The notes under the pieces are model-generated. The model saw only the letters and a program-made list of their open reading frames with translations. It searched no databases and was not told the DNA's origin. A stretch of 64,000 bases of DNA from Longitalea luteola (GTDB taxonomy: Bacteria; Bacteroidota; Bacteroidia; Chitinophagales; Chitinophagaceae), in assembly GCF_017356035.1 (NCBI RefSeq), contig NZ_JAFIQX010000008.1, forward strand, positions 186,001 to 250,000, in the 5' to 3' direction. Below, piece by piece: positions 1 to 64,000 of this stretch. Numbering within the stretch: the first letter of the stretch is position 1; the number at the start of each line of letters is the position of its first letter. A program made the translations under genes and the position numbers.

Positions 1-1259
1 GAGCCATAACGGAACGGCTCCAGGTTGGCCAGGATATGCACGTTCTCTATTTGCACGGTCCCAATGCGGCTAAGGCTGCGGTGCAGTTCTGCCCAGGGAC
101 CGCGGGGTTCATACGTTGTCAACGCTTCACCATTGAACTTTGCCTCCGTATACAGGTTCTTATAAATGGGTAAGGCTTCTTTCATCACCCGTGGCGCGTC
201 GGTATCGTGCGCGCGCAATACGATCGGCGGCTCGTCTTTCTTGCCCAGCATTTTCAAACCATCCTGCACGCCCGGAATAATGGTCTTTGTAAACCAGTCC
301 ACATCATCCTGCCCTACTCCTTCCATGGCCTCGCCCAATGCCACCATCAGGCCCACGTTGGGATACTTGGCCACGAATGCGGCTATGGATTTACGCGTGT
401 AATCGGAGATCAATGGAATGATCGGCCGGTTACGGTCCTGCGTTTTTATATTGTGCTTTTCAGCAAATGGCTTTGATACAATTATGTTATAGAACATTTG
501 TATTACCCAGATGCCGCGTTTGTCTGCTTCTGATGTGAGAAAGGCAAACAGTTCTTCATTCTTTTTAAATGTGGCATCGTCTACTTCCACTGCATAGGGA
601 TACTCTTTGGTACGTACGAGCGAAGCAAACGGGTGGCCATTCCACAAATACAGTGAGTTCAGGCGGTTCACTACCAGTGAATCGAGGTACTGGATCCAAA
701 GTTTTTTATCGTATAACCAGGGAAATGTTTCAGGTGTATACGGATATTCATATACGGTCCTTCCCGGTAAATAATATGGCTTTTGTACGCCTATACAGGT
801 TCCGCGCAATACCATTTCCGGTTTGTCGACTATTGAGAAATTCGCGGGGATCGCTTTTTTATTGCTTACCTCTTCAGCCAGCTCGAGGCAGCCGTATAAA
901 GCGCCTGAGGCATCGGTACCGGCAATGATAACGCCTTTGCTATTGCTTTTTATAGAAAATCCTTCTTTGCCAGTTGTATCGGGTTTCAGTTGAAAGGCCC
1001 CGGCGGCTTTTTTGATCAGTGCATCGCCATAGTTACCTGCTACAATGGTCGTTCCGTTGGCTGCAAATTTTGCATCGCCGGAAACCACTACTTTATAGCC
1101 GGCGCTACGCAAGGCCACCGCCAGTTTCTCTGTTCCGTACTTGACTCTCGGGGAGCTGTTCGCAGTTACAATAGTAACGTTCTTATCCGCGGGTTTGTCA
1201 GAAGCCCAGGTAGTGTTAAGGGTCACCAGGCTAACAACCAATACAAGAAAGCCTTTCAT
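1..1259 (-). CDS. Secreted glycoside-hydrolase-like protein (partial, C-terminus outside window)
   Basis: An open reading frame runs from an ATG at 1259 to the window edge, giving about 419 residues with no stop. The N-terminus (MKGFLVLVVSLVTLNTTWAS) is a signal peptide. Residues about 25-150 resemble the GH20b/GH67-type N-terminal domain that precedes the catalytic barrel in alpha-glucuronidases and hexosaminidases. The following part contains YLWNGHPFASL and a GEAMEG segment typical of a TIM-barrel glycosidase. It is the last visible gene of a minus-strand series, 87 bp after the oxidoreductase, so it may supply the sugar that the permease and oxidoreductase handle. The exact GH family is not assignable from this part. 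Confidence 0.72.
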   Translation of the reverse strand, partial: MKGFLVLVVSLVTLNTTWASDKPADKNVTIVTANSSPRVKYGTEKLAVALRSAGYKVVVSGDAKFAANGTTIVAGNYGDALIKKAAGAFQLKPDTTGKEGFSIKSNSKGVIIAGTDASGALYGCLELAEEVSNKKAIPANFSIVDKPEMVLRGTCIGVQKPYYLPGRTVYEYPYTPETFPWLYDKKLWIQYLDSLVVNRLNSLYLWNGHPFASLVRTKEYPYAVEVDDATFKKNEELFAFLTSEADKRGIWVIQMFYNIIVSKPFAEKHNIKTQDRNRPIIPLISDYTRKSIAAFVAKYPNVGLMVALGEAMEGVGQDDVDWFTKTIIPGVQDGLKMLGKKDEPPIVLRAHDTDAPRVMKEALPIYKNLYTEAKFNGEALTTYEPRGPWAELHRSLSRIGTVQIENVHILANLEPFRYG

Positions 1260-1346
1260 TAGAATAGTTGTGATTTAAAAATTTACGGTTTAGATATCTC
1301 TATTAGTGTATTTAAATTATTGTAATTCCATTAGTTAATTATCACA

Positions 1347-2408
1347 TCAGCTAATTAGCTCATTGAGTCTGACCCCTCCCCGCCCACTCGACATATACGC
1401 CGCTTCTACACATGCCATCGTATATATGCAATCTTCCACTGAGTTATCGGGTGTTGATATTTCGCCGGCTGCTGCCTGCATCACCTGTTCCATACTGCCT
1501 ATAAATGCATGCGGGAACCAGCTTCCTTCCACAGCCAGTGTTTTCCATTCACCGGGCTCATTGCCCGTCATAGTGATATATTGAAACTGATCTGCCACCC
1601 CATGCGGGTAGTTCATAAGCAGTCCCATATTTATTTTAACGGCGCCCTGCGTTCCTTCGAACTTTATATAGGAATGCTGGTGCTCCAGTCCGAACTTGTG
1701 ACAATGGTTGGTGATGATATTCGCCCTGATGGTATCACCATAATCCATAATGATGTTGCTCCGCACAGATGCCAGCTGGCTCATATCAGGATGTTTCACC
1801 GTTTTTGCATACACGCCGGCCGGATTTCCAAAGAATGTTCGTACCAGGTCGATATAATGGATGCTGTGATATAATATCTCCACCCGGGGCGATTCGTACA
1901 GGAATGTCCATAAATGCCAGGGAGTGAAAACGTTCACATTTATTTCAATATCGCACAGTTGCCCAAGCGCACCCTGTTCGATCAATTTTCTCGCAGCTTT
2001 TATGAAGGGAGCATAACGCAGTTGAAAGTTTATGGCTGCCACCAGGTTTTTATCCCTGGTGTACTGCAGAATAGCTTTGGCCTCGTCATAATGATTGCCC
2101 ATTGGTTTCTGGATCAACACCGCTGATCCGGCAGGCAGGTACTCCAGCACCTGCCTGATCGCTGAACCGGGCACTGCTACATCATACACTACCGGCGACA
2201 GGTTCAACCGCACTGCATCTTCAATTCGCTCGAAGACCATCGGTATATTGAACTTCTGCGCGGTGTTACGGGCTTTCTCTTTATCTATATCAAAAATACC
2301 GGCCACATTATAACCAGCCAACTGGTAGGCCGGCAGGTGTGCATCGTTTACAATACCGCCAGCGCCGATAATAACAATGGGTGCTTTATATGATAATGCT
2401 TCCTTCAC
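1347..2408 (-). CDS. Gfo/Idh/MocA family oxidoreductase
   Basis: A 353-residue NAD(P)-dependent sugar or cyclitol dehydrogenase-type protein. The N-terminal Rossmann fold shows the glycine-rich loop IGAGGIVNDAH (residues about 14-24). The family EKP motif is present as QKP (around 100-102), with the catalytic-site lysine retained. The YHSIHYIDLVR stretch near residue 183 is the usual second-domain active-site region. No signal peptide is visible, so it is cytoplasmic. It lies 137 bp downstream of the RhaT-like permease and upstream of a secreted glycosidase, so it probably oxidises or epimerises the imported sugar. The substrate cannot be read from the sequence. Confidence 0.88.
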   Translation of the reverse strand: MKEALSYKAPIVIIGAGGIVNDAHLPAYQLAGYNVAGIFDIDKEKARNTAQKFNIPMVFERIEDAVRLNLSPVVYDVAVPGSAIRQVLEYLPAGSAVLIQKPMGNHYDEAKAILQYTRDKNLVAAINFQLRYAPFIKAARKLIEQGALGQLCDIEINVNVFTPWHLWTFLYESPRVEILYHSIHYIDLVRTFFGNPAGVYAKTVKHPDMSQLASVRSNIIMDYGDTIRANIITNHCHKFGLEHQHSYIKFEGTQGAVKINMGLLMNYPHGVADQFQYITMTGNEPGEWKTLAVEGSWFPHAFIGSMEQVMQAAAGEISTPDNSVEDCIYTMACVEAAYMSSGRGGVRLNELIS

Positions 2409-2436
2409 TTAATTTTGAATAGTGGCAAAATTATGA

Positions 2437-2550
2437 GTTTGTGGTTTATGGTTTGTGGTTTGTGGTTCTTCCGGTGTAACCGGCTGATTAAATTTATACC
2501 TCCCGAATGGGAAACAACTACAAACAACAAACTACGAACTACAAACTATA
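2437..2550. repeat. Heptad-repeat hairpin between permease and oxidoreductase genes
   Basis: Two opposed arms of 7-bp units. Positions 2437-2471 read GTTTGTG GTTTATG GTTTGTG GTTTGTG GTTCTTC. Positions 2516-2550 read AACTACA AACAACA AACTACG AACTACA AACTATA, which is close to the reverse complement. The arms could fold into an imperfect hairpin with a loop of about 45 nt. The right arm runs over the stop codon (2546-2548) of the permease gene. Confidence 0.8.
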
Positions 2551-3583
2551 CACTGCCTAAGTAATTTCCATATGTTAAGGCAAGCACCGCTATTACTAAA
2601 ATAATAAGGGCCAAAACAAGCGTAACAATCGTTTTCCGGCGGCATTTCACCCATTCGCGCATCAACAAGCCCGCCACCGAGCTGAATAAAACCAGCATGA
2701 TCATGTGTATAGCCCAGCTGCTATACTGGTATTTCCCCATGCGCACATGTCCTAACCCATAAAAGAAGAATTGTGAATACCACAACATGCCGGTGAGTAC
2801 AGCCATGACAAAATTTACCAGCAAGCGATTGTTGGGTCCACTTTGCCGGTACTCGGCAAACGTTTTTTCTTTGCGGTGCAGGTATATGCAATATATAAGG
2901 GTAGATACAAAAGCGCCTGAATTCGAAAAAATGTAAACAATATTGATCTTGAAATTTCCACTGCCATATTTTGCAGCCACTTCCGCGATCGGTTCGCCCT
3001 GATCGATCGAAAAGCCATACACGGCCGATAACACTCCTGCGAGGAAACAAAGCGGTAAACCTTTGGCCAACGAAAAGGTATGGCCTGTATCGTGGTTTAA
3101 TCTCAGATCATTTTCTTTAAACCGGCCTGCCACGCCACAGCAGGCAATGCCCAGCGCACCGATGATGATGCCGGCCATGACCCAGCTGGCGCCGTTCTGC
3201 GAAAACAGGGAGGCCAACTGCCCGTGCACCAGCGGCGGCAATAAGGTTCCCAATACGCAGGAAATACCCACGGCAATGGCATAGGTGAGTGAAAATCCTA
3301 CATACCTGATAGCCATACCGAAAGCAGTACCGCCAATACCATAAGCCACACCATATATAAAGGTTTTAACCATGGCATCGGAAGGCGCTTCCCGTAATAC
3401 AGTGCCAATTTGGGGAATAGTTAACCAGGCGATCGCCAGCGGTAATAATAACCAGCAAACAGCGGCCTGCGCCAGCCAATAGGTTTGCCATGACCATTTC
3501 GCCACTTTCTTTTGCGGCGTGTAACACATGGCTGCACAGGAGGCTCCTACTGAATGATATATGACACCGGTTATTACTTCCAT
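2546..3583 (-). CDS. RhaT-like (DMT superfamily) sugar/proton symporter
   Basis: A 345-residue integral membrane protein with about ten hydrophobic segments, homologous in layout to the L-rhamnose/H+ symporter RhaT. The N-terminus MEVITGVIYHSVGASCAAMC followed by TPQKKVAKWSWQTYWLAQA matches the RhaT pattern (small-residue TM1, then a basic-aromatic loop). A second member of the same family lies at 55317-56405 inside the rhamnose operon. This copy instead sits with a Gfo/Idh/MocA oxidoreductase and a glycosidase-like gene, so it probably carries a different deoxy- or modified sugar. It follows a transcription terminator at 3656-3677 and may therefore have its own promoter. Confidence 0.85.
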   Translation of the reverse strand: MEVITGVIYHSVGASCAAMCYTPQKKVAKWSWQTYWLAQAAVCWLLLPLAIAWLTIPQIGTVLREAPSDAMVKTFIYGVAYGIGGTAFGMAIRYVGFSLTYAIAVGISCVLGTLLPPLVHGQLASLFSQNGASWVMAGIIIGALGIACCGVAGRFKENDLRLNHDTGHTFSLAKGLPLCFLAGVLSAVYGFSIDQGEPIAEVAAKYGSGNFKINIVYIFSNSGAFVSTLIYCIYLHRKEKTFAEYRQSGPNNRLLVNFVMAVLTGMLWYSQFFFYGLGHVRMGKYQYSSWAIHMIMLVLFSSVAGLLMREWVKCRRKTIVTLVLALIILVIAVLALTYGNYLGSV

Positions 3584-3655
3584 CTGGTTTGCACTCGTTA
3601 TTTAATTGTCAAACACACATTAATGTTACAACACAGTACAGGATCGATTGTATTA

Positions 3656-3677
3656 AAAACGCTAAATATAGCGTTTT
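3656..3677 (-). terminator. Intrinsic terminator after the amidohydrolase gene
   Basis: Perfect 9-bp inverted repeat AAAACGCTA / TAGCGTTTT with a 4-nt AATA loop. Read on the minus strand it ends in five T residues. It separates the CoA-transferase/amidohydrolase genes from the RhaT-like permease gene. Confidence 0.75.
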
Positions 3678-3733
3678 ATCATAACGTCAATAATACATTT
3701 ATATATCTTAATACTGGTTTAATAAATTTCTAA

Positions 3734-4579
3734 TCAAAGATTGTAAAAGGCTACCGCATTCTTATATGCCGCTTTCTGAAGGGCGGCATCGGTCAGTACA
3801 TTAGATAGCACTTTCATATACTGCTGCCAGGTGTGCTGATAGGTTCCCGCCAGCAGGCTCACCGGCCAGTCGCCGCCACAGCAAACGCGGTTCTCGCCAA
3901 AATGTTCCAGTACAAATTCAATATATGGCTGAATATCGTCGGTGGTCCAGCTACTGCCTTTTTTGGAACAGGTACCCAGGCCGGATATTTTCACATAAAA
4001 GTTCTTGTGCGATGCGGCTGTTCTCATCAGCTCGCCCCATTCGCCAAACCGCTCGCCGGTGGCAATGGGCGGCTGGTTCATGTGATCGAGCATCAACCTT
4101 AATTCCGGCACTTTCTGCGCTACTTCCAGGGCCGTTATCAAATGCTGGGGAGTTACACCCACCACATCGTACGGCACATCATAAGCCGCCAGCACAGAAA
4201 GACTTTGGGTCACCGCCGGTTGTAATAACCATTGCGGATCGGGTTCATCGTGTATCAGGTGGCGCACCCCCTTAAAATAAGGATTACCCAGGTATTCTTT
4301 GAGGGCGGTTGCTGTGAAGGAAGGATCCTGTAAAGGCATCCAGCCCACTACCCCTTTTATCCAGCCGGTTGCATTGGCAACCTGTAACATCCAGTTCGTG
4401 TCTTCAAAATTATTGGCCGCCTGCACCAGCACGCCGCCGGTAATGGCGGTCTTTTCTACTTCGGCCTGTAATTCTTCTATATCGTAATTGCGGTTAAGAA
4501 TAGAGGTATCGTTCTTCAACCACTCATACTCGGCTTTTGCAAAATTCCATATGTGAACATGCGTATCGATGATTTCCAT
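3734..4579 (-). CDS. Amidohydrolase-2 family lactonase (L-fuconolactonase/rhamnonolactonase-like)
   Basis: 281 residues from the ATG at 4579. An upstream in-frame start would add 16 residues, but MEIIDTHVHIW is the family's normal N-terminus. The HxH metal motif (His7, His9) opens a TIM barrel. HLIHDEPDPQWLL, LMLDHMNQPP and CCGGDWPVSLL carry the later barrel His/Asp positions expected in COG3618 proteins, which hydrolyse sugar-acid lactones such as L-fucono-1,5-lactone. It lies about 90 bp after the first CoA-transferase and just before a terminator, so it is the last gene of that unit. This suggests an oxidative sugar pathway running through a lactone; the substrate is inferred. Confidence 0.85.
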   Translation of the reverse strand: MEIIDTHVHIWNFAKAEYEWLKNDTSILNRNYDIEELQAEVEKTAITGGVLVQAANNFEDTNWMLQVANATGWIKGVVGWMPLQDPSFTATALKEYLGNPYFKGVRHLIHDEPDPQWLLQPAVTQSLSVLAAYDVPYDVVGVTPQHLITALEVAQKVPELRLMLDHMNQPPIATGERFGEWGELMRTAASHKNFYVKISGLGTCSKKGSSWTTDDIQPYIEFVLEHFGENRVCCGGDWPVSLLAGTYQHTWQQYMKVLSNVLTDAALQKAAYKNAVAFYNL

Positions 4580-4672
4580 GGCAATCCGTTTATATCGAAT
4601 ATTGATTAAGGTTTGTGTCAGCCGCAAGATACTAATAAGCAGTTACGGCCTCCCCGCTTTCTGCTTTATATC

Positions 4673-5836
4673 TCATAATTCGATATTGGATGCTTTTACG
4701 CCAAACTGTTCTTCTATCTGTTCATTATGTTCACCCAGCATCGGGGCACCGATGTCGGAAGTATAAAGCTCTCCGTCGATCCTGATGGGGCAACGGGTAG
4801 TGGTTATAGAAAGTCCGTTGCTGGTCTTTACCTTCAACTCCATATTCAGCGCCTGGTAACCGTTCTCCTGTACCAGCGTATCGTAATCGAGCACTTTTGC
4901 GCACCAGATATCGGCTGGTTCCAGCACGGCCAGCCAGTCTTCTGTATTGCGGCCAAGCAAATGGGCAGCGAGTATGGTCTTGATCTCATCCCGCTTTACA
5001 AACCACTCGGCTGTATTCGTAAACTGCTGTAACGGGTCGCATTGCAGCAGGGTTGCCAGTTGTACAATATTACCCATGGCCAGCGCGAGGTAGCCGTTGG
5101 CTGTTTTATAAATGCCATAGGGGGCCGACAAATACGCATGTCCATTATTGATCTCACTGCGCACCGGTAATTCGCGGCCGTCGTTATAAAAACAGGTGAG
5201 CACTTCAAACTGGAAATCGAGTATTGATTCCAACATGCTTACCTGCACCAGGCTGCCTTCGTTGGTAATGGCCCGCTGGTATAATGCGGCCAGAATACCC
5301 TGGGCAATATGGGTCCCTGCCAGGATATCTACAACCGCCACACCCATAGGCGTAGGATTATCGCTGCGGTTGCTGCTCAACCAGGTCAATCCTGATACGG
5401 CTTGCAACAACAGGTCCTGACCGGGCAGGTCTTTCCAGGGCCCTTCATTCCCATAGCCACTTACCTCGGCGTAAATGATCTGCGGGTTAATGGCCTTTAC
5501 TGCTTCATAATCCAGGCCCAGCCTTTCCATAACACCGGGGCGGAAATTATGCATCAGCACGTCTGCCTGGGCAATGATCCTTTTTACTTTCTCCAGGTCT
5601 TCTTCATTCTTCAGGTCAGCCGCATAACTTTGCTTGTTGCGGTTGATGGCGTGAAAAATAGTAGACTCCCCTTCTATCATCACATTCGACACATACAATT
5701 GCCGGCAGATATCGCCTACGCCCGTACGTTCGATCTTGATCACCTGCGCTCCCATATCGGCCAGTCGTAAACCAGCCGAAGGGCCAGATAAGAACTGGCT
5801 GAAATCAACAACTATTATATCCTGTAAGGGTTTCAT
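4673..5836 (-). CDS. Class III (CaiB/BaiF) CoA-transferase, copy 1
   Basis: 387 residues, the usual length for the formyl-CoA/carnitine-CoA transferase family. The N-terminus [20 protein letters not shown] and [10 protein letters not shown] are family signatures. [15 protein letters not shown] follows near residue 96. Asp170 in VVDILAGTH aligns with the catalytic aspartate (Asp169 in Oxalobacter formyl-CoA transferase). It is clearly paralogous to the upstream neighbour (both share the TTTRCPIRI segment near the C-terminus), and 160 bp of hairpin-forming repeat separates them. It moves CoA between carboxylic acids; the acids are unknown. Paired copies could act on different acids or form a heteromeric enzyme. 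Confidence 0.9.
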
Positions 5837-5889
5837 TCCTTCTTTTAATGATTAGGTTTTACTACCGGCATTCCGGTTATTAGTTTGCT

Positions 5890-5982
5890 GTTACAGGTTT
5901 CAGGTTACAAGTTTCAGGGGGAAAAAGTTGATTTTGCGTTTTTAACATAAAACCCTGCAACCTGGACCTTGTAACCTGTAAC
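5890..5982. repeat. Heptad-repeat hairpin between the two CoA-transferase genes
   Basis: Left arm 5890-5919 is built of GTTACAG/GTTTCAG/GTTACAA units. Right arm 5953-5982 carries the complementary CCTGTAAC/CTTGTAAC words. The arms pair imperfectly over about 30 bp with a loop of about 33 nt. The right arm ends 14 bp from the stop codon of the upstream gene (5997). Confidence 0.8.
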
Positions 5983-5996
5983 GCATCATTTACCGT

Positions 5997-7148
5997 TTAA
6001 GACTTCACTTTAAGCAATTCCTTATTTATTTGTTTCGTATGCTCTCCCAATTGCGGTGCCGGTTTGGACGAAAATAACCGCTGGCCATTGATGCGTATCG
6101 GGCAACGGGTAGTTGTAATATCCTTTCCCTTCGATGTAGTGATCGTTTGTTCCATTTGCAAACAGGTATACGCTTCCTGCTCTGTCAGTCTTTTCCAATC
6201 CAGCACTTCCATCGCCCAGAGGTCTTTGGCATGCATCTTTTCAAGCCATACCGAAGATGGTTGCGTTAACAGGTGTTTGGCCAGCACCGACTTGATCTCA
6301 TCCCGCAAACTAAAGGCAACCTTTTGGTCGTAAGCCATCAGTTCATTACAGCCAATGGCTTTTGCCAGTTGCTTTATATCTACCATCGCGATGGCAATAT
6401 GCCCGTCGGCCGTAGCGTAAATGCCATACGGCGCATGTAATAACGGATGGCCGTTATTCACTTTGCTGCGTTTCGGCAATTTGCCACTGCTATGATAAGT
6501 AGTTAATAATTCAAACTGAAAATCGAGTAAGGATTCCAGCAGACTGATCTCTATTAAAGCGCCAGTGCCGGTCTTGTGCCTCCTGATCAATGCGCTCAAA
6601 ATACCCTGCACCAGTTGTGAACCGCATAAATTGTCAGCAATGGCCAAACCAAAAGGCATGGGATTGTCTTTGGCATTGCCGGTGGTATATGCCAAACCGC
6701 TCATCGACTGCAACAGCAGGTCCTGACCAGGGCGGTTCTTCCAGGGGCCTTCTTTGCCATACCCGCTGATGGCGCCATATATAATACGTGGATTGATCTT
6801 TTTTACTTCCGGGTAACCCAGGCCTATCTTCTCCATAATGCCTGGCCTGAAATTGTGGGTGAGCACGTCTGCTTTTTCAATAAGCTTCTTCACCATCGCC
6901 AGATCTTCCGGATTCTTGAGATCGGCTGTATAACTTTCTTTATTGCGGTTGATGGTATGGAATAACAGGGAGCTGTCATCTGTCCAAAGGTCTTTGATAG
7001 ATAACCGGCGGCAGGCATCCCCGGTATCGGGACGCTCCACTTTTATGACGCGCGCCCCCAGGTCGGCCAAACGCAAGCCGGCTGAAGGCCCGGACAAGTA
7101 CTGGCTGAATTCCAGCACCAGCAATCCCTGTAAAGGCAATCGACTCAT
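5997..7148 (-). CDS. Class III (CaiB/BaiF) CoA-transferase, copy 2
   Basis: 383 residues. [31 protein letters not shown] and HNFRPGIMEKIGLGY are the family motifs. Asp172 in IADNLCGSQ is the expected catalytic aspartate. Its ATG overlaps the stop of the preceding binding-protein-like gene by 4 bp, which implies translational coupling and a shared job. Copy 1 follows on the same strand. Together with the MaoC hydratase this indicates chemistry on a CoA thioester. Both copies keep the active-site aspartate, so neither looks like a dead subunit. Confidence 0.9.
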   Translation of the reverse strand: MSRLPLQGLLVLEFSQYLSGPSAGLRLADLGARVIKVERPDTGDACRRLSIKDLWTDDSSLLFHTINRNKESYTADLKNPEDLAMVKKLIEKADVLTHNFRPGIMEKIGLGYPEVKKINPRIIYGAISGYGKEGPWKNRPGQDLLLQSMSGLAYTTGNAKDNPMPFGLAIADNLCGSQLVQGILSALIRRHKTGTGALIEISLLESLLDFQFELLTTYHSSGKLPKRSKVNNGHPLLHAPYGIYATADGHIAIAMVDIKQLAKAIGCNELMAYDQKVAFSLRDEIKSVLAKHLLTQPSSVWLEKMHAKDLWAMEVLDWKRLTEQEAYTCLQMEQTITTSKGKDITTTRCPIRINGQRLFSSKPAPQLGEHTKQINKELLKVKS

Positions 7149-8311
7149 ATTGACAAGCTCATTTTTTCGCCCTTGCGGCTTTGTTGATAAATGCGGTCTA
7201 TTTCTTTCAGCACGTTCTCAGGATTTCCGCCCTGTAACATGTATTGTTGAACCGGGTCTCCGGCATGATCCTGAAAATGAAGGTACCCATTATAGCGCGG
7301 ACGCATGTAACCATTCTTCATCACCGGCATTACGGCATGGAAAAAGCTGTTCGTAAGCACGTTTGCCATGTTGTTCGTCCATGCGGCCAGATGCCCTGGC
7401 TGCCCGCCATGCTGCACATAAAAAGTTGACTGACACTCTTCGCTGCAAACCCAGGCTGCAAATTCAACGGCTTCTTTCTTATGTTTAGTATATGACGATA
7501 CGGCCAATCCGGTGCCGCCAATAGTACTGCGTAACCGTTTTTTGCCAAAATGAACCAGGTTGGCATAGGTCAGCAAATGTTTCGCATAGCCTACCCTGGC
7601 ATAATTGGAATAGCAATAGGCAAAGGGACAATACCAGTAATCGTTGGTGGTTGACATCAACTCCGCCACCTGGATAGGATTACAGGAGAACAGTTTTTTA
7701 TCGATCAGCGAATACAGCTCCCGCATGGTTTGCAAAGCCTGTACGCCCGTTTCTTTACTTATCACCTGCTCGCTGCTGCGAAATGGTTCTTCGCCCAACG
7801 CAATACAGAACATGTAAAAGTTCATGAGTGTATCTATGGGGATGGAAGGAATAGCCACCTTGCCATCTTTCGCCAGGGCAATCAGTTCTTCCCAGGTATC
7901 GGGCACGGCTACACCGTTGTGTTGAAACAGATCGGCCCGGTAACTGGCAGCAGGCGTGGCGGCATCGATGGCCAGCGCCCACTGGTGATTATCGTAATAA
8001 TAGCTTATATGCGATTCGCCTACCGTATTGCTCGACTGGTTATGCAGATAAGCAGCCGGTAAATATTCATCGAGCGGTAATACACTGTTCGTAGCTGCTG
8101 CACAACCTACCCAGGGGTGGTCGATGATCAGCAGGTCGTAATCATTTACCAGTTTTTCCAGGGGAAAATCGGCAAACTCCTGTAAGGTCCTTTTCTTCCA
8201 TTGTATGGTCACCTTTGGGTTGAGCTCCGAAAAACGCTGGGCCGCCGCCAGTAATGGGGTAATGCCTCTGCTGTGCCCCCAGGTAATGCCGTTCAAAACG
8301 ATTTCAGCCAT
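7145..8311 (-). CDS. Family-1-type solute-binding-protein homologue without a signal peptide
   Basis: 388 residues with the fold signature of ABC extracellular sugar-binding proteins: two lobes, LIIDHPWVGCAA, PLDEYLPAAYLHNQ, PDTWEELIALAKDG, and a late IGGTGLAVSSYTKHKKEAVEF segment. Unusually, the protein starts MAEIVLNGITWGHSRGITPL, with no hydrophobic signal or lipobox. The gene begins only 7 bp after the MaoC stop, so no longer N-terminus is possible without overlapping that gene. No ABC permease or ATPase is nearby. It is therefore probably cytoplasmic and works with the CoA enzymes, either as an enzyme or as a ligand-binding partner on an old binding-protein scaffold. Function unknown. 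Confidence 0.85.
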   Translation of the reverse strand: MAEIVLNGITWGHSRGITPLLAAAQRFSELNPKVTIQWKKRTLQEFADFPLEKLVNDYDLLIIDHPWVGCAAATNSVLPLDEYLPAAYLHNQSSNTVGESHISYYYDNHQWALAIDAATPAASYRADLFQHNGVAVPDTWEELIALAKDGKVAIPSIPIDTLMNFYMFCIALGEEPFRSSEQVISKETGVQALQTMRELYSLIDKKLFSCNPIQVAELMSTTNDYWYCPFAYCYSNYARVGYAKHLLTYANLVHFGKKRLRSTIGGTGLAVSSYTKHKKEAVEFAAWVCSEECQSTFYVQHGGQPGHLAAWTNNMANVLTNSFFHAVMPVMKNGYMRPRYNGYLHFQDHAGDPVQQYMLQGGNPENVLKEIDRIYQQSRKGEKMSLSI

Positions 8312-8318
8312 ATCTTTC

Positions 8319-8762
8319 CTAACTTTCTTTTTTATTTACCAACAATACGTGTTCACATACCATCACCAGCTCACCGTGTTGGTTAAATACTTCTACCAAT
8401 TCGGTAACCAGGCCATACCCTGGTTTTTTATGTTCTTTTTTATTTGAGATAGTAACAGTGGCTTTTATTGTGTCGCCAATGAAAACAGGTTTTATAAAAC
8501 GGAGCCGGTCGTAGCCATAGGTCATAGACACTTCATTGATCACATGCGCTGTTAAACCTACCGCAATGGTAAAGATGAGGGTACCATGGGCAATACGCTT
8601 TTTAAAGGGCTGGGTCTTGCACCATTCTTCATCCATATGATGGGGGAAAAAATCGCCGGACTGGCCTGCATGAATGACAATATCTGTTTCAGTGACCGTA
8701 CGTCCGCCGGTGGATCGTTTTTCGTTCAGTTCGAATTCTTCAAAATATTTAATAATACCCAT
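8319..8762 (-). CDS. MaoC-like hot-dog (R)-hydratase
   Basis: 147 residues, a single hot-dog domain of the MaoC/(R)-specific enoyl-CoA hydratase family. The hydratase-2 motif is recognisable at [16 protein letters not shown]: Asp37 and His42 have catalytic spacing, but the usual asparagine of GDxNP is Phe. [15 protein letters not shown] is the typical helix after the motif. It is the first gene of the minus-strand set, followed after 7 bp by the binding-protein homologue. It probably adds or removes water on an acyl-CoA made by the CoA-transferases. Confidence 0.87.
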
Positions 8763-9021
8763 ACAGGATGTAGAAATTATCTTATATTCTTTGATCAGAT
8801 TTTAAAAATCAAGCTAATGGTTGGCATAATGCCATTATAAAATACATGATCCAGGCTGGTGAATAGGCTGATGTGGCCACGTGCAGATGTAGAAAATGGA
8901 ACCATTTTTTTCATAAGCAACTCTTTTTCAATCGTAATAGATCTCAGGCGTTTTACAACCAGAATATCATCGGATGCCTGTTAAGAACTGTCATTTATCA
9001 CATTCGGAGTTGATGGAAAGA

Positions 9022-9128
9022 CGTGCCACGTCAGTTTGAGACAGTCGCTTTTGAGAGCTTCAGGTAATTGTTAACTGGCCTTTATCGTCGTTTGTAGATA
9101 CAAAAACAATGCAGGCACACGTGGCACG
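9022..9128. repeat. GTGCCAC-family inverted repeat
   Basis: Perfect 10-bp inverted repeat CGTGCCACGT (9022-9031) / ACGTGGCACG (9119-9128), with 87 nt between the arms. The core matches hairpins at 21551, 49635 and 55240. Confidence 0.6.
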
Positions 9129-9330
9129 CCTCGTCCTTGCTGCTTTTGCTAAATAACCAACACTGAACGCTTTAAAGTGGAAAGCTACACAATATTGCCA
9201 CGGGCGTCAATGTCAGGTTTAACTGAAATGATGGAATATTTTACTAAATAATAATGGCCTGCATGTAACAACTAAAGCACTTTTAAGCGAAAGCCCTCCA
9301 TATCTTACTAAATTCAAGGCATTTGGGGTT

Positions 9331-9538
9331 ACAGGGTGCAGGTTACAAGTTACAGGTTACAAGTTACAGGTTGAGTCGTTTAGGGAGTGGTGCCTTAAAT
9401 GGCAGGCGGTTAGAAAATCGACAGCGGCTTCGAACGAAAGAACCACAAACCAAAAACCATAAACCAAAAACTCCCGAAAAGTGACCGCGGCCTCCAATGC
9501 AAGAACCAACCCCCACAAATCATCAACCATAAACCAGT
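9331..9538. repeat. Heptad tract with an internal 63-bp duplication
   Basis: 9331-9372 is six 7-bp units (ACAAGTT/ACAGGTT). 9441-9475 is five units (AACCACA, AACCAAA, AACCATA, AACCAAA, AACTCCC). Positions 9413-9475 and 9476-9538 are a diverged tandem duplication: GAAAATCGACAGCGGC at 9413 matches GAAAAGTGACCGCGGC at 9476. The spacing of 63 bp is exactly nine heptads. The copies differ by substitutions while register is kept. Confidence 0.75.
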
Positions 9539-9620
9539 AAAAATGAAACAACCGTTTGCGTGTTCCTTTTCGAAACTAAGGCTGTAAGTTTGAAAAAAGC
9601 CACGATTCAACAGACGATCC

Positions 9621-10679
9621 ATGTTCAATAATATCTTAACCCGGTATGGACTTAACCCCGAACATTACACGGTACAGGCCTTTGGCAGCGGTTTGATCAA
9701 CCACACCTGGAAGATCAGCAAACCGGATGGCCAACCCTGCTATATCCTGCAAAAGATCAATACCGCCGTGTTCAAAGAACCGGAAGCCATTGCCAATAAT
9801 ATTACAGCACTGGGCAGCTACTTACAACAGCATTGCCCCGGGTACCTTTTTGCGGGCGCTTTGCCAACTACTGCCGGTGAACACCTGTGCCTAAACGAAA
9901 AAAACGAGTATTTCCGCCTTTTTCCCTTTATTGCCCGGTCGCACTCCATCGACATGGTGTTTACCCCCGAACAGGCTTTTGAAGCAGCGCGCCAGTTTGC
10001 CCGCTTCACTAACCTGTTGAGCGGCTTCGATGCCAGCCGCCTGCAGATCACCATACCCCGGTTTCATGACCTGTCATTGCGGTATCAACAGTTTGTTTCC
10101 GCCCTTAACGAGGGTAATTCCTTTCGCATCCAGGACAGCTCCGGACTGATCGCTTATTTACAAGAGCAGCAACACCTGGTTGATTCGTACGAACGCATTA
10201 AAAAAGATCCGGGCTTCAAACTGCGGGTCATTCACCACGATACCAAGATCAGCAACGTGCTGTTCGATGATGATCATAAAGGTCTTTGTGTAATTGATCT
10301 GGACACCGTAATGCCGGGCTATTTCATCAGCGATGTAGGCGATATGATGCGCACGTATTTATCAGCCGCCAATGAAGAAGAAAAGGAATTTCAAAAAATA
10401 ACCGTCCGCGATGAATTCTTCACGGCCATTGCCCGCGGTTACCTGGGCGAAATGCAGCATGCACTCACAGCCACCGAAAAACAGCATTTTGTTTATGCCG
10501 GCCAGTTCATGATCTATATGCAGGCTTTGCGTTTTTTAACGGATCATCTCAACAATGATGTATATTACGGCGCCCGTTACGATGGACATAATTTTATCAG
10601 GGCACAAAACCAGGCAGTGCTCTTGCAACAGTACACTGCGAAGGAAGGATTGTTTAACCAAATTATTTCAACTATTTAA
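9621..10679 (+). CDS. Aminoglycoside-phosphotransferase-fold sugar kinase (NahK-like)
   Basis: 352 residues with the APH/choline-kinase fold. The catalytic loop VIHHDTKISNVLFD provides Asp207 and Asn212 (HxDxxxxN), and CVIDLDTV provides the metal-binding Asp227. FGSGLINHTWKI near residue 21 is the nucleotide-binding hairpin. The family includes N-acetylhexosamine 1-kinase, and the next gene, two bases downstream, is an FHS-type sugar transporter of the NagP/FucP group. Anomeric phosphorylation of an imported amino sugar is therefore a reasonable inference. An antibiotic-resistance role is unlikely in this setting. Confidence 0.83.
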   Translation: MFNNILTRYGLNPEHYTVQAFGSGLINHTWKISKPDGQPCYILQKINTAVFKEPEAIANNITALGSYLQQHCPGYLFAGALPTTAGEHLCLNEKNEYFRLFPFIARSHSIDMVFTPEQAFEAARQFARFTNLLSGFDASRLQITIPRFHDLSLRYQQFVSALNEGNSFRIQDSSGLIAYLQEQQHLVDSYERIKKDPGFKLRVIHHDTKISNVLFDDDHKGLCVIDLDTVMPGYFISDVGDMMRTYLSAANEEEKEFQKITVRDEFFTAIARGYLGEMQHALTATEKQHFVYAGQFMIYMQALRFLTDHLNNDVYYGARYDGHNFIRAQNQAVLLQQYTAKEGLFNQIISTI

Positions 10680-10681
10680 AC

Positions 10682-11992
10682 ATGACCACTGCTAAAACGC
10701 TGGTTGTCCCCATGAGCACACAGCGCACCAACACAACAGCTATTTTCATTATCGGCTTTTTGTTCTTTATTTTCGGTTTCATCACCTGGTTGAACGGCAG
10801 CCTTATCCAGTTCCTGACACTGGTTTGCCAGCTGGAAAGTGATGTACAGGCCTTTTTTGTGACCTTCGCATTCTATATGGCCTATTTCTTCCTGGCCATA
10901 CCATCTTCTGTTATTTTAAAACGCACCGGCTTCAAAAAAGGAATGGCGCTGGGTTTACTGGTGATGGCCATCGGTTCGCTGATCTTTATTCCGGCTGCTA
11001 AAGAAAGAAGTTTTGGCCTCTTTCTCACCGGCTTGTTTATACAGGGCATGGGGCTGGCATTGCTGCAAACCGCGTCCAATCCCTATATCAGTATCATCGG
11101 TCCTATTGAAAGCGCTGCCAAGCGTATCAGCATCATGGGCATTTGCAATAAGATCGCGGGTATCAGCAGTCCGTTGATATTAAGCGCCGTACTGTTAAAA
11201 GATGCCAATTCACTGGAACAAAATATCAATAAAGCCACCAGTATAGCCGAAAAAGAAGGCTTGCTGAATGCACTGTCGGCCCGGGTGATCAATCCTTATA
11301 TCATCCTGGCAGTTGTACTGGCTATCCTGGCATTCCTGTTATTGAAATCGCCCCTGCCCGAACCGCCGGCTGAGGAGGAAGAAAACACTACTACTATTAA
11401 CACTGCCAGCAATAAAAAAAGCATTTGGGAATTTCCGCACCTGTTACTGGGCGCCTTATGTATCTTCTTATATGTTGGTGTTGAAGTAATGGCCGGTGAT
11501 GCCATCGGTATCTATGGCAAAGCCATGGGCATGCCATTGGAAGAAACCAAAAAATTCACCTCCTTTACACTGGCCGCTATGCTGGTGGGCTACGTTATTG
11601 GCATCTTCACCATTCCTAAACTTATTTCACAACAAACTGCATTGCGGGTATCTGCCCTGCTGGGAATTGCTTTTTCTATTGGCGTATTTGTTACCAGCGG
11701 TTATACCGCCATTATATTTATTGCGCTGTTAGGACTGGCCAATGCCCTGATGTGGCCTGCCATCTGGCCCCTGGCCATTGACAAGCTGGGCAAATTCACC
11801 AAAACAGGTTCTGCCCTGCTGGTTATGGGTATTGCTGGCGGCGCTATTATTCCATTAATTTATGCATCACTTAAAAAAGAAGATGGATTGAACATGCCTA
11901 ACCACCTGGCTTTCTTCATTTGTATGCTTCCTTGTTATTTGTACATTTTATATTACGCCATTAAGGGGCATAAAGCGGGGAAGACAATGTGA
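10682..11992 (+). CDS. FHS-family sugar MFS transporter (FucP/NagP-like)
   Basis: 436 residues, twelve predicted membrane segments. FIFGFITWLNGSLIQFL in TM1 and GLFIQGMGLALLQTASNPY in TM4 are strong signatures of the fucose/glucose-galactose/N-acetylglucosamine porter group. The start is two bases after the kinase stop, so the two are co-transcribed and probably act on the same sugar. A later in-frame ATG (residue 11) is also possible. The last codons (KTM, then TGA) lie within an 8-bp repeat tract. A terminator hairpin follows at 12040. Confidence 0.92.
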   Translation: MTTAKTLVVPMSTQRTNTTAIFIIGFLFFIFGFITWLNGSLIQFLTLVCQLESDVQAFFVTFAFYMAYFFLAIPSSVILKRTGFKKGMALGLLVMAIGSLIFIPAAKERSFGLFLTGLFIQGMGLALLQTASNPYISIIGPIESAAKRISIMGICNKIAGISSPLILSAVLLKDANSLEQNINKATSIAEKEGLLNALSARVINPYIILAVVLAILAFLLLKSPLPEPPAEEEENTTTINTASNKKSIWEFPHLLLGALCIFLYVGVEVMAGDAIGIYGKAMGMPLEETKKFTSFTLAAMLVGYVIGIFTIPKLISQQTALRVSALLGIAFSIGVFVTSGYTAIIFIALLGLANALMWPAIWPLAIDKLGKFTKTGSALLVMGIAGGAIIPLIYASLKKEDGLNMPNHLAFFICMLPCYLYILYYAIKGHKAGKTM

Positions 11993-12022
11993 CAATGTGA
12001 TGATTCGATAATGTGATAATGA
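11983..12022. repeat. Five-copy 8-bp tandem repeat across a stop codon
   Basis: Units GACAATGT, GACAATGT, GATGATTC, GATAATGT, GATAATGA lie end to end. The first unit contains the transporter's final Thr and Met codons, and the TGA stop (11990-11992) straddles the junction of the first two. Confidence 0.75.
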
Positions 12023-12039
12023 AATACAAATACACGCAA

Positions 12040-12076
12040 GATGCCACCCCCTTTGCAGGAGGTGGCATCTTTGGTT
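12040..12076 (+). terminator. Intrinsic terminator after the sugar transporter
   Basis: Perfect 9-bp stem GATGCCACC (12040-12048) / GGTGGCATC (12061-12069) with a 12-nt loop, followed by a T-rich run. It ends the kinase-transporter transcript. The remaining gap to 12264 shows no gene. Confidence 0.8.
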
Positions 12077-12264
12077 TTATGATCCGCTTTATTCAAACGG
12101 TTCGCAACTGTCATGATCATCATACGGATCGTACAGCGGCAAGAGATCAAAAACGCCGAATACGTCAAAAAGATCGATCAGTAGATAATATAAAAAGTAC
12201 CGCCACATAAACATTGTGCATTTTTAGCGTTCTTCCCACTTTCGCTGAAGTAACGGACGGGCAG

Positions 12265-12320
12265 GCGTTTTGCGTTCTGCGTTCTGCGTTTTGCGTTCTG
12301 CGTTTAGCGTTTTGCCTACC
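12265..12320. repeat. Eight-unit heptad array (GCGTTCT type)
   Basis: GCGTTTT, GCGTTCT, GCGTTCT, GCGTTTT, GCGTTCT, GCGTTTA, GCGTTTT, GCCTACC in perfect register. The last unit overlaps the TAG stop (12316-12318 on the minus strand) of the TonB-dependent receptor. Confidence 0.85.
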
Positions 12321-14724
12321 ATTGGATCTTATACATTATGTCCGGAAAAAAACCGATCTGGTTTACAGTGCCCACCTGCTTCTGCACCGGGTTATACCGG
12401 CGGATAAACACATTGTCGCGATTGGTCACATTCTGCAGATCGAGATAGAAGGTTTGTGACAGCCGCCGTTTGCCGCTGTTCAGCCGGAAACCAAAACGGG
12501 TATCGAGCCGGAAATAATCATCAAACTGTTCCGTATTGTAGCGGGTTTCATCGAGCTTCTCGGTGCCTGCACGCGCAGAAGCCGCCAGGTCTATCGGTGT
12601 ATAGTAGCGTCCACCGGAATAGGCCATCTTGAGATCCACGGTAAACACATTGCGGCCGCTGTTGCCGAGCTTCCATTCCCTACCCGCCAGCACGTTCAAT
12701 ACATTATTATTGTTGAAGGTTGAATTGCGCTCGATACCATCACTGCCTTTGTATTTACTCTCAAACAAAGAAGCGGTCGTGAGCAAATAATAACCCTTGC
12801 TGAAGAATTTTTCAACGGTCATTTCTACGCCTCTGTTGAAACCCGTACCGTTGTTCACCAGTCCGGCCTTTTCGGGAAATGTATAGTCGGCGCCACTGTT
12901 CAGAATCGAAAATCCGCTGGCTGTTCTTTCAACGGGGGCGTCAAAAATATCCTGGTAGTACAGTTCTGCTTTCAGACGCCAGTCTTTGGCAAAGGCCCAA
13001 TCGTACCCAAAAATATAATGATGTGCTTTCGTGAAACCGAGATCGCGGTTGGTTTGGTCGAAGCTACCATTGGGCAATTGTTGTTGATACAGGTACACCG
13101 GCAACGGCTGCAACTGGCTGTGCAGACCATAACTTACAGTAAGGGTCTTTGTATTGTCGAGCGCATAACTCAAGGAAGCACGGGGTTCAACAGCCGAGCT
13201 TTCGTTAAATGTATAATACATACCATGCAAGCCGGCGTTCAGCGACAATTTCTCCGTAAACCGGTATTTGCCCTGCACATAGGGTTGCAGTAACCAGGAA
13301 CTGCCATCATAATCTCGAATAACTTCCCAGTCGGGTCGGCCATCGCGTGTAGTCAGAAAGGTGTTCAGTCCATTCTGCTCCGCTAAAAATCCGCCGCGCA
13401 TGGTAAACCGGGCACTCAGCTTTGAATTGATATACGTAGAAAAGCGCAGGCCGGTATTCGACGTTTCCTGGTGGGCATGGTACTGCCGCTCGGCCAGGGA
13501 ATCATAATACTTATAGGTATCGCCTTCATTGCTGGTATAGGAATACGAGAGCACCGAACGGAGATATGAATGGCGGCCTACATCAATGGTATGTTTAACA
13601 CCTACAATGCCTATGCGTGATTTAAAATAAGTATCCTCATCCTTATTGGCAAACATATCAGTTGAATCGAGATCGGCGCCGATGAAATCTATATTGCTGG
13701 TGCCTCCCATGCCAAAAATGCCGAACTTACCTAACTTTGAATTCGCAAAGTTGAGATGGAAGATCAGGTCCTGGTACCTGGGAACGGCTTCGGTTCCGAA
13801 CTGCAATCCAACCGACTGCGCCAGCTGCGCAAATGAATAACGGTAGCCTATGAGAAAGGAAGAGCCGTTCTTCTTTTTGCTTAAAGGACCTTCGATCATG
13901 GCTTCCAGTCCGCTAAAAGCATTCAGTTGCAAGGTCTTTTCCACCTTATCCTTATTACCTGTGCGCAACGAGAGATCGAACACCGCCCCACTGGCATTGC
14001 CGTATTCGGCCGGAAAAGCACCGGTGTAAAAATCAGAGTTTTTCAATGCATTTGTGTTCAGTGCACTTACCGGACCGCCTGTTGTACCCAATGTAGAAAA
14101 GTGGTTGGGATTGGGAATGGGAATACCTTCCATGCGCCATAAAACTGCTGCAGGCGAATTGCCGCGCACCACAATGTCATTACGCGAATCGTTGGTTGAA
14201 GAAACTCCGGCAAAATTACTGGCCAGGCGGGCGGGGTCATTACGGCCACCTGCATAGCGGGTCACCTCATCCATACTGAACGAGCGGGCGCTGCTGCCTG
14301 CAAATTCATTCAGGGCCATGCCTTTCCTCGCACGGGGGGCCGATACCGTTACTACATTCAATGCATGGATCGATTCTTCCAACGACACATCCAGTATTAC
14401 CTGCTTACCAATCGTTACCAACACTTCGGGAATGGAAACCGGCTTGTAACCGACAGAGGTAAAGGAGATCCGCTGACGGCCTACCGGCACATTGGGGAGT
14501 GTATAGTTGCCCGTTGAATCGGTAGTGACGCCGATAGACATGCCGGCCACGGTTACACTAACACCGGCCAGCGGTTTTTCGGAGGCCTTGTCAACAACAG
14601 TGCCTTTCACGGTTTGGGAGCTGTGCTGCGCCTGCAGGCGGTGGGTGGCCAAAGAACATATCACCAGCCAGGTCATCATGAACACTGCTGGCTTGCGAAT
14701 GAGATCGAATAAATTCAATAGCAT
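12316..14724 (-). CDS. TonB-dependent receptor with carboxypeptidase-regulatory-like N-domain
   Basis: 802 residues. A signal peptide (about residues 1-33) is followed by a carboxypeptidase-D regulatory-like beta-sandwich (VKGTVVDKASEKPLAGVSVT, about 38-120). A plug then follows with NDIVVRGNSPAAVLWRMEG and IPIPNPNHFS, and then a 22-strand-type barrel ending in the aromatic residue W (YKIQW). It is shorter than SusC proteins and lacks a SusD partner. It lies 237 bp downstream of the LytTR response regulator on the same strand, so it may be controlled by that system. The ligand is unknown. Confidence 0.87.
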   Translation of the reverse strand: MLLNLFDLIRKPAVFMMTWLVICSLATHRLQAQHSSQTVKGTVVDKASEKPLAGVSVTVAGMSIGVTTDSTGNYTLPNVPVGRQRISFTSVGYKPVSIPEVLVTIGKQVILDVSLEESIHALNVVTVSAPRARKGMALNEFAGSSARSFSMDEVTRYAGGRNDPARLASNFAGVSSTNDSRNDIVVRGNSPAAVLWRMEGIPIPNPNHFSTLGTTGGPVSALNTNALKNSDFYTGAFPAEYGNASGAVFDLSLRTGNKDKVEKTLQLNAFSGLEAMIEGPLSKKKNGSSFLIGYRYSFAQLAQSVGLQFGTEAVPRYQDLIFHLNFANSKLGKFGIFGMGGTSNIDFIGADLDSTDMFANKDEDTYFKSRIGIVGVKHTIDVGRHSYLRSVLSYSYTSNEGDTYKYYDSLAERQYHAHQETSNTGLRFSTYINSKLSARFTMRGGFLAEQNGLNTFLTTRDGRPDWEVIRDYDGSSWLLQPYVQGKYRFTEKLSLNAGLHGMYYTFNESSAVEPRASLSYALDNTKTLTVSYGLHSQLQPLPVYLYQQQLPNGSFDQTNRDLGFTKAHHYIFGYDWAFAKDWRLKAELYYQDIFDAPVERTASGFSILNSGADYTFPEKAGLVNNGTGFNRGVEMTVEKFFSKGYYLLTTASLFESKYKGSDGIERNSTFNNNNVLNVLAGREWKLGNSGRNVFTVDLKMAYSGGRYYTPIDLAASARAGTEKLDETRYNTEQFDDYFRLDTRFGFRLNSGKRRLSQTFYLDLQNVTNRDNVFIRRYNPVQKQVGTVNQIGFFPDIMYKIQW

Positions 14725-14885
14725 AGTGGGATATTACTTTATACCCCAAAAATGCCTGATACCCGAGGACCGGAAAAGTGAAGTAGGCCTGTTTGGCGAT
14801 TAATTCGACATGAGGGCAAAATTTGTAGATGAGAGGTTATTCAGTTATTTAGTTATTTAAACTTCGCGACTATATTTAGACTAAT

Positions 14886-14965
14886 GAACTTAATAACTTA
14901 GGAACTTAATAACTTATGAACTGAATAACTTATGAACTTAATAACTCAGGAACTGAATAACTTAA
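14886..14965. repeat. Five-copy 16-bp tandem repeat
   Basis: GAACTTAATAACTTAG-like units start at 14886, 14902, 14918, 14934 and 14950. A partial opposite-sense stretch (TTCAGTTATTTAGTTA) lies at about 14840-14858, so a hairpin is possible. The array runs over the TAA stop (14962-14964) of the response regulator. The rest of the 14725-14961 gap shows no gene. Confidence 0.85.
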
Positions 14966-15678
14966 AGTTTATGACTTATAGCTTTGACGAGTTCCTCCTT
15001 ATAAAAATCACTGACGGGAATGATATGATCATTGATATAAACGCGGTTCTTGCGGATGGAGGATATTTTGTCAATGGCCACCATAAACGATTTGTGCACC
15101 CTTACGAAACCGGTTGCCGGCAGTTTATCAGCCAGGGATTTCAGGGGCAGTTTGGTAAGCACCGGTTTATCGTGTTGTAATAAATAGATCTTGATATAAT
15201 CCCTTAGCGATTCAATGTGCGTGATCTCCCCTACCGCGATCTTCACCAGGCTGTATTCTACATTTACAAAAAAGTAATCATTTGCGGCCTGCGTCACCGG
15301 CGATTGTACGCCCTGTTTTTTCAAGGTGCAGAAATCGGCTGCTTTGTTTACAGCCCGTAAAAAACGTTCGAAGGTCACCGGCTTTACGAGGTAATCGAGC
15401 ACATCGAGCTCAAAACCTTCCAGCGCATATTTCTTGAATGCCGTAATAAAGATCACCACCGGTTTATAGGTAAGCGATTGCAGGAACTGCGTGCCGGTTA
15501 CGCCCGGCATTTGAATGTCGAGGAAAATAAGATCGATCTGTTCGCGCCGCAATACATCCATGGCCTCGTACGCATTCTTGCAGCGCTGCACCAGGTGCAG
15601 GAAGGGAATACGTTTGATATTATCTTCCAGCAGATCGAGCGATAAAGCTTCATCATCAACAGCCAGGCATTTAATCAT
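14962..15678 (-). CDS. LytTR-family response regulator
   Basis: 238 residues. The N-terminal receiver has the acidic pair in VDDEA, phospho-acceptor Asp54 in FLDIQMPG, and the conserved Lys in DYLVKPVTF. The C-terminal LytTR DNA-binding domain spans about 135-238 (LVKIAVGEITHIESLRDYIK, VRVHKSFMVAIDKI). It overlaps the preceding kinase gene by 8 bp, a typical coupled two-component pair. Such regulators bind direct repeats; a likely target is the TonB receptor just downstream. Confidence 0.93.
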   Translation of the reverse strand: MIKCLAVDDEALSLDLLEDNIKRIPFLHLVQRCKNAYEAMDVLRREQIDLIFLDIQMPGVTGTQFLQSLTYKPVVIFITAFKKYALEGFELDVLDYLVKPVTFERFLRAVNKAADFCTLKKQGVQSPVTQAANDYFFVNVEYSLVKIAVGEITHIESLRDYIKIYLLQHDKPVLTKLPLKSLADKLPATGFVRVHKSFMVAIDKISSIRKNRVYINDHIIPVSDFYKEELVKAISHKL

Positions 15679-16672
15679 GCGTTATAAGTTTAAGGGAGGC
15701 ATGAAACCACTGACCATCCTTTTGCGCAGCCAGCTGGTGTTTACCCGGATACAGGATCTTCAGGCGCCGTTCGAGGTTGGTTAATCCAATGCCTTTGGTC
15801 TTATCGGCTACCTGCGCCGTATAAGGAATGGTTTTATTACTCACCACTAACGTTACTTCCTTTTCTGTTGCCGCCAGCTTAATACTGATCTCCGGCTCAT
15901 CGGCCACATTCACGCCATGCTTAAACGCATTTTCAACAAGCGGGATCAGCAGCATCGGCTCAATGATATGTGTATAATTTCCCGGCTGTACCATGAACAG
16001 GATCTTCACCGAATCGCCAAATCGCATGGTTTGCAGATCGATATAACTTCGAATATATTCCACTTCCTTATGCAGGCTCACTTTTTCTTCGTCAGAATCA
16101 TAGAGCATATAATGCATCAGGTTCGACATCTTCAACAACGCAGGTTCCAGCAGATCTGATTTTTTCCGCGCCAGCGATACCATGCTGTTGAGCGCATTGA
16201 ACATAAAATGCGGACTAACCTGCGATCGCAAAAAAGACAGCTCCATGGTGAGGGTTTCCTGCTGCAAACGTTCGTTGCGGATCACATCCACAATAAACCG
16301 GTAGCTGGTAGCCGTACCCATCACGAACAGGCCGATAAAAACTTTTACCACAATGCCCGCATAGATCGCATACATAGGCATTTCGCCTGAAACCACCAGG
16401 ATACAACCGGGCACCAGGGAAAACAAAAAACTGAAACCCAGGATCGCTAAAATATAGGTGGCAACCCGTTTCTTTAACAATAAACGCGGATACAGTACAT
16501 AAGCGCTAAAATAGAAACCGGCGGTTTGCAGTCCGGTAAAAATGATGGTATGCCATTGCAGGTAGTTAGGCTTGTTAGAATCCTTCAGGGGCATGATAAA
16601 AATGGGCACTACAATGATCAATGCGGTGCACAAAATATGTAGCAGAATATTAACCAGTTTTCCTGATTTCAT
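15671..16672 (-). CDS. LytS/YehU-type sensor histidine kinase
   Basis: 333 residues with four hydrophobic segments in the first 150 (about 8-28, 38-66, 72-92, 98-125) and no large sensor domain. The His_kinase domain follows, with the phospho-acceptor His in QVSPHFMFNALNS. The ATP-binding part carries PLVENAFKHGV and GIGLTNLERRL. It is the first gene of the pair and faces the arabinose operon across a 659-bp region. The signal is unknown; the short periplasmic loops suggest sensing within the membrane. Confidence 0.92.
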   Translation of the reverse strand: MKSGKLVNILLHILCTALIIVVPIFIMPLKDSNKPNYLQWHTIIFTGLQTAGFYFSAYVLYPRLLLKKRVATYILAILGFSFLFSLVPGCILVVSGEMPMYAIYAGIVVKVFIGLFVMGTATSYRFIVDVIRNERLQQETLTMELSFLRSQVSPHFMFNALNSMVSLARKKSDLLEPALLKMSNLMHYMLYDSDEEKVSLHKEVEYIRSYIDLQTMRFGDSVKILFMVQPGNYTHIIEPMLLIPLVENAFKHGVNVADEPEISIKLAATEKEVTLVVSNKTIPYTAQVADKTKGIGLTNLERRLKILYPGKHQLAAQKDGQWFHASLKLITHD

Positions 16673-17331
16673 GCGGTAATTGAAAGTACGAATGTAGATT
16701 TTTTAGCGGTACGCCCGTTTTGCGAATGACAACCGGCCTGTTTTTGGCGGCAAGCGGACGATTTTTGTCGATACGTCACCGGTTACCAGTAACCGGTTAC
16801 CAGTTACCAGTCGCCAGTTGCCAGTTGCGGGTACCAGTTGTCGCTACAGACCGGCAGGCATTCCCCAATGTCCTTGCACCGGTGAACCTGTTGCGGGGCT
16901 AAACCTTATGTAACCCGTTAACCTTATTAACTTTATCAATCCTGTATACTTTTAACCAGTTAAATCATGAACTGTTCAACCAGTTAGATCGGGAACTTGT
17001 CAACGCCGCTATCTTTCTTAGTAACAACGCTTTAGGTTTGGTTCACGGGTAACCTATCACACTTTGTATTCTTGACACTAATTCTCCCGCTCTTTACACA
17101 ATTTACCCCGCCGGCGCCAAACTCGTTAGCTTCCCGTACCTTCCCTACAGGTTTACCCTGATTTATTTGTATTAGTGACACAACTAATTTTTGAGAATTC
17201 ATAGTTTAAGTGTTATTTTGACACGAAACAGGCATGAAGGGCAATTCACGCAGTATCTTTGTAGCCAGAATACCGAACTTTGCCCGGATCGGATTATCAA
17301 TAAAAACACCTTTTTTGTTTTAGTTGCCGAT
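16673..17331. promoter_or_regulatory. Divergent control region between histidine kinase and araB
   Basis: 659 bp without a gene. It holds a heptad tract (16778-16839) and, nearer araB, three GACAC-containing sites: CTTGACACTAATT near 17083, GTGACACAACTAAT near 17174 and TTTTGACACGAAAC near 17217. The middle one contains the inverted pair ATTAGT/ACTAAT. TATCTTTG at 17254-17261 fits the Bacteroidota -7 box TAnnTTTG, about 70 nt before the araB ATG, but no good -33 TTTG stands 19-21 bp upstream of it. The GACAC sites are candidate operators for an arabinose regulator that is not in this window. Confidence 0.4.
16778..16839. repeat. Heptad tract (ACCAGTT/ACCGGTT type)
   Basis: Units ACCGGTT, ACCAGTA, ACCGGTT, ACCAGTT, ACCAGTC, GCCAGTT, GCCAGTT run in register; after a 6-base slip, one more ACCAGTT ends at 16839. 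Unlike most tracts here it lies upstream of gene starts and not at a stop codon. Confidence 0.8.
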
Positions 17332-19035
17332 ATGAAAAAAGAAAATTATGTGATAGGGGTTGACTATGGCACTGACTCAGTGCGGTCAATCATCGCCAAC
17401 GCTGCCAATGGGCAGGAAGTTGCATCAGCAGTGTTTTACTACCCCCGCTGGAAAGATGGTTTGTATTGCGACCCGGCCGTTAACCAGTTCAGGCAGCACC
17501 CGCTCGACTACCTGGAAGGCCTCGAACAAACCATTACCAGGTGTTTACTGCAGGCAGGCCCTTCAGTAACAGCCAACATCAGGGCTATTTCGGTAGATAC
17601 AACAGGTTCCACGCCCGTAGCCGTAGATGAAACCGGCACTCCCCTGGCCCTGTTGCCAAGGTTTGAAAAAAATCCCAATGCGATGTTCGTCCTCTGGAAA
17701 GACCACACCAGTGTTCGCGAAGCAGCCGAGATCAATGCACATGCAGAAAAGTATGAGACCAACTACCTGCAATACGTAGGCGGTATTTACTCTTCAGAAT
17801 GGTTCTGGGCAAAGCTCCTGCACATTCTGCGTGAAGACAAGGAAGTGCGTGCTGCCTGTCATTCCTGGGTAGAACATTGCGACTGGATACCTTTCGTACT
17901 GACCGGCGGCAAACAGGTTTCCGCCATGAAACGCGGCGTTTGTTCAGCCGGCCATAAAGCCCTTTGGGCTGCAGAATTCGGCGGCCTGCCACCCAATTCC
18001 TTCTTTACCGAACTGGATCCTTTATTGAATGGATTTACCGAAAGACTTTTCACAAAGACCTATACTTCCGATAAAGCAGCCGGCACGCTGAGCAAGGAAT
18101 GGGCCGACAAACTGGGCCTCTCTACTGACGTAGTGATCGGCGTAGGCGCTTTTGACGCTCACATGGGCGCCGTAGGCGGACAAATTGAACCTTACCACCT
18201 AAGCAAGGTAATGGGAACATCTACCTGCGATATGCTGGTAGCCCCCCTGCAGGAAGTAGAGGGCAAACTGGTGAAAGGCATTTGCGGACAGGTTCCCGGC
18301 TCCGTAATACCGGGCATGATGGGACTGGAAGCCGGCCAAAGCGCCTTTGGTGATGCCTATGCCTGGTTCAGGCAGGTACTTACCTGGCCCCTGCAACATG
18401 TATTAGGACAATCCACCATCATCAATACGGAAACTGCCAAAGCCATCATCGATGAAACAGCCGACAGGCTGATCCCCGAGTTGAGCAAACAGGCAGCCCT
18501 TATACCTGTGGATGAGAACAGCGAACTCGCAGTTGACTGGTTCAATGGCCGTCGTACGCCCGATGCCAACCAGGAACTGAAAGGTGCTGTCACCGGCCTG
18601 AACCTTGGCAGCGATGCACCCCGCATTTTCCGGGCGATCGTAGAAGCTACCTGCTTTGGCGCCAAAGCCATTGTAGACCGCTTTAACCAGGAAGGCGTTC
18701 CCGTAAAAGGATTGATCGGCCTGGGTGGTGTGGCTAAAAAATCACCATTCATTATGCAAATGATGGCCGACGTTATGAATATGCCTATCCGCATTCATAA
18801 ATCGGAACAAACCTGTGCCCTGGGCGCAGCCATGTTTGCCGCTACCGCAGCAGGCATTTACAATAAAGTGGAAGATGCCATGAATGCCATGGGACAGGGA
18901 TTCGACGCCACCTATTATCCCGATAAAACAAAAGTAGCCCTGTATCAGCAGCGCTATAAAAAATACCATCAGCTGGGTGGATTCACCGAAAGCACGGTTA
19001 AAGTAAAAGGAACAGCATCTGTTTTATCAAATTAA
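17332..19035 (+). CDS. araB: L-ribulokinase
   Basis: 567 residues from the ATG at 17332, matching the length of Escherichia coli AraB (566). The frame is open further upstream, but MKKENYVIGVDYGTDSVRSI is the family N-terminus. FGGY kinase features: the N-terminal DYGTDSVR phosphate loop, CDWIPFVLTG, FDAHMGAVGGQ, and the C-terminal ATP-binding GLGGVAKKSPF. It phosphorylates L-ribulose to L-ribulose-5-phosphate. It is the first gene of the plus-strand araB-araD-araA-symporter operon. A heptad hairpin follows within 7 bp of its stop. Confidence 0.96.
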   Translation: MKKENYVIGVDYGTDSVRSIIANAANGQEVASAVFYYPRWKDGLYCDPAVNQFRQHPLDYLEGLEQTITRCLLQAGPSVTANIRAISVDTTGSTPVAVDETGTPLALLPRFEKNPNAMFVLWKDHTSVREAAEINAHAEKYETNYLQYVGGIYSSEWFWAKLLHILREDKEVRAACHSWVEHCDWIPFVLTGGKQVSAMKRGVCSAGHKALWAAEFGGLPPNSFFTELDPLLNGFTERLFTKTYTSDKAAGTLSKEWADKLGLSTDVVIGVGAFDAHMGAVGGQIEPYHLSKVMGTSTCDMLVAPLQEVEGKLVKGICGQVPGSVIPGMMGLEAGQSAFGDAYAWFRQVLTWPLQHVLGQSTIINTETAKAIIDETADRLIPELSKQAALIPVDENSELAVDWFNGRRTPDANQELKGAVTGLNLGSDAPRIFRAIVEATCFGAKAIVDRFNQEGVPVKGLIGLGGVAKKSPFIMQMMADVMNMPIRIHKSEQTCALGAAMFAATAAGIYNKVEDAMNAMGQGFDATYYPDKTKVALYQQRYKKYHQLGGFTESTVKVKGTASVLSN

Positions 19036-19041
19036 TATGCA

Positions 19042-19099
19042 GTTACAGGTTACACGGAAATACAAAAGCCCGATACCCTGTAACCTGAAACTTGTAACC
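19042..19099. repeat. Heptad-repeat hairpin between araB and araD
   Basis: Left arm GTTACAGGTTACA begins at 19042. Right arm 19077-19099 carries CCTGTAACCTGAAACTTG and GTAACC words. About 12 bp can pair across a loop of about 20 nt. It uses the same words as the hairpins at 5890 and 51136. Confidence 0.7.
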
Positions 19100-19112
19100 C
19101 GAAACAATTAAG

Positions 19113-19811
19113 ATGAGCAAGTATCAGCATATACAACAAGAATGTTATAAGGCCAACATGCAACTGCCAGAACTCAATCTGGTATTATTCACTTTTGGCA
19201 ATGTAAGTGTAGCCGACAGAGATCTGGGTGTTTTTGCTATTAAACCCAGCGGCGTACCCTATAAGGATCTGAGCCCTGATAAAATGGTGATCGTTGATTT
19301 CAACGGCAAGATCATCAGCGGCGACCTTCGTCCTTCCAGCGACACCAAAACACATGCTGTATTGTATAAGGAATGGGAAAAGATCGGCGCCATTGTACAT
19401 ACCCACAGTACCTATGCTACTGCGTGGGCCCAGGCACAGCGCGATATTCCCATTTTCGGCACTACCCATGCCGATCATAATACCGTAGACATCCCGTGCG
19501 CGCCGCCCATGAGCGATGAAATGATCAAAGGCAATTATGAATTTGAGACCGGGTACCAGATCATCAACTGTTTCAACGAAAGAAAACTATCGTACGAGGA
19601 AGTGGAAATGATCCTGGTAGGTAATCACGCGCCTTTTGCCTGGGGAAAAAATGGCGACAAAGCCGTTTATAACGCCGCCGTACTGGAAGAAGTGGCCCGC
19701 ATGGCGTATCTCACCGAGCAGATCAATCCCAAAGCTCCCCGCCTGAAAGACGCACTGATCGACAAGCACTGGCAGCGGAAGCACGGAAAAGACGCTTATT
19801 ATGGACAATAG
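19113..19811 (+). CDS. araD: L-ribulose-5-phosphate 4-epimerase
   Basis: 232 residues (E. coli AraD has 231). A class II aldolase/epimerase fold with zinc-binding His96 and His98 in VHTHSTYATAW and a third histidine in VGNHAPFAWG. GNVSVADRD and IKPSGVPYKDL form the phosphate and substrate pocket, and Asp77 in RPSSDTKTH corresponds to the catalytic aspartate region. It converts L-ribulose-5-phosphate to D-xylulose-5-phosphate. It sits between araB and araA. Its last codons (Gly, Gln, stop) already belong to a repeat of GGCAATA units. Confidence 0.96.
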   Translation: MSKYQHIQQECYKANMQLPELNLVLFTFGNVSVADRDLGVFAIKPSGVPYKDLSPDKMVIVDFNGKIISGDLRPSSDTKTHAVLYKEWEKIGAIVHTHSTYATAWAQAQRDIPIFGTTHADHNTVDIPCAPPMSDEMIKGNYEFETGYQIINCFNERKLSYEEVEMILVGNHAPFAWGKNGDKAVYNAAVLEEVARMAYLTEQINPKAPRLKDALIDKHWQRKHGKDAYYGQ

Positions 19812-19951
19812 GCAATAGGCAATGGGCGATTGCAAGTTTATAGTTATTGAGTTGTGAGTTATGGAGTTAATGAATAGATGGTAAAAAAGGGTGCTATAAA
19901 GTTGAGGAGCCATTCACCATTCACCGTTGACTATTGACCATTCACCATTCA
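19804..19951. repeat. Composite heptad tracts between araD and araA
   Basis: GACAATA, GGCAATA, GGCAATG, GGCGATT occupy 19804-19831 and overlap the araD stop. AGTTATT/GAGTTGTG-like words follow. CCATTCA, CCATTCA, CCGTTGA, CTATTGA, CCATTCA, CCATTCA occupy 19910-19951 in perfect register. A short GTCA/TGAC inverted repeat lies near 19983, just before araA. Confidence 0.8.
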
Positions 19952-20008
19952 CGATTTAAACCCATCAATTAAAATAGCATTACGTCACATGACGATTGCA
20001 CATTAAAT

Positions 20009-21517
20009 ATGCACTTTATGGAAGATTTGAAAAAATTGGAAGTCTGGTTTGTAACAGGAAGTCAACACCTGTATGGCGAAGAAACGCTGAAACAGGTGGC
20101 TGAACACTCAACACAGATCGCTAAATTCATTGATAAAGATCCCGCCATACCGGTGCGGGTTGTTTTTAAACCGGTGGTAAAATCTCCCGAAGAGATCTAC
20201 CAGGTTTGCATGGAAGCCAATACCACTCCTGCCTGTATTGGTATCATCGCCTGGATGCACACTTTCTCCCCCGCCAAAATGTGGATCGGTGGCTTAAAAG
20301 TGTTACAAAAGCCTTTATTGCACCTGCATACCCAGTTCAACCGCGATATTCCCTGGAGCAGCATCGATATGGATTTCATGAACCTGAACCAGAGCGCCCA
20401 TGGCGACCGTGAGTTTGGTTTCATGGTAAGCCGGATGCGGATGAACAGAAAAGTAGTAGTAGGCCACTGGCAGGAAAGTGAAGTGATAAAAAGCGTTGAA
20501 GTCTGGATGCGGGCAGCCGCCGGCTGGAACGACTGGCAAAACGCCCGTTTCTGCCGCTTCGGCGACAACATGCGCCAGGTAGCCGTTACTGAAGGCGACA
20601 AAGTAGAAGCCGAATTGAAATTCGGTTATTCCGTAAACGGCTATGGCATTGGCGACCTGGTAAAAATGATCAATGATGTTTCTGACAGCGCCATAACTCA
20701 AACAGTAGCTGAATACGAAGAAATATATACCGTACAGGCTCCCCTGCGCAAAGGCGGCGATCGCCACAGCGCCTTGCGGGATGCCGCGAAGATCGAGATC
20801 GGGATGCGCAATTTCCTGAAAGCCGGAAACTTCAAAGGTTTCACCGACACTTTTGAAGACCTGCACGGCATGGTGCAATTACCCGGTATCGCGTCTCAAC
20901 GCCTGATGGCGGAAGGATACGGTTTTGGCGGTGAAGGCGACTGGAAAACCTCAGCCCTGGTGCGCGCCATGAAAGTTATGGCCACCGGACTGAAAGGCGG
21001 TAACTCATTCATGGAAGACTATACCTACCATTTCGACCCCAATAACCAACTGGTGCTGGGTTCGCACATGCTGGAGATCTGTCCTTCCATTGCCAAAGAT
21101 AAACCGGCTGTTGAAATTCATCCGCTGGGCATTGGCGGCAAAGCCGACCCGGTTCGCCTGGTGTTCAATGCAGGTTCCGGTCCGGCCCTGAATGCTTCTA
21201 TCGTTGATATGGGCAATCGTTTCAGGCTGATCGTAAATGAAGTGGTAGCGGTTGATCCAATCCAAAGCCTGCCAAAACTGCCGGTAGCCCGCGTATTATG
21301 GAAACCCTACCCTGACATGAAAACAGGTTGTGCAGCGTGGATCCTGGCGGGTGGCGCTCACCATACCGGTTACAGCCAGAACCTTACTGCCGAACATATG
21401 GAAGATTTTGCCGAGATGGCGGGCGTAGAGTTTGTATTGATCGGCAAAAACAGCAATCTGTACGATCTTAAGAATCAATTGAGATGGAATGATATGTATT
21501 ATCGCCATTCTATTTAA
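20009..21517 (+). CDS. araA: L-arabinose isomerase
   Basis: 502 residues, close to the 500 of E. coli Ara[20 protein letters not shown] is the hallmark N-terminus. [24 protein letters not shown] and [14 protein letters not shown] cover the substrate and metal site, and [12 protein letters not shown] and [11 protein letters not shown] follow in the usual order. It interconverts L-arabinose and L-ribulose. The ATG three codons in (20018) could be the real start. It is third in the operon. A GTGCCAC-family hairpin lies between it and the symporter. Confidence 0.96.
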
Positions 21518-21550
21518 AAAATAATCCACATATTGCAGCCGCTTTTGACT

Positions 21551-21575
21551 GTGCCACGGTTTGCAGCCGTGGCAC
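21551..21575. repeat. GTGCCAC-family hairpin between araA and the symporter
   Basis: Perfect 9-bp stem GTGCCACGG / CCGTGGCAC with a 7-nt loop TTTGCAG. No T run follows, so it looks like an mRNA-structure or processing element more than a terminator. Confidence 0.75.
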
Positions 21576-21632
21576 GGTTACATAAAAACTAACAACCAAC
21601 ATTCATTCTTTAAAAAACTTTTGCAGCCCGCT

Positions 21633-23381
21633 ATGAATACGCTCGCTTCCATCGACTACATCATCTTTGTCCTTTACTTTATATTGGTGGCCAGTTACGG
21701 TTACTATGTTTATAGAAAAAGAAAGACCCAGGAACATGATTCAAAAGCTTTCTTTCTGGCCGAAGGGTCTTTGACCTGGTGGGCCATTGGCGCTTCACTG
21801 ATCGCTTCGAACATATCTGCCGAACAGTTCATCGGTATGAGTGGTGAAGGCTTTTTTGTAGGTACTGCCGTAGCCGCTTACGAGTGGATCGCTGCAATTG
21901 CCCTTATTATCATTGCCGTATGGTTCATGCCGGTGTATCTGAAGAACCACATTTACACCATGCCACAGTTCCTTAAAACACGTTACAATGAGACGGTGGC
22001 ATTGATCATGGCCATTTTCTGGTTGTTCCTCTACATCCTCGTTAATCTCACTTCAATTCTTTACCTGGGCGCTACCGCTATCACCGGCCTCGTGGGCGAT
22101 GCAACGGCAGGCACCCCGGAATTCCAAAATATTTTGCACATCATCATGATCGGACTGGCGGTTTTTGCGCTGGTCATCACGCTGGGTGGCATGAAAGTGA
22201 TCGGTTATACCGACGTGATCCAGGTGGCGGTACTGATCGTGGGCGGCCTGGCCACTACTTACCTGGCCCTGACTGTAGTAAGTGAACAATTCGGCCTGGG
22301 TAAAAACGCCCTCGCCGGTTTCAAAGCGCTGATGCAGGATTCGCCGGAACATTTCAAAATGATCTTACCAAAACCGGCAGCTACAACTGCTACCATCAAC
22401 GATGCGCATAACCTGGATATTCAGAAATATGTGGTATTACCGGGTATTGCCATGTATTTTGCCGGTCAGTGGATCGTGAACCTCAACTACTGGGGTTGCA
22501 ACCAGTACATTACACAACGTGCATTAGGAGCCGATCTGAAAACTGCCCGTACCGGTCTCATCTTCGCCGGTCTGTTGAAGCTGATGATGCCGGTGATCGT
22601 AATGCTGCCTGGTATCGCTGCTTACGTATTGCACAAACACAATGCCCTGCCTAACTTCAATGGTGTAAAAGACGGCGCTTATTCTGCCGTACTGGGTTTT
22701 CTGCCGGCTGGGTTGAAAGGATTGTCGATCGCCGCGCTAACCGCTGCCATCGTTGCTTCCCTGGCAGGAAAGGCCAACAGTATCTCTACGATCTTCACGC
22801 TCGACATCTATAAAAAGTATTTCGGCAAAAACGACGACGAAAAGAAACTGGTGACGATCGGCCGTTATACAGTAGTAGCCGCTATGATCCTGGCCATCCT
22901 CTTTACGTGGAACGACCTGCTGGGTATCGGTGGTGAGGGTGGTTTTACTTTCATTCAGAAATACACCGGTTTCATTAGTCCGGGTGTATTTGCCATGTTC
23001 CTGTTGGGTATGTTCTGGAAACGTACCACTGGTACGGCAGCCATTGTTGGTGTGGTACTTGGTTTTGTACTCGCCATCTTCTTCAACAATTATGCAGTAG
23101 ATATCTTCGGTAAAGAAACGCTGTTATATACTGCTTATACGTACGAAAAAATGGAGAAAGGCCAGGTAGTACAAATAACAGAAATTCCTTTCCTCATTAA
23201 TATGGGTTGGTCTTTCGTAATTACGGTAGCTGCCATGGTTGGTATCAGCCTGGCCGGACCTAAAGTAAATCCGAAAGCATTCATGACCGACAAGAGCATG
23301 TTAAAACTCGAACCACGCACCATTGCATTAATTGTAGTTACATTGATGTTACTGGCAGCGCTGTATATAAAGTTCTGGTAG
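21633..23381 (+). CDS. Sodium/solute symporter (SSS/SGLT family), probable L-arabinose importer
   Basis: 582 residues from the ATG at 21633; the upstream in-frame ATG would add 24 polar residues not seen in the family. About fourteen membrane segments. The SSS signatures FFLAEGSLTWWAIGASLIAS and NISAEQFIGMSGEG are near the N-terminus, with AALTAAIVASLAGKANSIST (sodium-site TM8) later. It is the last gene of the arabinose operon, ending at a strong terminator. Sodium-coupled uptake of L-arabinose is inferred from context. Confidence 0.9.
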   Translation: MNTLASIDYIIFVLYFILVASYGYYVYRKRKTQEHDSKAFFLAEGSLTWWAIGASLIASNISAEQFIGMSGEGFFVGTAVAAYEWIAAIALIIIAVWFMPVYLKNHIYTMPQFLKTRYNETVALIMAIFWLFLYILVNLTSILYLGATAITGLVGDATAGTPEFQNILHIIMIGLAVFALVITLGGMKVIGYTDVIQVAVLIVGGLATTYLALTVVSEQFGLGKNALAGFKALMQDSPEHFKMILPKPAATTATINDAHNLDIQKYVVLPGIAMYFAGQWIVNLNYWGCNQYITQRALGADLKTARTGLIFAGLLKLMMPVIVMLPGIAAYVLHKHNALPNFNGVKDGAYSAVLGFLPAGLKGLSIAALTAAIVASLAGKANSISTIFTLDIYKKYFGKNDDEKKLVTIGRYTVVAAMILAILFTWNDLLGIGGEGGFTFIQKYTGFISPGVFAMFLLGMFWKRTTGTAAIVGVVLGFVLAIFFNNYAVDIFGKETLLYTAYTYEKMEKGQVVQITEIPFLINMGWSFVITVAAMVGISLAGPKVNPKAFMTDKSMLKLEPRTIALIVVTLMLLAALYIKFW

Positions 23382-23405
23382 TCGTCACTACGGTAATGAA
23401 AAAAC

Positions 23406-23440
23406 AAAAATGCCTCCCGATTTTATCAGGAGGCATTTTT
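23406..23440. terminator. Bidirectional intrinsic terminator
   Basis: Perfect 12-bp stem AAAAATGCCTCC (23406-23417) / GGAGGCATTTTT (23429-23440), 11-nt loop. It sits between the converging symporter (plus) and GH105 (minus) genes and can end both transcripts. Confidence 0.9.
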
Positions 23441-23449
23441 GTTATATCT

Positions 23450-23505
23450 GACTTCCGACTTCCGGCCTCCGACTTCTGACCTCCGGCTTCCGGCTTTCGG
23501 CTTTC
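23450..23505. repeat. Eight-unit heptad array (GACTTCC/GGCTTTC type)
   Basis: GACTTCC, GACTTCC, GGCCTCC, GACTTCT, GACCTCC, GGCTTCC, GGCTTTC, GGCTTTC in perfect register, ending 1 bp from the stop codon (23507) of the GH105 gene. Confidence 0.85.
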
Positions 23506-23506
23506 G

Positions 23507-24622
23507 TTACTTCAACTTATACATTTCACTGCCCGCGAGCAAGAAACAGCCCAAACCATAATCTTCAAAATCCGGGACCTTATCGTACGTAACCGGCTGA
23601 CCATCCTTCGGTTCCTTACCAGTGCCCTGTACATAACCCAGCATACCATTTGGATGAATACAATCCTTCATCATGGCATTCCACGCTTTCAACATAGCCG
23701 GTTTGTAGGTAGCTGCATCAATGATATTGTTGTTAATACCCCAGGCCATTCCATACACGAATAAAGCAGTACCGGTAAGCTCTTTACCGCCATAATTGGT
23801 AGAATCGGCCAGGCTCACGTTCCAGAAACCATCGGTGCGTTGCAGCGGAAGCAGGGCTTTCAGCATGTCTTTATAATCCTGCAGGTATTCATTGTAGTGC
23901 GGATCGCTTTTGGGCAGCATTTGCAGGGTGCGCACCAGTGCAGCCACTACCCAGCCATTACCGCGGCTCCAGTAACAATTACCGCCATTGGGTTCTTTAT
24001 ATGGCGGATCGAAATCCTTATCCCGCCACCATAATTTCTCGGCCGGGTTATATAAGCCGTTATCACCATGTTTGTATTTGGTGAATGCATACATCTCATA
24101 CATCCGGCTGAAATAACTGGTATCGTTGTACAAAACACCCAGCCGTACGAATACCGGCATGGCCATTTGCAGCGCATCGATCCAGTTCCAGTCATCCACT
24201 TTTTCCGTACCTTTCATCAGGTCAATGGACGCTTTTATGTCTTTAATGCGCTCTTCTTTTTTATCCATCAGGTACAGGTCAATATAGGTTTGACCGCAGC
24301 ACTGGTTATCGGCATTGCGGGTTTGAACGCCGCCGCGCAGTCCCCATTTATGTTTGTTACCCCAGTCGATCGCATAATCGAGGTATTTTTTCTTTTTATC
24401 AATGTCATACAGGGCCATCAATCCTTCATAGTATACGGCCCTGGTCCAGATGTTACTCGGCCGTTCTATATTGGTAAAGATCGGCTTACCGGGATCGGGC
24501 CATTTGTTCATGAAATACTGATTCGTCAAACGCATTACCTTCAATACGCTTTTCTTTGAAGGCGTTTTTTGCGCATGTACCGAGGAAGCTAACAAAAAAG
24601 CAACAGCTAATAACAATTTCAT
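23507..24622 (-). CDS. GH105 unsaturated rhamnogalacturonyl hydrolase
   Basis: 371 residues from the ATG at 24622 (an ATG four codons earlier is possible). A signal peptide (MKLLLAVAFLLASSVHA) directs export. The (alpha/alpha)6-barrel markers of YteR/RhiN enzymes are present: NIWTRAVYYEGLMALYD, NQCCGQTYIDLYL near residue 107, and YWSRGNGWVVAALVR. These enzymes hydrate and remove the 4,5-unsaturated galacturonic acid left by a rhamnogalacturonan lyase, which fits the PL11 gene upstream. It is the last gene of the operon PL11-CE12-GH2-GH105. Confidence 0.92.
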   Translation of the reverse strand: MKLLLAVAFLLASSVHAQKTPSKKSVLKVMRLTNQYFMNKWPDPGKPIFTNIERPSNIWTRAVYYEGLMALYDIDKKKKYLDYAIDWGNKHKWGLRGGVQTRNADNQCCGQTYIDLYLMDKKEERIKDIKASIDLMKGTEKVDDWNWIDALQMAMPVFVRLGVLYNDTSYFSRMYEMYAFTKYKHGDNGLYNPAEKLWWRDKDFDPPYKEPNGGNCYWSRGNGWVVAALVRTLQMLPKSDPHYNEYLQDYKDMLKALLPLQRTDGFWNVSLADSTNYGGKELTGTALFVYGMAWGINNNIIDAATYKPAMLKAWNAMMKDCIHPNGMLGYVQGTGKEPKDGQPVTYDKVPDFEDYGLGCFLLAGSEMYKLK

Positions 24623-24714
24623 TCTATGTACCATAATTACCTGATTAACGTATTACTTATTAAAATTGGCGGCCACCTGTCAGGTGGACGGAACTTCCAC
24701 CTTACAATTCTGCC

Positions 24715-27669
24715 TTAGTTATTTAATTTTGGCTTCAACTCGTCGGGACTGTCCTTTGTATACCCATTCCAGGTTTCCCGCGAAGGCTGGGTAAACAGGG
24801 CCTGTATGGCTGACAGCTCAACAGACGCTGCCGGATTGAACTCCTTTGAAACCATATAATCCAGTAAACTGTGTAACAGCTGAAACGCAGCCGGCCGGTT
24901 ACTCATATCATTCTTCAGGTCGATGCTGCACAACAATAATTTTCCTTTGCCCACTTTTGCTTCCAGCAGCAAGGCGAGTTTGCGGTTAATAAACCAGGTA
25001 TCTATCGGTTGCAGTATCGGGCTAAAGCCTTTTGGAAAATCCTCCAGGTGCATTACCTGGGCTTTATTCACGATATCCCACCACTGCATATCGCTGTGAT
25101 AAGTTGCAGGAAAGCGCTTAAAGGCGGGATGGTTGGGATCGCATACAATTCCTAAGGTATGGGGCGGACGCATTTTAAACCAGCTGGTATTCCAGAATAC
25201 CGGGGTAAAGTAATTTACAACTTCTTTTCCTTTTACGATCTTGCCGGCAGCTTGTAAAAACACCGTACCGCCCTCTTCAAGGAACGAAATGGCTTTTTGA
25301 TCGAGCGTGTCACATACATACACCTTACTGCTGCTGACCGCGAAACCAGATCGTTTAGCCGGGAAGACCCACACGTTCCAGTCGTTCCCATAGTTGGTGC
25401 CAGCAATCGAAATATCGAGATTGAGCCGCATCGGCGTTTGTATGGCTGATAATGGCACCTCAATATCACCCACCGGCAAACAATTACCTATCGCATACTC
25501 CTTTTTGTCATAACTGCCTTTGGCGATCAATTTGCCGGTACTGTCTTTCAGCATCCAGTTGATCACCGCATTCTTCAATGCAGTGCTGCCATAATTATAC
25601 AATTCCACCCGGGCGGTTAACTTTTCATCATTCGTGTAAACGAATTTTTGCATACGCGTAAGCGGCACAACGGCATTGCAAAACCGCTTTACCTGTTGCG
25701 GCGTTATATAGGGCTTGCTTTGCCATAAAGCATTCAGCATACCTACCAGCGCCGTACCCTGGCCCGGGAAATCCTGCAGCCCCAGCAACTGAAAACCGGC
25801 GAGGCCCTTGGTTCGCATGGCTTTTTCAATTTCATTTTTATAACATAAAACCTGCAGTTTGCCGCTGGCCATTAAAAATGAATGTGCTTTATCAGCCATG
25901 CCGTGTTCGGCCAGCTGCTCCCGGAACAATTCAAAATTCTTTTCTTTATATACGCCGTTGAAGCGACTGATCTCATTAAAATCGGGGTATACACACCACT
26001 GCCCCATTTCATGCACCACGTAAGGCACATTGAATTTTTGAATGGCAGCATGGTAATCTGAATCACTTTCCGGACGCGCATTGGTCCAGTTCAATCCACG
26101 GGCGCCTGCTTTTACCATGTATTCATTTTCGGGCACGAGCGGCCAGCTGTTTCCTACGGATGCACCTGTATATACGCGGCGATTATCTTTTGCCTGCCAG
26201 TAATGAATAAGATCCGTCAGGTACTTTACCTGGTTGCGCCCTGCCGGTTCGTTACCACCAGGCGCTTCCAGGCAGAAAGAAGCGTAATTACCGTACCAGT
26301 AGGCCATGCGGTCCGTTTCCTCATACATATATTTATCAACCGGGCGGCCATCGCCTAATGATGTGCCATGGTTTACCCATCCGGGGCCTTCCGGTTGCAA
26401 ATAGAACCCTGTTTTATCGGCAGCTTTGAAAGCCGCTTCGGGTGGACACCAGGAATGAAAACGCATATGGTTCAGTCCATGCGCTTTTGCCGTATTGAAC
26501 TGTTGTATCCACCCCGCTTCATCCATGGGCGGAAAACCCGTTAAAGGGAACTCACAATTATTTACGGTGCCCCGTAAGAAAACAGGGCGGCCATTAATCG
26601 TAAAGCCAGTGCCCGCAATATTAAATGACCGCATGCCAAATGTCACTTCTTTTTTATGTTTGTCCTTATCTCCATTGAAGGAATGCAAGGTCACCTGCAG
26701 TTTGTATAAGGCGGGATTGAACTCATCCCACAGCAGCATATTGGCCGTCATAGGCAGTGTAAACTGTTGCGTGGTGAGCGTATCCCTGCTCAACGTAATT
26801 GACCCGGATACGGGCTTTATCACATGCGATCTTTTGGTATTAAAGGCGGCAGCTTCCAATGTCAGCTTTGCCGTTCCGTCCCTGCGGCCTTTCACAGTTA
26901 CTATTACAATAGCTTGTTTATTCGGCACATCAGGATATACCTGAATATTCTCAATGCGCGCTTCCGGCGTTGCTTCCAGCGAGATCTTTCCAATGATCCC
27001 ATTCCAGTTACCCTGGGTATGATCAGTTAAACTATGGGAGTCGGGTCCTACATTAATGGCTTTAATGCGATTATCGACCCGGATGGTGATCACATGCTTT
27101 CCCGGATCGCACAGATTCGTAAGGTCATACACATGCGGGGCCACCAGGCTGTTCTGCATGCCTACCTCCTTTCCATCTATCCATACCGTGGTTTCGGTAT
27201 GGCATCTTTCCAGGAACAACTCAATCTGTTTGCCCGTAAAGCTGGCCGGTACCATTACTTCTTTCTGGTACCAGGCAGCTCCTACATAATATTTATCTGG
27301 TGTTAACCAGAAAGGAAATTTCAAATTACCTGGCTGCCGGTATTTCTCCATACGTGGATTGAAATACCAGCTGCTGTCATAAATGCTGCCCGTCCATTTT
27401 GTTTGTAAGGTTACCTCATCGCCTTTGCCATTGGTAAGCATGGAGCCGGGCAGTTTGATCTTATCTTCCAGTTTTTTATTGAACCATTGCTCCTTTATCC
27501 CCACGTCATTCCGGTCGATCCGGAACCGCCAGTCACCCGCCAGAGAGATCGATTGTGCGTGAACGGTATTGAGCAGGCTGCAGACTGCCAACAGGAGACA
27601 TAAGGCTAGCCGCCTGCCGGTTGCCGGATGCTTTGTTATACCGTTATTATGTTTATAATCTTGAAACAT
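24715..27669 (-). CDS. Glycoside hydrolase family 2-like enzyme
   Basis: 984 residues from an ATG at 27669 whose first base is shared with the last base of the upstream TAA (TAATG). This coupling supports it over an earlier in-frame start at 27699. A signal peptide ends near VHAQ. Residues about 45-230 form the sugar-binding jelly roll (SLAGDWRFRIDR, AWYQKEVMVP, FLERCHTETTVWIDGKEVG), then an Ig-like domain, then the barrel. GGNEPAGR (Glu near 471) is the acid/base position and VVHEMGQW (Glu near 554) the nucleophile. Within this pectin operon, removal of a galactosyl or uronyl decoration is likely; the specificity is unknown. Confidence 0.87.
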   Translation of the reverse strand: MFQDYKHNNGITKHPATGRRLALCLLLAVCSLLNTVHAQSISLAGDWRFRIDRNDVGIKEQWFNKKLEDKIKLPGSMLTNGKGDEVTLQTKWTGSIYDSSWYFNPRMEKYRQPGNLKFPFWLTPDKYYVGAAWYQKEVMVPASFTGKQIELFLERCHTETTVWIDGKEVGMQNSLVAPHVYDLTNLCDPGKHVITIRVDNRIKAINVGPDSHSLTDHTQGNWNGIIGKISLEATPEARIENIQVYPDVPNKQAIVIVTVKGRRDGTAKLTLEAAAFNTKRSHVIKPVSGSITLSRDTLTTQQFTLPMTANMLLWDEFNPALYKLQVTLHSFNGDKDKHKKEVTFGMRSFNIAGTGFTINGRPVFLRGTVNNCEFPLTGFPPMDEAGWIQQFNTAKAHGLNHMRFHSWCPPEAAFKAADKTGFYLQPEGPGWVNHGTSLGDGRPVDKYMYEETDRMAYWYGNYASFCLEAPGGNEPAGRNQVKYLTDLIHYWQAKDNRRVYTGASVGNSWPLVPENEYMVKAGARGLNWTNARPESDSDYHAAIQKFNVPYVVHEMGQWCVYPDFNEISRFNGVYKEKNFELFREQLAEHGMADKAHSFLMASGKLQVLCYKNEIEKAMRTKGLAGFQLLGLQDFPGQGTALVGMLNALWQSKPYITPQQVKRFCNAVVPLTRMQKFVYTNDEKLTARVELYNYGSTALKNAVINWMLKDSTGKLIAKGSYDKKEYAIGNCLPVGDIEVPLSAIQTPMRLNLDISIAGTNYGNDWNVWVFPAKRSGFAVSSSKVYVCDTLDQKAISFLEEGGTVFLQAAGKIVKGKEVVNYFTPVFWNTSWFKMRPPHTLGIVCDPNHPAFKRFPATYHSDMQWWDIVNKAQVMHLEDFPKGFSPILQPIDTWFINRKLALLLEAKVGKGKLLLCSIDLKNDMSNRPAAFQLLHSLLDYMVSKEFNPAASVELSAIQALFTQPSRETWNGYTKDSPDELKPKLNN

Positions 27670-28469
27670 TATTTCTTCAGGTATTTTTTCAGCGTGCATT
27701 TTTTAAGGTCTTTGATGCCTTTAACTACCAGGTCGGCATTGAGGGTAGAACCCGCTTTATCAGGATGGGTATGATCAACAGGGAAGAACCGTTTTACAGA
27801 ATCGGCGCCCAGTTTATCGTACTCATCGGCAATGAGATCATTCAGCGGAATAAAGAAAGCATTGCCCGCTTTGGCCACTGCTGCTGCCCATTTGCCATAA
27901 CTTTCATTGGCCCTTTCGGTTTTACCGTTCCGGAAATTATTCCTGGGCACCGGTGAACATACAATAGGAACAGCGCCTTTGGCTTTCGTATCATTAATGT
28001 ATTTACGCATATACCAGCCATAGCTATATACCACTTCATTCACCTTACGGATGGGATTGTAGATAGCCGCACTATCATCACCAATCCCTTTTATCGTTCC
28101 GCGGGCGCGGGCAGTATCATCGAGCGGACTGGCATCATTATGTCCGAACTGCATCATCACGTAATCACCGGGATGTAATTGTTCCAGGATGCGGTCCCAG
28201 CGGCCTTCGGTAATAAAGGTGCGGCTGCTTCTTCCGCCAATGGCGTGGTTTTGCACGCTGATACGGGTTGTATCGAAACGCTCAGCCATAAAACTGCCCC
28301 AGCCCCAAAGATCCTTCTCCCCTTTTCCAGTGCCATTCTTTACCGTGGAATCGCCAATGATATACAAAACAGGTTTTGGCGCCTGCAGTAAAAAAGAAGA
28401 AACGAAAATGAATAGACCGATCGATACAAATGAACGCATCCATTTCCTGTGTTTATGTATTATACCCAT
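27669..28469 (-). CDS. CE12-type SGNH rhamnogalacturonan acetylesterase
   Basis: 266 residues from the ATG at 28469, one base after the PL11 stop; an earlier frame start would overlap that gene by 38 bp. The hydrophobic stretch SFVSIGLFIFVSSFLL exports or anchors it. SGNH blocks appear in order: IGDSTVKNG (catalytic Ser near 39), AIGGRSSRTF, FGHNDASP, and DHTHPDKAG (catalytic Asp/His near 231-236). It removes acetyl groups from rhamnogalacturonan so that the PL11 lyase can act. It is coupled at both ends: 1-nt gap upstream, 1-base overlap downstream. Confidence 0.92.
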   Translation of the reverse strand: MGIIHKHRKWMRSFVSIGLFIFVSSFLLQAPKPVLYIIGDSTVKNGTGKGEKDLWGWGSFMAERFDTTRISVQNHAIGGRSSRTFITEGRWDRILEQLHPGDYVMMQFGHNDASPLDDTARARGTIKGIGDDSAAIYNPIRKVNEVVYSYGWYMRKYINDTKAKGAVPIVCSPVPRNNFRNGKTERANESYGKWAAAVAKAGNAFFIPLNDLIADEYDKLGADSVKRFFPVDHTHPDKAGSTLNADLVVKGIKDLKKCTLKKYLKK

Positions 28470-28470
28470 G

Positions 28471-30369
28471 CTATTTGTTTTTTGCATTGTCGTTTTTACG
28501 TGGTTCAATGATGCTGATCTTTGGTTGGGGTGGTGCGCTCATTCCTTCGCCGAGATAAAAGCCGGGATGAGGAGGTTGATTATATGCTACATTCTGCCAT
28601 ACAATACTCAGCCGGTATTGCGGGTCATGCATCAGCGTATAAAATTTATGGGTAGTAGGAATGGTGGTTGAAAAAATACGCAATTCCTTGTTATCGCTTG
28701 TGCGGTAAATAAGCTCTTCTCGCCAGTCGCCCAGGATATCGGCCGATAAACAGGGATTTGATTTGGTGCCGTTATTATGCTGGCAATCGTAATCCCGGGC
28801 ATCGAGCAGTTTATTGGTGACACTGTTTATATAGTCCCATTTTCCGACTATCGTAGCATTCAGGATCTCACTCAACAGATCGCCATCCCAGTAAATACCC
28901 ATATTGCAGGGCGGTGTTTTATCAGCGATCTTGTTGCCCTTACAATCGAAAAGGCCTGTTATGTTGGCGCCCGCTACCCAGCACTCATACCCTTTATAAC
29001 GGGGATCTATATCCAGGGCAAGCGCACGGCCGGGTCCTTCCCCATCTTCACCCGCAGCAACGGAAGGTTTTTTCCAGATCACTTCACCGGTCTTTGCATC
29101 CCGGAAATTAGCACCGGCATCTCCAAAGCGTTCCTGCGTACCAAACACTTCTATTCCCGGCCGCTCGGGATCGAGGTCTGAAACATGCAGGGCATCGGCA
29201 TGACCAATACCGGTTGTGTACAGGCCTTTGCCGTCGTGATCAACGGTCATCTGCCCGTATACAATTTCATCTTTACCATCTCCATCCACATCAGTTACTG
29301 ATAAGTTATGATTGCCCTGTCCGGCATAGCCGGGATATCCCTTTTCAGTATCGAAGACCCAGCGTTGGGTAAGCTTGTTGTTCTTCCAGTCCCAGGCGGC
29401 CAGCACACTGCGGCCGTAATAGCCACGGCACATGACCAGACTGGGATGCACACCGTCTAAATAAGCAACGCACGCCAGGAAGCGATCGACCCTGTTGCCA
29501 TAATTATCGGTACGGCCATTTCCGCCGGAACCGCCCCAACCGTCTACCCGGCCACGTGAAGGAACATAATCAGTCGTATACAAAGCGGCGCCGGTCCTGC
29601 CATCAAACACCGTAAGGAATTCCGGTCCTTCGATGATACGGCCTGCGCTGTTGCGATAATCCCTGGTGGAATCGCCAATCACTTTTCCCTGTCCGTCAAT
29701 AGTACCATCCGCCGTTTTCATGGCTATTTCTGCTCTGCCATCGCCATCGAGATCATATACCATGAACTGCGTGTAATGCGCGCCTTCGCGGATGTTCTTG
29801 CCCAGGTTGATCTGCCACAGGAATTTGCCATCGAGCGTATATGCCTGAAAGATGGGCGGGTCGGTAAAGCCACTGTGTGAATTGTCATGTCCTTTTCCGG
29901 CCTGGTGCAGGATGATCTCATAAGTGCCATCTCCGTCCAGGTCACCTGCACTGGCGTCGTTGGGTGCATAACCTGCCGGTGTTCTTAAGGGAATGGAAAT
30001 ATAGGCGGGCGCTGCCGCTTTCACCGTATACGTACGGGCGTCTTTCACTTCTTTGCCATTCACAACGGCTGCAACCTGGTACGTATATTCTTTTGTAGAA
30101 TCAGTCTTTTCATCGAGCCAGGAAGTTACAGCTGTAATTGGTTTGGTATTCACCCGGGCGGCTTTTGACCTGTTTACCGAACGGTAAAGGTTAAAGGAAA
30201 TATTAGGGGCATCCGTTGCCAGTAATCGCCAGCTGATAAAAACGGCTCCTTTTCCATTGGGCATGGCTACTATACCACGGTTCAGGAATTCCATTTGCCG
30301 TTGTGCCTGCATAGCTACAGGCAGCATGGCCATCAAAAGGAGCAATAATATTTTATATGGGCGAAGCAT
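28471..30369 (-). CDS. PL11 rhamnogalacturonan lyase
   Basis: 632 residues with a signal peptide (MLRPYKILLLLLMAMLPVAM). An N-terminal Ig-like domain (MEFLNRGIVAMPNGKGAVFI, WRLLATDAPNISFNLYRS) is followed by the eight-bladed beta-propeller of the YesW/YesX family. It is rich in calcium-binding loops (DLDGDGTYEI, DLDGDGRAEIAM, DVDGDGKDEIVYG). It cleaves the rhamnose-galacturonic acid backbone of rhamnogalacturonan I by beta-elimination. It is the first gene of the tightly packed PL11-CE12-GH2-GH105 operon. A -7-like TATTTTC lies upstream, but no clear -33 element. Confidence 0.95.
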   Translation of the reverse strand: MLRPYKILLLLLMAMLPVAMQAQRQMEFLNRGIVAMPNGKGAVFISWRLLATDAPNISFNLYRSVNRSKAARVNTKPITAVTSWLDEKTDSTKEYTYQVAAVVNGKEVKDARTYTVKAAAPAYISIPLRTPAGYAPNDASAGDLDGDGTYEIILHQAGKGHDNSHSGFTDPPIFQAYTLDGKFLWQINLGKNIREGAHYTQFMVYDLDGDGRAEIAMKTADGTIDGQGKVIGDSTRDYRNSAGRIIEGPEFLTVFDGRTGAALYTTDYVPSRGRVDGWGGSGGNGRTDNYGNRVDRFLACVAYLDGVHPSLVMCRGYYGRSVLAAWDWKNNKLTQRWVFDTEKGYPGYAGQGNHNLSVTDVDGDGKDEIVYGQMTVDHDGKGLYTTGIGHADALHVSDLDPERPGIEVFGTQERFGDAGANFRDAKTGEVIWKKPSVAAGEDGEGPGRALALDIDPRYKGYECWVAGANITGLFDCKGNKIADKTPPCNMGIYWDGDLLSEILNATIVGKWDYINSVTNKLLDARDYDCQHNNGTKSNPCLSADILGDWREELIYRTSDNKELRIFSTTIPTTHKFYTLMHDPQYRLSIVWQNVAYNQPPHPGFYLGEGMSAPPQPKISIIEPRKNDNAKNK

Positions 30370-30481
30370 GGTATCGTTTATGATTTATTTTATTGTTACC
30401 GCCACATTGCGGACCACAACAATTGTATGGAAGTGAAAATAACAATAGCAATTCGTTTCATTGGGAACAGTTCTGTAGTTT

Positions 30482-30670
30482 TTAAGAACCGCCCGGTAAG
30501 GTGGAAGAGCGAGGGAGTTTATGGGCGCTGGTTTGCCTTGGCCATGCCGGGTCTTTGATGTTGGCGGGTTTGTTCAGTGTGACCACCAGCCGGCCGGATC
30601 TTGTAATAAAGATATTACAGGCAATACCGGCAAGTATGGCAAATTTCAGTAAAGTCAACCGTTTCTTCAT
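30482..30670 (-). CDS. Small hypothetical protein with N-terminal hydrophobic segment
   Basis: 62 residues starting MKKRLTLLKFAILAGIACNI, a signal-anchor-like N-terminus, then a basic, proline-rich tail. It lies in the otherwise empty 515-bp gap between the GH43-like gene and the PL11 operon, on the same strand. It matches no family I recognise. It may be a real small membrane protein or a chance frame; the basic-hydrophobic start is the main support. The rest of the gap shows no gene or clear signal. Confidence 0.3.
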   Translation of the reverse strand: MKKRLTLLKFAILAGIACNIFITRSGRLVVTLNKPANIKDPAWPRQTSAHKLPRSSTLPGGS

Positions 30671-30884
30671 GAGCTTTGCAAGCGTTAAAGCTTGTAAAAT
30701 TAGGGGAAACGGCAGGGTCACTGTCCTGTTGTGTCCTGAGCCAACAGCCCTAAAGCGGAGTAAAATCTTTACCGGTTGCAGGTTACCAGATCCCGAATCG
30801 CCGTCGGGATATTCGATTTACAGCATTGAAATCTCGCTTTGTATATTGACGATTGTCGACTTCGATTGACCAATCATGCCGATC

Positions 30885-31826
30885 CTATCGTCCACTACTT
30901 TTTACCAGTTGCTGCAATTCCTTCTGTGTAATTGTAAGCACTGTCCCATGCCTGATGCCTTTGGGCATGACGAGTTTATCAGAGATCTCGGTCCAGTTCA
31001 CGAGGTCAGAGGAAGTAATGGCTCCGTATTGATGATCGCGGTATTTATCGAAATAAACGATCCACTGCCTGCCTTGTTTAAGGACGGTGGGTCCTTCCGC
31101 CCAGTATTTACCGGTAATGGGCGCAGAAGGCGTACTATAACCTCCGGTGAGGCTGGTGCTGGTAGCTACACGCAGATTTTTCTGAGGCGGATACCGGGTT
31201 TCGTCTTTCAGGAACATTACAAAACGGTTTCCATCTTTCTGAATGGTGGCGTCAATCACATTAAAACCCTGGTCGTATAAGATCGCGGCTTTGCTGAATG
31301 ATTTAAAGTCTTTGGTAGTTACATAGTACATGCGGTGGTTGTACTTGTTGTCGCCGGCTGAATCGCCTTTGGGAAATCGGCCCGGAATGGTAGTGGCCCA
31401 ATAGATCATATATTCTTTTTTGCCCGCATCGTAAAAGATCTCGGGCGCCCAGCAGTTGAGGGCGGTGGGTTCATGCTCCATTACCGGAATGGCTTGTTGT
31501 TCACTCCAGTGGATCAGGTCTTTGGATGAAGCATAACCAATGGTCCTTTCATTCCAGCTTACCGTCCACACCATATGGAACTGACCGTCGGCCCCGCGAA
31601 TGATGCATGGGTCGCGCATCAGCCTGTCTTTTCCGGCTGTAGGTGTTAGAAAAGAGCTGTCCTTTTTTAATGCCTGCCAGCTAAGTCCATCGGTACTATA
31701 GGCCAGGTGCAGACCATCTTCACCATTGCCTTTGAAGTAAGAGAAGAGGTATACGGATTTGTTTTTCTGTGCGGTTACTATCGAGAGCTGTGCCAGGAGA
31801 ACAAACAGCCAGACAAATGCTTTCAT
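30885..31826 (-). CDS. GH43-like secreted glycosidase
   Basis: 313 residues from the ATG at 31826, with signal peptide MKAFVWLFVLLAQLSIVTA; an earlier in-frame ATG at 31850 is less likely. Five-bladed beta-propeller pattern. RDPCIIRGADGQFH (Asp near 71) fits the pKa-modulating aspartate and CWAPEIFYDAGKKEYMIYW (Glu near 126) the general acid of GH43. WAEGPTVLKQGRQWIVYFD continues the family pattern. The general base aspartate is less clear (SYFKGNGEDGL). GH43 enzymes release L-arabinose or galactose, consistent with the adjacent arabinose and rhamnogalacturonan genes. Confidence 0.82.
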   Translation of the reverse strand: MKAFVWLFVLLAQLSIVTAQKNKSVYLFSYFKGNGEDGLHLAYSTDGLSWQALKKDSSFLTPTAGKDRLMRDPCIIRGADGQFHMVWTVSWNERTIGYASSKDLIHWSEQQAIPVMEHEPTALNCWAPEIFYDAGKKEYMIYWATTIPGRFPKGDSAGDNKYNHRMYYVTTKDFKSFSKAAILYDQGFNVIDATIQKDGNRFVMFLKDETRYPPQKNLRVATSTSLTGGYSTPSAPITGKYWAEGPTVLKQGRQWIVYFDKYRDHQYGAITSSDLVNWTEISDKLVMPKGIRHGTVLTITQKELQQLVKSSGR

Positions 31827-31899
31827 TATGGGAAGATAAGACAAAAGCAAATACCCCCGACCCCTAAAGGGGAGAAACTGCTACCGGCCCCCCGTTACT

Positions 31900-31965
31900 G
31901 TTACCAGATACCGGTTGCCAGCCGTCAAATTGATTATTGTTCATTGCTTACTGCGAGTTGACCAT
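31900..31965. repeat. Heptad tract overlapping a coding end
   Basis: CTGTTAC, CAGATAC, CGGTTGC, CAGCCGT and then ATTATTG, TTCATTG, CTTACTG, CGAGTTG run in register. The second half encodes, on the minus strand, the C-terminal residues (AVSNEQ) and stop of the small membrane protein. Confidence 0.65.
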
Positions 31966-32239
31966 TTTTCAAACTTTCATTAAAGGAATGAACCTTTAAC
32001 AGGATACCACTTGCCAGCGTTTTTATTCCTAATACGGTCATGATCATTAGAAAGCTTAATACGAATATACCGCCGGCAAACTGGAAAGGACTGATATCGT
32101 ACCAGGCCGGAAAGCCGGTGGTACGAACGGGCAACTCGAAAACGGCAATGCCGCGTAATTTAAATTCAATAAATGCTCCGGTAACCAGGAAGGTGTTGAG
32201 GAAGGAAGCTACGATACATACAGGCCAGATTTTTCTCAT
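31934..32239 (-). CDS. Small two-TM membrane protein, last gene of the DtxR-controlled unit
   Basis: 101 residues with two membrane spans (IWPVCIVASFLNTFLVTGAF and GGIFVLSFLMIMTVLGIKTL) joined by a short loop with FPAWYDISPFQ. I do not recognise the family. It is 43 bp after the lipoprotein gene, on the same strand, and so probably shares the metal-regulated promoter at 35649-35679. Its tail GQLAVSNEQ is encoded by intergenic-type heptad repeat, which suggests that repeat growth extended the reading frame. Confidence 0.65.
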   Translation of the reverse strand: MRKIWPVCIVASFLNTFLVTGAFIEFKLRGIAVFELPVRTTGFPAWYDISPFQFAGGIFVLSFLMIMTVLGIKTLASGILLKVHSFNESLKNGQLAVSNEQ

Positions 32240-32282
32240 GGGAAAGGTTGTGTAACAGTTTATAATTATGGTTAACTAAGGT

Positions 32283-32729
32283 CTACATGTTGATGTCGTC
32301 GTAATATACCAGGAACCACTTGCCTTCTTTCAATTTGAACCGGCGTTCTACTTTGAAACCGCTTTGATCGATCCAGAATTTTTCGGTGACCATGGAATCT
32401 GTCATTGTAAGGCTATGCCTGCATTCTGTTGTATCTGGATCCAGGCTGACGGGCGTTTTCAGGAACTCCCAGTTCTTCTTTGACCACCTGCTGTTCTCGA
32501 GATCATTTACTAATTGTCCATCGATCGGGAAGGGAATTCTGGAAAGCTGAAAGCTGGAGTCTGCATGAAATTTGGTATTAAAGCTGTCGAATGATTCTGC
32601 GCCTGGGATATTGTTGAACGTTGCGATGGAAGGTGGGGCTTGAATAGGCAACGGCGCCTTTTTTTCATCTCGCCTGTTACAGGCAAACAATACGCTTACA
32701 AACAACGGAAGAAACTGGTAAGGTTTCAT
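32283..32729 (-). CDS. Putative lipoprotein, DUF4348-like
   Basis: 148 residues from the ATG at 32729; the frame is open upstream from a TTG, but the ATG gives a correct lipoprotein signal (FLPLFVSVLFAC, cysteine at the cleavage point). The mature part has FDSFNTKFHADSSFQLSRIP and a C-terminal FKLKEGKWFLVYYDDINM, resembling small Bacteroidota DUF4348 lipoproteins with an NTF2-like fold. Third gene after the TonB receptor and thioredoxin-like protein. Its role in metal uptake is unknown. Confidence 0.65.
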   Translation of the reverse strand: MKPYQFLPLFVSVLFACNRRDEKKAPLPIQAPPSIATFNNIPGAESFDSFNTKFHADSSFQLSRIPFPIDGQLVNDLENSRWSKKNWEFLKTPVSLDPDTTECRHSLTMTDSMVTEKFWIDQSGFKVERRFKLKEGKWFLVYYDDINM

Positions 32730-32843
32730 AGCGATCAAATTAGGTTTTAAAATAATACCAAACCATCCTGTTGCTATTTTCAAAACCAAATACCGTTCCT
32801 TTTCCGTCAATGGGGAAAACTTGTTGTTTGAAGGCTGATAATT

Positions 32844-33308
32844 TTATTGCAAATCGTTGATTGCCTTGAGCAGGTCTTTCAATTGTTGTGGCGATAAAAC
32901 GCCGTTGTACCGGAAAAGCACCTCGTAATCTTTGCTCAACAGCACCCAGGCCGGAAAGCTGACGCTTTTGTCGCCGCTCAGGGCAACAGCCAGTTCATGC
33001 AAACCTGTTGCTATGCCGGTTGCTTTATAGGCATAGGTTTGTCCATGAAATGTTACTGATCCTTTTTCTTCGGCATCGAACGCAGCAAAATAAAAGCGTT
33101 CGTTTGAAGTCTGAAAATCCGGGTTCTTTTTTAGCTGCGCCTTTTGCAGCTCGCAGTATTTACACCAATCAGTCGTTAACAGTATGAGCACTGGTTTCGC
33201 AGCTGAACGCATACAGCTGTCCAGCTTTTGCAACGGCAGCGTCGCCAGCTGCCCTATACCGGTAGTAGCCAGTAGTAAAAAGGATAGTATGAAAATGAAT
33301 CGCGCCAT
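32844..33308 (-). CDS. Periplasmic thioredoxin-like protein (CxxC)
   Basis: 154 residues with a signal peptide (FIFILSFLLLATTGIGQ). A thioredoxin fold with LLTTDWCKYCELQ (CKYC near residue 48), FAAFDAEEKGSVTF, and a cis-proline-type SFPAWVLLSKDYEVLFRYNG. It starts 1 bp after the TonB receptor stop, so the two are tightly coupled. The receptor's plug contains a CxxC pair, which makes a disulfide-maintenance role for this protein plausible. It could also act on the downstream lipoprotein or on a metal-binding partner. Confidence 0.85.
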   Translation of the reverse strand: MARFIFILSFLLLATTGIGQLATLPLQKLDSCMRSAAKPVLILLTTDWCKYCELQKAQLKKNPDFQTSNERFYFAAFDAEEKGSVTFHGQTYAYKATGIATGLHELAVALSGDKSVSFPAWVLLSKDYEVLFRYNGVLSPQQLKDLLKAINDLQ

Positions 33309-33309
33309 T

Positions 33310-35610
33310 TTATCTGAATAAATTATATCGCGCGCCCAGAAAACCTCTTATTCCCTGGTTTGGCGCGTACACATACGAGGGATCGAAAGTGAGCCCGTAT
33401 GGATTGTCGGGCGTTACCATCGCCTGCCCATTGGCATCAAACTGTACGTTCTTATCGAATGGATCATTTGCTCTGGCAATAATGAATGGATTGCCAATAT
33501 TGGGCGTCCAGTTCAACAGGTTCTTTATGCCGCCATAGATCTCAAATCCATTCCCAAGCTTCTTGGTAAACTGAATGTTCTGGATGCTCCACCACGGCGA
33601 ATATTCGCTGCGCGGATCGGTTTCGCTTAGCAGTGGCAAGCGCATAGGACCATAGAGGTTACCGGTATAATCCACGGTAAGGTCAATACTTTTGAAGGTA
33701 TAGCCGATGTTCCATACGCCGGTAAATCGTTCTGTAAACAATTGCCTTATTTTTTCGCCGCCCTCTTTGCGGAACACATCCATGGCGGTAGCCCCGGCAA
33801 GGATCTTCAAGCCATTGGCGAATACAATATCTGCATTTAAGGAAATACCCTGCGATACTGCATGTCCGTTCAAATTATCATAAATGATCTTATTGGGATC
33901 GGTATCATAGTTGGCTATGATCTTATTGGTAAAATAAGTATAGAAAGCTGTTGCATCGAGTCCTATAAACGTATTGCCGGCATAGATCTTCTTCACAAAA
34001 TTGATATTCCCGTTCCAGGAAGTTTCCGGTTTCAGGTCATTGATAAAAACTATCTCGCGGGCCCCTGTAAGCGCCGCATGGTCTTCAGTAAAAACGTTAG
34101 CCACGCGGTAGCCATTGCCTGCACTCACCCGTAAAATATTATTCCTGTTTGCTGAGCTCCATTTATAATTGAGGCGGGGCGTAAAGATGCTGCCGTGTAT
34201 GGAACTGTGGTCGTACCGCAAACCCAGCAACAGTTTGTTGTTGGCGTTTAAGGTGATCTCATCCTGTACAAACAGCCCCGGCAGGTTGGTGTTCGCCGGT
34301 TTATTTTTATTGATGTCATTGGCATCCGCCGTAGCCGGGGTGTTATCATCATAATACGTATAACGATAAGTGAGCCCGGTTAAAAGATCATGGCTTCCGG
34401 CGGTTTTAAACCACACCAGCTGGCCGAACCCGATATACTGGTCGGCCATATAAGGTATATTGCCGTATACACTGTTCTGGCTATGACCGTTCGTGCTGAA
34501 CTGGAATAAAATTTTTTCTTTAACCGGCAACTGGTAAGTGCCGAACAGCTCCCACCTGTTGGTGTAAATGCTTTCACCATATACTTCGTCGCCGCCTCTG
34601 AATTTTCTCGACCAGTTCATTTCACCGCCCCAGCGGTCTTCATAAATATAGCGGCCAGCGAGGGAGAACAGGCGGTTATCCTTTCTGTGAAAGCTCCATT
34701 TATTAAAGACCGAGATGCGATTCTGCAATGTAACATCGGTAAAATTATCATTGTTGTTATCAATCGGATGTTGATAATTGTAGTAATTGACACCCAATAA
34801 TGATTGCGCTTTATTACCTGCTTTGAATTTGGCAGCCAGGTCAACATTTGCTTCGCCCCAGCTGGTGCCAAAAATATCTGCAGCAATTACGGGTGCATTG
34901 ACAGGCTTTTTAGTAATGATGTTGATCAACCCGCCTACGGCTTCACTGCCATACAGGGTGGAGGCCGGCCCTTTTACGATTTCCACCCGCTCTACCAGCG
35001 ATTGTGGAATACCGCTCAGTCCATAAACAGTAGATAAACCACTTACAATGGGCATGCCATCGATGAGCACCATGGTGTAAGGGCCTTCCAATCCATTTAT
35101 ATGAATATCGCCGGTATTACAGATGTTACAGTTCAGTTGCGGTCGAACGCCATTTACGGTCTGCAATGCATCGAAAACTGATGGTACGGGGTTGGCCTTA
35201 AAGAACCGGGCAGTATATACTTCTACAGGAACCGGGCTTTCCAGCTTCGACATCTCTTTCATCGTTCCTGATACTACCACCTCATTTAAAGCATTATCTG
35301 CAGGCTGGGTTAAAACAACATTGTGGGTAATTTCTTTCCTGTCTACTTTAATATTGGTCTTGTAAGACCTGAAGCCCAGGAAGCTAACTTCCATTTGCCA
35401 GGTTCCGAAAGGCACCTGCTCTAACCTGAATATGCCAGTGCTATCAGAAGCCGCACCTTTATTCAATGCCGGGATGGCAACAGTGGCCGCTCCCAAAAGC
35501 TGGCCGTTGGCGCCGGTTATTTTCCCTGTTATAATACCCGTTTGGGCATTGCCCGCTGCAACAGCTCCTATAAACAAGACCAGGAAAAACAAGATGTTCA
35601 GCTTCATCAT
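33310..35610 (-). CDS. TonB-dependent receptor, DtxR/MntR-regulated, with CxxC plug
   Basis: 766 residues from the ATG at 35610. The upstream in-frame start at 35646 would lie at or before the predicted transcription start. Signal peptide, then carboxypeptidase-regulatory-like domain (about 25-105), then a plug with LNCNICNTGDIHINGLEGPY (Cys161, Cys164), DGMPIVSGLSTVYGLSG and VERVEIVKGPASTLYGSEA. The barrel ends in GARYNLFR. BtuB/FepA-like in layout, with no SusD partner. The promoter contains a metal-repressor-type operator, so import of iron, manganese or a metal complex is inferred. It heads a four-gene unit. Confidence 0.9.
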   Translation of the reverse strand: MMKLNILFFLVLFIGAVAAGNAQTGIITGKITGANGQLLGAATVAIPALNKGAASDSTGIFRLEQVPFGTWQMEVSFLGFRSYKTNIKVDRKEITHNVVLTQPADNALNEVVVSGTMKEMSKLESPVPVEVYTARFFKANPVPSVFDALQTVNGVRPQLNCNICNTGDIHINGLEGPYTMVLIDGMPIVSGLSTVYGLSGIPQSLVERVEIVKGPASTLYGSEAVGGLINIITKKPVNAPVIAADIFGTSWGEANVDLAAKFKAGNKAQSLLGVNYYNYQHPIDNNNDNFTDVTLQNRISVFNKWSFHRKDNRLFSLAGRYIYEDRWGGEMNWSRKFRGGDEVYGESIYTNRWELFGTYQLPVKEKILFQFSTNGHSQNSVYGNIPYMADQYIGFGQLVWFKTAGSHDLLTGLTYRYTYYDDNTPATADANDINKNKPANTNLPGLFVQDEITLNANNKLLLGLRYDHSSIHGSIFTPRLNYKWSSANRNNILRVSAGNGYRVANVFTEDHAALTGAREIVFINDLKPETSWNGNINFVKKIYAGNTFIGLDATAFYTYFTNKIIANYDTDPNKIIYDNLNGHAVSQGISLNADIVFANGLKILAGATAMDVFRKEGGEKIRQLFTERFTGVWNIGYTFKSIDLTVDYTGNLYGPMRLPLLSETDPRSEYSPWWSIQNIQFTKKLGNGFEIYGGIKNLLNWTPNIGNPFIIARANDPFDKNVQFDANGQAMVTPDNPYGLTFDPSYVYAPNQGIRGFLGARYNLFR

Positions 35611-35648
35611 AACATTCCAATTTGTAATAACAGCATAATTTGGCATTA

Positions 35649-35679
35649 CAAAAGTAATATGTTAGACTGATCTAACAAA
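35649..35679 (-). promoter_or_regulatory. Bacteroidota promoter with a palindromic operator in its spacer
   Basis: On the minus strand the -33 element TTTG (35676-35679) is separated by exactly 19 nt from the -7 element TACTTTTG (35649-35656), matching the TTTG-N19-TAnnTTTG consensus. The spacer is almost filled by the perfect palindrome GTTAGACTGATCTAAC (35661-35676), six base pairs either side of a 4-nt centre. This is the expected position for repression of the TonB receptor unit by the DtxR-type regulator next door. The start site should lie near 35643, upstream of the ATG at 35610. Confidence 0.82.
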
Positions 35680-35700
35680 ATTATTTCGCTAGTTTCAATG

Positions 35701-35714
35701 TTAGAACCGGCTAA
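35701..35714 (+). promoter_or_regulatory. Second TTAG-N6-CTAA operator, upstream of the regulator gene
   Basis: TTAGAACCGGCTAA keeps the outer TTAG-N6-CTAA of the palindrome at 35661-35676 but has a different centre. It lies 20 bp before the regulator's ATG, so autoregulation is likely. Confidence 0.55.
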
Positions 35715-35734
35715 TATTTTATTTAATTTGCCAT

Positions 35735-36400
35735 ATGATTTCACAGACGGAGGAAAATTACCTGAAAGCGCTTTGGAATTTAACCAGTTCAAAAGGAGAG
35801 GCCAGCGTTAATGAGCTGAGTAAACAGCTGGATATCAAGATGCCGACTGTAAACAGTATGATGAAACGCCTGGCCGAGAAAGGGCTGGTTCATTACGAAA
35901 GCTATAAGCCGCTTAAACTCACCGATAAAGGGAAGAGACTGGCGGCGCTGATCATCAGGAAGCACCGGTTGACAGAAATGTACCTGGTTGAAAAGATGGG
36001 TTTTGGCTGGGAAGAAGTGCATGACATTGCTGAACAAATAGAACATATCCAATCCCCCGCTTTTTTTGAAAAGATGGATGAACTGCTGGGTTTTCCCAAA
36101 GTAGACCCCCATGGCTCCCCCATTCCAGATAGGAACGGAAAGGTAGAAACGGAGCAATATATCAGGTATATTAAATTGAGCGATTGCAAAGAGGGCGATA
36201 CCGTTACTTTTATGGCGGTGAGCCATTCATCTGACGAGCTGCTGAAATTTCTTAACAGCCGTGACCTGTCACTTGGGTCCAAAATAAAAGTGAAATCGAT
36301 AGAACCTTTTGACGAGAGCATGACGGTTAGCTATGCCGGCAGAAAAGCTGAAATGCTGAGCAACAAAGTGTGTGATAAATTGCTGGTGAGGCCGGCCTAA
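35735..36400 (+). CDS. DtxR/MntR-family metal-dependent repressor
   Basis: 221 residues. The winged helix at about 1-62 (SQTEENYLKALWNLT, ELSKQLDIKMPTVNSMMKRL, KPLKLTDKGKRLA) is followed by the helical dimerisation/metal domain (IIRKHRLTEMYLVEKMGFGW, EVHDIAEQIEHIQSPAFFEK). A C-terminal SH3/FeoA-like domain (about 150-221, LSDCKEGDTVTFMAVS) is also present. Such proteins bind palindromes when loaded with Fe(II) or Mn(II). It is divergent from the TonB receptor unit and flanked by two matching operators, so it very likely represses that unit and itself. The metal cannot be decided from sequence. Confidence 0.93.
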   Translation: MISQTEENYLKALWNLTSSKGEASVNELSKQLDIKMPTVNSMMKRLAEKGLVHYESYKPLKLTDKGKRLAALIIRKHRLTEMYLVEKMGFGWEEVHDIAEQIEHIQSPAFFEKMDELLGFPKVDPHGSPIPDRNGKVETEQYIRYIKLSDCKEGDTVTFMAVSHSSDELLKFLNSRDLSLGSKIKVKSIEPFDESMTVSYAGRKAEMLSNKVCDKLLVRPA

Positions 36401-36411
36401 GGCAAAACGCA

Positions 36412-36473
36412 AAGCGCAGAACGCCGAACGCTAAAAAACCATAAACTACAAAACCATAAACTATAAACGCTTA
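36412..36473. repeat. Heptad tract filling a convergent gene gap
   Basis: GCAAAAC, GCAAAGC, GCAGAAC, GCCGAAC, GCTAAAA followed by AACCATA, AACTACA, AACCATA, AACTATA-type units. It fills almost the whole 74-bp gap between the repressor stop (36400) and the stop of the converging dehydrogenase (36475), and switches word type midway. Confidence 0.8.
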
Positions 36474-36474
36474 A

Positions 36475-37491
36475 CTAAGTACTAAGATCTATCATTTTCT
36501 CCCATACTTCCTTAACCACCGGAATACCTTTTGCCAGATTGCGCTGGCGGGTTTGTAACACCCGTTCGCCAGGAAAAGTGATGGTTTTATTCTCTTCAGG
36601 TATAGATTGATGATAATCCATAATTATTCGTTTCACGACCTGTGCAATGGCCGACTGGTTACCAAGCTTATTGCAGTCAATGGCAATAAATACCTGCGAC
36701 ACGGCCATCTCTGCTTGCTGTTGCGATATTTCATGCACTGATAACCCACCCGACAACACCGTCGCCAGGATATCAAGCAACAACGACAGGCCCGCTCCCT
36801 TCCAAAAACCTATAGGTAATGGCCGGCGTGATCTCCTGATAGCGCCAGGATCAGTAGTGAGTTGCCCATCGGTATCAAAACCACCGTATACTGCTAACTG
36901 TTCGTTCTTCATATCCGCCTGTTCCAGCGCACCAAACGAATATTGCGACATAGCCATATCCAACACGATGGCCTCATTTTCAAAAGGCAATGCCATTACC
37001 AGCGGATTATTACCCAGTTTACTATCAACAGCGCCCCAGGCCGGCATCAGGCCGGTGGTGTTGGTCCAGCCGATGAAAACAAACCCCGCTTTGGCCGCCT
37101 GCCAGCCGTAAGTGCCACCCCGCATCCAGTGATTGGTATTGGCCAGCCCCACACATCCGATGCCATGCTGCCGCGCCAGTTGCATCGCGTTATTGGTGGC
37201 ATGAATGGCATTTAACGGCCCGGGCCCCAACCGGCCATCCCATTGTTGCACTGCGCCCAGTTGGTGTTTCAGGGCTGGTTCTGCATGAACGTTAATGTAG
37301 CCTTTTTGAATATATTCAATGAAACGTGGAAAGCGGTTGACGCCATGGGTGTATACACCATCGATACTGTTATTGGTAAACAGTTCGGCGCATACCATCG
37401 CTTTATCAATGGTAAATCCATGTTTAAGCAGAATGGCATTGAACAGCTGCAACATTTCTGTGGAGGGAATGGTAATGGTTGGGTTCAACAT
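36475..37491 (-). CDS. Ldh-family (malate/L-lactate/diketogulonate) NAD(P)H dehydrogenase
   Basis: 338 residues from the ATG at 37491; an earlier in-frame ATG at 37536 would add 15 residues not typical of the family. The family signatures are VYTHGVNRFPRFIEYI (catalytic His), GIGCVGLANTNHWMRGGTYG, SKLGNNPLVMALP, and IGFWKGAGLSLLLDI near the C-terminus. It resembles 2,3-diketo-L-gulonate reductase (YiaK) more than housekeeping malate dehydrogenase. Nearby genes degrade pectin sugars, so reduction of a keto-acid from a sugar acid is plausible but not shown. Confidence 0.86.
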   Translation of the reverse strand: MLNPTITIPSTEMLQLFNAILLKHGFTIDKAMVCAELFTNNSIDGVYTHGVNRFPRFIEYIQKGYINVHAEPALKHQLGAVQQWDGRLGPGPLNAIHATNNAMQLARQHGIGCVGLANTNHWMRGGTYGWQAAKAGFVFIGWTNTTGLMPAWGAVDSKLGNNPLVMALPFENEAIVLDMAMSQYSFGALEQADMKNEQLAVYGGFDTDGQLTTDPGAIRRSRRPLPIGFWKGAGLSLLLDILATVLSGGLSVHEISQQQAEMAVSQVFIAIDCNKLGNQSAIAQVVKRIIMDYHQSIPEENKTITFPGERVLQTRQRNLAKGIPVVKEVWEKMIDLST

Positions 37492-37592
37492 ACACGCAAG
37501 GTACGAATTGGTTGCGGCTTGCCCTTCAGCCATCAAATTTCATCCCTCCGAAAGACGCCAGGTTTTATATTGCTAAAAAATCATCACAGTTT

Positions 37593-39254
37593 TTATTGTT
37601 TAACAATCGCAAACCTGTTCATAGGCTTGTTATTATTGGAGACTACAACAAAATAGGTTCCGCTGGTCAACTCGGAAGTTGAAATCCTATAATTGTGATC
37701 CCTGGCGGTTTTGTTTCCTCTATCTATGATCTTAACCAATTGTCCAAAAGAATTGTAAAGACCTATTGTGTAATTTCCATTTTGTGGCAGCGACACGACA
37801 ATGTTTAGCAATTCCCGAACCGGATTGGGATATGCTTTCACGGTGGCTGCAGCTGGCTGCTTAAATGTACTAGTTGAGTTGTCAGCTTTCGTAGTTACAC
37901 AAGGTTGATTCGGCGGGCATTGTTCTGCAAGAAGGGGGAATGAAAATGAATTCTTTACGAAATGCATTTTATTTATACTGTTGTTCCAGGAAGTGCCTAT
38001 AATGTAAAATTCATTCTCATCAATTTCGACATTTGATGTACCATCAGCACTCAGGAAAATCGGGTATTTAAATCTCAATGAACTCCAGTCTGCATCCTCG
38101 GCATAAAAGTCGACTCTATCACTCCAATCAATCAGGTTTGTTGAAAGTCTGTAGGCCATGTGAGGTTTCCCCTGCCCGTCAAAATAAAGCTCCAATCCTA
38201 TAAACCGGTTGGTATTTTTAAACTTTGCCACCGAGAACCGAATAGTATTCATATCATTTGGAAATACAGGGGTACTCTGGGGGCCGCGGGTAGAAAAGAA
38301 AGCAGCTGCCTGGTCTTTGTTAAAACCTGCCGGCAGTGAAGGTATCCAGTCATTCACTGACCAGGTTTCATAAGCATTAGGATTAAATATATTGCTGTCA
38401 TGTACACGTATACATTTAATTCCACCTGTTACATCATGAGATTCATCTTTAACAAAAATGTACACATAATGGCCATATACTATTGAAGATGGATGCCTTA
38501 AGCCGTAGGATGTTTGCCCGCCACTACTATTTACATAGCCGGCAGATGGCCAGCCTATGGGGCCTAAATCATTCAGGTAATTAGCGCCGTAATCGTTCTC
38601 TTCATTATAAGGTAACCAGTTAGCATTCAAAAAGCCAAAATAAGCTTCCCAACATTCCTGATATGTTCCATTGTAATCGCCGGAAAAGGTAGCAGGATCA
38701 TTCGCATTTATGACCCAGGAAGGCCTTACCGTATTCTGATACAGATAATTGCCTATCTTTTCATTTTTATTTTCGCCATGACTAATGGCAAACAGGATTA
38801 CCTGATCAGTTCCCGGGTGATGTATCACCTGTGAAGAAAAAATGCCATTATAATTTCTTCTCCAGTGTAAATTCTTCCATTCGTTGTGATAAATGTACGA
38901 GGGGCTTGCAAGATAATTAGGATCGTGGTAATCGCCCCACCAGTGCAGGGATGTTAAATTCCATTTGGGACCATGACCATAATTAGGAGCACTGCCAACA
39001 GATAGAGTTTCGTTATATGGAGTAGCAAGGGACCTGGTAGATGACCAAACTCCCGTATAATGAGTAGTAAAATAATACTGATACCATCCTCCCTTTACAA
39101 CCCATGGTGGTATTTCTGCATAAAATGATAAAGACCCCGATTGTTGGGTAAAGTTTGTCGTGGAGATCCCTCTTGTATAATCACTGATATTAAAAGTTTG
39201 GGACTGTGCAAGAAAGGGTAGCAATATACACAGGAGTATACGTAATATTTTCAT
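37593..39254 (-). CDS. T9SS-secreted beta-propeller-like protein of unknown function
   Basis: 553 residues: signal peptide (MKILRILLCILLPFLAQSQ), a large tryptophan/tyrosine-rich region (about 25-440), and a C-terminal type IX secretion sorting domain (AYPNPVRELLNIVVSLPQNG, then SFGQLVKIID, and the end TYFVVVSNNNKPMNRFAIVKQ, quoted in part). The middle has repeated motifs such as YGHGPKWNLTSLHWWGDYHD and LSTNLIDWSDRVDFY, suggestive of a five-bladed propeller like GH43/GH32 proteins. I cannot point to a clear catalytic triad. It may bind or cut a glycan at the cell surface. Between the Ldh-family gene and GH78. Confidence 0.72.
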   Translation of the reverse strand: MKILRILLCILLPFLAQSQTFNISDYTRGISTTNFTQQSGSLSFYAEIPPWVVKGGWYQYYFTTHYTGVWSSTRSLATPYNETLSVGSAPNYGHGPKWNLTSLHWWGDYHDPNYLASPSYIYHNEWKNLHWRRNYNGIFSSQVIHHPGTDQVILFAISHGENKNEKIGNYLYQNTVRPSWVINANDPATFSGDYNGTYQECWEAYFGFLNANWLPYNEENDYGANYLNDLGPIGWPSAGYVNSSGGQTSYGLRHPSSIVYGHYVYIFVKDESHDVTGGIKCIRVHDSNIFNPNAYETWSVNDWIPSLPAGFNKDQAAAFFSTRGPQSTPVFPNDMNTIRFSVAKFKNTNRFIGLELYFDGQGKPHMAYRLSTNLIDWSDRVDFYAEDADWSSLRFKYPIFLSADGTSNVEIDENEFYIIGTSWNNSINKMHFVKNSFSFPLLAEQCPPNQPCVTTKADNSTSTFKQPAAATVKAYPNPVRELLNIVVSLPQNGNYTIGLYNSFGQLVKIIDRGNKTARDHNYRISTSELTSGTYFVVVSNNNKPMNRFAIVKQ

Positions 39255-39460
39255 ATCCTATCTGTTTAATCATTGACCGTATTCCCTTACCAACCACTTG
39301 CAGACTGCTGTTTATGCCATACTAAGCTGTGAATAAGGTATAATATAACCAGTAACGTTATGCTGCAAATGTAGCTGATTAAAAAAAGTAGAACGACGGA
39401 AATGTATAAGCGTGCAGATTAGGCAATAACTGTGTTGTTTTAACCAATAGATGTGCAAAT

Positions 39461-39494
39461 AAAAAAGGTGTAGCCAAGCTGGTACACCTTTTTT
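39461..39494. terminator. Bidirectional intrinsic terminator after GH78
   Basis: Perfect 12-bp stem AAAAAAGGTGTA (39461-39472) / TACACCTTTTTT (39483-39494), 10-nt loop. It separates the GH78 gene from the T9SS protein gene. The AAGGTGTA core resembles the GTGCCAC hairpin family. Confidence 0.88.
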
Positions 39495-39517
39495 GAACGT
39501 TATTTTCGTGATTTAAA

Positions 39518-42319
39518 CTATCTGATAATAAACTTATACTTTCCAGACCCGATCTTGAATACCTGCCTTCCATTCTGGTAGCCCATGTTCTTGATTTCAC
39601 GGTGCATGGCCAGTGGCGTATTACTTTCCAGGATGGTTTTATTGGGCGGTGTGGGCAGATAGATCGTAGCCGTTGTATTCACCGGTACCTGTATGGTAAA
39701 TACCCGGAACGAATACTGGTGGTCCCACTCAGAATAAATTCTACCGTAAGGCGAATTAAACGACACATTCCCTTTATCAAGCCCCAGGATCGGTTCGGGG
39801 GCAATGATGAAGTTCTTATAAGCAGTTGATGTATCCTCTTGCTTAATTCCTCCCACGCCATCAAAAAACCATTGCATGAGGTGGCCCAGCATCAGGTGGT
39901 TGTTTGATTTTGTATCCAGCGCCTGCCATGATTCAGTCAATGCAGTGGCGCCTTTCTTCAGTTGAAATCCATAACCCGGCACCTTATCATCACTGTTCAT
40001 ATCATATACCAGTTGTGCTGAGCCATTTTTTGTAAGCGCATCTACCAGGAAGTGGAAACCGATGTCTCCCGCTGTAAGCGCGCTTTCATTGGCAATGATG
40101 TCGGTTTTCAGCGCATCCAGTACAGCCGCTTTGTTGGCTTCCTCAACCAGTCCAACCGCTAATGGCATAGCCATAGCCGTCTGGCTGCCGGTTGCATATT
40201 TCTTTGTAGCCGCATCGTAGAATTTGGCATTGAATGCTTTTTTTACTTCCGCCGCCTGTGCTGCGTATTGCGTAGCTTCCGCTGATTTATTCATCAGCTT
40301 CGCCATTTTCGACAACAGGTCAAGGTCATAATAATAGATGGCGGTTGCAGTCAGTTCCTTCGGTGTCAACTGTGCAAAGCCGGGAGGGTTAGGCCCTATA
40401 TCGTACCAGTCGCCCAGGCCATGCGACAGGATATGTCCGTTCGCTTTTGACTTCAGGTAAGCCACGTATTTCGTCATCATGGGCCATGCTTCCTGCATTA
40501 CGGATTTGTCGCCATACCATTGGTACATTAACCAGGGTAATATAACTGCAGCACTTCCCCACTCGGGCGAATCGCGGAAGTCTTTCAAGTCTTTATCAAA
40601 CACCACATACTCCGGCGCAATAGTGGGCACCAGTCCGTCGGTGATTTGATCAGTCATCATATCGGCTACGATCTTTTTGTACAAACTGTAAATATCGTAG
40701 TTGAAGTGAATGCTTTCCCCCATGAGGTAGGTCTGCTCGAGCCAGCCCAGTTTTTCGCGGTGCGGACAGTCAGTGAGCACACTTTGCATATTGCTGCGAA
40801 TGGCCCAGTCGATCAGTGCATAGGTTTCATTCATCAGGTCTTCCCTGCTATCAAACTTACCTATCTGGGGAGCCGAATTGCGGGTATGCAACATCTTGAT
40901 ATCGGTGATCACCGCTTTCAGCTTTTTCCCTTTTATTGAATCCGGTGCTGCGTTCGAAACTTCGGCATACCGGAAGCCATAATAAGAAAAGCGCGGCGTA
41001 AATTCTTCATCACCGGTTCCTTTACAGGTATATGAAAAATAATAAGGGCGGCCACTGTTCTTCTGGTTGATGCGTTTCTCGGCATCGATCAGCTCACCGG
41101 GATAGATCCTGATCACCTGTCCTTTTTCACCCCGTACGGTAATTTTTACAATACCGCTTGCATTCTGGCCAAAATCGAACAATACGGTAGTGTCACTGTT
41201 CTTGTCGCATTTTTGCGGAGCAATGGTAGCCATCACTTTTACCGGTGTACCGGTTTCAGCGATCAGTTTACCAGTGGGGGCTTTTACCACAACAGCCGCT
41301 TTCCAGGCGCCATCATTGAAGGAAGCTTTATCCCAGCCATCCTGTTCGAGGGTAGCATTGTATTCTTCACCCGCATAGATGCTGGAGAAAGTGATAGGGC
41401 CCGGTGCTGTTTTCCAGCTGTTGTCTGAGATAATTTCTGACTTCGTGCCATCTGTATATTCCACCAACAGCTTCATGATCATTTTGGGATTACCATAAGC
41501 CAGCAAGGCTTTACGGTAACGCTCGTTGGGAACGTTGTAAAAACCATTGCCCAGCATTACGCCAATGGCATTGTTGCCATTGGTGAGCTGACTGGTTACA
41601 TCGAGCACGTTGTATAAAACACGTTTATCGTAATTGGTCCAGCCGGGCGCCAGGAACTGATCGCCGATTTTCTGGCCATTGATATGCAGTTCATACTGGC
41701 CTAAACCAGTAATAAAGGCAGTTGCTTTTTTAACCGGTTTGCTTACGGTAAATGATTTCCGTAATAAAGGCAATACGTGGTTACCGCTTACAAGCGATTT
41801 GTATTCCTTGCTGGAGCCGGGTGAATGAATGCCGGGCACATAGCGTTTGGACGCATCCAGCTCATCATAACCGATCCATTGCGCATTGCTCCAGTCGGCC
41901 GGTTGTAACAAACCCATTTGAAACCTGGCCGTATCGCTGCTCCAGTCTGACATAGCCCCCTGGTTGTCCCAAACCATCACCTTCCAGTAGTAGGTTTGAC
42001 CTGCCACCAATGGTTTACCGGCATAGGGTACCCACAGCGATTGTTCACTGTTCACTTCCTTGCTATCCCAAATGTTACCGGTATTAGCTGCCAGTTTGGC
42101 CAGGTCATCGGCCACCAGGATGCGATAGCGCGTTTGCATAACGGCACGTGCGGTACTGTTAATTTGCCAGCTTAAGCGCGGCTGCAGGGTTTCAATGCCT
42201 GCGGGATTGGTCAGGTTCTCTACACGGGGATTAACCACTACGGGTTTTGCTGTTTGTGCGAAAACGGGTACAGATCCAACCAACAGGAAAAAAGAGGCGA
42301 TGATGGTACTTTTTTTCAT
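39518..42319 (-). CDS. GH78 alpha-L-rhamnosidase
   Basis: 933 residues with a signal peptide (IIASFFLLVGSVPVFA). The N-terminal Ig-like Bac_rhamnosid_N region (NPRVENLTNPAGIETLQPRL) and beta-sandwiches (AFITGLGQYELHINGQKIGD) precede the (alpha/alpha)6 barrel. TDCPHREKLGWLEQTYLMGE near residue 518 is the conserved active-site block carrying the acidic residues, and LTESWQALDTKSNNH gives the second catalytic glutamate. It removes terminal L-rhamnose from pectic or glycoprotein side chains, feeding the rhamnose operon. It is monocistronic or paired with the GH105 gene upstream across 424 bp. Confidence 0.95.
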   Translation of the reverse strand: MKKSTIIASFFLLVGSVPVFAQTAKPVVVNPRVENLTNPAGIETLQPRLSWQINSTARAVMQTRYRILVADDLAKLAANTGNIWDSKEVNSEQSLWVPYAGKPLVAGQTYYWKVMVWDNQGAMSDWSSDTARFQMGLLQPADWSNAQWIGYDELDASKRYVPGIHSPGSSKEYKSLVSGNHVLPLLRKSFTVSKPVKKATAFITGLGQYELHINGQKIGDQFLAPGWTNYDKRVLYNVLDVTSQLTNGNNAIGVMLGNGFYNVPNERYRKALLAYGNPKMIMKLLVEYTDGTKSEIISDNSWKTAPGPITFSSIYAGEEYNATLEQDGWDKASFNDGAWKAAVVVKAPTGKLIAETGTPVKVMATIAPQKCDKNSDTTVLFDFGQNASGIVKITVRGEKGQVIRIYPGELIDAEKRINQKNSGRPYYFSYTCKGTGDEEFTPRFSYYGFRYAEVSNAAPDSIKGKKLKAVITDIKMLHTRNSAPQIGKFDSREDLMNETYALIDWAIRSNMQSVLTDCPHREKLGWLEQTYLMGESIHFNYDIYSLYKKIVADMMTDQITDGLVPTIAPEYVVFDKDLKDFRDSPEWGSAAVILPWLMYQWYGDKSVMQEAWPMMTKYVAYLKSKANGHILSHGLGDWYDIGPNPPGFAQLTPKELTATAIYYYDLDLLSKMAKLMNKSAEATQYAAQAAEVKKAFNAKFYDAATKKYATGSQTAMAMPLAVGLVEEANKAAVLDALKTDIIANESALTAGDIGFHFLVDALTKNGSAQLVYDMNSDDKVPGYGFQLKKGATALTESWQALDTKSNNHLMLGHLMQWFFDGVGGIKQEDTSTAYKNFIIAPEPILGLDKGNVSFNSPYGRIYSEWDHQYSFRVFTIQVPVNTTATIYLPTPPNKTILESNTPLAMHREIKNMGYQNGRQVFKIGSGKYKFIIR

Positions 42320-42743
42320 ATTGCCTTATAAGATATTGAATGGGTTTTCTGGTAATGGAAAACGATAATAGCTTACCATTATTATATCAAATCAAAATCA
42401 GTAAACGTAAAAATACGAACACAAGACTCGTAATAACAACAAAAGAATTAACTAATGTGCTGGTCTACAGGCGGGCCAAAGTAATAACAAAAACGTGAAA
42501 CGGCAAATCCCGTATAAGTTACAGGTTCCAGGTTACAGGTTCCAGTGTTCTGGGGCACTTTTTTGCCAACAAAGTGCTGCTATCACCTGTTGTACCTCTC
42601 CCATTCTTTAGGCGTAATCACTCACTTCTACGTTCATATTGCTACGCGGCCGCTCTCTTCCAAACGTGCTTTGGCCATGAATGGTGGCATACACACTTAA
42701 TAAGTCATGCATTTAAGAAGTCAATAACCTGGCAACTCAATAA
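42320..42743. other. Intergenic region upstream of GH78
   Basis: No gene in 424 bp. It contains a short heptad tract (42519-42546, ACAGGTT/CCAGGTT units) and looser 7-bp words near 42700-42735. The A/T-rich 42340-42420 stretch probably holds the GH78 promoter, but no exact TAnnTTTG was found. Confidence 0.5.
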
Positions 42744-44093
42744 TTAGGGAGTATAATACTGTAATGAGCTATCATTTATTTTGAATGGATCCTTTTTAAC
42801 CAACCGCAGCATTTCTGCACCAGCAAGTAACACCGGTCCATAACCATGGGCTGCATAAACATTCACCGGCCGGTGATAATAAAATGCAGGATCGAATGCC
42901 ATACCAGTGCCTACACATACCCCTTCTACCTGGCCGGTAGGGTTTATTTTGGTGGTTACTGCATTCCAGGCCAGCATGGCCATTGGGGCATACGCTTTGG
43001 CATCTAACCAGCCTTTATTAACAGCATGTGCCAGGCAGTATGCATAAATAGCGGTGGCGGATGTTTCCAGGTATGAATCGGTACGGTTCAATAACTGGTG
43101 CCAAAAACCGGAACCGGATTGATACGCTGCCAGTCCTTTGGCATGCGCCTGTAATTGCTGTAATACAAAGGAACGGCCCGGATGATTCTCCGGCAATACA
43201 TCCAGCAATTCTACCATCGCCATAATGGCCCAGCCATTGGCGCGGCCCCAATAAAAAGCAGGATGCGGGTTCATATCCTGTACCCAGCCATGCATGTACA
43301 ATCCTTTTTCTTTATCGAACATGCGTTGTGTGAACTGCCGGATCTGCTTCACAGCATCGTCATAATAGGCGGTTTGTCCGGTAAGCTTACCCATTTGCGC
43401 CAGCGCCGGCACACTCATGTACAGGTCGTCTAACCAGATGGTATTTTTTTGAGGACGATTGCGTGCCAGCGTTCCGTCTGTGAGCCGGAATTCTTTTTGA
43501 CTTATGTAGTTGATATAATTATCAATTAACGGACGCAGCTCTTTGTTGAGGCCGCTGCGTGTGGCTTTGATCATCGCAGCGCATACGGCACCGGCATCAT
43601 CGAGCGCATGGGGCTCCACGGGTTGGCGGAAGACATAGTTCCCTTTCAGCGAACCTTCGCCCGCTTTCTTTTTAATGGCCGGTACCCATTTGGCAATAAA
43701 TGCCAGCCGTTGTTTTACATAATCGCTGTACCGGGTGTCTCCGCTGGTTTCCGCAGCCAGCAACATACCGCTATAGGTAACGCCCCATTCATAGGCAGTA
43801 AGCCGGAAATCGCCGGGTTTAATACCATAGGCCGTATCGAAACTCGTAGCATCGGTCACCTCCTGCCCTGTATGTTTGTTGATCATTTGCGCCGGGGTAA
43901 CCGCATCGAGGTAATTGAACACTTTATCGAGCACCTTTTTGATATCCCCCTCACTCATGGCTGCATAAGGCACTGGATAATCAGGTTGCAATGCATGTAA
44001 TGGAGCGGTAACATCGGTGCCGGGTTTGCCCTGGGAAAAAGTCGTTGTTGTAATAAACAATGAAGCGAGTAAAGCACTGGTGATCTTATTCAT
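42744..44093 (-). CDS. GH105-family unsaturated uronyl hydrolase
   Basis: 449 residues, longer than the operon copy at 23507. Signal peptide MNKITSALLASLFITTTTFS. Barrel signatures: RLTAYEWGVTYSGMLLAAET, PHALDDAGAVCAAM, IWLDDLYMSVPALAQMG (catalytic Asp region), FYWGRANGWAIMAMVELLDV and ETSATAIYAYCLAH. It hydrates unsaturated uronic acid at the end of lyase products. Its divergence from the first GH105 suggests another substrate, for example unsaturated glucuronate of arabinogalactan. It is divergent from susC across a 417-bp regulatory region. Confidence 0.9.
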   Translation of the reverse strand: MNKITSALLASLFITTTTFSQGKPGTDVTAPLHALQPDYPVPYAAMSEGDIKKVLDKVFNYLDAVTPAQMINKHTGQEVTDATSFDTAYGIKPGDFRLTAYEWGVTYSGMLLAAETSGDTRYSDYVKQRLAFIAKWVPAIKKKAGEGSLKGNYVFRQPVEPHALDDAGAVCAAMIKATRSGLNKELRPLIDNYINYISQKEFRLTDGTLARNRPQKNTIWLDDLYMSVPALAQMGKLTGQTAYYDDAVKQIRQFTQRMFDKEKGLYMHGWVQDMNPHPAFYWGRANGWAIMAMVELLDVLPENHPGRSFVLQQLQAHAKGLAAYQSGSGFWHQLLNRTDSYLETSATAIYAYCLAHAVNKGWLDAKAYAPMAMLAWNAVTTKINPTGQVEGVCVGTGMAFDPAFYYHRPVNVYAAHGYGPVLLAGAEMLRLVKKDPFKINDSSLQYYTP

Positions 44094-44191
44094 ATGGTTG
44101 CTTATCGTAAATGGTTACCGGTCAACTGTTACCAGGTACCGGTCAATACAAAATAAAATTGCCGGTTGCAAGTTAACGGCATGCAGGGTTG

Positions 44192-44209
44192 CCCCGGTGA
44201 CAACCGGGG
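44192..44209. repeat. GC-rich hairpin in the GH105/susC divergent region
   Basis: Perfect 7-bp stem CCCCGGT / ACCGGGG with a GACA tetraloop. It follows a heptad-like stretch (44104-44180) of ACCGGTC/ACCAGGT words. No T run follows, so it is probably not a terminator. Confidence 0.5.
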
Positions 44210-44304
44210 TTACAGCGCATTTCTATGATACGAACAGGAATGCATTTACCCTTACATCCATACCCTTACAAATTAATTAAAAATAAAAGTACATGGTGTT
44301 TTAA

Positions 44305-44445
44305 CAATCCTGTGCAATCCTGAAATACAGTACAGACAGGTAATCCGGCCACGCTCAAAATGGATTCTTAAGTTAAGCACATTACAGCATTTGTTAATAC
44401 AAGACAAAATGAAACTGCGGTTATTCTATCAGGATAGTTCAGGAT
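44305..44445 (+). promoter_or_regulatory. Paired direct-repeat sites upstream of susC
   Basis: CAATCCTG occurs twice with a 10-bp period (44305-44312, 44315-44322). The reverse-complement word CAGGAT occurs twice with the same 10-bp period (44430-44435, 44440-44445). Two direct repeats at one helical turn, facing each other about 110 bp apart, are typical of binding sites for AraC-type or LytTR-type activators. They lie 65-205 bp before the susC ATG and are good candidates for control of susCD, possibly also of the divergent GH105. Confidence 0.55.
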
Positions 44446-44510
44446 GATTTTAGGCATAGGATAAGATAACTTACGTATACATAATAAATTAAACATCCTA
44501 ACAGCTTATT

Positions 44511-47500
44511 ATGAAAAAAACGATTGCTATCAGGCGAAATGTCCTGCTCATTTCGCTACTTAAGCTATTTGCTATTTTCTCCTTCGCACAAAACAATTTT
44601 CCGGTAACAGGCAAAATAACAGACAATACAGGTGCCCCCCTGCAAGGTGTTACTGTTCAGGTCAAAGGCACTAAAGTTGCAACAGCAACAAAGCAGGATG
44701 GAACATTCTCCATTAATGCACCTTCAGGAAGTGCAGTGTTACTATTCAGTTCTGTTGGATTTATTTCGAGAGAAGTACCAATAGAAAATAAAGCACAAGT
44801 GAATGTCGTAATGAGTGCTGGTGATAACGCCATGGACCAGGTGGTGGTCATAGGTTACGGCGCTGTTAAAAAGCGGGATGTGACAGGCGCTGTTGCCGGC
44901 ATCAATGAAAAAGACATTAAATCAAGGCCGGTAAATGATGCCTTGCAGGCCATGCAGGGAAAGGTAGCCGGTGTTGATATCAGTTCCACAGAACGCCCCG
45001 GCACGGTGGCCACCGTGAATGTCCGCGGCGTACGGTCTTTAACGGCATCCAATTCACCGCTGTACGTTGTCGACGGCATTCCCCTGATGACCGGCGGCAT
45101 TGAATACATAAATCCGAATGATATTGAATCCATCGATGTATTGAAAGACGCCTCTGCGACCGCCATTTACGGCTCCCGCGGCGCCAACGGCGTGGTGATC
45201 GTAACTACCAAACAGGGCAAAGTGGGTAAAGCATCGCTGAACCTGAATCTTGCCACTACCGCAGAAGAGATCGTGAATAGAATGGAAATGTTCAATGCCG
45301 CAGATTATATCACCTTTCGCCGCTGGGCCTATTACTACAAGAACCCGGCGGTAAATCCGCGTGGTGATCAGCCTAATATTGCTCATGACAGAAGTATTTT
45401 CCTGGCCACCAGCGATCCTTCGGCCTGGGCGAATATTGCCAGGGGGTGGGCTTCGGGAACATGGGATGGATCTCAGGTGCAAACAACGGATTGGTTTGGA
45501 ATGGTAAGTCAGACCGGCATTACAAAGAACCTCACCCTCAGCGCTGGCGGAGGAAGTGAAAAAGCAAAAGCCTACGGTTCATTTGGCTATCTCGACAATA
45601 CAGGTACACAAAAAGGACAAAGTTTTAAAAGATATAACGCCAACGTAAATGTTGACATAAATGCTACCAAATGGTTTTCATTCGGTACTAACATGACAGT
45701 TGCTTACAGTATACAGGAATATGGACAATCAAGAACAGGCGCCACAACAACACAGTCATCGCACAGCGTTTTTGAATCGGCAAGAGCGCTGTTCCCGTAT
45801 GCGGTACCGTTTGATTCTGCGGGAAACCGGATCATTTATCCAGGTGGTGATATTGCCTTTAAAAATGTGGCTGACGAATGGACGCTGAATCAGGACCAAA
45901 GAACAACGCTGCGCGCATTCGGTAGCTTTTATGGCCAGCTTGACCTTGGAAGTATTCATTCCGCATTGGATGGATTGAAATACAGAGTGAACTTCGGGCC
46001 CGACTTTTCCACCTATCGGGATGGAACGTACATAGACCCAAATTCGGTGATCAGTACCGGTATAAGTTCTGCTTCGCTTACGAAGGCGCAAACATTCTCT
46101 TATACCCTCGATCACCTGATCTATTATAATAAAACCATCGGCCGGCATGATATAGGGCTGACTTTGCTGGGCAGCCAAACGAAGTTTAAATCAGACAGCA
46201 GTTATATCGCTGCCAACGGAATTGCTTTTGGAAGCCAGCGCTGGAACGCGTTATCCAAAAGCTATATTCCGGCCAATAACCTCACCGGATATACGTCAGG
46301 ACTCACCGAAAGCCAGTTACAGTCTTTTATGGCCCGTATAAACTATACGTTTAACGACAAGTATGTGCTGACGGTATCTGCCCGGCGCGATGGCGCCTCC
46401 CAGCTGGCCGAAGGTCATAAGTATTCCTGGTTCCCATCTATGGCTGTTGCCTGGAAAATGAATGAAGAAAGATTTATGCAGAATGCAACCTGGCTGAATG
46501 ACCTTAAGCTACGGTTTGGCGTTGGCGTTACCGGAAACTCCGCTATTAGTCCATATGCTACCCAGGGGCCCCTCACCTCGCTCTTTTACCCCTACACATC
46601 CACTATCACGCCAGGCGTTATTCCTTCACTAACTTTGGCCAATCAGTCGTTGGGCTGGGAAAAAACGACGCAATATAATGTGGGAATCGACTTTTCTGTG
46701 CTGAACAGAAGGATCTTTGGAAGCATTGACGTATATACATCAAGTACAAAAGATCTGTTAATGCAAATGTCTATTCCAACTGTTACCGGTTATCCGCAAA
46801 CATTTGCAAATGTTGGGCAAACAGCCAATAAAGGAATGGATCTGAGTTTAACATCTGTTAATATCAGGACAAAGAATCTTACCTGGACAACCAATGCCAG
46901 TATTTCGTGGCAAAAAGACAAGATCGTTTCGTTAGCGAATGGCAAGCAGGATGATATCAATAACAACTGGTTTATAGGTCAGCCTATTGAGGTGATCTAC
47001 AATTTCCAGGGCGCCGGCATCTGGCATCTGGAAGATTCAGCTGCTTACAAACAGTTTAACGCTAATGGAACGAATTTCACCCCCGGAAGCGCAAGACCTG
47101 TTGATATCAATGACGATAAAAAGATAGACCCCAATAATGACCGGACGATCATTGGGAATACAAGGCCAAGATGGATTGTGGGAATGACCAATACTGTCTC
47201 ATTCAAATCGTTCGAGTTTTCCATTTTCCTGTATGGCCGTTTAAAATACCTCTACAATACCGGTGGCGAAGCACAAACCGCTCGCGGCACCCAGCGGGCG
47301 ATCAGTTATTATAATGAGAACAATACGAATGCTGAATACCAGAAACCAATACATACTGAGGCAACCGGTGATCCATACTCGGTGGTGTTGGGTTTTAAAG
47401 ATGCTTCATTTATCAAGATCCGCAATATATCACTCGGATACAGCCTGACCGGCAAGGCGTTGAAAAAAACGGGCTTGTCGAATTTAAAAGCGTATGTCCA

Positions 47501-47630
47501 GATCGCTAATCCCGGGATGCTTTTTTCGAAGATCGACTGGCTCGATATGGATGTAGTCACCGTTACTCCTGCTTTTAATGGTGCTACCTACAACAGAGGT
47601 ATCACATTCGGATTGAACGCAACATTCTAA
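44511..47630 (+). CDS. SusC-family TonB-linked outer-membrane transporter
   Basis: 1039 residues. Signal peptide ending near IFSFAQ, carboxypeptidase-regulatory-like domain (about 30-105, FPVTGKITDNTGAPLQGVTV), then the SusC plug with VVVIGYGAVKKRDVTGAV, RGVRSLTASNSPLYVVDG and KDASATAIYGSRGANGVV. The barrel ends in FGLNATF. It imports oligosaccharides with the SusD partner that starts 32 bp downstream. Neighbouring GH78, GH105 and rhamnose genes suggest a pectin or arabinogalactan oligosaccharide ligand. There is no sigma/anti-sigma signalling extension at the N-terminus. Confidence 0.96.
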   Translation: MKKTIAIRRNVLLISLLKLFAIFSFAQNNFPVTGKITDNTGAPLQGVTVQVKGTKVATATKQDGTFSINAPSGSAVLLFSSVGFISREVPIENKAQVNVVMSAGDNAMDQVVVIGYGAVKKRDVTGAVAGINEKDIKSRPVNDALQAMQGKVAGVDISSTERPGTVATVNVRGVRSLTASNSPLYVVDGIPLMTGGIEYINPNDIESIDVLKDASATAIYGSRGANGVVIVTTKQGKVGKASLNLNLATTAEEIVNRMEMFNAADYITFRRWAYYYKNPAVNPRGDQPNIAHDRSIFLATSDPSAWANIARGWASGTWDGSQVQTTDWFGMVSQTGITKNLTLSAGGGSEKAKAYGSFGYLDNTGTQKGQSFKRYNANVNVDINATKWFSFGTNMTVAYSIQEYGQSRTGATTTQSSHSVFESARALFPYAVPFDSAGNRIIYPGGDIAFKNVADEWTLNQDQRTTLRAFGSFYGQLDLGSIHSALDGLKYRVNFGPDFSTYRDGTYIDPNSVISTGISSASLTKAQTFSYTLDHLIYYNKTIGRHDIGLTLLGSQTKFKSDSSYIAANGIAFGSQRWNALSKSYIPANNLTGYTSGLTESQLQSFMARINYTFNDKYVLTVSARRDGASQLAEGHKYSWFPSMAVAWKMNEERFMQNATWLNDLKLRFGVGVTGNSAISPYATQGPLTSLFYPYTSTITPGVIPSLTLANQSLGWEKTTQYNVGIDFSVLNRRIFGSIDVYTSSTKDLLMQMSIPTVTGYPQTFANVGQTANKGMDLSLTSVNIRTKNLTWTTNASISWQKDKIVSLANGKQDDINNNWFIGQPIEVIYNFQGAGIWHLEDSAAYKQFNANGTNFTPGSARPVDINDDKKIDPNNDRTIIGNTRPRWIVGMTNTVSFKSFEFSIFLYGRLKYLYNTGGEAQTARGTQRAISYYNENNTNAEYQKPIHTEATGDPYSVVLGFKDASFIKIRNISLGYSLTGKALKKTGLSNLKAYVQIANPGMLFSKIDWLDMDVVTVTPAFNGATYNRGITFGLNATF

Positions 47631-47662
47631 CCAGAAAGTGTAACGTTAAAAAAATCATCAGC

Positions 47663-49618
47663 ATGAAATCATTACAGTTAATTGTCAAGATATCCTTTCT
47701 TTCAGGCCTGATCTTTATGTCGTCCTGCAAAAAAGAATTCCTGAATGAGGAACTCACGACAGCCAGAGATATGGACTTTCTAAAGACCGATGCCGGTATC
47801 CTGCAGCTTGCAACAGGCACTTATTACCAGGTCTTCAATTTACCGTTTAGCACTGAATGGCCATATTGTACCCAAAACTACGGGGTGGATGAGTTTATGG
47901 TAGGCGGCGACGGGTCGAATGGCGTATGGAACAATTATGATGTCGGGTTCAGGTCTATTGTTACCATAAACAATGCGAATACCCAATTTGCCAACGCGCA
48001 GTGGGATAACCTTTATATCGGAATAGGTGATGCCAACCTGCTGATCGAGAATGCAACGGCCAGTACTTCCGGCGCTGATGCCATCAAAAAAACAGCGCTG
48101 GGCGAAGGCTATTTCTTCAGAGCATACTGTTACCTCAGACTCGTTTCCCAGTATGGTGCAGTTCCGCTGAAGACCACACCGAGTACCGCTGTTGAAAAGG
48201 AGTTTACCAGGGCTTCCCCTGAAGAAGTTTACAAACAGATAATAGACGATTTCAAAAAGGCCTATGATCTTTTACCTAATACAAATGCACCGGCAAAGAT
48301 CACAAAAGATGCAGCAGCCCACTATTTAGCGAAAGCGTACCTGTTCCGAGCCAGCGAGATCAATGATTCCTGGAACTCGGCCACCAAAGCAGCCGATCTG
48401 GCTGCGATCATCCCGTTGTGTGATGAAGTTATTTCCAGGCATCCATTGACCACTAACTTCGCAAACCTTTGGAACTATACCGCCCCTGATGGACCAAACG
48501 AAAGACTGCCGGAGCTCATTCTTTCCGCGCAATTCACCGCAGACGTTTCTACCAACGGTACCAATCAACAACACCTGTACTGGGCATCCCGTTATGACGA
48601 TATTCCTCAAATGCAACGGGATGTTACCGGCGACAGGCCGTTCAGCCGTTTGCGCACCAATTACTACCTATACAGGGTATATGACCAGGTGAACGACTCC
48701 CGGTTCTGGAAAAGCTTCAGAACAAAAAGCAGGTTGAACAAGTCAGCAGGCAATTATTATGTCAACGGTGATCTCGGTATAATCTACATTATAAACCAAC
48801 CCGGCGATAACCGCTTTTCCAATTTCAAGCTCAACGACGTTGTTGTTTATTCCAAAACAGGAAAAACAATTCCGAACGCCTATATCGCTTTCCCTGCAGG
48901 CAGAACAACAAACGGCGCCATGGAGGCCGATGTTCGGTTTCCGTCCTGTAGCAAACATATGGATGGTTCAAGAATAGGTTTCAACGAAACCAGGGGACTG
49001 CGTGATCTGAACCTGGCACGCTCGGCAGAAACTTACCTGATTGCAGCGGAAGCCAAAATAAGGTTGGCAAAAGCAGGTACCGGCGCTTATACCGATGCAT
49101 TGCCCTATATTAATGCAGTTCGCGTTCGTGCGCAATTTGTAACCGGTGAAGACCGCGCCGCGTATTATGACGGAGGCGGAGCGCTGGGCGCCTCCACTTC
49201 AGGCCAAAACCCTGATATCAATTCTTTCATGGCCGAAAATTCATATTACGAATCGAATAACATTCCTGTAACAACAGCTGCTACAAACCTGGCTATTACC
49301 GACATTAATACACTTCCTGCCAGCGACGAATATGTGATCGCTACGTTAGGAATAAGCGGCACGTATGACAGAATGCTGGCGCTTATACTGAATGAACGTT
49401 CTCGCGAGCTCTGTGGCGAATATAAACGCTGGGAAGATCTCTCAAGAACAAAGACCCTGGTTCAGCGGGTGAAGGCATTTAATTCGCAGGCAGCCCCTAA
49501 TGTCAGGGAACACCACCTGTTGCGAGCGATCCCACAAACTTACCTCGATGGCATTCAACTAAACGGAAAAGCGTTGACGCCCGAGGAAAAACAATCGCAG
49601 CAAAACGCCGGCTATTGA
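47663..49618 (+). CDS. SusD/RagB-family glycan-binding lipoprotein
   Basis: 651 residues. Lipoprotein signal ending in the lipobox SSC (Cys22 in FMSSCKKEF). SusD TPR-type helices: DNLYIGIGDANLLIENA, GEGYFFRAYCYLRLVSQYGA, EVYKQIIDDFKKAYDLLP and DAAAHYLAKAYLFRA. The C-terminus has the usual ILNERSRELCGEYKRWEDL and RAIPQTYLDGIQLNG. It caps SusC and captures the glycan at the cell surface. Last gene of the two-gene unit; a hairpin lies 16 bp after its stop. Confidence 0.96.
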   Translation: MKSLQLIVKISFLSGLIFMSSCKKEFLNEELTTARDMDFLKTDAGILQLATGTYYQVFNLPFSTEWPYCTQNYGVDEFMVGGDGSNGVWNNYDVGFRSIVTINNANTQFANAQWDNLYIGIGDANLLIENATASTSGADAIKKTALGEGYFFRAYCYLRLVSQYGAVPLKTTPSTAVEKEFTRASPEEVYKQIIDDFKKAYDLLPNTNAPAKITKDAAAHYLAKAYLFRASEINDSWNSATKAADLAAIIPLCDEVISRHPLTTNFANLWNYTAPDGPNERLPELILSAQFTADVSTNGTNQQHLYWASRYDDIPQMQRDVTGDRPFSRLRTNYYLYRVYDQVNDSRFWKSFRTKSRLNKSAGNYYVNGDLGIIYIINQPGDNRFSNFKLNDVVVYSKTGKTIPNAYIAFPAGRTTNGAMEADVRFPSCSKHMDGSRIGFNETRGLRDLNLARSAETYLIAAEAKIRLAKAGTGAYTDALPYINAVRVRAQFVTGEDRAAYYDGGGALGASTSGQNPDINSFMAENSYYESNNIPVTTAATNLAITDINTLPASDEYVIATLGISGTYDRMLALILNERSRELCGEYKRWEDLSRTKTLVQRVKAFNSQAAPNVREHHLLRAIPQTYLDGIQLNGKALTPEEKQSQQNAGY

Positions 49619-49634
49619 CCGCCGTGAAAAACTT

Positions 49635-49669
49635 AAGGTGTGCTACACTTCCAAAGTGCGGCACACCTT
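49635..49669. repeat. GTGCCAC-family hairpin between susD and rhamnose kinase
   Basis: 15-bp arms AAGGTGTGCTACACT (49635-49649) and AGTGCGGCACACCTT (49655-49669), 13 of 15 paired, loop TCCAA. It separates converging genes. It is followed by TACTTTTATAC, so it may serve as a weak terminator for susD. Confidence 0.7.
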
Positions 49670-49688
49670 TACTTTTATACTTTGAAAT

Positions 49689-51089
49689 TTAAGCTATGAA
49701 CTTTGAACTATGAACGCCGCTGTATGCCTTCAGTTCAATAAGATCTGAGGAAGGATTGCTCTTATTCCACGATGAGTGAACCGACAAAGCAGCGCCCATT
49801 GCCGAGGCCTGCGCCATGGAGGCCGCATATACTTCGTGTTTGGGAAAAGCATTCGCCAGCAAATTCATGTATAATGGATTGCGGCTGAACCCGCCATCGA
49901 CAAAGATCTTTTTGACCGGACTGTTATGCAGTACCAGGTTCAACGAGGCCACCTGCTGGCTCATGAGGTCGGCCATAAACTGGTGGTAGGCTGCTTCGTA
50001 AGTAGCAAAGCTGTTAAGATCGCGGGCGCCAAAGACCGATTCCTGCACCATGGCGGTTTTACCGGCTTTAGTGGCCTCGGCGTTTGCTGTTTGGGTAAAG
50101 CCAGACAAGAGGTCGGCATTAAACGCTACCTGCTTATAATAATCCAGGGCTACGTTAAAGTGCGCAGCCAGGCGTTTGGTTTGTTGCTCATGTTCATACC
50201 CGGCAAACAGGCGCGAAGCTTTAATAGGTTTGCCCCTGTACTCCATATAACACAAACAGTCCTGTTGCAGCTCTTCGTAGGTGAGCCTCGTTTGGTTGAA
50301 CGGGTTTAGACTGATACACCAGGTACCGGTAGATAACAAAACAAAAGGTTCGGTGAAGTGAAACAGGTAAGGGATCAGGGCAGCAGAGCTGTCATGTAAC
50401 CCCACCCCGGTAAGCAGGGCCTGTCCATATAATTGGGAAGGCATCAACTGGTCCGACGGAAAAATAGCCGCCAGTTTCTCATTGATGGCTTCGCGGTAGA
50501 TCCATTCGTGGTAATGGTTCTGCGGAAAATTCCATAAGCCGGTGTGGCAGCCAATGCTCGTGATATCGCTATATGCACGGCCGGTGACCAGGTAGCTCAT
50601 GTACTGTGGTAAGTGAAGGGAATAATTGATCTGATCGAAGAGTTCCGGCTTTTGGTATTTCAGCCGGTATAACTGCAAACCTGAGTTCAGATTGCCCAAT
50701 ACCGGTGAGGCCGTATGAATGGAGAAAGCTATTTCGCCACCATATTTTTTGTAAAATTCCTCCTGCAATTTGGCAGGATATGGCTTCAGGTAATTGTACA
50801 GCGGGGCAGCGGGTTTGCCTTCCTTATCGATATGAACAAAACTGGCGCCATAGGTGCTGAAATTCAGGGCACGCACCAGGAAGCGGTTGTCCTGGAACAC
50901 CTCGTGCAAACAGGCATGCACCCATTTGGTAAGGGCCGTCAGGTCTTCACAGGCGTCGCCGTCTTCATCCTTTACTTCATCAAACTGCTCAGTTTTCTCC
51001 AGCACAATATTATACTGCTCATCAAAAAGAAATAACTTTTTATTGGTCTTGCCAATGTCGAATATTGCTATAACGGGAGTTTTGTTCAT
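49689..51089 (-). CDS. L-rhamnulokinase (FGGY family)
   Basis: 466 residues. FGGY kinase features: the N-terminal phosphate-binding IAIFDIGKTNKKLFLFD, FSTYGASFVHIDKEGKP, VLLSTGTWCISLNPF (ATP phosphate 2 region) and IFVDGGFSRNPLYMNLLAN (adenosine motif). It phosphorylates L-rhamnulose at C1. It is the last gene of the rhamnose operon. This Bacteroidota-type kinase is diverged from E. coli RhaB. Its C-terminal tail (GVHSSKFIA) is encoded by heptad repeat (GAACTTTGAACTATGAACG), which appears to have overwritten the gene's end. Confidence 0.9.
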   Translation of the reverse strand: MNKTPVIAIFDIGKTNKKLFLFDEQYNIVLEKTEQFDEVKDEDGDACEDLTALTKWVHACLHEVFQDNRFLVRALNFSTYGASFVHIDKEGKPAAPLYNYLKPYPAKLQEEFYKKYGGEIAFSIHTASPVLGNLNSGLQLYRLKYQKPELFDQINYSLHLPQYMSYLVTGRAYSDITSIGCHTGLWNFPQNHYHEWIYREAINEKLAAIFPSDQLMPSQLYGQALLTGVGLHDSSAALIPYLFHFTEPFVLLSTGTWCISLNPFNQTRLTYEELQQDCLCYMEYRGKPIKASRLFAGYEHEQQTKRLAAHFNVALDYYKQVAFNADLLSGFTQTANAEATKAGKTAMVQESVFGARDLNSFATYEAAYHQFMADLMSQQVASLNLVLHNSPVKKIFVDGGFSRNPLYMNLLANAFPKHEVYAASMAQASAMGAALSVHSSWNKSNPSSDLIELKAYSGVHSSKFIA

Positions 51090-51135
51090 TAGGACGCTTT
51101 TTCTCTCACTTGTTCTTTCGTAGTATTATTAAAGA

Positions 51136-51210
51136 GTTACAGGTTGCAAGTTACAGGTTACAGGGTTTGCCAATCTTTTCACCTGTAACTTGAAACCTGT
51201 AACCTGTAAC
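51136..51210. repeat. Heptad-repeat hairpin between rhaI and the kinase gene
   Basis: Left arm 51136-51164: GTTACAG GTTGCAA GTTACAG GTTACAG G. Right arm 51182-51210 is its near-exact complement, with 25 of 29 positions paired and a loop of about 17 nt. The right arm is 7 bp from the rhaI stop. It is the best hairpin of the heptad family here. Confidence 0.88.
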
Positions 51211-51216
51211 AGCTTT

Positions 51217-52491
51217 TTATAATCCAGTAGCAACAGTCTTTTGACCGCGCTCTTTTATCAGATTCTCTCTTACTTTCAACTGACGATACAATTGCAATGG
51301 CTGCAAAGCACCTCCGGCACGCATACGCGCTTCAGCCACGAGGGCACGTACATCTGTACGGTAAGCCTGTTGCAGAATTTCCTGGGCTTTGGCCACATCG
51401 CTTGCTTCCTGGGCGGCCTGCAAGGCTTTGGTATCTACCAGCAGGGCCTGTGCATAAGCGATCTTGATGGCTTCTACCGATTGCAGCAGATCTTCCAGCG
51501 GATCTTTTACGTTGTGCGATGCATCGATCATCCATCCCAGATCGGTAGCATGTTGCATACCACGGGCATCCATACCTTCTACCAGTTCATTGAAGATCAG
51601 GAACAGCTGGTAAGGATTGATGCTGCCGACAGTAAGGTCATCGTCGCCATATTTGGAATCATTGAAGTGGAAACCGCCGAGTTTGCCTTCGTTCAGCAAC
51701 AGGGCAACGATCTGCTCGATGTTGGCATTGGGCAAATGATGGCCGAGGTCAACCAGCGTATAGGCTTTGGGACCCAGCTTGCTGGCATACAGGAGCGATT
51801 GGCCCCAGTCGCCCACCGTCATCGAGTAAAAGTTTGGTTCAAAGGCTTTGTACTCAACGAACATTTTCCAGTTATCGGGCAGCGCTGCATAGATCTCCTG
51901 CAGGCTTTCGAGGGTGCGTTGAAATGCCTTGCGGAAATTCAACTGACCGGGGAAACTGCTACCATCTGATAACCAAACGGTGATAGAATCCGAGCCCAGT
52001 TCTACCCCGTGTTTTATTACTTCAATATTATGATCGATCGCCTGTTTGCGGGTTGCTTTATCAACATGCTGCAGGGAACCGAATTTGTAACTCAGCTTTT
52101 GATCGGGCTGATCCTGGAAAGTATTGGAGTTTACAGCGTCGAAACGTAAACCGTGCTGCGCTGCCAGCGCTTTGATGGCTTTGGCATCTTTTGGAATATC
52201 CCAGGGAATGTGCAGGGAAATAGCGCCGCCGCTTTTGTTGAGGCTGTGTAACAAACCTACATCTTCGATCTTTTCTTCGAGTGTGCGGGGTTCGCCACCG
52301 CCGGAAAAGCGGCCGAAACGGGTTCCGCCAGTGCCCAACGCCCAGCTGGGAATGGCAATCTGGAAGTCAACCAGTTTTTTCAGGATACCATCTAAACCGG
52401 AAACACCTTCTGCGGCAAATTCGAACCGGCGTTTATGTTCTTTTAAAAGACTATTATTAAACTCGTCTATTTTATACTTATCGATCTGCAT
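51217..52491 (-). CDS. rhaI: L-rhamnose isomerase (Pseudomonas stutzeri RhaI type)
   Basis: 424 residues from the ATG at 52491 (another ATG two codons earlier). A xylose-isomerase-like TIM barrel of the RhaI type, distinct from E. coli RhaA. IPSWALGTGGTRFGRFSGGG and AISLHIPWDIPKD lie near the start. Metal ligands lie in FVEYKAFEPNFY (Glu), VDLGHHLPNANIEQ (Asp/His) and GGFHFNDSKYGDDDL (His, Asp, Asp). It converts L-rhamnose to L-rhamnulose. It sits between rhaM and the kinase. Confidence 0.94.
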   Translation of the reverse strand: MQIDKYKIDEFNNSLLKEHKRRFEFAAEGVSGLDGILKKLVDFQIAIPSWALGTGGTRFGRFSGGGEPRTLEEKIEDVGLLHSLNKSGGAISLHIPWDIPKDAKAIKALAAQHGLRFDAVNSNTFQDQPDQKLSYKFGSLQHVDKATRKQAIDHNIEVIKHGVELGSDSITVWLSDGSSFPGQLNFRKAFQRTLESLQEIYAALPDNWKMFVEYKAFEPNFYSMTVGDWGQSLLYASKLGPKAYTLVDLGHHLPNANIEQIVALLLNEGKLGGFHFNDSKYGDDDLTVGSINPYQLFLIFNELVEGMDARGMQHATDLGWMIDASHNVKDPLEDLLQSVEAIKIAYAQALLVDTKALQAAQEASDVAKAQEILQQAYRTDVRALVAEARMRAGGALQPLQLYRQLKVRENLIKERGQKTVATGL

Positions 52492-52577
52492 ACGCAATCG
52501 TTTTTTATGTGTTTACTTATTACTTGACTGATCCTGGTTCTTAGGGTGCTTTACACTGAAAGTGGGGCGAAGCCCAT

Positions 52578-52609
52578 GCCGGAAGTCGATGTCACCTCTG
52601 ACTTCCGGC
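52578..52609. repeat. Hairpin between rhaM and rhaI
   Basis: Perfect 10-bp stem GCCGGAAGTC (52578-52587) / GACTTCCGGC (52600-52609), 12-nt loop. It uses the GACTTCC/GGCTTCT word set seen at 23450-23505 and ends 6 bp from the rhaM stop. Confidence 0.8.
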
Positions 52610-52615
52610 TTCTGA

Positions 52616-52930
52616 CTAAGGCAGATAAAACACTTCCTTTAAAGGAACAGTAACTGGTGAGTTATCTGCATTACTCTCCATGATATCTTTCATGTACGCC
52701 CACCATTTCTGCATAACGGGGTGTGCAGGTAAGTCATCCAGCGCAGCCGGATCGTTCACATGTAGTACACCGAACAGGCTGTTGGTGGTTTCATCCAAAA
52801 AGATCGAATATTCACTGATGCCGGCTGCATGCAATAGCTCTTTCAATTCGGGCCATAAAGCGTCATGACGTTTTTTGTATTCGGCTTCCTGGCCTTTGAA
52901 TAACTGCATTTTGATGGCAACTCTTGGCAT
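52616..52930 (-). CDS. rhaM: L-rhamnose mutarotase
   Basis: 104 residues, the family length. A ferredoxin-like dimer. [20 protein letters not shown] opens the protein and the catalytic His22 lies in [13 protein letters not shown], at the same number as in E. coli Rha[21 protein letters not shown] and [12 protein letters not shown] complete the pattern. It interconverts alpha- and beta-L-rhamnose to supply the isomerase. It lies in the rhamnose operon between the aldolase fusion and rhaI. Confidence 0.94.
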
Positions 52931-52940
52931 AGCAAATGTT

Positions 52941-53068
52941 GTTTGTGGTTTGTAGTTCGTGGTTTGTAGTTATTCGAGTGCAGCTTCGCTACTAATGGCT
53001 TATGACTGATTTTACCGGCCATCCCAAAGCGCGAAGCAACAACAAACTACAAACCACAAACCACAAAC
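52941..53068. repeat. Heptad-repeat hairpin between the aldolase fusion and rhaM
   Basis: Left arm 52941-52975: GTTTGTG GTTTGTA GTTCGTG GTTTGTA GTTATTC. Right arm 53040-53068 is CAACAAACTACAAACC followed by ACAAACCACAAAC, largely complementary to the left. The loop is about 65-70 nt. The right arm ends 7 bp from the stop of the aldolase fusion (53075). Confidence 0.83.
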
Positions 53069-53074
53069 GGTTAA

Positions 53075-55198
53075 TTATCTTACAAACGCCGTAGCTACAC
53101 CGCCATCAACATTGATGACATTACCGGTTGATTTGTTCAACAAACCACCTGTAACTGCGAAGCAGGCATTAGCGATGTCTTCAGGTAATATGATCTCGTT
53201 GAGCAGGGTGCGTTTGGCATAGTAAGCAGGTAATTCTTCTACTTTAATGCCATACGCTTTGGCGCGTCCTTCAGCCCATGCACCTTCCCATATTTTACTG
53301 TCAGAAATAACCGCATCGGGGTTCACCACATTCACCCGGATATGGTCCTTACCCAATTCGGCCGCATTCAGGCGGCTCAGGTGTAACTGGGCAGCTTTTG
53401 CAGAACCGTAACCGGCATTGTTGGGGCCGCTCATCAGGGCGTTCTTGCTTACGATGTTGATCACATCGCCGCCGATACCCTGTTTGCGCATCACTTCAAC
53501 GCCAGCCTGGGTTACAAAGAACTGACCTTTTACCAGCACATCGTACAGGATATCCCAGTCCTTCTCGGTATGTTCTTCAATGGGCTTTGAAATAGATAAA
53601 CCGGCACAGTTAACTACGATGTCCAAACCACCGAACGCGAGGGCTGCTGCATCGCAGGCGCCTTTAATATCACTGGCTTTGGTAACATCCAGAACAACGG
53701 CGGTAAATACGTCTTTACCGTATGATTTGTTGAAATCTTCTTTTGCTCCTTCGAGGCGTTGCGCATCATTGTCATTAATGATCACACAGGCGCCTTCGTC
53801 GGCAAATTTTTTGGCTATAGCTTTCCCTATTCCACCAGCACTACCGGTTACCAGCGCAATGCGGCCCGACAAAGCTTTTGGCTTGGGCATACGTTGCAGC
53901 TTGGCTTCTTCCAGCAACCAGTATTCGATATTAAAAGCCTCCTGGCGAGGCAGTGAAGTATATTCAGAGATGGCTTCGGCACCACGCATTACGTTAATGG
54001 CGTTGATGTAGAACTCTGCAGCCACCCGGGCAGTTTGTTTGTCTTTCGAGAAAGTGAACATACCTACGCCGGGGTACAGGATCACCACCGGGTTGGGATC
54101 GCGCATAGCCGGACTGTTAGGATGTTTGCAGGTATTGTAATAGTCTGCATACATAGCACGGTATGCTTCGAACTGCGGTGTCAGTTTCTCTTTGATCTTG
54201 CTTACATCGCTCAGGTCTTCGTTGGGTGTCAGGTTCAACACGAGCGGACTGATCTTTGTACGCAGGAAGTGGTCGGGGCAGCTGGTACCCATGGGTCCCA
54301 GTTTCTCGAGGTCTTTCGAGTTGATGAAGTTCAATACCCTTTCATCATCGGTGAAATGGCCCACCATTTTCTGGTAGCTCGAGCAAAAACCACGTAATAC
54401 AGGCGCCAGGGCGGCAGCTTGTGATGTACGTTGGGCAGCAGGCAGGGAAGTAACTTTAGCACCGCCGAAAACAGCTTTCTGTTGGCGCACTTTTTCCTCG
54501 ATGTATTCTGCGCAACGCTCAATCACTTCCAGGGTATTGATATAGCTTTCGTACGCTGTATCGCCCCAGGTGAACAAACCATGTGAGCCGAGCATGATAC
54601 CGCGGATGCCGGGGTTTTCTTCCAGGCATTTTGCGAGTTTCAGGCCCAGGTCGAAACCAGGACGCTGCCATTCAACCCAACCTATTGTACCGTTGAATAA
54701 TTCCTGGGTTATCTTTTTACCATCCTTTGCTGCAGCAATGGCGATGGCCGCATCAGGATGCAGGTGATCGATGTGTTTGAAAGGAAGGAAACCATGCAGC
54801 GGCGTATCGATGGAAGGCGCTTTTGACGCCAGGTCGAAAATGCAGTGATTGAACAATTCTACCATCTCATCTTCATGTTCGATACCCCGGTAAACATTTT
54901 TAAGGCTGCGTAAACGATCAACATATAAGGCAGCAAGACCGCTTTTCTTCATGGTGCCCAGGTCGCCCCCAGACCCTTTGATCCACATCACTTCAGTTTC
55001 TTTACCGGTTAAGGGGTCTTTTGCGATGGCTTTGCAGGAAGTATTGCCACCACCGTAGTTGGTAAGACGCAGATCGGCGCCCAACAGATTACTCCGGTAA
55101 ATTAACAATGCTACTTCATCGCCCTTCAGGGAGGCCGCTTTGGCTTCGTCCCACAAATAGCTTACATGCTTAAACTTTACTGCACTTGTTGCTGACAT
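53075..55198 (-). CDS. rhaEW: Bifunctional L-rhamnulose-1-phosphate aldolase / L-lactaldehyde dehydrogenase (RhaEW/YuxG type)
   Basis: 707 residues, a fusion. The N-terminal class II aldolase domain (about 15-400) has YGGGNTSCKAI, MWIKGSGGDLGTMKKSGLAA, the metal histidines in PLHGFLPFKHIDHLHPDA and GSHGLFTWGD. The C-terminal short-chain dehydrogenase (about 430-707) has VTGSAGGIGKAIAKKFADEG, VNCAGLSISKP and the catalytic GYGSAKAAQ. It splits L-rhamnulose-1-phosphate to DHAP and L-lactaldehyde and oxidises the aldehyde to lactate. Domain order and length match Bacillus YuxG. It follows rhaT in the operon. Confidence 0.95.
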   Translation of the reverse strand: MSATSAVKFKHVSYLWDEAKAASLKGDEVALLIYRSNLLGADLRLTNYGGGNTSCKAIAKDPLTGKETEVMWIKGSGGDLGTMKKSGLAALYVDRLRSLKNVYRGIEHEDEMVELFNHCIFDLASKAPSIDTPLHGFLPFKHIDHLHPDAAIAIAAAKDGKKITQELFNGTIGWVEWQRPGFDLGLKLAKCLEENPGIRGIMLGSHGLFTWGDTAYESYINTLEVIERCAEYIEEKVRQQKAVFGGAKVTSLPAAQRTSQAAALAPVLRGFCSSYQKMVGHFTDDERVLNFINSKDLEKLGPMGTSCPDHFLRTKISPLVLNLTPNEDLSDVSKIKEKLTPQFEAYRAMYADYYNTCKHPNSPAMRDPNPVVILYPGVGMFTFSKDKQTARVAAEFYINAINVMRGAEAISEYTSLPRQEAFNIEYWLLEEAKLQRMPKPKALSGRIALVTGSAGGIGKAIAKKFADEGACVIINDNDAQRLEGAKEDFNKSYGKDVFTAVVLDVTKASDIKGACDAAALAFGGLDIVVNCAGLSISKPIEEHTEKDWDILYDVLVKGQFFVTQAGVEVMRKQGIGGDVINIVSKNALMSGPNNAGYGSAKAAQLHLSRLNAAELGKDHIRVNVVNPDAVISDSKIWEGAWAEGRAKAYGIKVEELPAYYAKRTLLNEIILPEDIANACFAVTGGLLNKSTGNVINVDGGVATAFVR

Positions 55199-55239
55199 AG
55201 TCTGTTCTTTATTTTGTTCGTTTAAATATTATCTTCTGC

Positions 55240-55284
55240 GGTGTGCCACACCTTCTGGGCTGCGGTAAAAAGGTGTGGCACACC
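55240..55284. repeat. GTGCCAC-family hairpin between rhaT and the aldolase fusion
   Basis: Perfect 13-bp arms GGTGTGCCACACC (55240-55252) and GGTGTGGCACACC (55272-55284), 19-nt loop. A further GTGGCACC copy lies at about 55295. It is the strongest member of this hairpin family. Confidence 0.85.
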
Positions 55285-55316
55285 TCCTCGAACCGTGGCA
55301 CCCTTCATTGATATTA

Positions 55317-56405
55317 TTACTTCAGCGAATTACCATATCCCACCAACAGTACTGATAAAATGATGGTAATAATGCCTATAATAACCGTTGTTTTAGTTTT
55401 CTTGCTTACACCTGCCCATTCTTTCAGTATCAATCCCCACGCATTGGCTATTAAGATAATGAAGGCCATATGCAGGATCCAGCTGCTGGGGCCATTGCCC
55501 AGTTTGCTTTCTCCCATGCCATAGAAAAAGAATTGCAGAAACCAGGTTGTACCGGCCAGTGCCGAGAATATGTAATTACGCAGCAGCGGGGTTTTCTTAT
55601 TGGTGTAATCGCCAAATGTTCTGTTGCGGGCATTCAGGATCATACACCAGATAAAGTTAGTAGTTAAACCACCCCATAACACTACCACATAGGTAACATT
55701 GTTCTGATACAGGAACTCCCCCTCGCCGGGGTTGGCTGTCTTCCACAGTGTATTGGCTACATCGGCCATGGGCTTGCCGGCTTCCAGTCCGAAATTGAAG
55801 CAGGCGCTTAGCACCCCTGAAATGATAGAGACCAGTAAACCCAGACCGAACCGGTATTCGGTCTTTACCGCTACACCATGCGGATCGAGGCTGCCCTTCG
55901 ACAACTCCTTTTCCTTACGGGTACCGGCTTTGCCGCAGATAATAATTCCGACTATACATACGGCCAGTCCCAATAAAACGGTGAGGCCCCATGTGGTGCC
56001 TACCAGGGCACTGAAAGTGTCTTTGCCGGCTGCGGGGAAAATGTCATAATAGATTGACGGGATAAGGGAGCCAAAGACCATGCAAAGGCCCAGGATAATG
56101 CTGCTGCCGAGCGAAACACCCAGGTATCGGACACCCAGGCCATAGGTTAAACCGCCAATTCCCCACAGTATGCCAAATAAGAACGTATAGCCTATTACGC
56201 TACCACCAGCCTGACTGATGATTTCTGAAAAGTTGGGGATGGTAAGCCAGGCGGCTAATGGCGGCACCACTAACCAGGAAAACAAACCACCCACGATCCA
56301 ATAACTTTCCCAGGCCCAACCTTTAACTTTTTTGTAGGGTATATAAAAACTTCCGGATGCGAATCCTCCTAAAAAATGAAATATAACTCCAAGAATAGCA
56401 TTCAT
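55317..56405 (-). CDS. rhaT: L-rhamnose/H+ symporter RhaT
   Basis: 362 residues from the ATG at 56405. About ten membrane spans. The RhaT N-terminus MNAILGVIFHFLGGFASGSF is followed by YIPYKKVKGWAWESYWIVGG, then WGIGGLTYGLGVRYLGVSLG and a late WFLQFFFYGMGESKLG. It imports L-rhamnose by proton symport. It is the first gene of the rhamnose operon (rhaT, rhaEW, rhaM, rhaI, kinase), divergent from the GntR-type regulator with operator-like repeats between them. It is paralogous to the permease at 2546. Confidence 0.95.
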   Translation of the reverse strand: MNAILGVIFHFLGGFASGSFYIPYKKVKGWAWESYWIVGGLFSWLVVPPLAAWLTIPNFSEIISQAGGSVIGYTFLFGILWGIGGLTYGLGVRYLGVSLGSSIILGLCMVFGSLIPSIYYDIFPAAGKDTFSALVGTTWGLTVLLGLAVCIVGIIICGKAGTRKEKELSKGSLDPHGVAVKTEYRFGLGLLVSIISGVLSACFNFGLEAGKPMADVANTLWKTANPGEGEFLYQNNVTYVVVLWGGLTTNFIWCMILNARNRTFGDYTNKKTPLLRNYIFSALAGTTWFLQFFFYGMGESKLGNGPSSWILHMAFIILIANAWGLILKEWAGVSKKTKTTVIIGIITIILSVLLVGYGNSLK

Positions 56406-56477
56406 TTGTAGCAATTTTCTATATGGCCAGCCTTTGCCGGATTAAAAAGGTGAAAGTATAAGTTACCGATTATTAGC

Positions 56478-56496
56478 CCATCATGGTCCATCATGG
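56478..56496. promoter_or_regulatory. Tandem CCATCATGG operator in the rhaT/regulator region
   Basis: CCATCATGG occurs at 56478-56486 and 56488-56496, a 10-bp period. Each unit is itself an odd palindrome (CCAT-C-ATGG). Related half-sites GATG/CATC recur at 56544-56577. A -7-like TAATTTTG (56537-56544) precedes the regulator gene. Probable binding sites of the divergent GntR-type regulator. Confidence 0.6.
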
Positions 56497-56583
56497 TCTT
56501 TTTTTACAAAACCAGCTTAATATTTAATGCTTTAACTAATTTTGATGGGTTTGATGAGCCATTGAACATCATGCGAGGTTATC

Positions 56584-57615
56584 ATGAAAAAAGATTCCAT
56601 ATTTCAGCATTTATTTATCGATTACTATTCTGCCACCCCTAAATACCTGCAGCTTGCCAACTCTATTATTAAAGCCATTGGGGAGGGAAAGATCCAGAAA
56701 GATGAACTGCTGCCATCTATTAACGAACTTAGCTTTGAGTTCGAGATCTCGAGGGATACGGCCGAAAAAGGTTACAAACACCTTAAAAAGATCGGCATTC
56801 TGGGTTCGGTGCCGGGCAAAGGTTACTTTGTAAAGAACACCGAGGTGGGCCAGCACCTGAAAATATTTCTGCTATTCAATAAGCTGAGCCCGCACAAAAA
56901 GATAATATATGATGCGTTTGTGGCCTCACTGGGCGAAATGGCTTCCATAGATTTCTACATATATAATAATGACTTTGCTTTTTTCAAAAGGCTTATCCAT
57001 AACAAGAAGAACGATTACAGCCATTATGTGATCATTCCCCACTTCCTCGATGGAGGCGAAAACGCCGTTGAGATCATAAATACCCTGCCTAAGGAAAAGC
57101 TGATACTGATGGATAAACTGGTGCCGGGTGTGGATGGCAAATACGGGGCCGTGTATGAAAATTTTGAAAAAGATATTTATGACGCCCTCGAACAGTCGCT
57201 TGAACCATTGAGCAAATACCATACGATAAAGATCATATTTCCGGAATATACTTATCACCCGGTTGAGATCCTGAAAGGTTTTTATCGTTTCTGCCAGCAA
57301 TATGCGTTTAACTATAAGGTGGTGCACGACATCGCCAATGAGCCGATCAAGGAAGGGGAAGTATTTATTAACCTGATGGAAAATGACCTCGTGATCCTGA
57401 TAGAAAAAATCCTGGCTACGAAATTAAAAGTAGGCAAACATGTGGGCGTGATATCGTATAATGAAACGCCTTTAAAAAAGATCATTCTCAATGGCATAAC
57501 AACTATCTCCACAGATTTTCAGATGATGGGGGAAAAAACTGCACAACTTATACTGGAACAATCAACCGAACATATTGAAATCCCTTTTTACCTCACGCAG
57601 CGATCATCACTATAA
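56584..57615 (+). CDS. GntR-family regulator with LacI-type effector domain, probable rhamnose regulator
   Basis: 343 residues. The N-terminal GntR winged helix (about 12-85) has PKYLQLANSIIKAIGEGKIQ, LPSINELSFEFEISRDTAEK and LGSVPGKGYFV. A periplasmic-binding-like effector domain (about 95-335) follows, with VIIPHFLDGGENAVEI and GITTISTDFQMMGEKTAQLI. Characterised Bacteroides rhamnose regulation uses an AraC-type protein, so this is a different solution. It is divergent from rhaT, with palindromic repeats between them. The ligand is presumably L-rhamnose or a downstream intermediate. Confidence 0.87.
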   Translation: MKKDSIFQHLFIDYYSATPKYLQLANSIIKAIGEGKIQKDELLPSINELSFEFEISRDTAEKGYKHLKKIGILGSVPGKGYFVKNTEVGQHLKIFLLFNKLSPHKKIIYDAFVASLGEMASIDFYIYNNDFAFFKRLIHNKKNDYSHYVIIPHFLDGGENAVEIINTLPKEKLILMDKLVPGVDGKYGAVYENFEKDIYDALEQSLEPLSKYHTIKIIFPEYTYHPVEILKGFYRFCQQYAFNYKVVHDIANEPIKEGEVFINLMENDLVILIEKILATKLKVGKHVGVISYNETPLKKIILNGITTISTDFQMMGEKTAQLILEQSTEHIEIPFYLTQRSSL

Positions 57616-57728
57616 CGAACATACTAGAATAGAAAGAAATTGCTTTTAATCAAAAAATGGCCGGATGAGGGAATAGGTGTTCAAAAACGGGAAAAAGTTA
57701 ATTAGCTTTGGTGAAAACCATTAACCTT

Positions 57729-58265
57729 ATGGCTGGAAACAAAAAACACCACGCTAATACCAATCATTTTCCTGGTAATGGGGTTACTCACGCTTATGAA
57801 GATGATCATACGCCAACGGGTACCCTTTCCGCTCCGATGCCTGCAATTACACCCCGTGTACAAACGCAAACTACGGAGCCTTTTAATTTTGATTCATTAA
57901 CTTCCCAGTACAAGATCGGCATTATCAGAAATGGTATCACCAAAAAACAACTGGAAGCAATTAAATCAGAAACCGATCTGGATTATCACACCCTGAGCAC
58001 CCTGCTATCGGTATCCCGCACTACGCTTATTAAAAAGAAAGGCGATGAAAAGTTCGATCAGCCTACCAGCGAACGCATAATGCTTTTAGCTGAGCTTCTT
58101 AATTATGGTCGGGATGTACTTGAAGGCAAGGAGCGATTCAATGCCTGGATCAAACTGCCGAGTTTAACATTGGGTGGTAAGGCACCACTCGAATTACTTG
58201 ACACGCTGTATGGCATTGAAGAAGTAAAAAAAGAATTAGGCCGTATTGAATACGGTGTATATTAA
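57729..58265 (+). CDS. Xre/MbcA/ParS-type antitoxin (DUF2384) of a RES-Xre module
   Basis: 178 residues from the ATG at 57729; TTG and GTG codons just upstream are also possible starts. A poorly conserved, proline/histidine-rich N-terminal 45 residues precede the Xre-like helix-turn-helix (YKIGIIRNGITKKQLEAIKS, TLSTLLSVSRTTLIKK). The C-terminal toxin-binding DUF2384 domain follows (AELLNYGRDVLEGKERFNAW, GKAPLELLDTLYGIEEVKK). It neutralises the RES toxin encoded 18 bp downstream and should autoregulate. The long N-terminal extension is slightly unusual. Confidence 0.9.
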   Translation: MAGNKKHHANTNHFPGNGVTHAYEDDHTPTGTLSAPMPAITPRVQTQTTEPFNFDSLTSQYKIGIIRNGITKKQLEAIKSETDLDYHTLSTLLSVSRTTLIKKKGDEKFDQPTSERIMLLAELLNYGRDVLEGKERFNAWIKLPSLTLGGKAPLELLDTLYGIEEVKKELGRIEYGVY

Positions 58266-58283
58266 CCTAACGGCTTCACCATT

Positions 58284-58721
58284 ATGTTGCTTTACCGGAT
58301 CGGAAAAACGAAATATGCCCATGACCTTACAGGTATGGGAGCCAAGTTGAATGGCGGAAGATGGAACCATGAAGGCATTCCCTGTATTTATTTGGCAGAA
58401 AGCAGGGCACTTTCGCTGTTGGAATACGCAGCCCATACAGGCATAGACAAAATACCTCCTACCCTTTCCTTTACCACGTTGGAAGTGCCTGACGATTCCG
58501 TGCATGAGCTATCGGCCGATGAATTACCAGCTAACTGGTTCCAGCGACCGCATAGTACTGAAAGCAGGGACATGGGCTCAGCACTGCTAACAAAAAATGA
58601 CAGCCTGTTACTAAAGATCCCATCAGTGATCATAGAACAGGAGTATAATTTTATACTTAACATTTCACACCCACTGTTCAATTCGGTAAAAATCACTGAA
58701 GTGGAAAGATATAAGGGGTAG
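58284..58721 (+). CDS. RES-domain toxin (NAD+-degrading)
   Basis: 145 residues, the family length. RES signatures: GMGAKLNGGRWNHEG (Arg26), ALSLLEYAAH (Glu47) and KIPSVIIEQEYNFILN (Ser114, Asn126), giving the Arg-Glu-Ser set that names the family. RES toxins deplete cellular NAD+ by a fold related to ADP-ribosyltransferases. It is paired with the Xre antitoxin just upstream. All core residues are intact, so the module is probably functional. Confidence 0.92.
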   Translation: MLLYRIGKTKYAHDLTGMGAKLNGGRWNHEGIPCIYLAESRALSLLEYAAHTGIDKIPPTLSFTTLEVPDDSVHELSADELPANWFQRPHSTESRDMGSALLTKNDSLLLKIPSVIIEQEYNFILNISHPLFNSVKITEVERYKG

Positions 58722-59549
58722 AGCACGTTACCGCTACTTACACATCAACTTACAACACCTTCGCGTTTACGGGTTCATCCAGGCACCGGGCAAGCCTGCA
58801 GGCAACTATTGCTCTGCCAGATGCTGTTCTATGCGTTTCCTCGCGTTAACAGCGGCGGCTTTGTCGTCAGGGTTAGCGTAGGAGCATGCATCTTATGCGC
58901 TAATAAACGGCATGAATAAACAGGCAGCATCTTACAGTAGTTTGATGCTGCTGAAGCAATAATGATTTTGCAATCAGTAGGCATTGCCTTATGCAGCACC
59001 CATTTTTGAGTTGTTGTTGCCTGTCGTTGGCAGGTTCAACCTGGGCTTTGTTTACTGATGAAGATCATAAATGGTAAACACTAAAGGTTATAAACCAGCC
59101 TGCTGTTCCTGGCCCGGTATTTTCATTACACGAGCAGGCAGCTTGCAGAAAGCTATAGCTAAGCGTAGATCGTAACAAGGGTTATGTTACTGTTACAGGG
59201 ATAATTACCCTTAAAAAAAGTCACATTAATCCGTACATGATTTTGAGAATTTGTTTTTTACCTGTAATCTTGTAACCAGATACCCTGTATCTCCATTGGT
59301 AATTTTGAGATTTAGCGATCTTTTATAATTGAGCCTGTTGCAATTTGCTTTTAAGATATATAGAAATGACATACACTCCCTCATCGGCTCACCTTATCTT
59401 ATTTTGACAAAGAAGACCGTTCCCCATGCCAACCTGATAACCAGAAACAAGAAGAGCATGCCATACCCGTGATGCGTATATAATTTACCGTAACTCGTTG
59501 TAAATTAGTTGAACTTTATTATCAAGGTTAGCAAAAAACAATCTTTCTG
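58722..59549. other. Intergenic region between RES toxin and sigma factor
   Basis: 828 bp with no complete gene. A minus-strand frame at 58806-58886 encodes a protein-like fragment (CSYANPDDKAAAVNARKR then IEQHLAEQ and stop) and may be the tail of a decayed gene. AGATAC-CCT-GTATCT at about 59278-59292 is a perfect palindrome, and AGGGATAATTACCCT near 59198 another. The stretch before 59549 is A/T-rich and should hold the sigma factor promoter. No heptad tract is obvious here. Confidence 0.45.
58806..58886 (-). pseudogene. Possible gene remnant (C-terminal fragment)
   Basis: About 26 residues ending in a TAG, with the composition of a real helical C-terminus (NPDDKAAAVNARKRIEQHLA). It is preceded in frame by a stop and has no start codon. 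I do not recognise the parent family. It could be a chance frame. Confidence 0.2.
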
Positions 59550-60173
59550 ATGCGTTCACTTCCGTTGGAGAATGATATTATCGTGTCTTTTAAAAAAGGA
59601 GGTCCCGATGCTTTGCAATCATTGTTAAAGCAGTTCTATAATCCTTTGTGCCTCTTTGCCGAGCGGTTACTGGCCGATAGGGCAGCTGCAGAAGACATTG
59701 TTGGAGAATCTTTTATAAAATTATGGCACAAACGAACCGATTTTGAGACCTTGCAGAATATAAAGGCATTTATGTACATCACGGTACGTAATGCCTGCCT
59801 GAACTATTTGAAGCAGGCCAAACGCGATTCACTGAGCAAAAAACAACTGGCTTATTTAACAGGTGAAAAAGAGGAATTTGTATTGAATGAAATGATCAGG
59901 GCGGAGGTCTTGAGAGAAATAATGCATGAGATCAATAATCTGCCAGAGCAATGCGGGAAAGTATTGAAACTGGGCTATCTCGAAGGCTTAAAAAACCAGG
60001 AAATTGCAACGCTATTAAACATTTCGGTACACACCGTTAAAAATCAAAAAGCAAGAGCCATACAATTATTAAAATTAAGGCTTCGTAACCGCGATCTCAT
60101 GACCTTCCTGTTGCTTTGTACCCTGTTACGAGTCACTTCTGATAGCTGCCAAAACATGAATCTTCCCGCCTAA
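59550..60173 (+). CDS. ECF sigma-70 factor (Bacteroidota FecI-like family)
   Basis: 207 residues. Region 2 (about 20-92: LLKQFYNPLCLFAERLLADR, AAEDIVGESFIKLWHKR) binds the -10 element and core polymerase. Region 4 (about 128-185: LPEQCGKVLKLGYLEGLKNQ, EIATLLNISVHTVKNQKARA) is the -35-binding helix-turn-helix. Such sigma factors normally pair with a FecR anti-sigma factor in the next gene. Here the FecR gene is on the same strand but 1618 bp away, with candidate RNA genes and a repeat array between. The hydrophobic tail LMTFLLLCTLLRV is common in the family. Confidence 0.93.
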   Translation: MRSLPLENDIIVSFKKGGPDALQSLLKQFYNPLCLFAERLLADRAAAEDIVGESFIKLWHKRTDFETLQNIKAFMYITVRNACLNYLKQAKRDSLSKKQLAYLTGEKEEFVLNEMIRAEVLREIMHEINNLPEQCGKVLKLGYLEGLKNQEIATLLNISVHTVKNQKARAIQLLKLRLRNRDLMTFLLLCTLLRVTSDSCQNMNLPA

Positions 60174-60540
60174 ACAACAAGTTCAGGGTAAAAAACAGCC
60201 TCGGAATAGGTGTAAATACCCATTTATCCATTTTTATTAAATTTTTTTTGATTTCGAATAGTAATAAAGGCGTGGAAAGTTGTTTTAATACTAAACTAGC
60301 AATTATTCGGCCGTGCGGGATATAAATACAAAGTTCTTTAAGCTTGAATATATTTAATGAGTATTGTTTTAAAAGTATAGCCATCTAAAACACTTTGGCA
60401 GTTTTATTAAATAATATTTAAGAACATACAGTGATTGTTGTACACAGTGAAGATTACAGTATAGCAATATGTAGTAACGAGAAAAATTACTGCTCACTGT
60501 ATTATGTGTTTACTAGTGCGACGGGGTTAATTTGTTACGT

Positions 60541-60728
60541 GTATCAAACTTAACCCTGAACTATAAATGAACAAGTAGCCTTTATCAGGCCTTTTTTGTC
60601 CGCCCGATGTATGCATCTGTACTTTTCGTTCTTTCAGCCAGACGAGAAGACGGAATGTCGAGCGGGAATCTCATGTGACTGTTTGGTTGGGTCACTACAA
60701 GGGAGTGTTTCTACTCTCCCTTTTTTTT
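60541..60728 (+). ncRNA. Candidate structured small RNA ending in an intrinsic terminator
   Basis: There is no reading frame. The 3' end has a GTGAC/GTCAC stem (60675-60679 with 60691-60695) followed by a strong terminator: AAGGGAG (60699-60705) / CTCCCTT (60716-60722) and eight T residues. An upstream GACGGAATGTC mini-hairpin and CCCG/CGGG arms (around 60604 and 60663) suggest further structure. A weaker terminator-like GCC/GGC plus T6 lies at 60578-60597. The 5' end is arbitrary and no exact promoter was found. Confidence 0.35.
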
Positions 60729-61019
60729 AAAAATTCGAACATCTCTATATAAAGTAATTGCCTTTATACCCTGCCTCGTCAGGTATTCATTCAAACCGAA
60801 TCCATCTAATACACATTATATACGTGTATTAACTACATCAAAAGCATCTAAAGGCTCCACATTAGTAGAATTTTTCCAAAGGCATTTCTGATTAGTTAAA
60901 CAATGCAAGGTTTGTACATCCATGCGGGCATACCAATGCCGAAATGGTTTATATACATCTTTAACCTAAAGCAATCAGGTAGTTTTTTTCTCATTCGCAT
61001 TCCTCATGTGCATCAATTA

Positions 61020-61090
61020 TCCCTCTTCCTGGTACAGAAGAGGCGCAGGAATCCCCCACGGCCGGGTAGTCTTACCCGGCTTTCCTTTTT
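61020..61090 (+). ncRNA. Second candidate small RNA or leader with tandem stems and terminator
   Basis: Stem CCTCTT (61022-61027) / AAGAGG (61038-61043), 10-nt loop, is followed by the terminator GCCGGGTA (61061-61068) / TACCCGGC (61073-61080) with loop GTCT and TTTCCTTTTT. Stem-plus-terminator layout repeats that of 60675-60728. No protein gene ends upstream on this strand for 850 bp, so a terminator here implies a transcript that starts in the gap. The 5' end is unknown. Confidence 0.35.
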
Positions 61091-61189
61091 CCTTACCGTT
61101 CCTGCCTTTTGCGTTCTGCTTACAGCCTATTTACCTTTTATCTATTATCTATTGCTTCCTGCCTTTTTTCCTTTTGAGTATTGCTTATT

Positions 61190-61336
61190 GCCTTTTGTCT
61201 ATTGCCTTTAGCCTTCAGCCTTGTGCCTTTTGTCTATTACCTTTAGCTTTCAGCTTTCAGCCTTCAGCCTTGTGCCTTTTGTCTATTGCCCTTAGCCTTC
61301 AGCTTTCAGCCTTCGGACTTCAGACCTCCGCCTCCG
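61190..61336. repeat. Twenty-one-unit heptad array with higher-order period
   Basis: Units in perfect register: GCCTTTT, GTCTATT, GCCTTTA, GCCTTCA, GCCTTGT and variants, ending in GACTTCA, GACCTCC, GCCTCCG. The block GCCTTTTGTCTATT recurs at 61190, 61225 and 61274, spacings of 35 and 49 bp (five and seven units). Looser units extend back to about 61090. It is the longest tract in the window and is not next to a stop codon. The rest of 61337-61791 shows no gene. Confidence 0.9.
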
Positions 61337-61791
61337 ACAAGAGTTTCCTTGATTACAATCATAACCTTTCAGGTTTTTACCAATTCGTTTAGGTAAATCC
61401 CCAATCTCATTTGTTTTATATTAATAGAGGATAAAGATTTTTTTAGCGCAGATGATTACAACCCGCTTGGTGATTGTCACTACATAAAAACCCGATTCAC
61501 ATTATCCGTATAAATAATACCTTCCCCGATCTTAGGAAAATTTTTATGTAAATTCCGGGTAAAATGGCTAAACCATTAGCATTCCTACCCATTTTTTGAA
61601 AATTATTCTGTAAACCTGTCAATTTATTAAAGATTTCTCCAAACCCTTTAGTACAAATGACAACAAATGTTGTTTTTACAATAATATCAAATGCAACATC
61701 ATTTCCGCTGCACCGTTTTGCAGGATTGATCTTAGGCGTACCCTGGTTCCGACATACCCTGATTTACAACTAAAGCATTAAACTTATTCTG

Positions 61792-63024
61792 ATGAATGAA
61801 CAACAAATAGACAAAGTAACTCAAATCGCCTCCCTGATCGTCGGAAATATGCAGGAAAGGCTAACGCCTGCCGAACAGCAGCAACTGGATACCTGGCTGC
61901 AGGAGGATGACGAAAATCCGTTATTATTCCAGCAACTGATGGATGCCGAACTCCTGACCCACGACCTTAATGAAATGAACAGCTATGATCATAACCAGGC
62001 ATTTGAAAAATTAACCCATCAGATCCTCCTCAATGAAGTGAGCGGCAAACGGGTATACTTCAGAATATGGTGGTATATGGTTGCGGCCCTTTTGGTACTG
62101 GTAGCCGGCGGTATTGCTTACTTTTCTTTAAACAAACATAAAAATAAAACCGCTACACCGGTCTCTGCTGTTGTTGCGCAAAAGAAAGCGGCCGGCGACC
62201 TCCCTGATACTAAAAAAGCTGTTCTGATCCTGGCCGATGGTTCAACTATAACCCTTAGCGAAATAAGTAATGGCAGCATTGCCCGGCAGGGTAATGTGAT
62301 GATCCAAAAAAATCAAAATGGGCAGCTTGAATATAAGTTATCAGCAGCCACTGCCAATACAACCGGCTACAATACCCTTCGTACTCCACGTGGCGGCGAA
62401 TACCAGCTTATATTGGATGATGGCACCAAAATATGGTTAAACTCCGCTTCTACCCTGCAGTTCCCGGTTCATTTCAATTCAGATGAACGCCGCGTCGTGC
62501 TCACCGGTGAAGGCTATTTTGAAGTACAATCATCCGTTATTCCCAACTCAGGCGGCCGTAAAAGATCATTCATAGTCAGCGTTGATAATATGGAAGTACA
62601 GGCAATAGGTACTTCCTTTAATATTTCTGCCTATAAAGAAGATAACCGTTCACAAACCACGGTTGTGGAAGGACTCGTTCAGGTAAACCGGAACAATAAA
62701 ACCAACTTGCTCAGCCCAGGCAAGAAGCTAATTGCGCAGGACACGGCTGTTACCGTTGAAGATGTTGATGTAAAGCAGGAAATAGCCTGGACGCATGGAG
62801 AATTCGTTTTCAGGAACACCTCGCTTAAAATGGTCATGAACGAACTGACCCGCTGGTACGACATGGATGTTACGTATGATCCGGGTGTTCCGTCATTACA
62901 CTTCAGCGGCGAAGTTCAACGCGCATCAGACATCAGGTCGGTACTGCATATGCTTGAATATACAGGAGGAGTAACCTTCACCATCAACAAACGGCTTATC
63001 ACTGTTCATCCCGGTAAAAAATAA
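61792..63024 (+). CDS. FecR-family anti-sigma factor
   Basis: 410 residues. The N-terminal cytoplasmic anti-sigma part (about 1-85, ERLTPAEQQQLDTWLQ) is followed by one membrane span (about 90-112, WWYMVAALLVLVAGGIAYF). The periplasmic FecR domain (about 190-290: TLRTPRGGEYQLILDDGTKI, WLNSASTLQFP, GEGYFEV) and C-terminal DUF4974 domain (about 335-408: FRNTSLKMVMNELTRWYDMD) come next. It should hold the ECF sigma factor encoded at 59550 until a TonB-linked transporter signals. The matching SusC-type receptor is not directly downstream; a phospholipase D gene is. Confidence 0.94.
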   Translation: MNEQQIDKVTQIASLIVGNMQERLTPAEQQQLDTWLQEDDENPLLFQQLMDAELLTHDLNEMNSYDHNQAFEKLTHQILLNEVSGKRVYFRIWWYMVAALLVLVAGGIAYFSLNKHKNKTATPVSAVVAQKKAAGDLPDTKKAVLILADGSTITLSEISNGSIARQGNVMIQKNQNGQLEYKLSAATANTTGYNTLRTPRGGEYQLILDDGTKIWLNSASTLQFPVHFNSDERRVVLTGEGYFEVQSSVIPNSGGRKRSFIVSVDNMEVQAIGTSFNISAYKEDNRSQTTVVEGLVQVNRNNKTNLLSPGKKLIAQDTAVTVEDVDVKQEIAWTHGEFVFRNTSLKMVMNELTRWYDMDVTYDPGVPSLHFSGEVQRASDIRSVLHMLEYTGGVTFTINKRLITVHPGKK

Positions 63025-63090
63025 TCATCCCGCCATAGATGTGATGCCGTCGATTTACACCGCGTTCATTATTTTTGTAGCTTGGCAGCT

Positions 63091-64000
63091 ATGTTAAGCG
63101 GTACTGGTAAAAAATCATCAGCATATATTCCGAATAATAAGGTCAGGTTGGTCAGGGGAGGCAGGGACTATTTCACAACACTTGCCCAATTGATCAAAGA
63201 GGCGAAGCATTCGATACACCTGCAGGTGTACATTTACGAAGATGATGAAACCGGCCGGTCAATAGGCAATGCCCTCATGGATGCTGCCAAACGCGGTGTT
63301 CATGTATATCTGCTTACCGATGGTTATGCCTCAAAAGCCCTATCGGCCGGCTTTATAAAAGAGTTACTTACTGCCGGCGTTCATTTCCGTTTTTTTGAAC
63401 CGCTTTTAAAAAGTGAGAACTTCTACTTCGGCCGCCGTATGCACCACAAAGTGCTGGTGGCAGATGGCCGTTATGGTCTCGTAGGCGGCATCAATATCAG
63501 CAACCGCTACAACGACCTGGAAGATCAACCCGCCTGGCTCGATTGGGCCTTATTTGTTGAAGGCCCGGCTTCCATAGCCCTGTATAGATTATGCATCGAT
63601 GTATGGGCAAAGCCTGGGCAGATGGCTTTAAAAAGAAGCCTGCGGCACGAATTTCCTTCTATCCCACAAATGGGAAATACTCCCGTTCGCATTCGCCGGA
63701 ACGATTGGGTGAAACGCAAGAACCAGATCTCGAGGAGTTATATCGACCTGTTGAAAAAGGCCACCTCGAGCGTGATCATCATGTCGGGTTATTTTTTACC
63801 AGGCACTATTATCAGGCACCACCTGTCAAGAGCCGCCAGGCGCGGTATTGACGTTCGCATCATCGTAGCTGAAAAATCGGATGTAAGGCTGGCCAAACAT
63901 GCCGAACGGTACATGTACCGCTGGATGCTGAAGCGCAACATTAAACTTTACGAATACACCAGGTCGGTATTACACGGCAAAATGGCCACCCGCGATCGAA
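63091..64000 (+). CDS. Phospholipase D / cardiolipin synthase-like protein (partial, C-terminus outside window)
   Basis: 303 residues visible from the ATG at 63091, cut by the window end. No N-terminal membrane spans are seen, unlike E. coli ClsA; this is closer to the ClsB type. First HKD motif: MHHKVLVADGRYGLVGGINI near residue 117. The second begins in LHGKMATRD at the window edge. VRLVRGGRDYFTTLAQLIKE and SIHLQVYIYEDDETG are the usual lead-in. It probably joins phosphatidyl groups to form cardiolipin. TATTTTTG at 63070-63077 resembles a -7 box but lies only 13 bp before the ATG. Confidence 0.9.
   Translation, partial: MLSGTGKKSSAYIPNNKVRLVRGGRDYFTTLAQLIKEAKHSIHLQVYIYEDDETGRSIGNALMDAAKRGVHVYLLTDGYASKALSAGFIKELLTAGVHFRFFEPLLKSENFYFGRRMHHKVLVADGRYGLVGGINISNRYNDLEDQPAWLDWALFVEGPASIALYRLCIDVWAKPGQMALKRSLRHEFPSIPQMGNTPVRIRRNDWVKRKNQISRSYIDLLKKATSSVIIMSGYFLPGTIIRHHLSRAARRGIDVRIIVAEKSDVRLAKHAERYMYRWMLKRNIKLYEYTRSVLHGKMATRDR

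Follow-up and report, generated by a model that had tools for sequence, protein, structure and literature searches.

Cyanobacterial STRRs are mostly intergenic heptanucleotide direct repeats, and REP/BIME elements are extragenic palindromes that occur in many copies, with REPs having one conserved palindrome in common. In the tRNA-Leu (UAA) intron of Nostoc and Calothrix, the P6b stem consists of heptanucleotide repeats of either of two words, one of which was, according to PMC4476775, replaced by the other repeatedly in separate lineages. The GGGAATC heptamers of Xanthomonas are described as intergenic, with 70 (Xcc) and 75 (Xac) convergent close pairs, mostly lying between the same genes in the two species (PMC4692102); we read these convergent pairs, as that source presents them, as having the G-rich word first. 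TAACTGA of Beggiatoaceae is reported to form mostly intergenic heptanucleotide direct repeats and to occur in five Bacteroidetes too, some of which have other heptamer repeats in the same gaps; the same account reports the heptanucleotide class of long simple sequence repeats of Mrazek 2007 (PMC4679880).

We analyzed a 64,000-nucleotide stretch of Longitalea luteola DNA (the window) together with further parts of this genome and its relatives. Many arrays of short repeats are the arms of an inverted repeat able to fold as a hairpin, and this hairpin with repeat arms and a set polarity is a main structure overlooked in an earlier note on the window. For such repeat-armed hairpins in a Niastella-like bacterium, what we take by analogy to be close counterparts are already known in the Nostoc trnL P6b stems and the paired Xanthomonas heptamers.

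Period and extent of the arrays

Our sample comprised 374 gaps (122 kb) within 700 kb of the 7.3 Mb genome; genes were defined by a hexamer script written for the analysis, and gaps longer than 900 bp were trimmed to their ends or omitted in the hairpin, placement and coverage counts. At a score of at least 12, period 7 accounted for 107 arrays in these gaps and period 8 for 52; each of periods 4-6 and 9-12 gave 0-4, and one dinucleotide shuffle of the gaps contained none at any period. At the same score, 574 kb of coding DNA yielded three arrays each of periods 7 and 6 and one each of periods 9 and 12. No array was found in 37 E. coli gaps (25.7 kb), a small control in which gene calling recovered just 53 genes from 100 kb, so that part of the "gap" DNA was coding. 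Autocorrelation over 245 gaps (400 kb plus the window) had maxima at lags 7, 14 and 21 and weaker ones at 8, 28 and 35; coding DNA and one shuffle had no peaks at those lags. The 200 arrays scoring at least 10 fell on 78 consensus words, mostly in about a dozen families. Three units of GTTACAG, with up to 3 mismatches, matched 405 sites genome-wide and the backward-read pattern matched none (0-11 in the genus), while the control for GAAGTAG was noisy in L. luteola (49 matches versus 21 read backward). The arrays belong to the heptanucleotide class of long simple sequence repeats (tandem units of 5-11 nt in excess of chance expectation).

The intergenic, multi-word repeat family of period 7 that the earlier note had described is thus real and recurs genome-wide, and the autocorrelation and word clustering that it had proposed both bear it out. 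Its description was too strong in that arrays make up ∼15% of gap DNA (gaps of 60-900 bp, lax threshold) instead of dominating it, and the period is not fixed at 7, the window having a second period, 8 (Table 1). Thirteen of the fifteen gaps it had named contain a TRF row of period 7 or 14; those at 31900 and 52578 have none and look weak by eye. Neither an Rfam match nor a tRNA gene was found in the window.

Table 1. Repeat arrays and hairpins of the window (z, RNA fold score)
Feature	Position	Arms and loop	Basis or remark
Hairpin GTTTGTG..CACAAAC	2438-2545	2438-2470 / 2513-2545, loop 42 bp	TRF; z -4.1
Hairpin GTTACAG..CTGTAAC	5890-5982	5890-5919 / 5953-5982	TRF; z -4.4
Two arrays, unlike words: GTTACAG/GTTACAA 9327-9372; AACCAAA 9441-9471	9327-9471		TRF, by eye
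Period-8 array GATAATGT	11983-12021		TRF
Single period-7 array GCGTTTT/GCGTTCT	12265-12315		Touches stop codon of minus-strand gene at 12316
Period-8 inverted pair GTTATTTA / AACTTAAT	14836-14965		TRF
Period-7 array GTTACCA	16775-16828		TRF
Hairpin GTTACAG..CTGTAAC	19041-19105	19041-19057 / 19076-19092	z -4.2
Arrays CAATAGG 19806-19830, CCATTCA 19910-19956; weak inverted pair	19806-19956		TRF
Single period-7 array GACTTCC	23447-23506		Touches stop codon of minus-strand gene at 23507; z -2.4
Arrays AACGCAA 36399-36431, AAACCAT 36436-36468	36399-36468		TRF; convergent gap
Period-7/14 array GTTACAGGTTCCAG	42518-42545		TRF
Hairpin GTTACAG, gap g31/g32	51135-51210	51136-51158 / 51181-51203	z -7.9, -6.0 (two strands)
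Hairpin GTTTGTG, gap g33/g34	52937-53068	52941-52971 / 53038-53068	z -8.5
Long degenerate period-7 arrays: TTTATCT 61130-61153; TTTTGCC/GCCTTCA 61179-61328	61130-61328		TRF

The TRF row for the hairpin at 19041 lies on its second arm (19079-19105), and the second array extends to 19105. The single array at 12265 had no notable minus-strand RNA fold (z +2.3), and the long arrays at 61130-61328 carry higher-order repeats of 35 and 49 bp. By eye, terminator-like hairpins adjoin arrays, for instance at 23382-23446 beside the GACTTCC array.

Hairpin anatomy, polarity and placement

Repeat arms of period 7 occurred in 22, and of period 8 in 11, of the 91 inverted repeats in L. luteola gaps; the hairpin count depends on the threshold, being 33 under a strict rule and 56 under a lax one. 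None of the inverted repeats in one shuffle (0/3), in coding DNA (0/26) or in E. coli gaps (0/6) was repeat-armed. Words do recur in both orientations, as had been noted earlier, to a considerable extent because the pair of copies within a gap forms the arms of a single inverted repeat. Many arrays have no detected partner, and around 112 arrays scoring at least 14 we found direct copies in 30 cases and inverted copies in 31. In 31 of 32 GTTAC-type hairpins the two arms belonged to the same class (Fisher p 4e-8, a value that is too low because complementarity had been used to find the hairpins and orthologues were counted repeatedly). Pairing scored barely higher within hairpins than between hairpins of one family (15.3 versus 14.3), and in 27 of 41 no other arm outscored the own partner, even though the hairpins had been preselected for internal pairing.

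The arms mostly follow a set order, with the G-richer word in front. Across ten genomes, GTTACAG preceded CTGTAACCTG in 260 matches versus 8 in the opposite order. The 5′ arm contained more G than C in 26 of 33 hairpins of L. luteola (6 against, 1 tie), 30 of 38 in the syntenic blocks (3 against, 5 ties) and 26 of 34 at named loci (3 against, 5 ties), three of the last being the same genomes as the blocks. Hairpins lay closer to stops, at a median distance of 24, than to the following start, at 55 (n = 35, Wilcoxon p 0.0013), and they were present in divergent gaps as well (8 of 66). We rejected a general composition skew of the gaps as the cause of polarity, since array-masked gaps were less skewed, and near zero in convergent gaps. 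Masked gaps adjacent to starts were G-poor, which may contribute to the start-side bias. The idea of Rho sites was dropped on the reasoning that, whichever strand is read, it is the second arm that is richer in C.

The same gaps in related genomes

We compared nine syntenic genomes at species level, and hairpins recurred at corresponding gaps, with 107 pairs co-occurring versus 53 or fewer in shuffles. Even sister species carry different words, both arms changing together. In gap g31/g32, all nine genomes have a repeat-armed hairpin, with three words, and each of the sister pairs L. luteola/G007, G002/G006 and G009/G005 has one A-type and one C-type stem. Over eight of the nine genomes (all but G003, whose word differs), two-sided changes affected 10 of 29 stem pairs, a number reached in 0 of 500 shuffles and falling to 1-4 when the alignment was slid by 1-3 columns. 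The number of further pair types did not exceed that of shuffled stems, since 228 of 500 shuffles reached it. Four of the 29 pairs were broken in 5 or 6 of the 8 genomes; with mismatches lasting in this way, copying between arms does not act as a constant repair.

In gap g33/g34, three relatives have GAAGTAA-armed hairpins versus GTTTGTG in L. luteola, and by eye the loop and arms change jointly. Here G002 has a non-repeat inverted repeat (by eye) and seven others are repeat-armed. Two other orthologous gaps are nearly empty in G002 (g3/g4, 10 bp; g0/g1, 40 bp), with flanks too diverged to judge target-site duplication. On the 3′ side of the aldolase gene at 80 named Bacteroidota loci, 60 had no inverted repeat (score at least 11, within 170 bp), 11 had repeat-armed ones and 9 had others. 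The "active expansion or copying" suggested in the earlier note gains only indirect support, from presence or absence and word change between species, in that such turnover is seen.

The C-type arm 24-mer of g31/g32 is identical in G007 and G005, the latter having only 3 matches to it in total (up to 2 mismatches). Further identical copies occur at other sites (C39 of L. luteola, C35 of G007), so that it may be a common arrangement of the word family. In the first 100 bp of g31 by the gap, the C-type genomes G006 and G007 are 94% alike versus 90% and 86% to their sisters, a hint that a short tract may have been exchanged. In C-type G005, by contrast, g31 is 96% alike to A-type G009, and the last 100 bp of g32 are 89% alike to A-type G009 and G004 versus 79% and 74% to G006 and G007. 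Horizontal exchange as the cause of the word switch is thus hinted at for G006/G007 and unsupported for G005.

Origin of the arrays and comparison with known systems

Our leading explanation, which we put forward tentatively, is that arrays grown by slippage are held complementary by arm-templated copying, by stem-loop selection, or by both. Arrays would grow and homogenize through replication slippage in steps of 7-8 nt, and a second arm would arise and stay roughly complementary through fold-back template switching, akin to quasipalindrome correction. Template switching is reported to homogenize inverted-repeat arms in yeast (PMC8604942). Purifying selection would exclude arrays from genes, and selection would probably favor, or at least tolerate, a stem-loop where cistrons end. 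As long as the stem persists, the word would be nearly free to drift or be replaced. Slippage with template switching is supported by the restriction to periods 7 and 8, the repeat-armed inverted repeats, the one-class arms, the covariation, the sister pairs with one A-type and one C-type stem each and the stop-side placement. It does not predict the polarity with the G-richer arm first. The lasting mismatches, the joint change of loop and arms at g33/g34, the 24-mer identical in G007 and G005, the hint of tract exchange beside g31/g32, the hairpins in divergent gaps and the direct copies about as frequent as inverted ones also count against it.

The covariation and stop-side placement would also suit selected RNA structures, acting in intercistronic processing, 3′ end protection or attenuation, with compensatory selection alone matching the arms and the repeats being incidental. 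The g31/g32 stem kept in 9/9 genomes under three words, the non-repeat substitute in G002 and the folds of five window hairpins (z -4.1 to -8.5) also speak for this account, yet four units would have to change jointly in both arms, some orthologous gaps are nearly empty, 60 of the 80 aldolase loci lack an inverted repeat and divergent gaps hold hairpins too; we consider it unlikely, if the strongest of the rivals. The polarity over unrelated words, including the 260 versus 8 for GTTACAG, is what a telomere-like writer would produce if it drew on a few templates to extend 3′ ends by a word at breaks or gaps, the G-strand word pointing 3′ to the center in both arms. Such a writer also fits the small vocabulary, the two periods and the arms of one class, and RVT_1 genes, an unspecific sign, pass the cut-off in 9 of the 10 genomes from the genus. 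Against it, the loops are local and orthologues partly retain them, many arrays lack a detected partner and a search confined to the RVT_1 family identified no template RNA or enzyme, which makes it improbable. Slightly more doubtful still is the wider claim that a dedicated, telomere-like process writes one of a few 7-8 nt G-strand words onto 3′ ends in Bacteroidota gaps, giving convergent arms with words swappable in place, and also underlies the Nostoc and Xanthomonas stems.

We give a similarly low probability to word switching by short-tract homologous recombination instead of a process within one genome: the likeness of G006 and G007 and of arms of one type across the tree agree with it, but the flanks of G005 are nearest to A-type relatives and exchange leaves the origin of the arrays unexplained. 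Palindromes of MITE or REP/RAYT type moving as a unit would explain the multi-copy word families and the gaps with and without a hairpin. However, among 78 loops (L. luteola being represented by only 56 hairpins, so that recent copies could be missed), the matches at E ≤1e-6 comprised five orthologous pairs, one within-gap pair, two neighboring G001 gaps with a common loop, which would favor mobility, and two gaps with a separate 20-bp palindrome; weaker matches were orthologous in five cases and not in five. A 73-bp loop stretch of the 52937 hairpin had no second copy in ten genomes, and the hairpin sample did not contain one conserved palindrome with copies alike including the loop, as REP/RAYT elements have. 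Since loops are mostly local and seldom shared, transposition as a unit is very unlikely as the main cause. The one Y1_Tnp gene of the genome is compatible with mobility but has no demonstrated link to the arrays, and we rejected a RAYT as driver; the 3.3 kb locus L201 did not match the palindrome pattern. Least probable of all are arrays of protein-binding sites (for a nucleoid protein or RNA binder) every 7-8 nt, where regular spacing and strand bias near stops and starts are set against many unrelated words per genome and word change at a single site.

Slippage with arm-templated copying or stem-loop selection, our preferred reading, can be set beside the known systems. To the earlier note the family had looked different from Nostoc STRRs; its words do differ from the printed Nostoc ones, but the kind has analogues in the P6b stems and GGGAATC pairs. 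As in Nostoc P6b, both stem arms are of the same heptamer; unlike P6b, with one group I intron site and two words (TDNGATT / NNTGAGT), the hairpins occupy many intergenic sites in Bacteroidota, with about a dozen families, other main words and periods 7 and 8. As in Xanthomonas, the G-richer strand is convergent in close pairs, but the one G4-forming word there contrasts with many words here, mostly without G runs: GTTACAG, GTTTGTG and GAAGTAA lack the GGG (runs of at least 3) of G-quadruplexes, and AAATCCCG (3 arrays) has CCC. Whereas TAACTGA in the BOGUAY genome is described in PMC4679880 as mostly direct repeats directly upstream of starts, the arms here are often inverted and nearer stops. 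Like REP/BIME elements, these are multi-copy extragenic palindromes, but period, polarity and vocabulary are common to them instead of a conserved palindrome. Across the nine syntenic Niastella genomes, word change at an individual site can be followed in replicate, which makes testable both the preference of long bacterial microsatellites for 7 nt and the joint change of two arms. Taken together, the comparison would bring Nostoc intron stems, Xanthomonas heptamer pairs and the bacterial heptamer excess under one anatomy, that of repeat-armed hairpins with the G-richer strand convergent.

Period and vocabulary of the arrays

The earlier note claimed period-7 repeat arrays across at least fifteen gaps of the window; TRF gave rows of period 7 or 14 for 13 of the fifteen gaps it named and none for the other two. 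The lag-7 autocorrelation check that it proposed bore the period out across 245 gaps (from the window and a further 400 kb): the peaks stood at lags 7, 14 and 21, with smaller ones at 8, 28 and 35, and none of them appeared in genes or in one shuffle. Upon analysis of 374 gaps from 700 kb of the host genome (7.3 Mb in 43 contigs), we found 107 arrays of period 7 and 52 of period 8, with 0 to 4 for each remaining period within 4-12 and none in the shuffled control. Coding DNA (574 kb) held three arrays each of periods 7 and 6 and one each of periods 9 and 12; E. coli gap DNA (25.7 kb) held none, a weak control since the gene caller missed many E. coli genes. Arrays make up ∼15% of gap DNA (gaps of 60-900 bp, lax threshold), and the 200 arrays in all carry 78 words from few families (table). 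The heptamer/octamer arrays are a real and striking feature, of greater extent than first reported.

The genome has other repeats as well. The 20-bp perfect palindrome CCTGCCTGCCGGCAGGCAGG, absent from 100 kb of contig C42, which contains the window at positions 186001-250000, has seven copies in 600 kb of contig C11; by eye, in 20-bp flanks, these lie in or beside heptamer/octamer words (of the AACGC and the GATTT type) and resemble insertions within those words. Some window gaps that lack heptamer arrays contain palindromes around GGTGTGCCACACC / GTGGCACACCTT. Gaps of C11 carry, at five stretches, higher-order satellites (∼35 bp in three, two of those ∼75-80% alike between gaps) and long, near-identical tandem blocks. 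The host genome has one Y1_Tnp (RAYT-like) gene, L201.

Arrays, hairpins and neighbouring features
Feature	Location	Observation
Word family AACCTGT (GTTACAG, other strand)		26 arrays
Word family AATGTGCT		24 arrays
Word family AAATCTCG		15 arrays
Word family AAAACGC		15 arrays
Word family AATGGTG		13 arrays
Repeat-armed hairpin	gap between genes g31 and g32	9/9 genomes
Repeat-armed hairpin	g12/g13	7/9 genomes
Repeat-armed hairpin	g33/g34	7/9 genomes
Repeat-armed hairpin	g3/g4	5/9 genomes
Repeat-armed hairpin	g32/g33	5/9 genomes
Aldolase/dehydrogenase gene	window 53075-55198	
GGTGTGCCACACC / GTGGCACACCTT palindromes	window 55199-55316, 49619-49688	
CCTGCCTGCCGGCAGGCAGG palindrome	C11: 213880, 253207, 322892, 437200, 483900, 514819, 575535	
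Higher-order satellites and tandem blocks	C11: 258024-258480, 265690-265998, 282996-283421, 46717-48449, 587291-588827	
Y1_Tnp gene L201	C39:257267-257602	
Long heptamer arrays, other Bacteroidota	G166 C23:266527; G162 C26:137704; G174 C1:1662923	

Hairpin anatomy and polarity

Many gaps hold two arrays in inverted orientation. An inverted relative lay within 200 bp (score ≥14) for 31/112 arrays versus 19/560 in foreign neighbourhoods, and a direct relative for 30/112 at the same distance and score. Inverted repeats with both arms built of such arrays (repeat-armed hairpins) numbered 56 in the 374 gaps by a lax rule (36/248 tandem, 11/60 convergent and 8/66 divergent gaps) and a strict rule left 33, every one with period 7 or 8, and gave none within called genes. 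RNA folding gave z -4.1 to -8.5 for five window hairpins, and +2.3 and -2.4 for two single arrays.

The G-richer word usually forms the 5′ arm: 26 G>C, 6 G<C and 1 tie in the host sample; 30, 3 and 5 in syntenic blocks of eight relatives; and 26, 3 and 5 over 80 named loci, three of which come from the same genomes as three of those blocks. A search of ten genus genomes yielded 260 matches to GTTACAG-gap-CTGTAACCTG versus 8 for the reverse order, counts that may include overlaps, hairpins counted on both strands and some non-array matches. Among host hairpin pairs with similar arms, polarity was the same in 62 and different in 5. On the coding strand, paired arrays were G-richer near stops (26/30) and C-richer near starts (10/11); arrays without a found partner were G-richer in 36/47 cases ≤40 bp from a stop (8 C-richer, 3 ties) and C-richer in 12/19 near starts (5 G-richer, 2 ties). 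With arrays masked, gap DNA showed a same-sense but weaker skew beside starts.

Conservation and word switching

We label the host Niastella-like (Chitinophagaceae) from its aldolase/dehydrogenase gene, whose nearest named records are Longitalea arenae (98% identity), Niastella soli (97%) and N. yeongjuensis (96%), in a ranking from which the host's own record may be missing. Of 80 named loci, 11 had a repeat-armed hairpin downstream of this gene (≤170 bp; three Niastella-like, Filimonas zeae, Chitinophaga rupis, Terrimonas ginsenosidimutans, two Mucilaginibacter and three MAGs), 9 had a different inverted repeat and 60 had none. Whole loci held 37 repeat-armed inverted repeats in 19/80 (period 7, 26; 8, 6; 9, 3; 10, 1; 11, 1), and 512 gaps of named loci from other Bacteroidota held 45 arrays of period 7, 9 of period 10, 6 of period 8 and 5 of period 5. 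GTTACAG was matched in 40/148 genomes of relatives, strongly in all nine other genus genomes (53-413), then in G037 (94), with ≤23 elsewhere. Long, almost perfect heptamer arrays, with own words, occur in other Bacteroidota.

Eight further genomes of the genus are syntenic with the window, apart from some lost or inserted genes. Repeat-armed hairpins occupied 48/243 gap-by-genome cells and shared gaps in 107 pairs, versus a mean of 32 and maximum of 53 over 2000 shuffles that take no account of gap length or descent. The words differ within a gap. At g31/g32, five genomes have GTTACAG (A-type), three GTTACCG (C-type) and one a different word; a tree built from 28 shared genes places an A-type sister beside each C-type genome, which calls for no fewer than three switches, or exchanges. 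At g33/g34, four genomes have GTTTGTG-like and three GAAGTAA-like words; by eye, relative G005 has a GAATGTT array and G002 a non-repeat inverted repeat. At g0/g1 the arm word drifts while the loop stays alignable by eye (host and G007 loops, 92.5% alike).

Both arms were of one class in 31/32 GTTAC-type hairpins, a figure inflated by the hairpin-finding procedure and shared descent. In the g31/g32 stem alignment (eight genomes, G003 left out), 85% of cells pair, and at columns 8, 15, 22 and 29, one per heptad, three genomes have C-G where the others have A-U. Covariation was 0.244 versus 0.115 in shuffles (0/500 as high) and ≤0.083 when the arms were slid, and additional pair types were no more numerous than in shuffles. 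Four of 29 pairs are broken, each in 5 or 6 of the 8 genomes, which counts against a perfect corrector of arms. Flanks of the C-type G005 are nearest to A-type relatives. Over the initial 100 bp of g31 the C-type G006 and G007 resemble each other (94%) more than either does its sister, and judging from this likeness, a short tract may have been exchanged there.

Origin and known relatives

The explanation we favor, tentatively and at somewhat less than even chances, combines slippage with arm-templated copying: arrays would arise by slippage, arms would be copied from each other as template, and selection on the hairpins would be loose. Heptamer excess and polymerase slippage were treated by Mrazek 2007, as relayed in PMC4679880, and template switching between arms of inverted repeats is described for yeast in PMC8604942. 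Slippage and arm-templated copying leave unexplained both the polarity over unrelated words and the repeated word switching at one gap.

Searches of open-access literature turned up no account of intergenic hairpins with repeat arms from Bacteroidota; a high short-repeat density in the phylum is reported in PMC12699852, and TAACTGA repeats are treated in PMC4679880. In Nostoc, P6b stems are made of heptamers, with one word repeatedly swapped for another (PMC4476775), and in Xanthomonas, GGGAATC heptamers form close convergent pairs, with 70 and 75 cases (PMC4692102). The closest kin of the repeat-armed hairpins are known from two other phyla.
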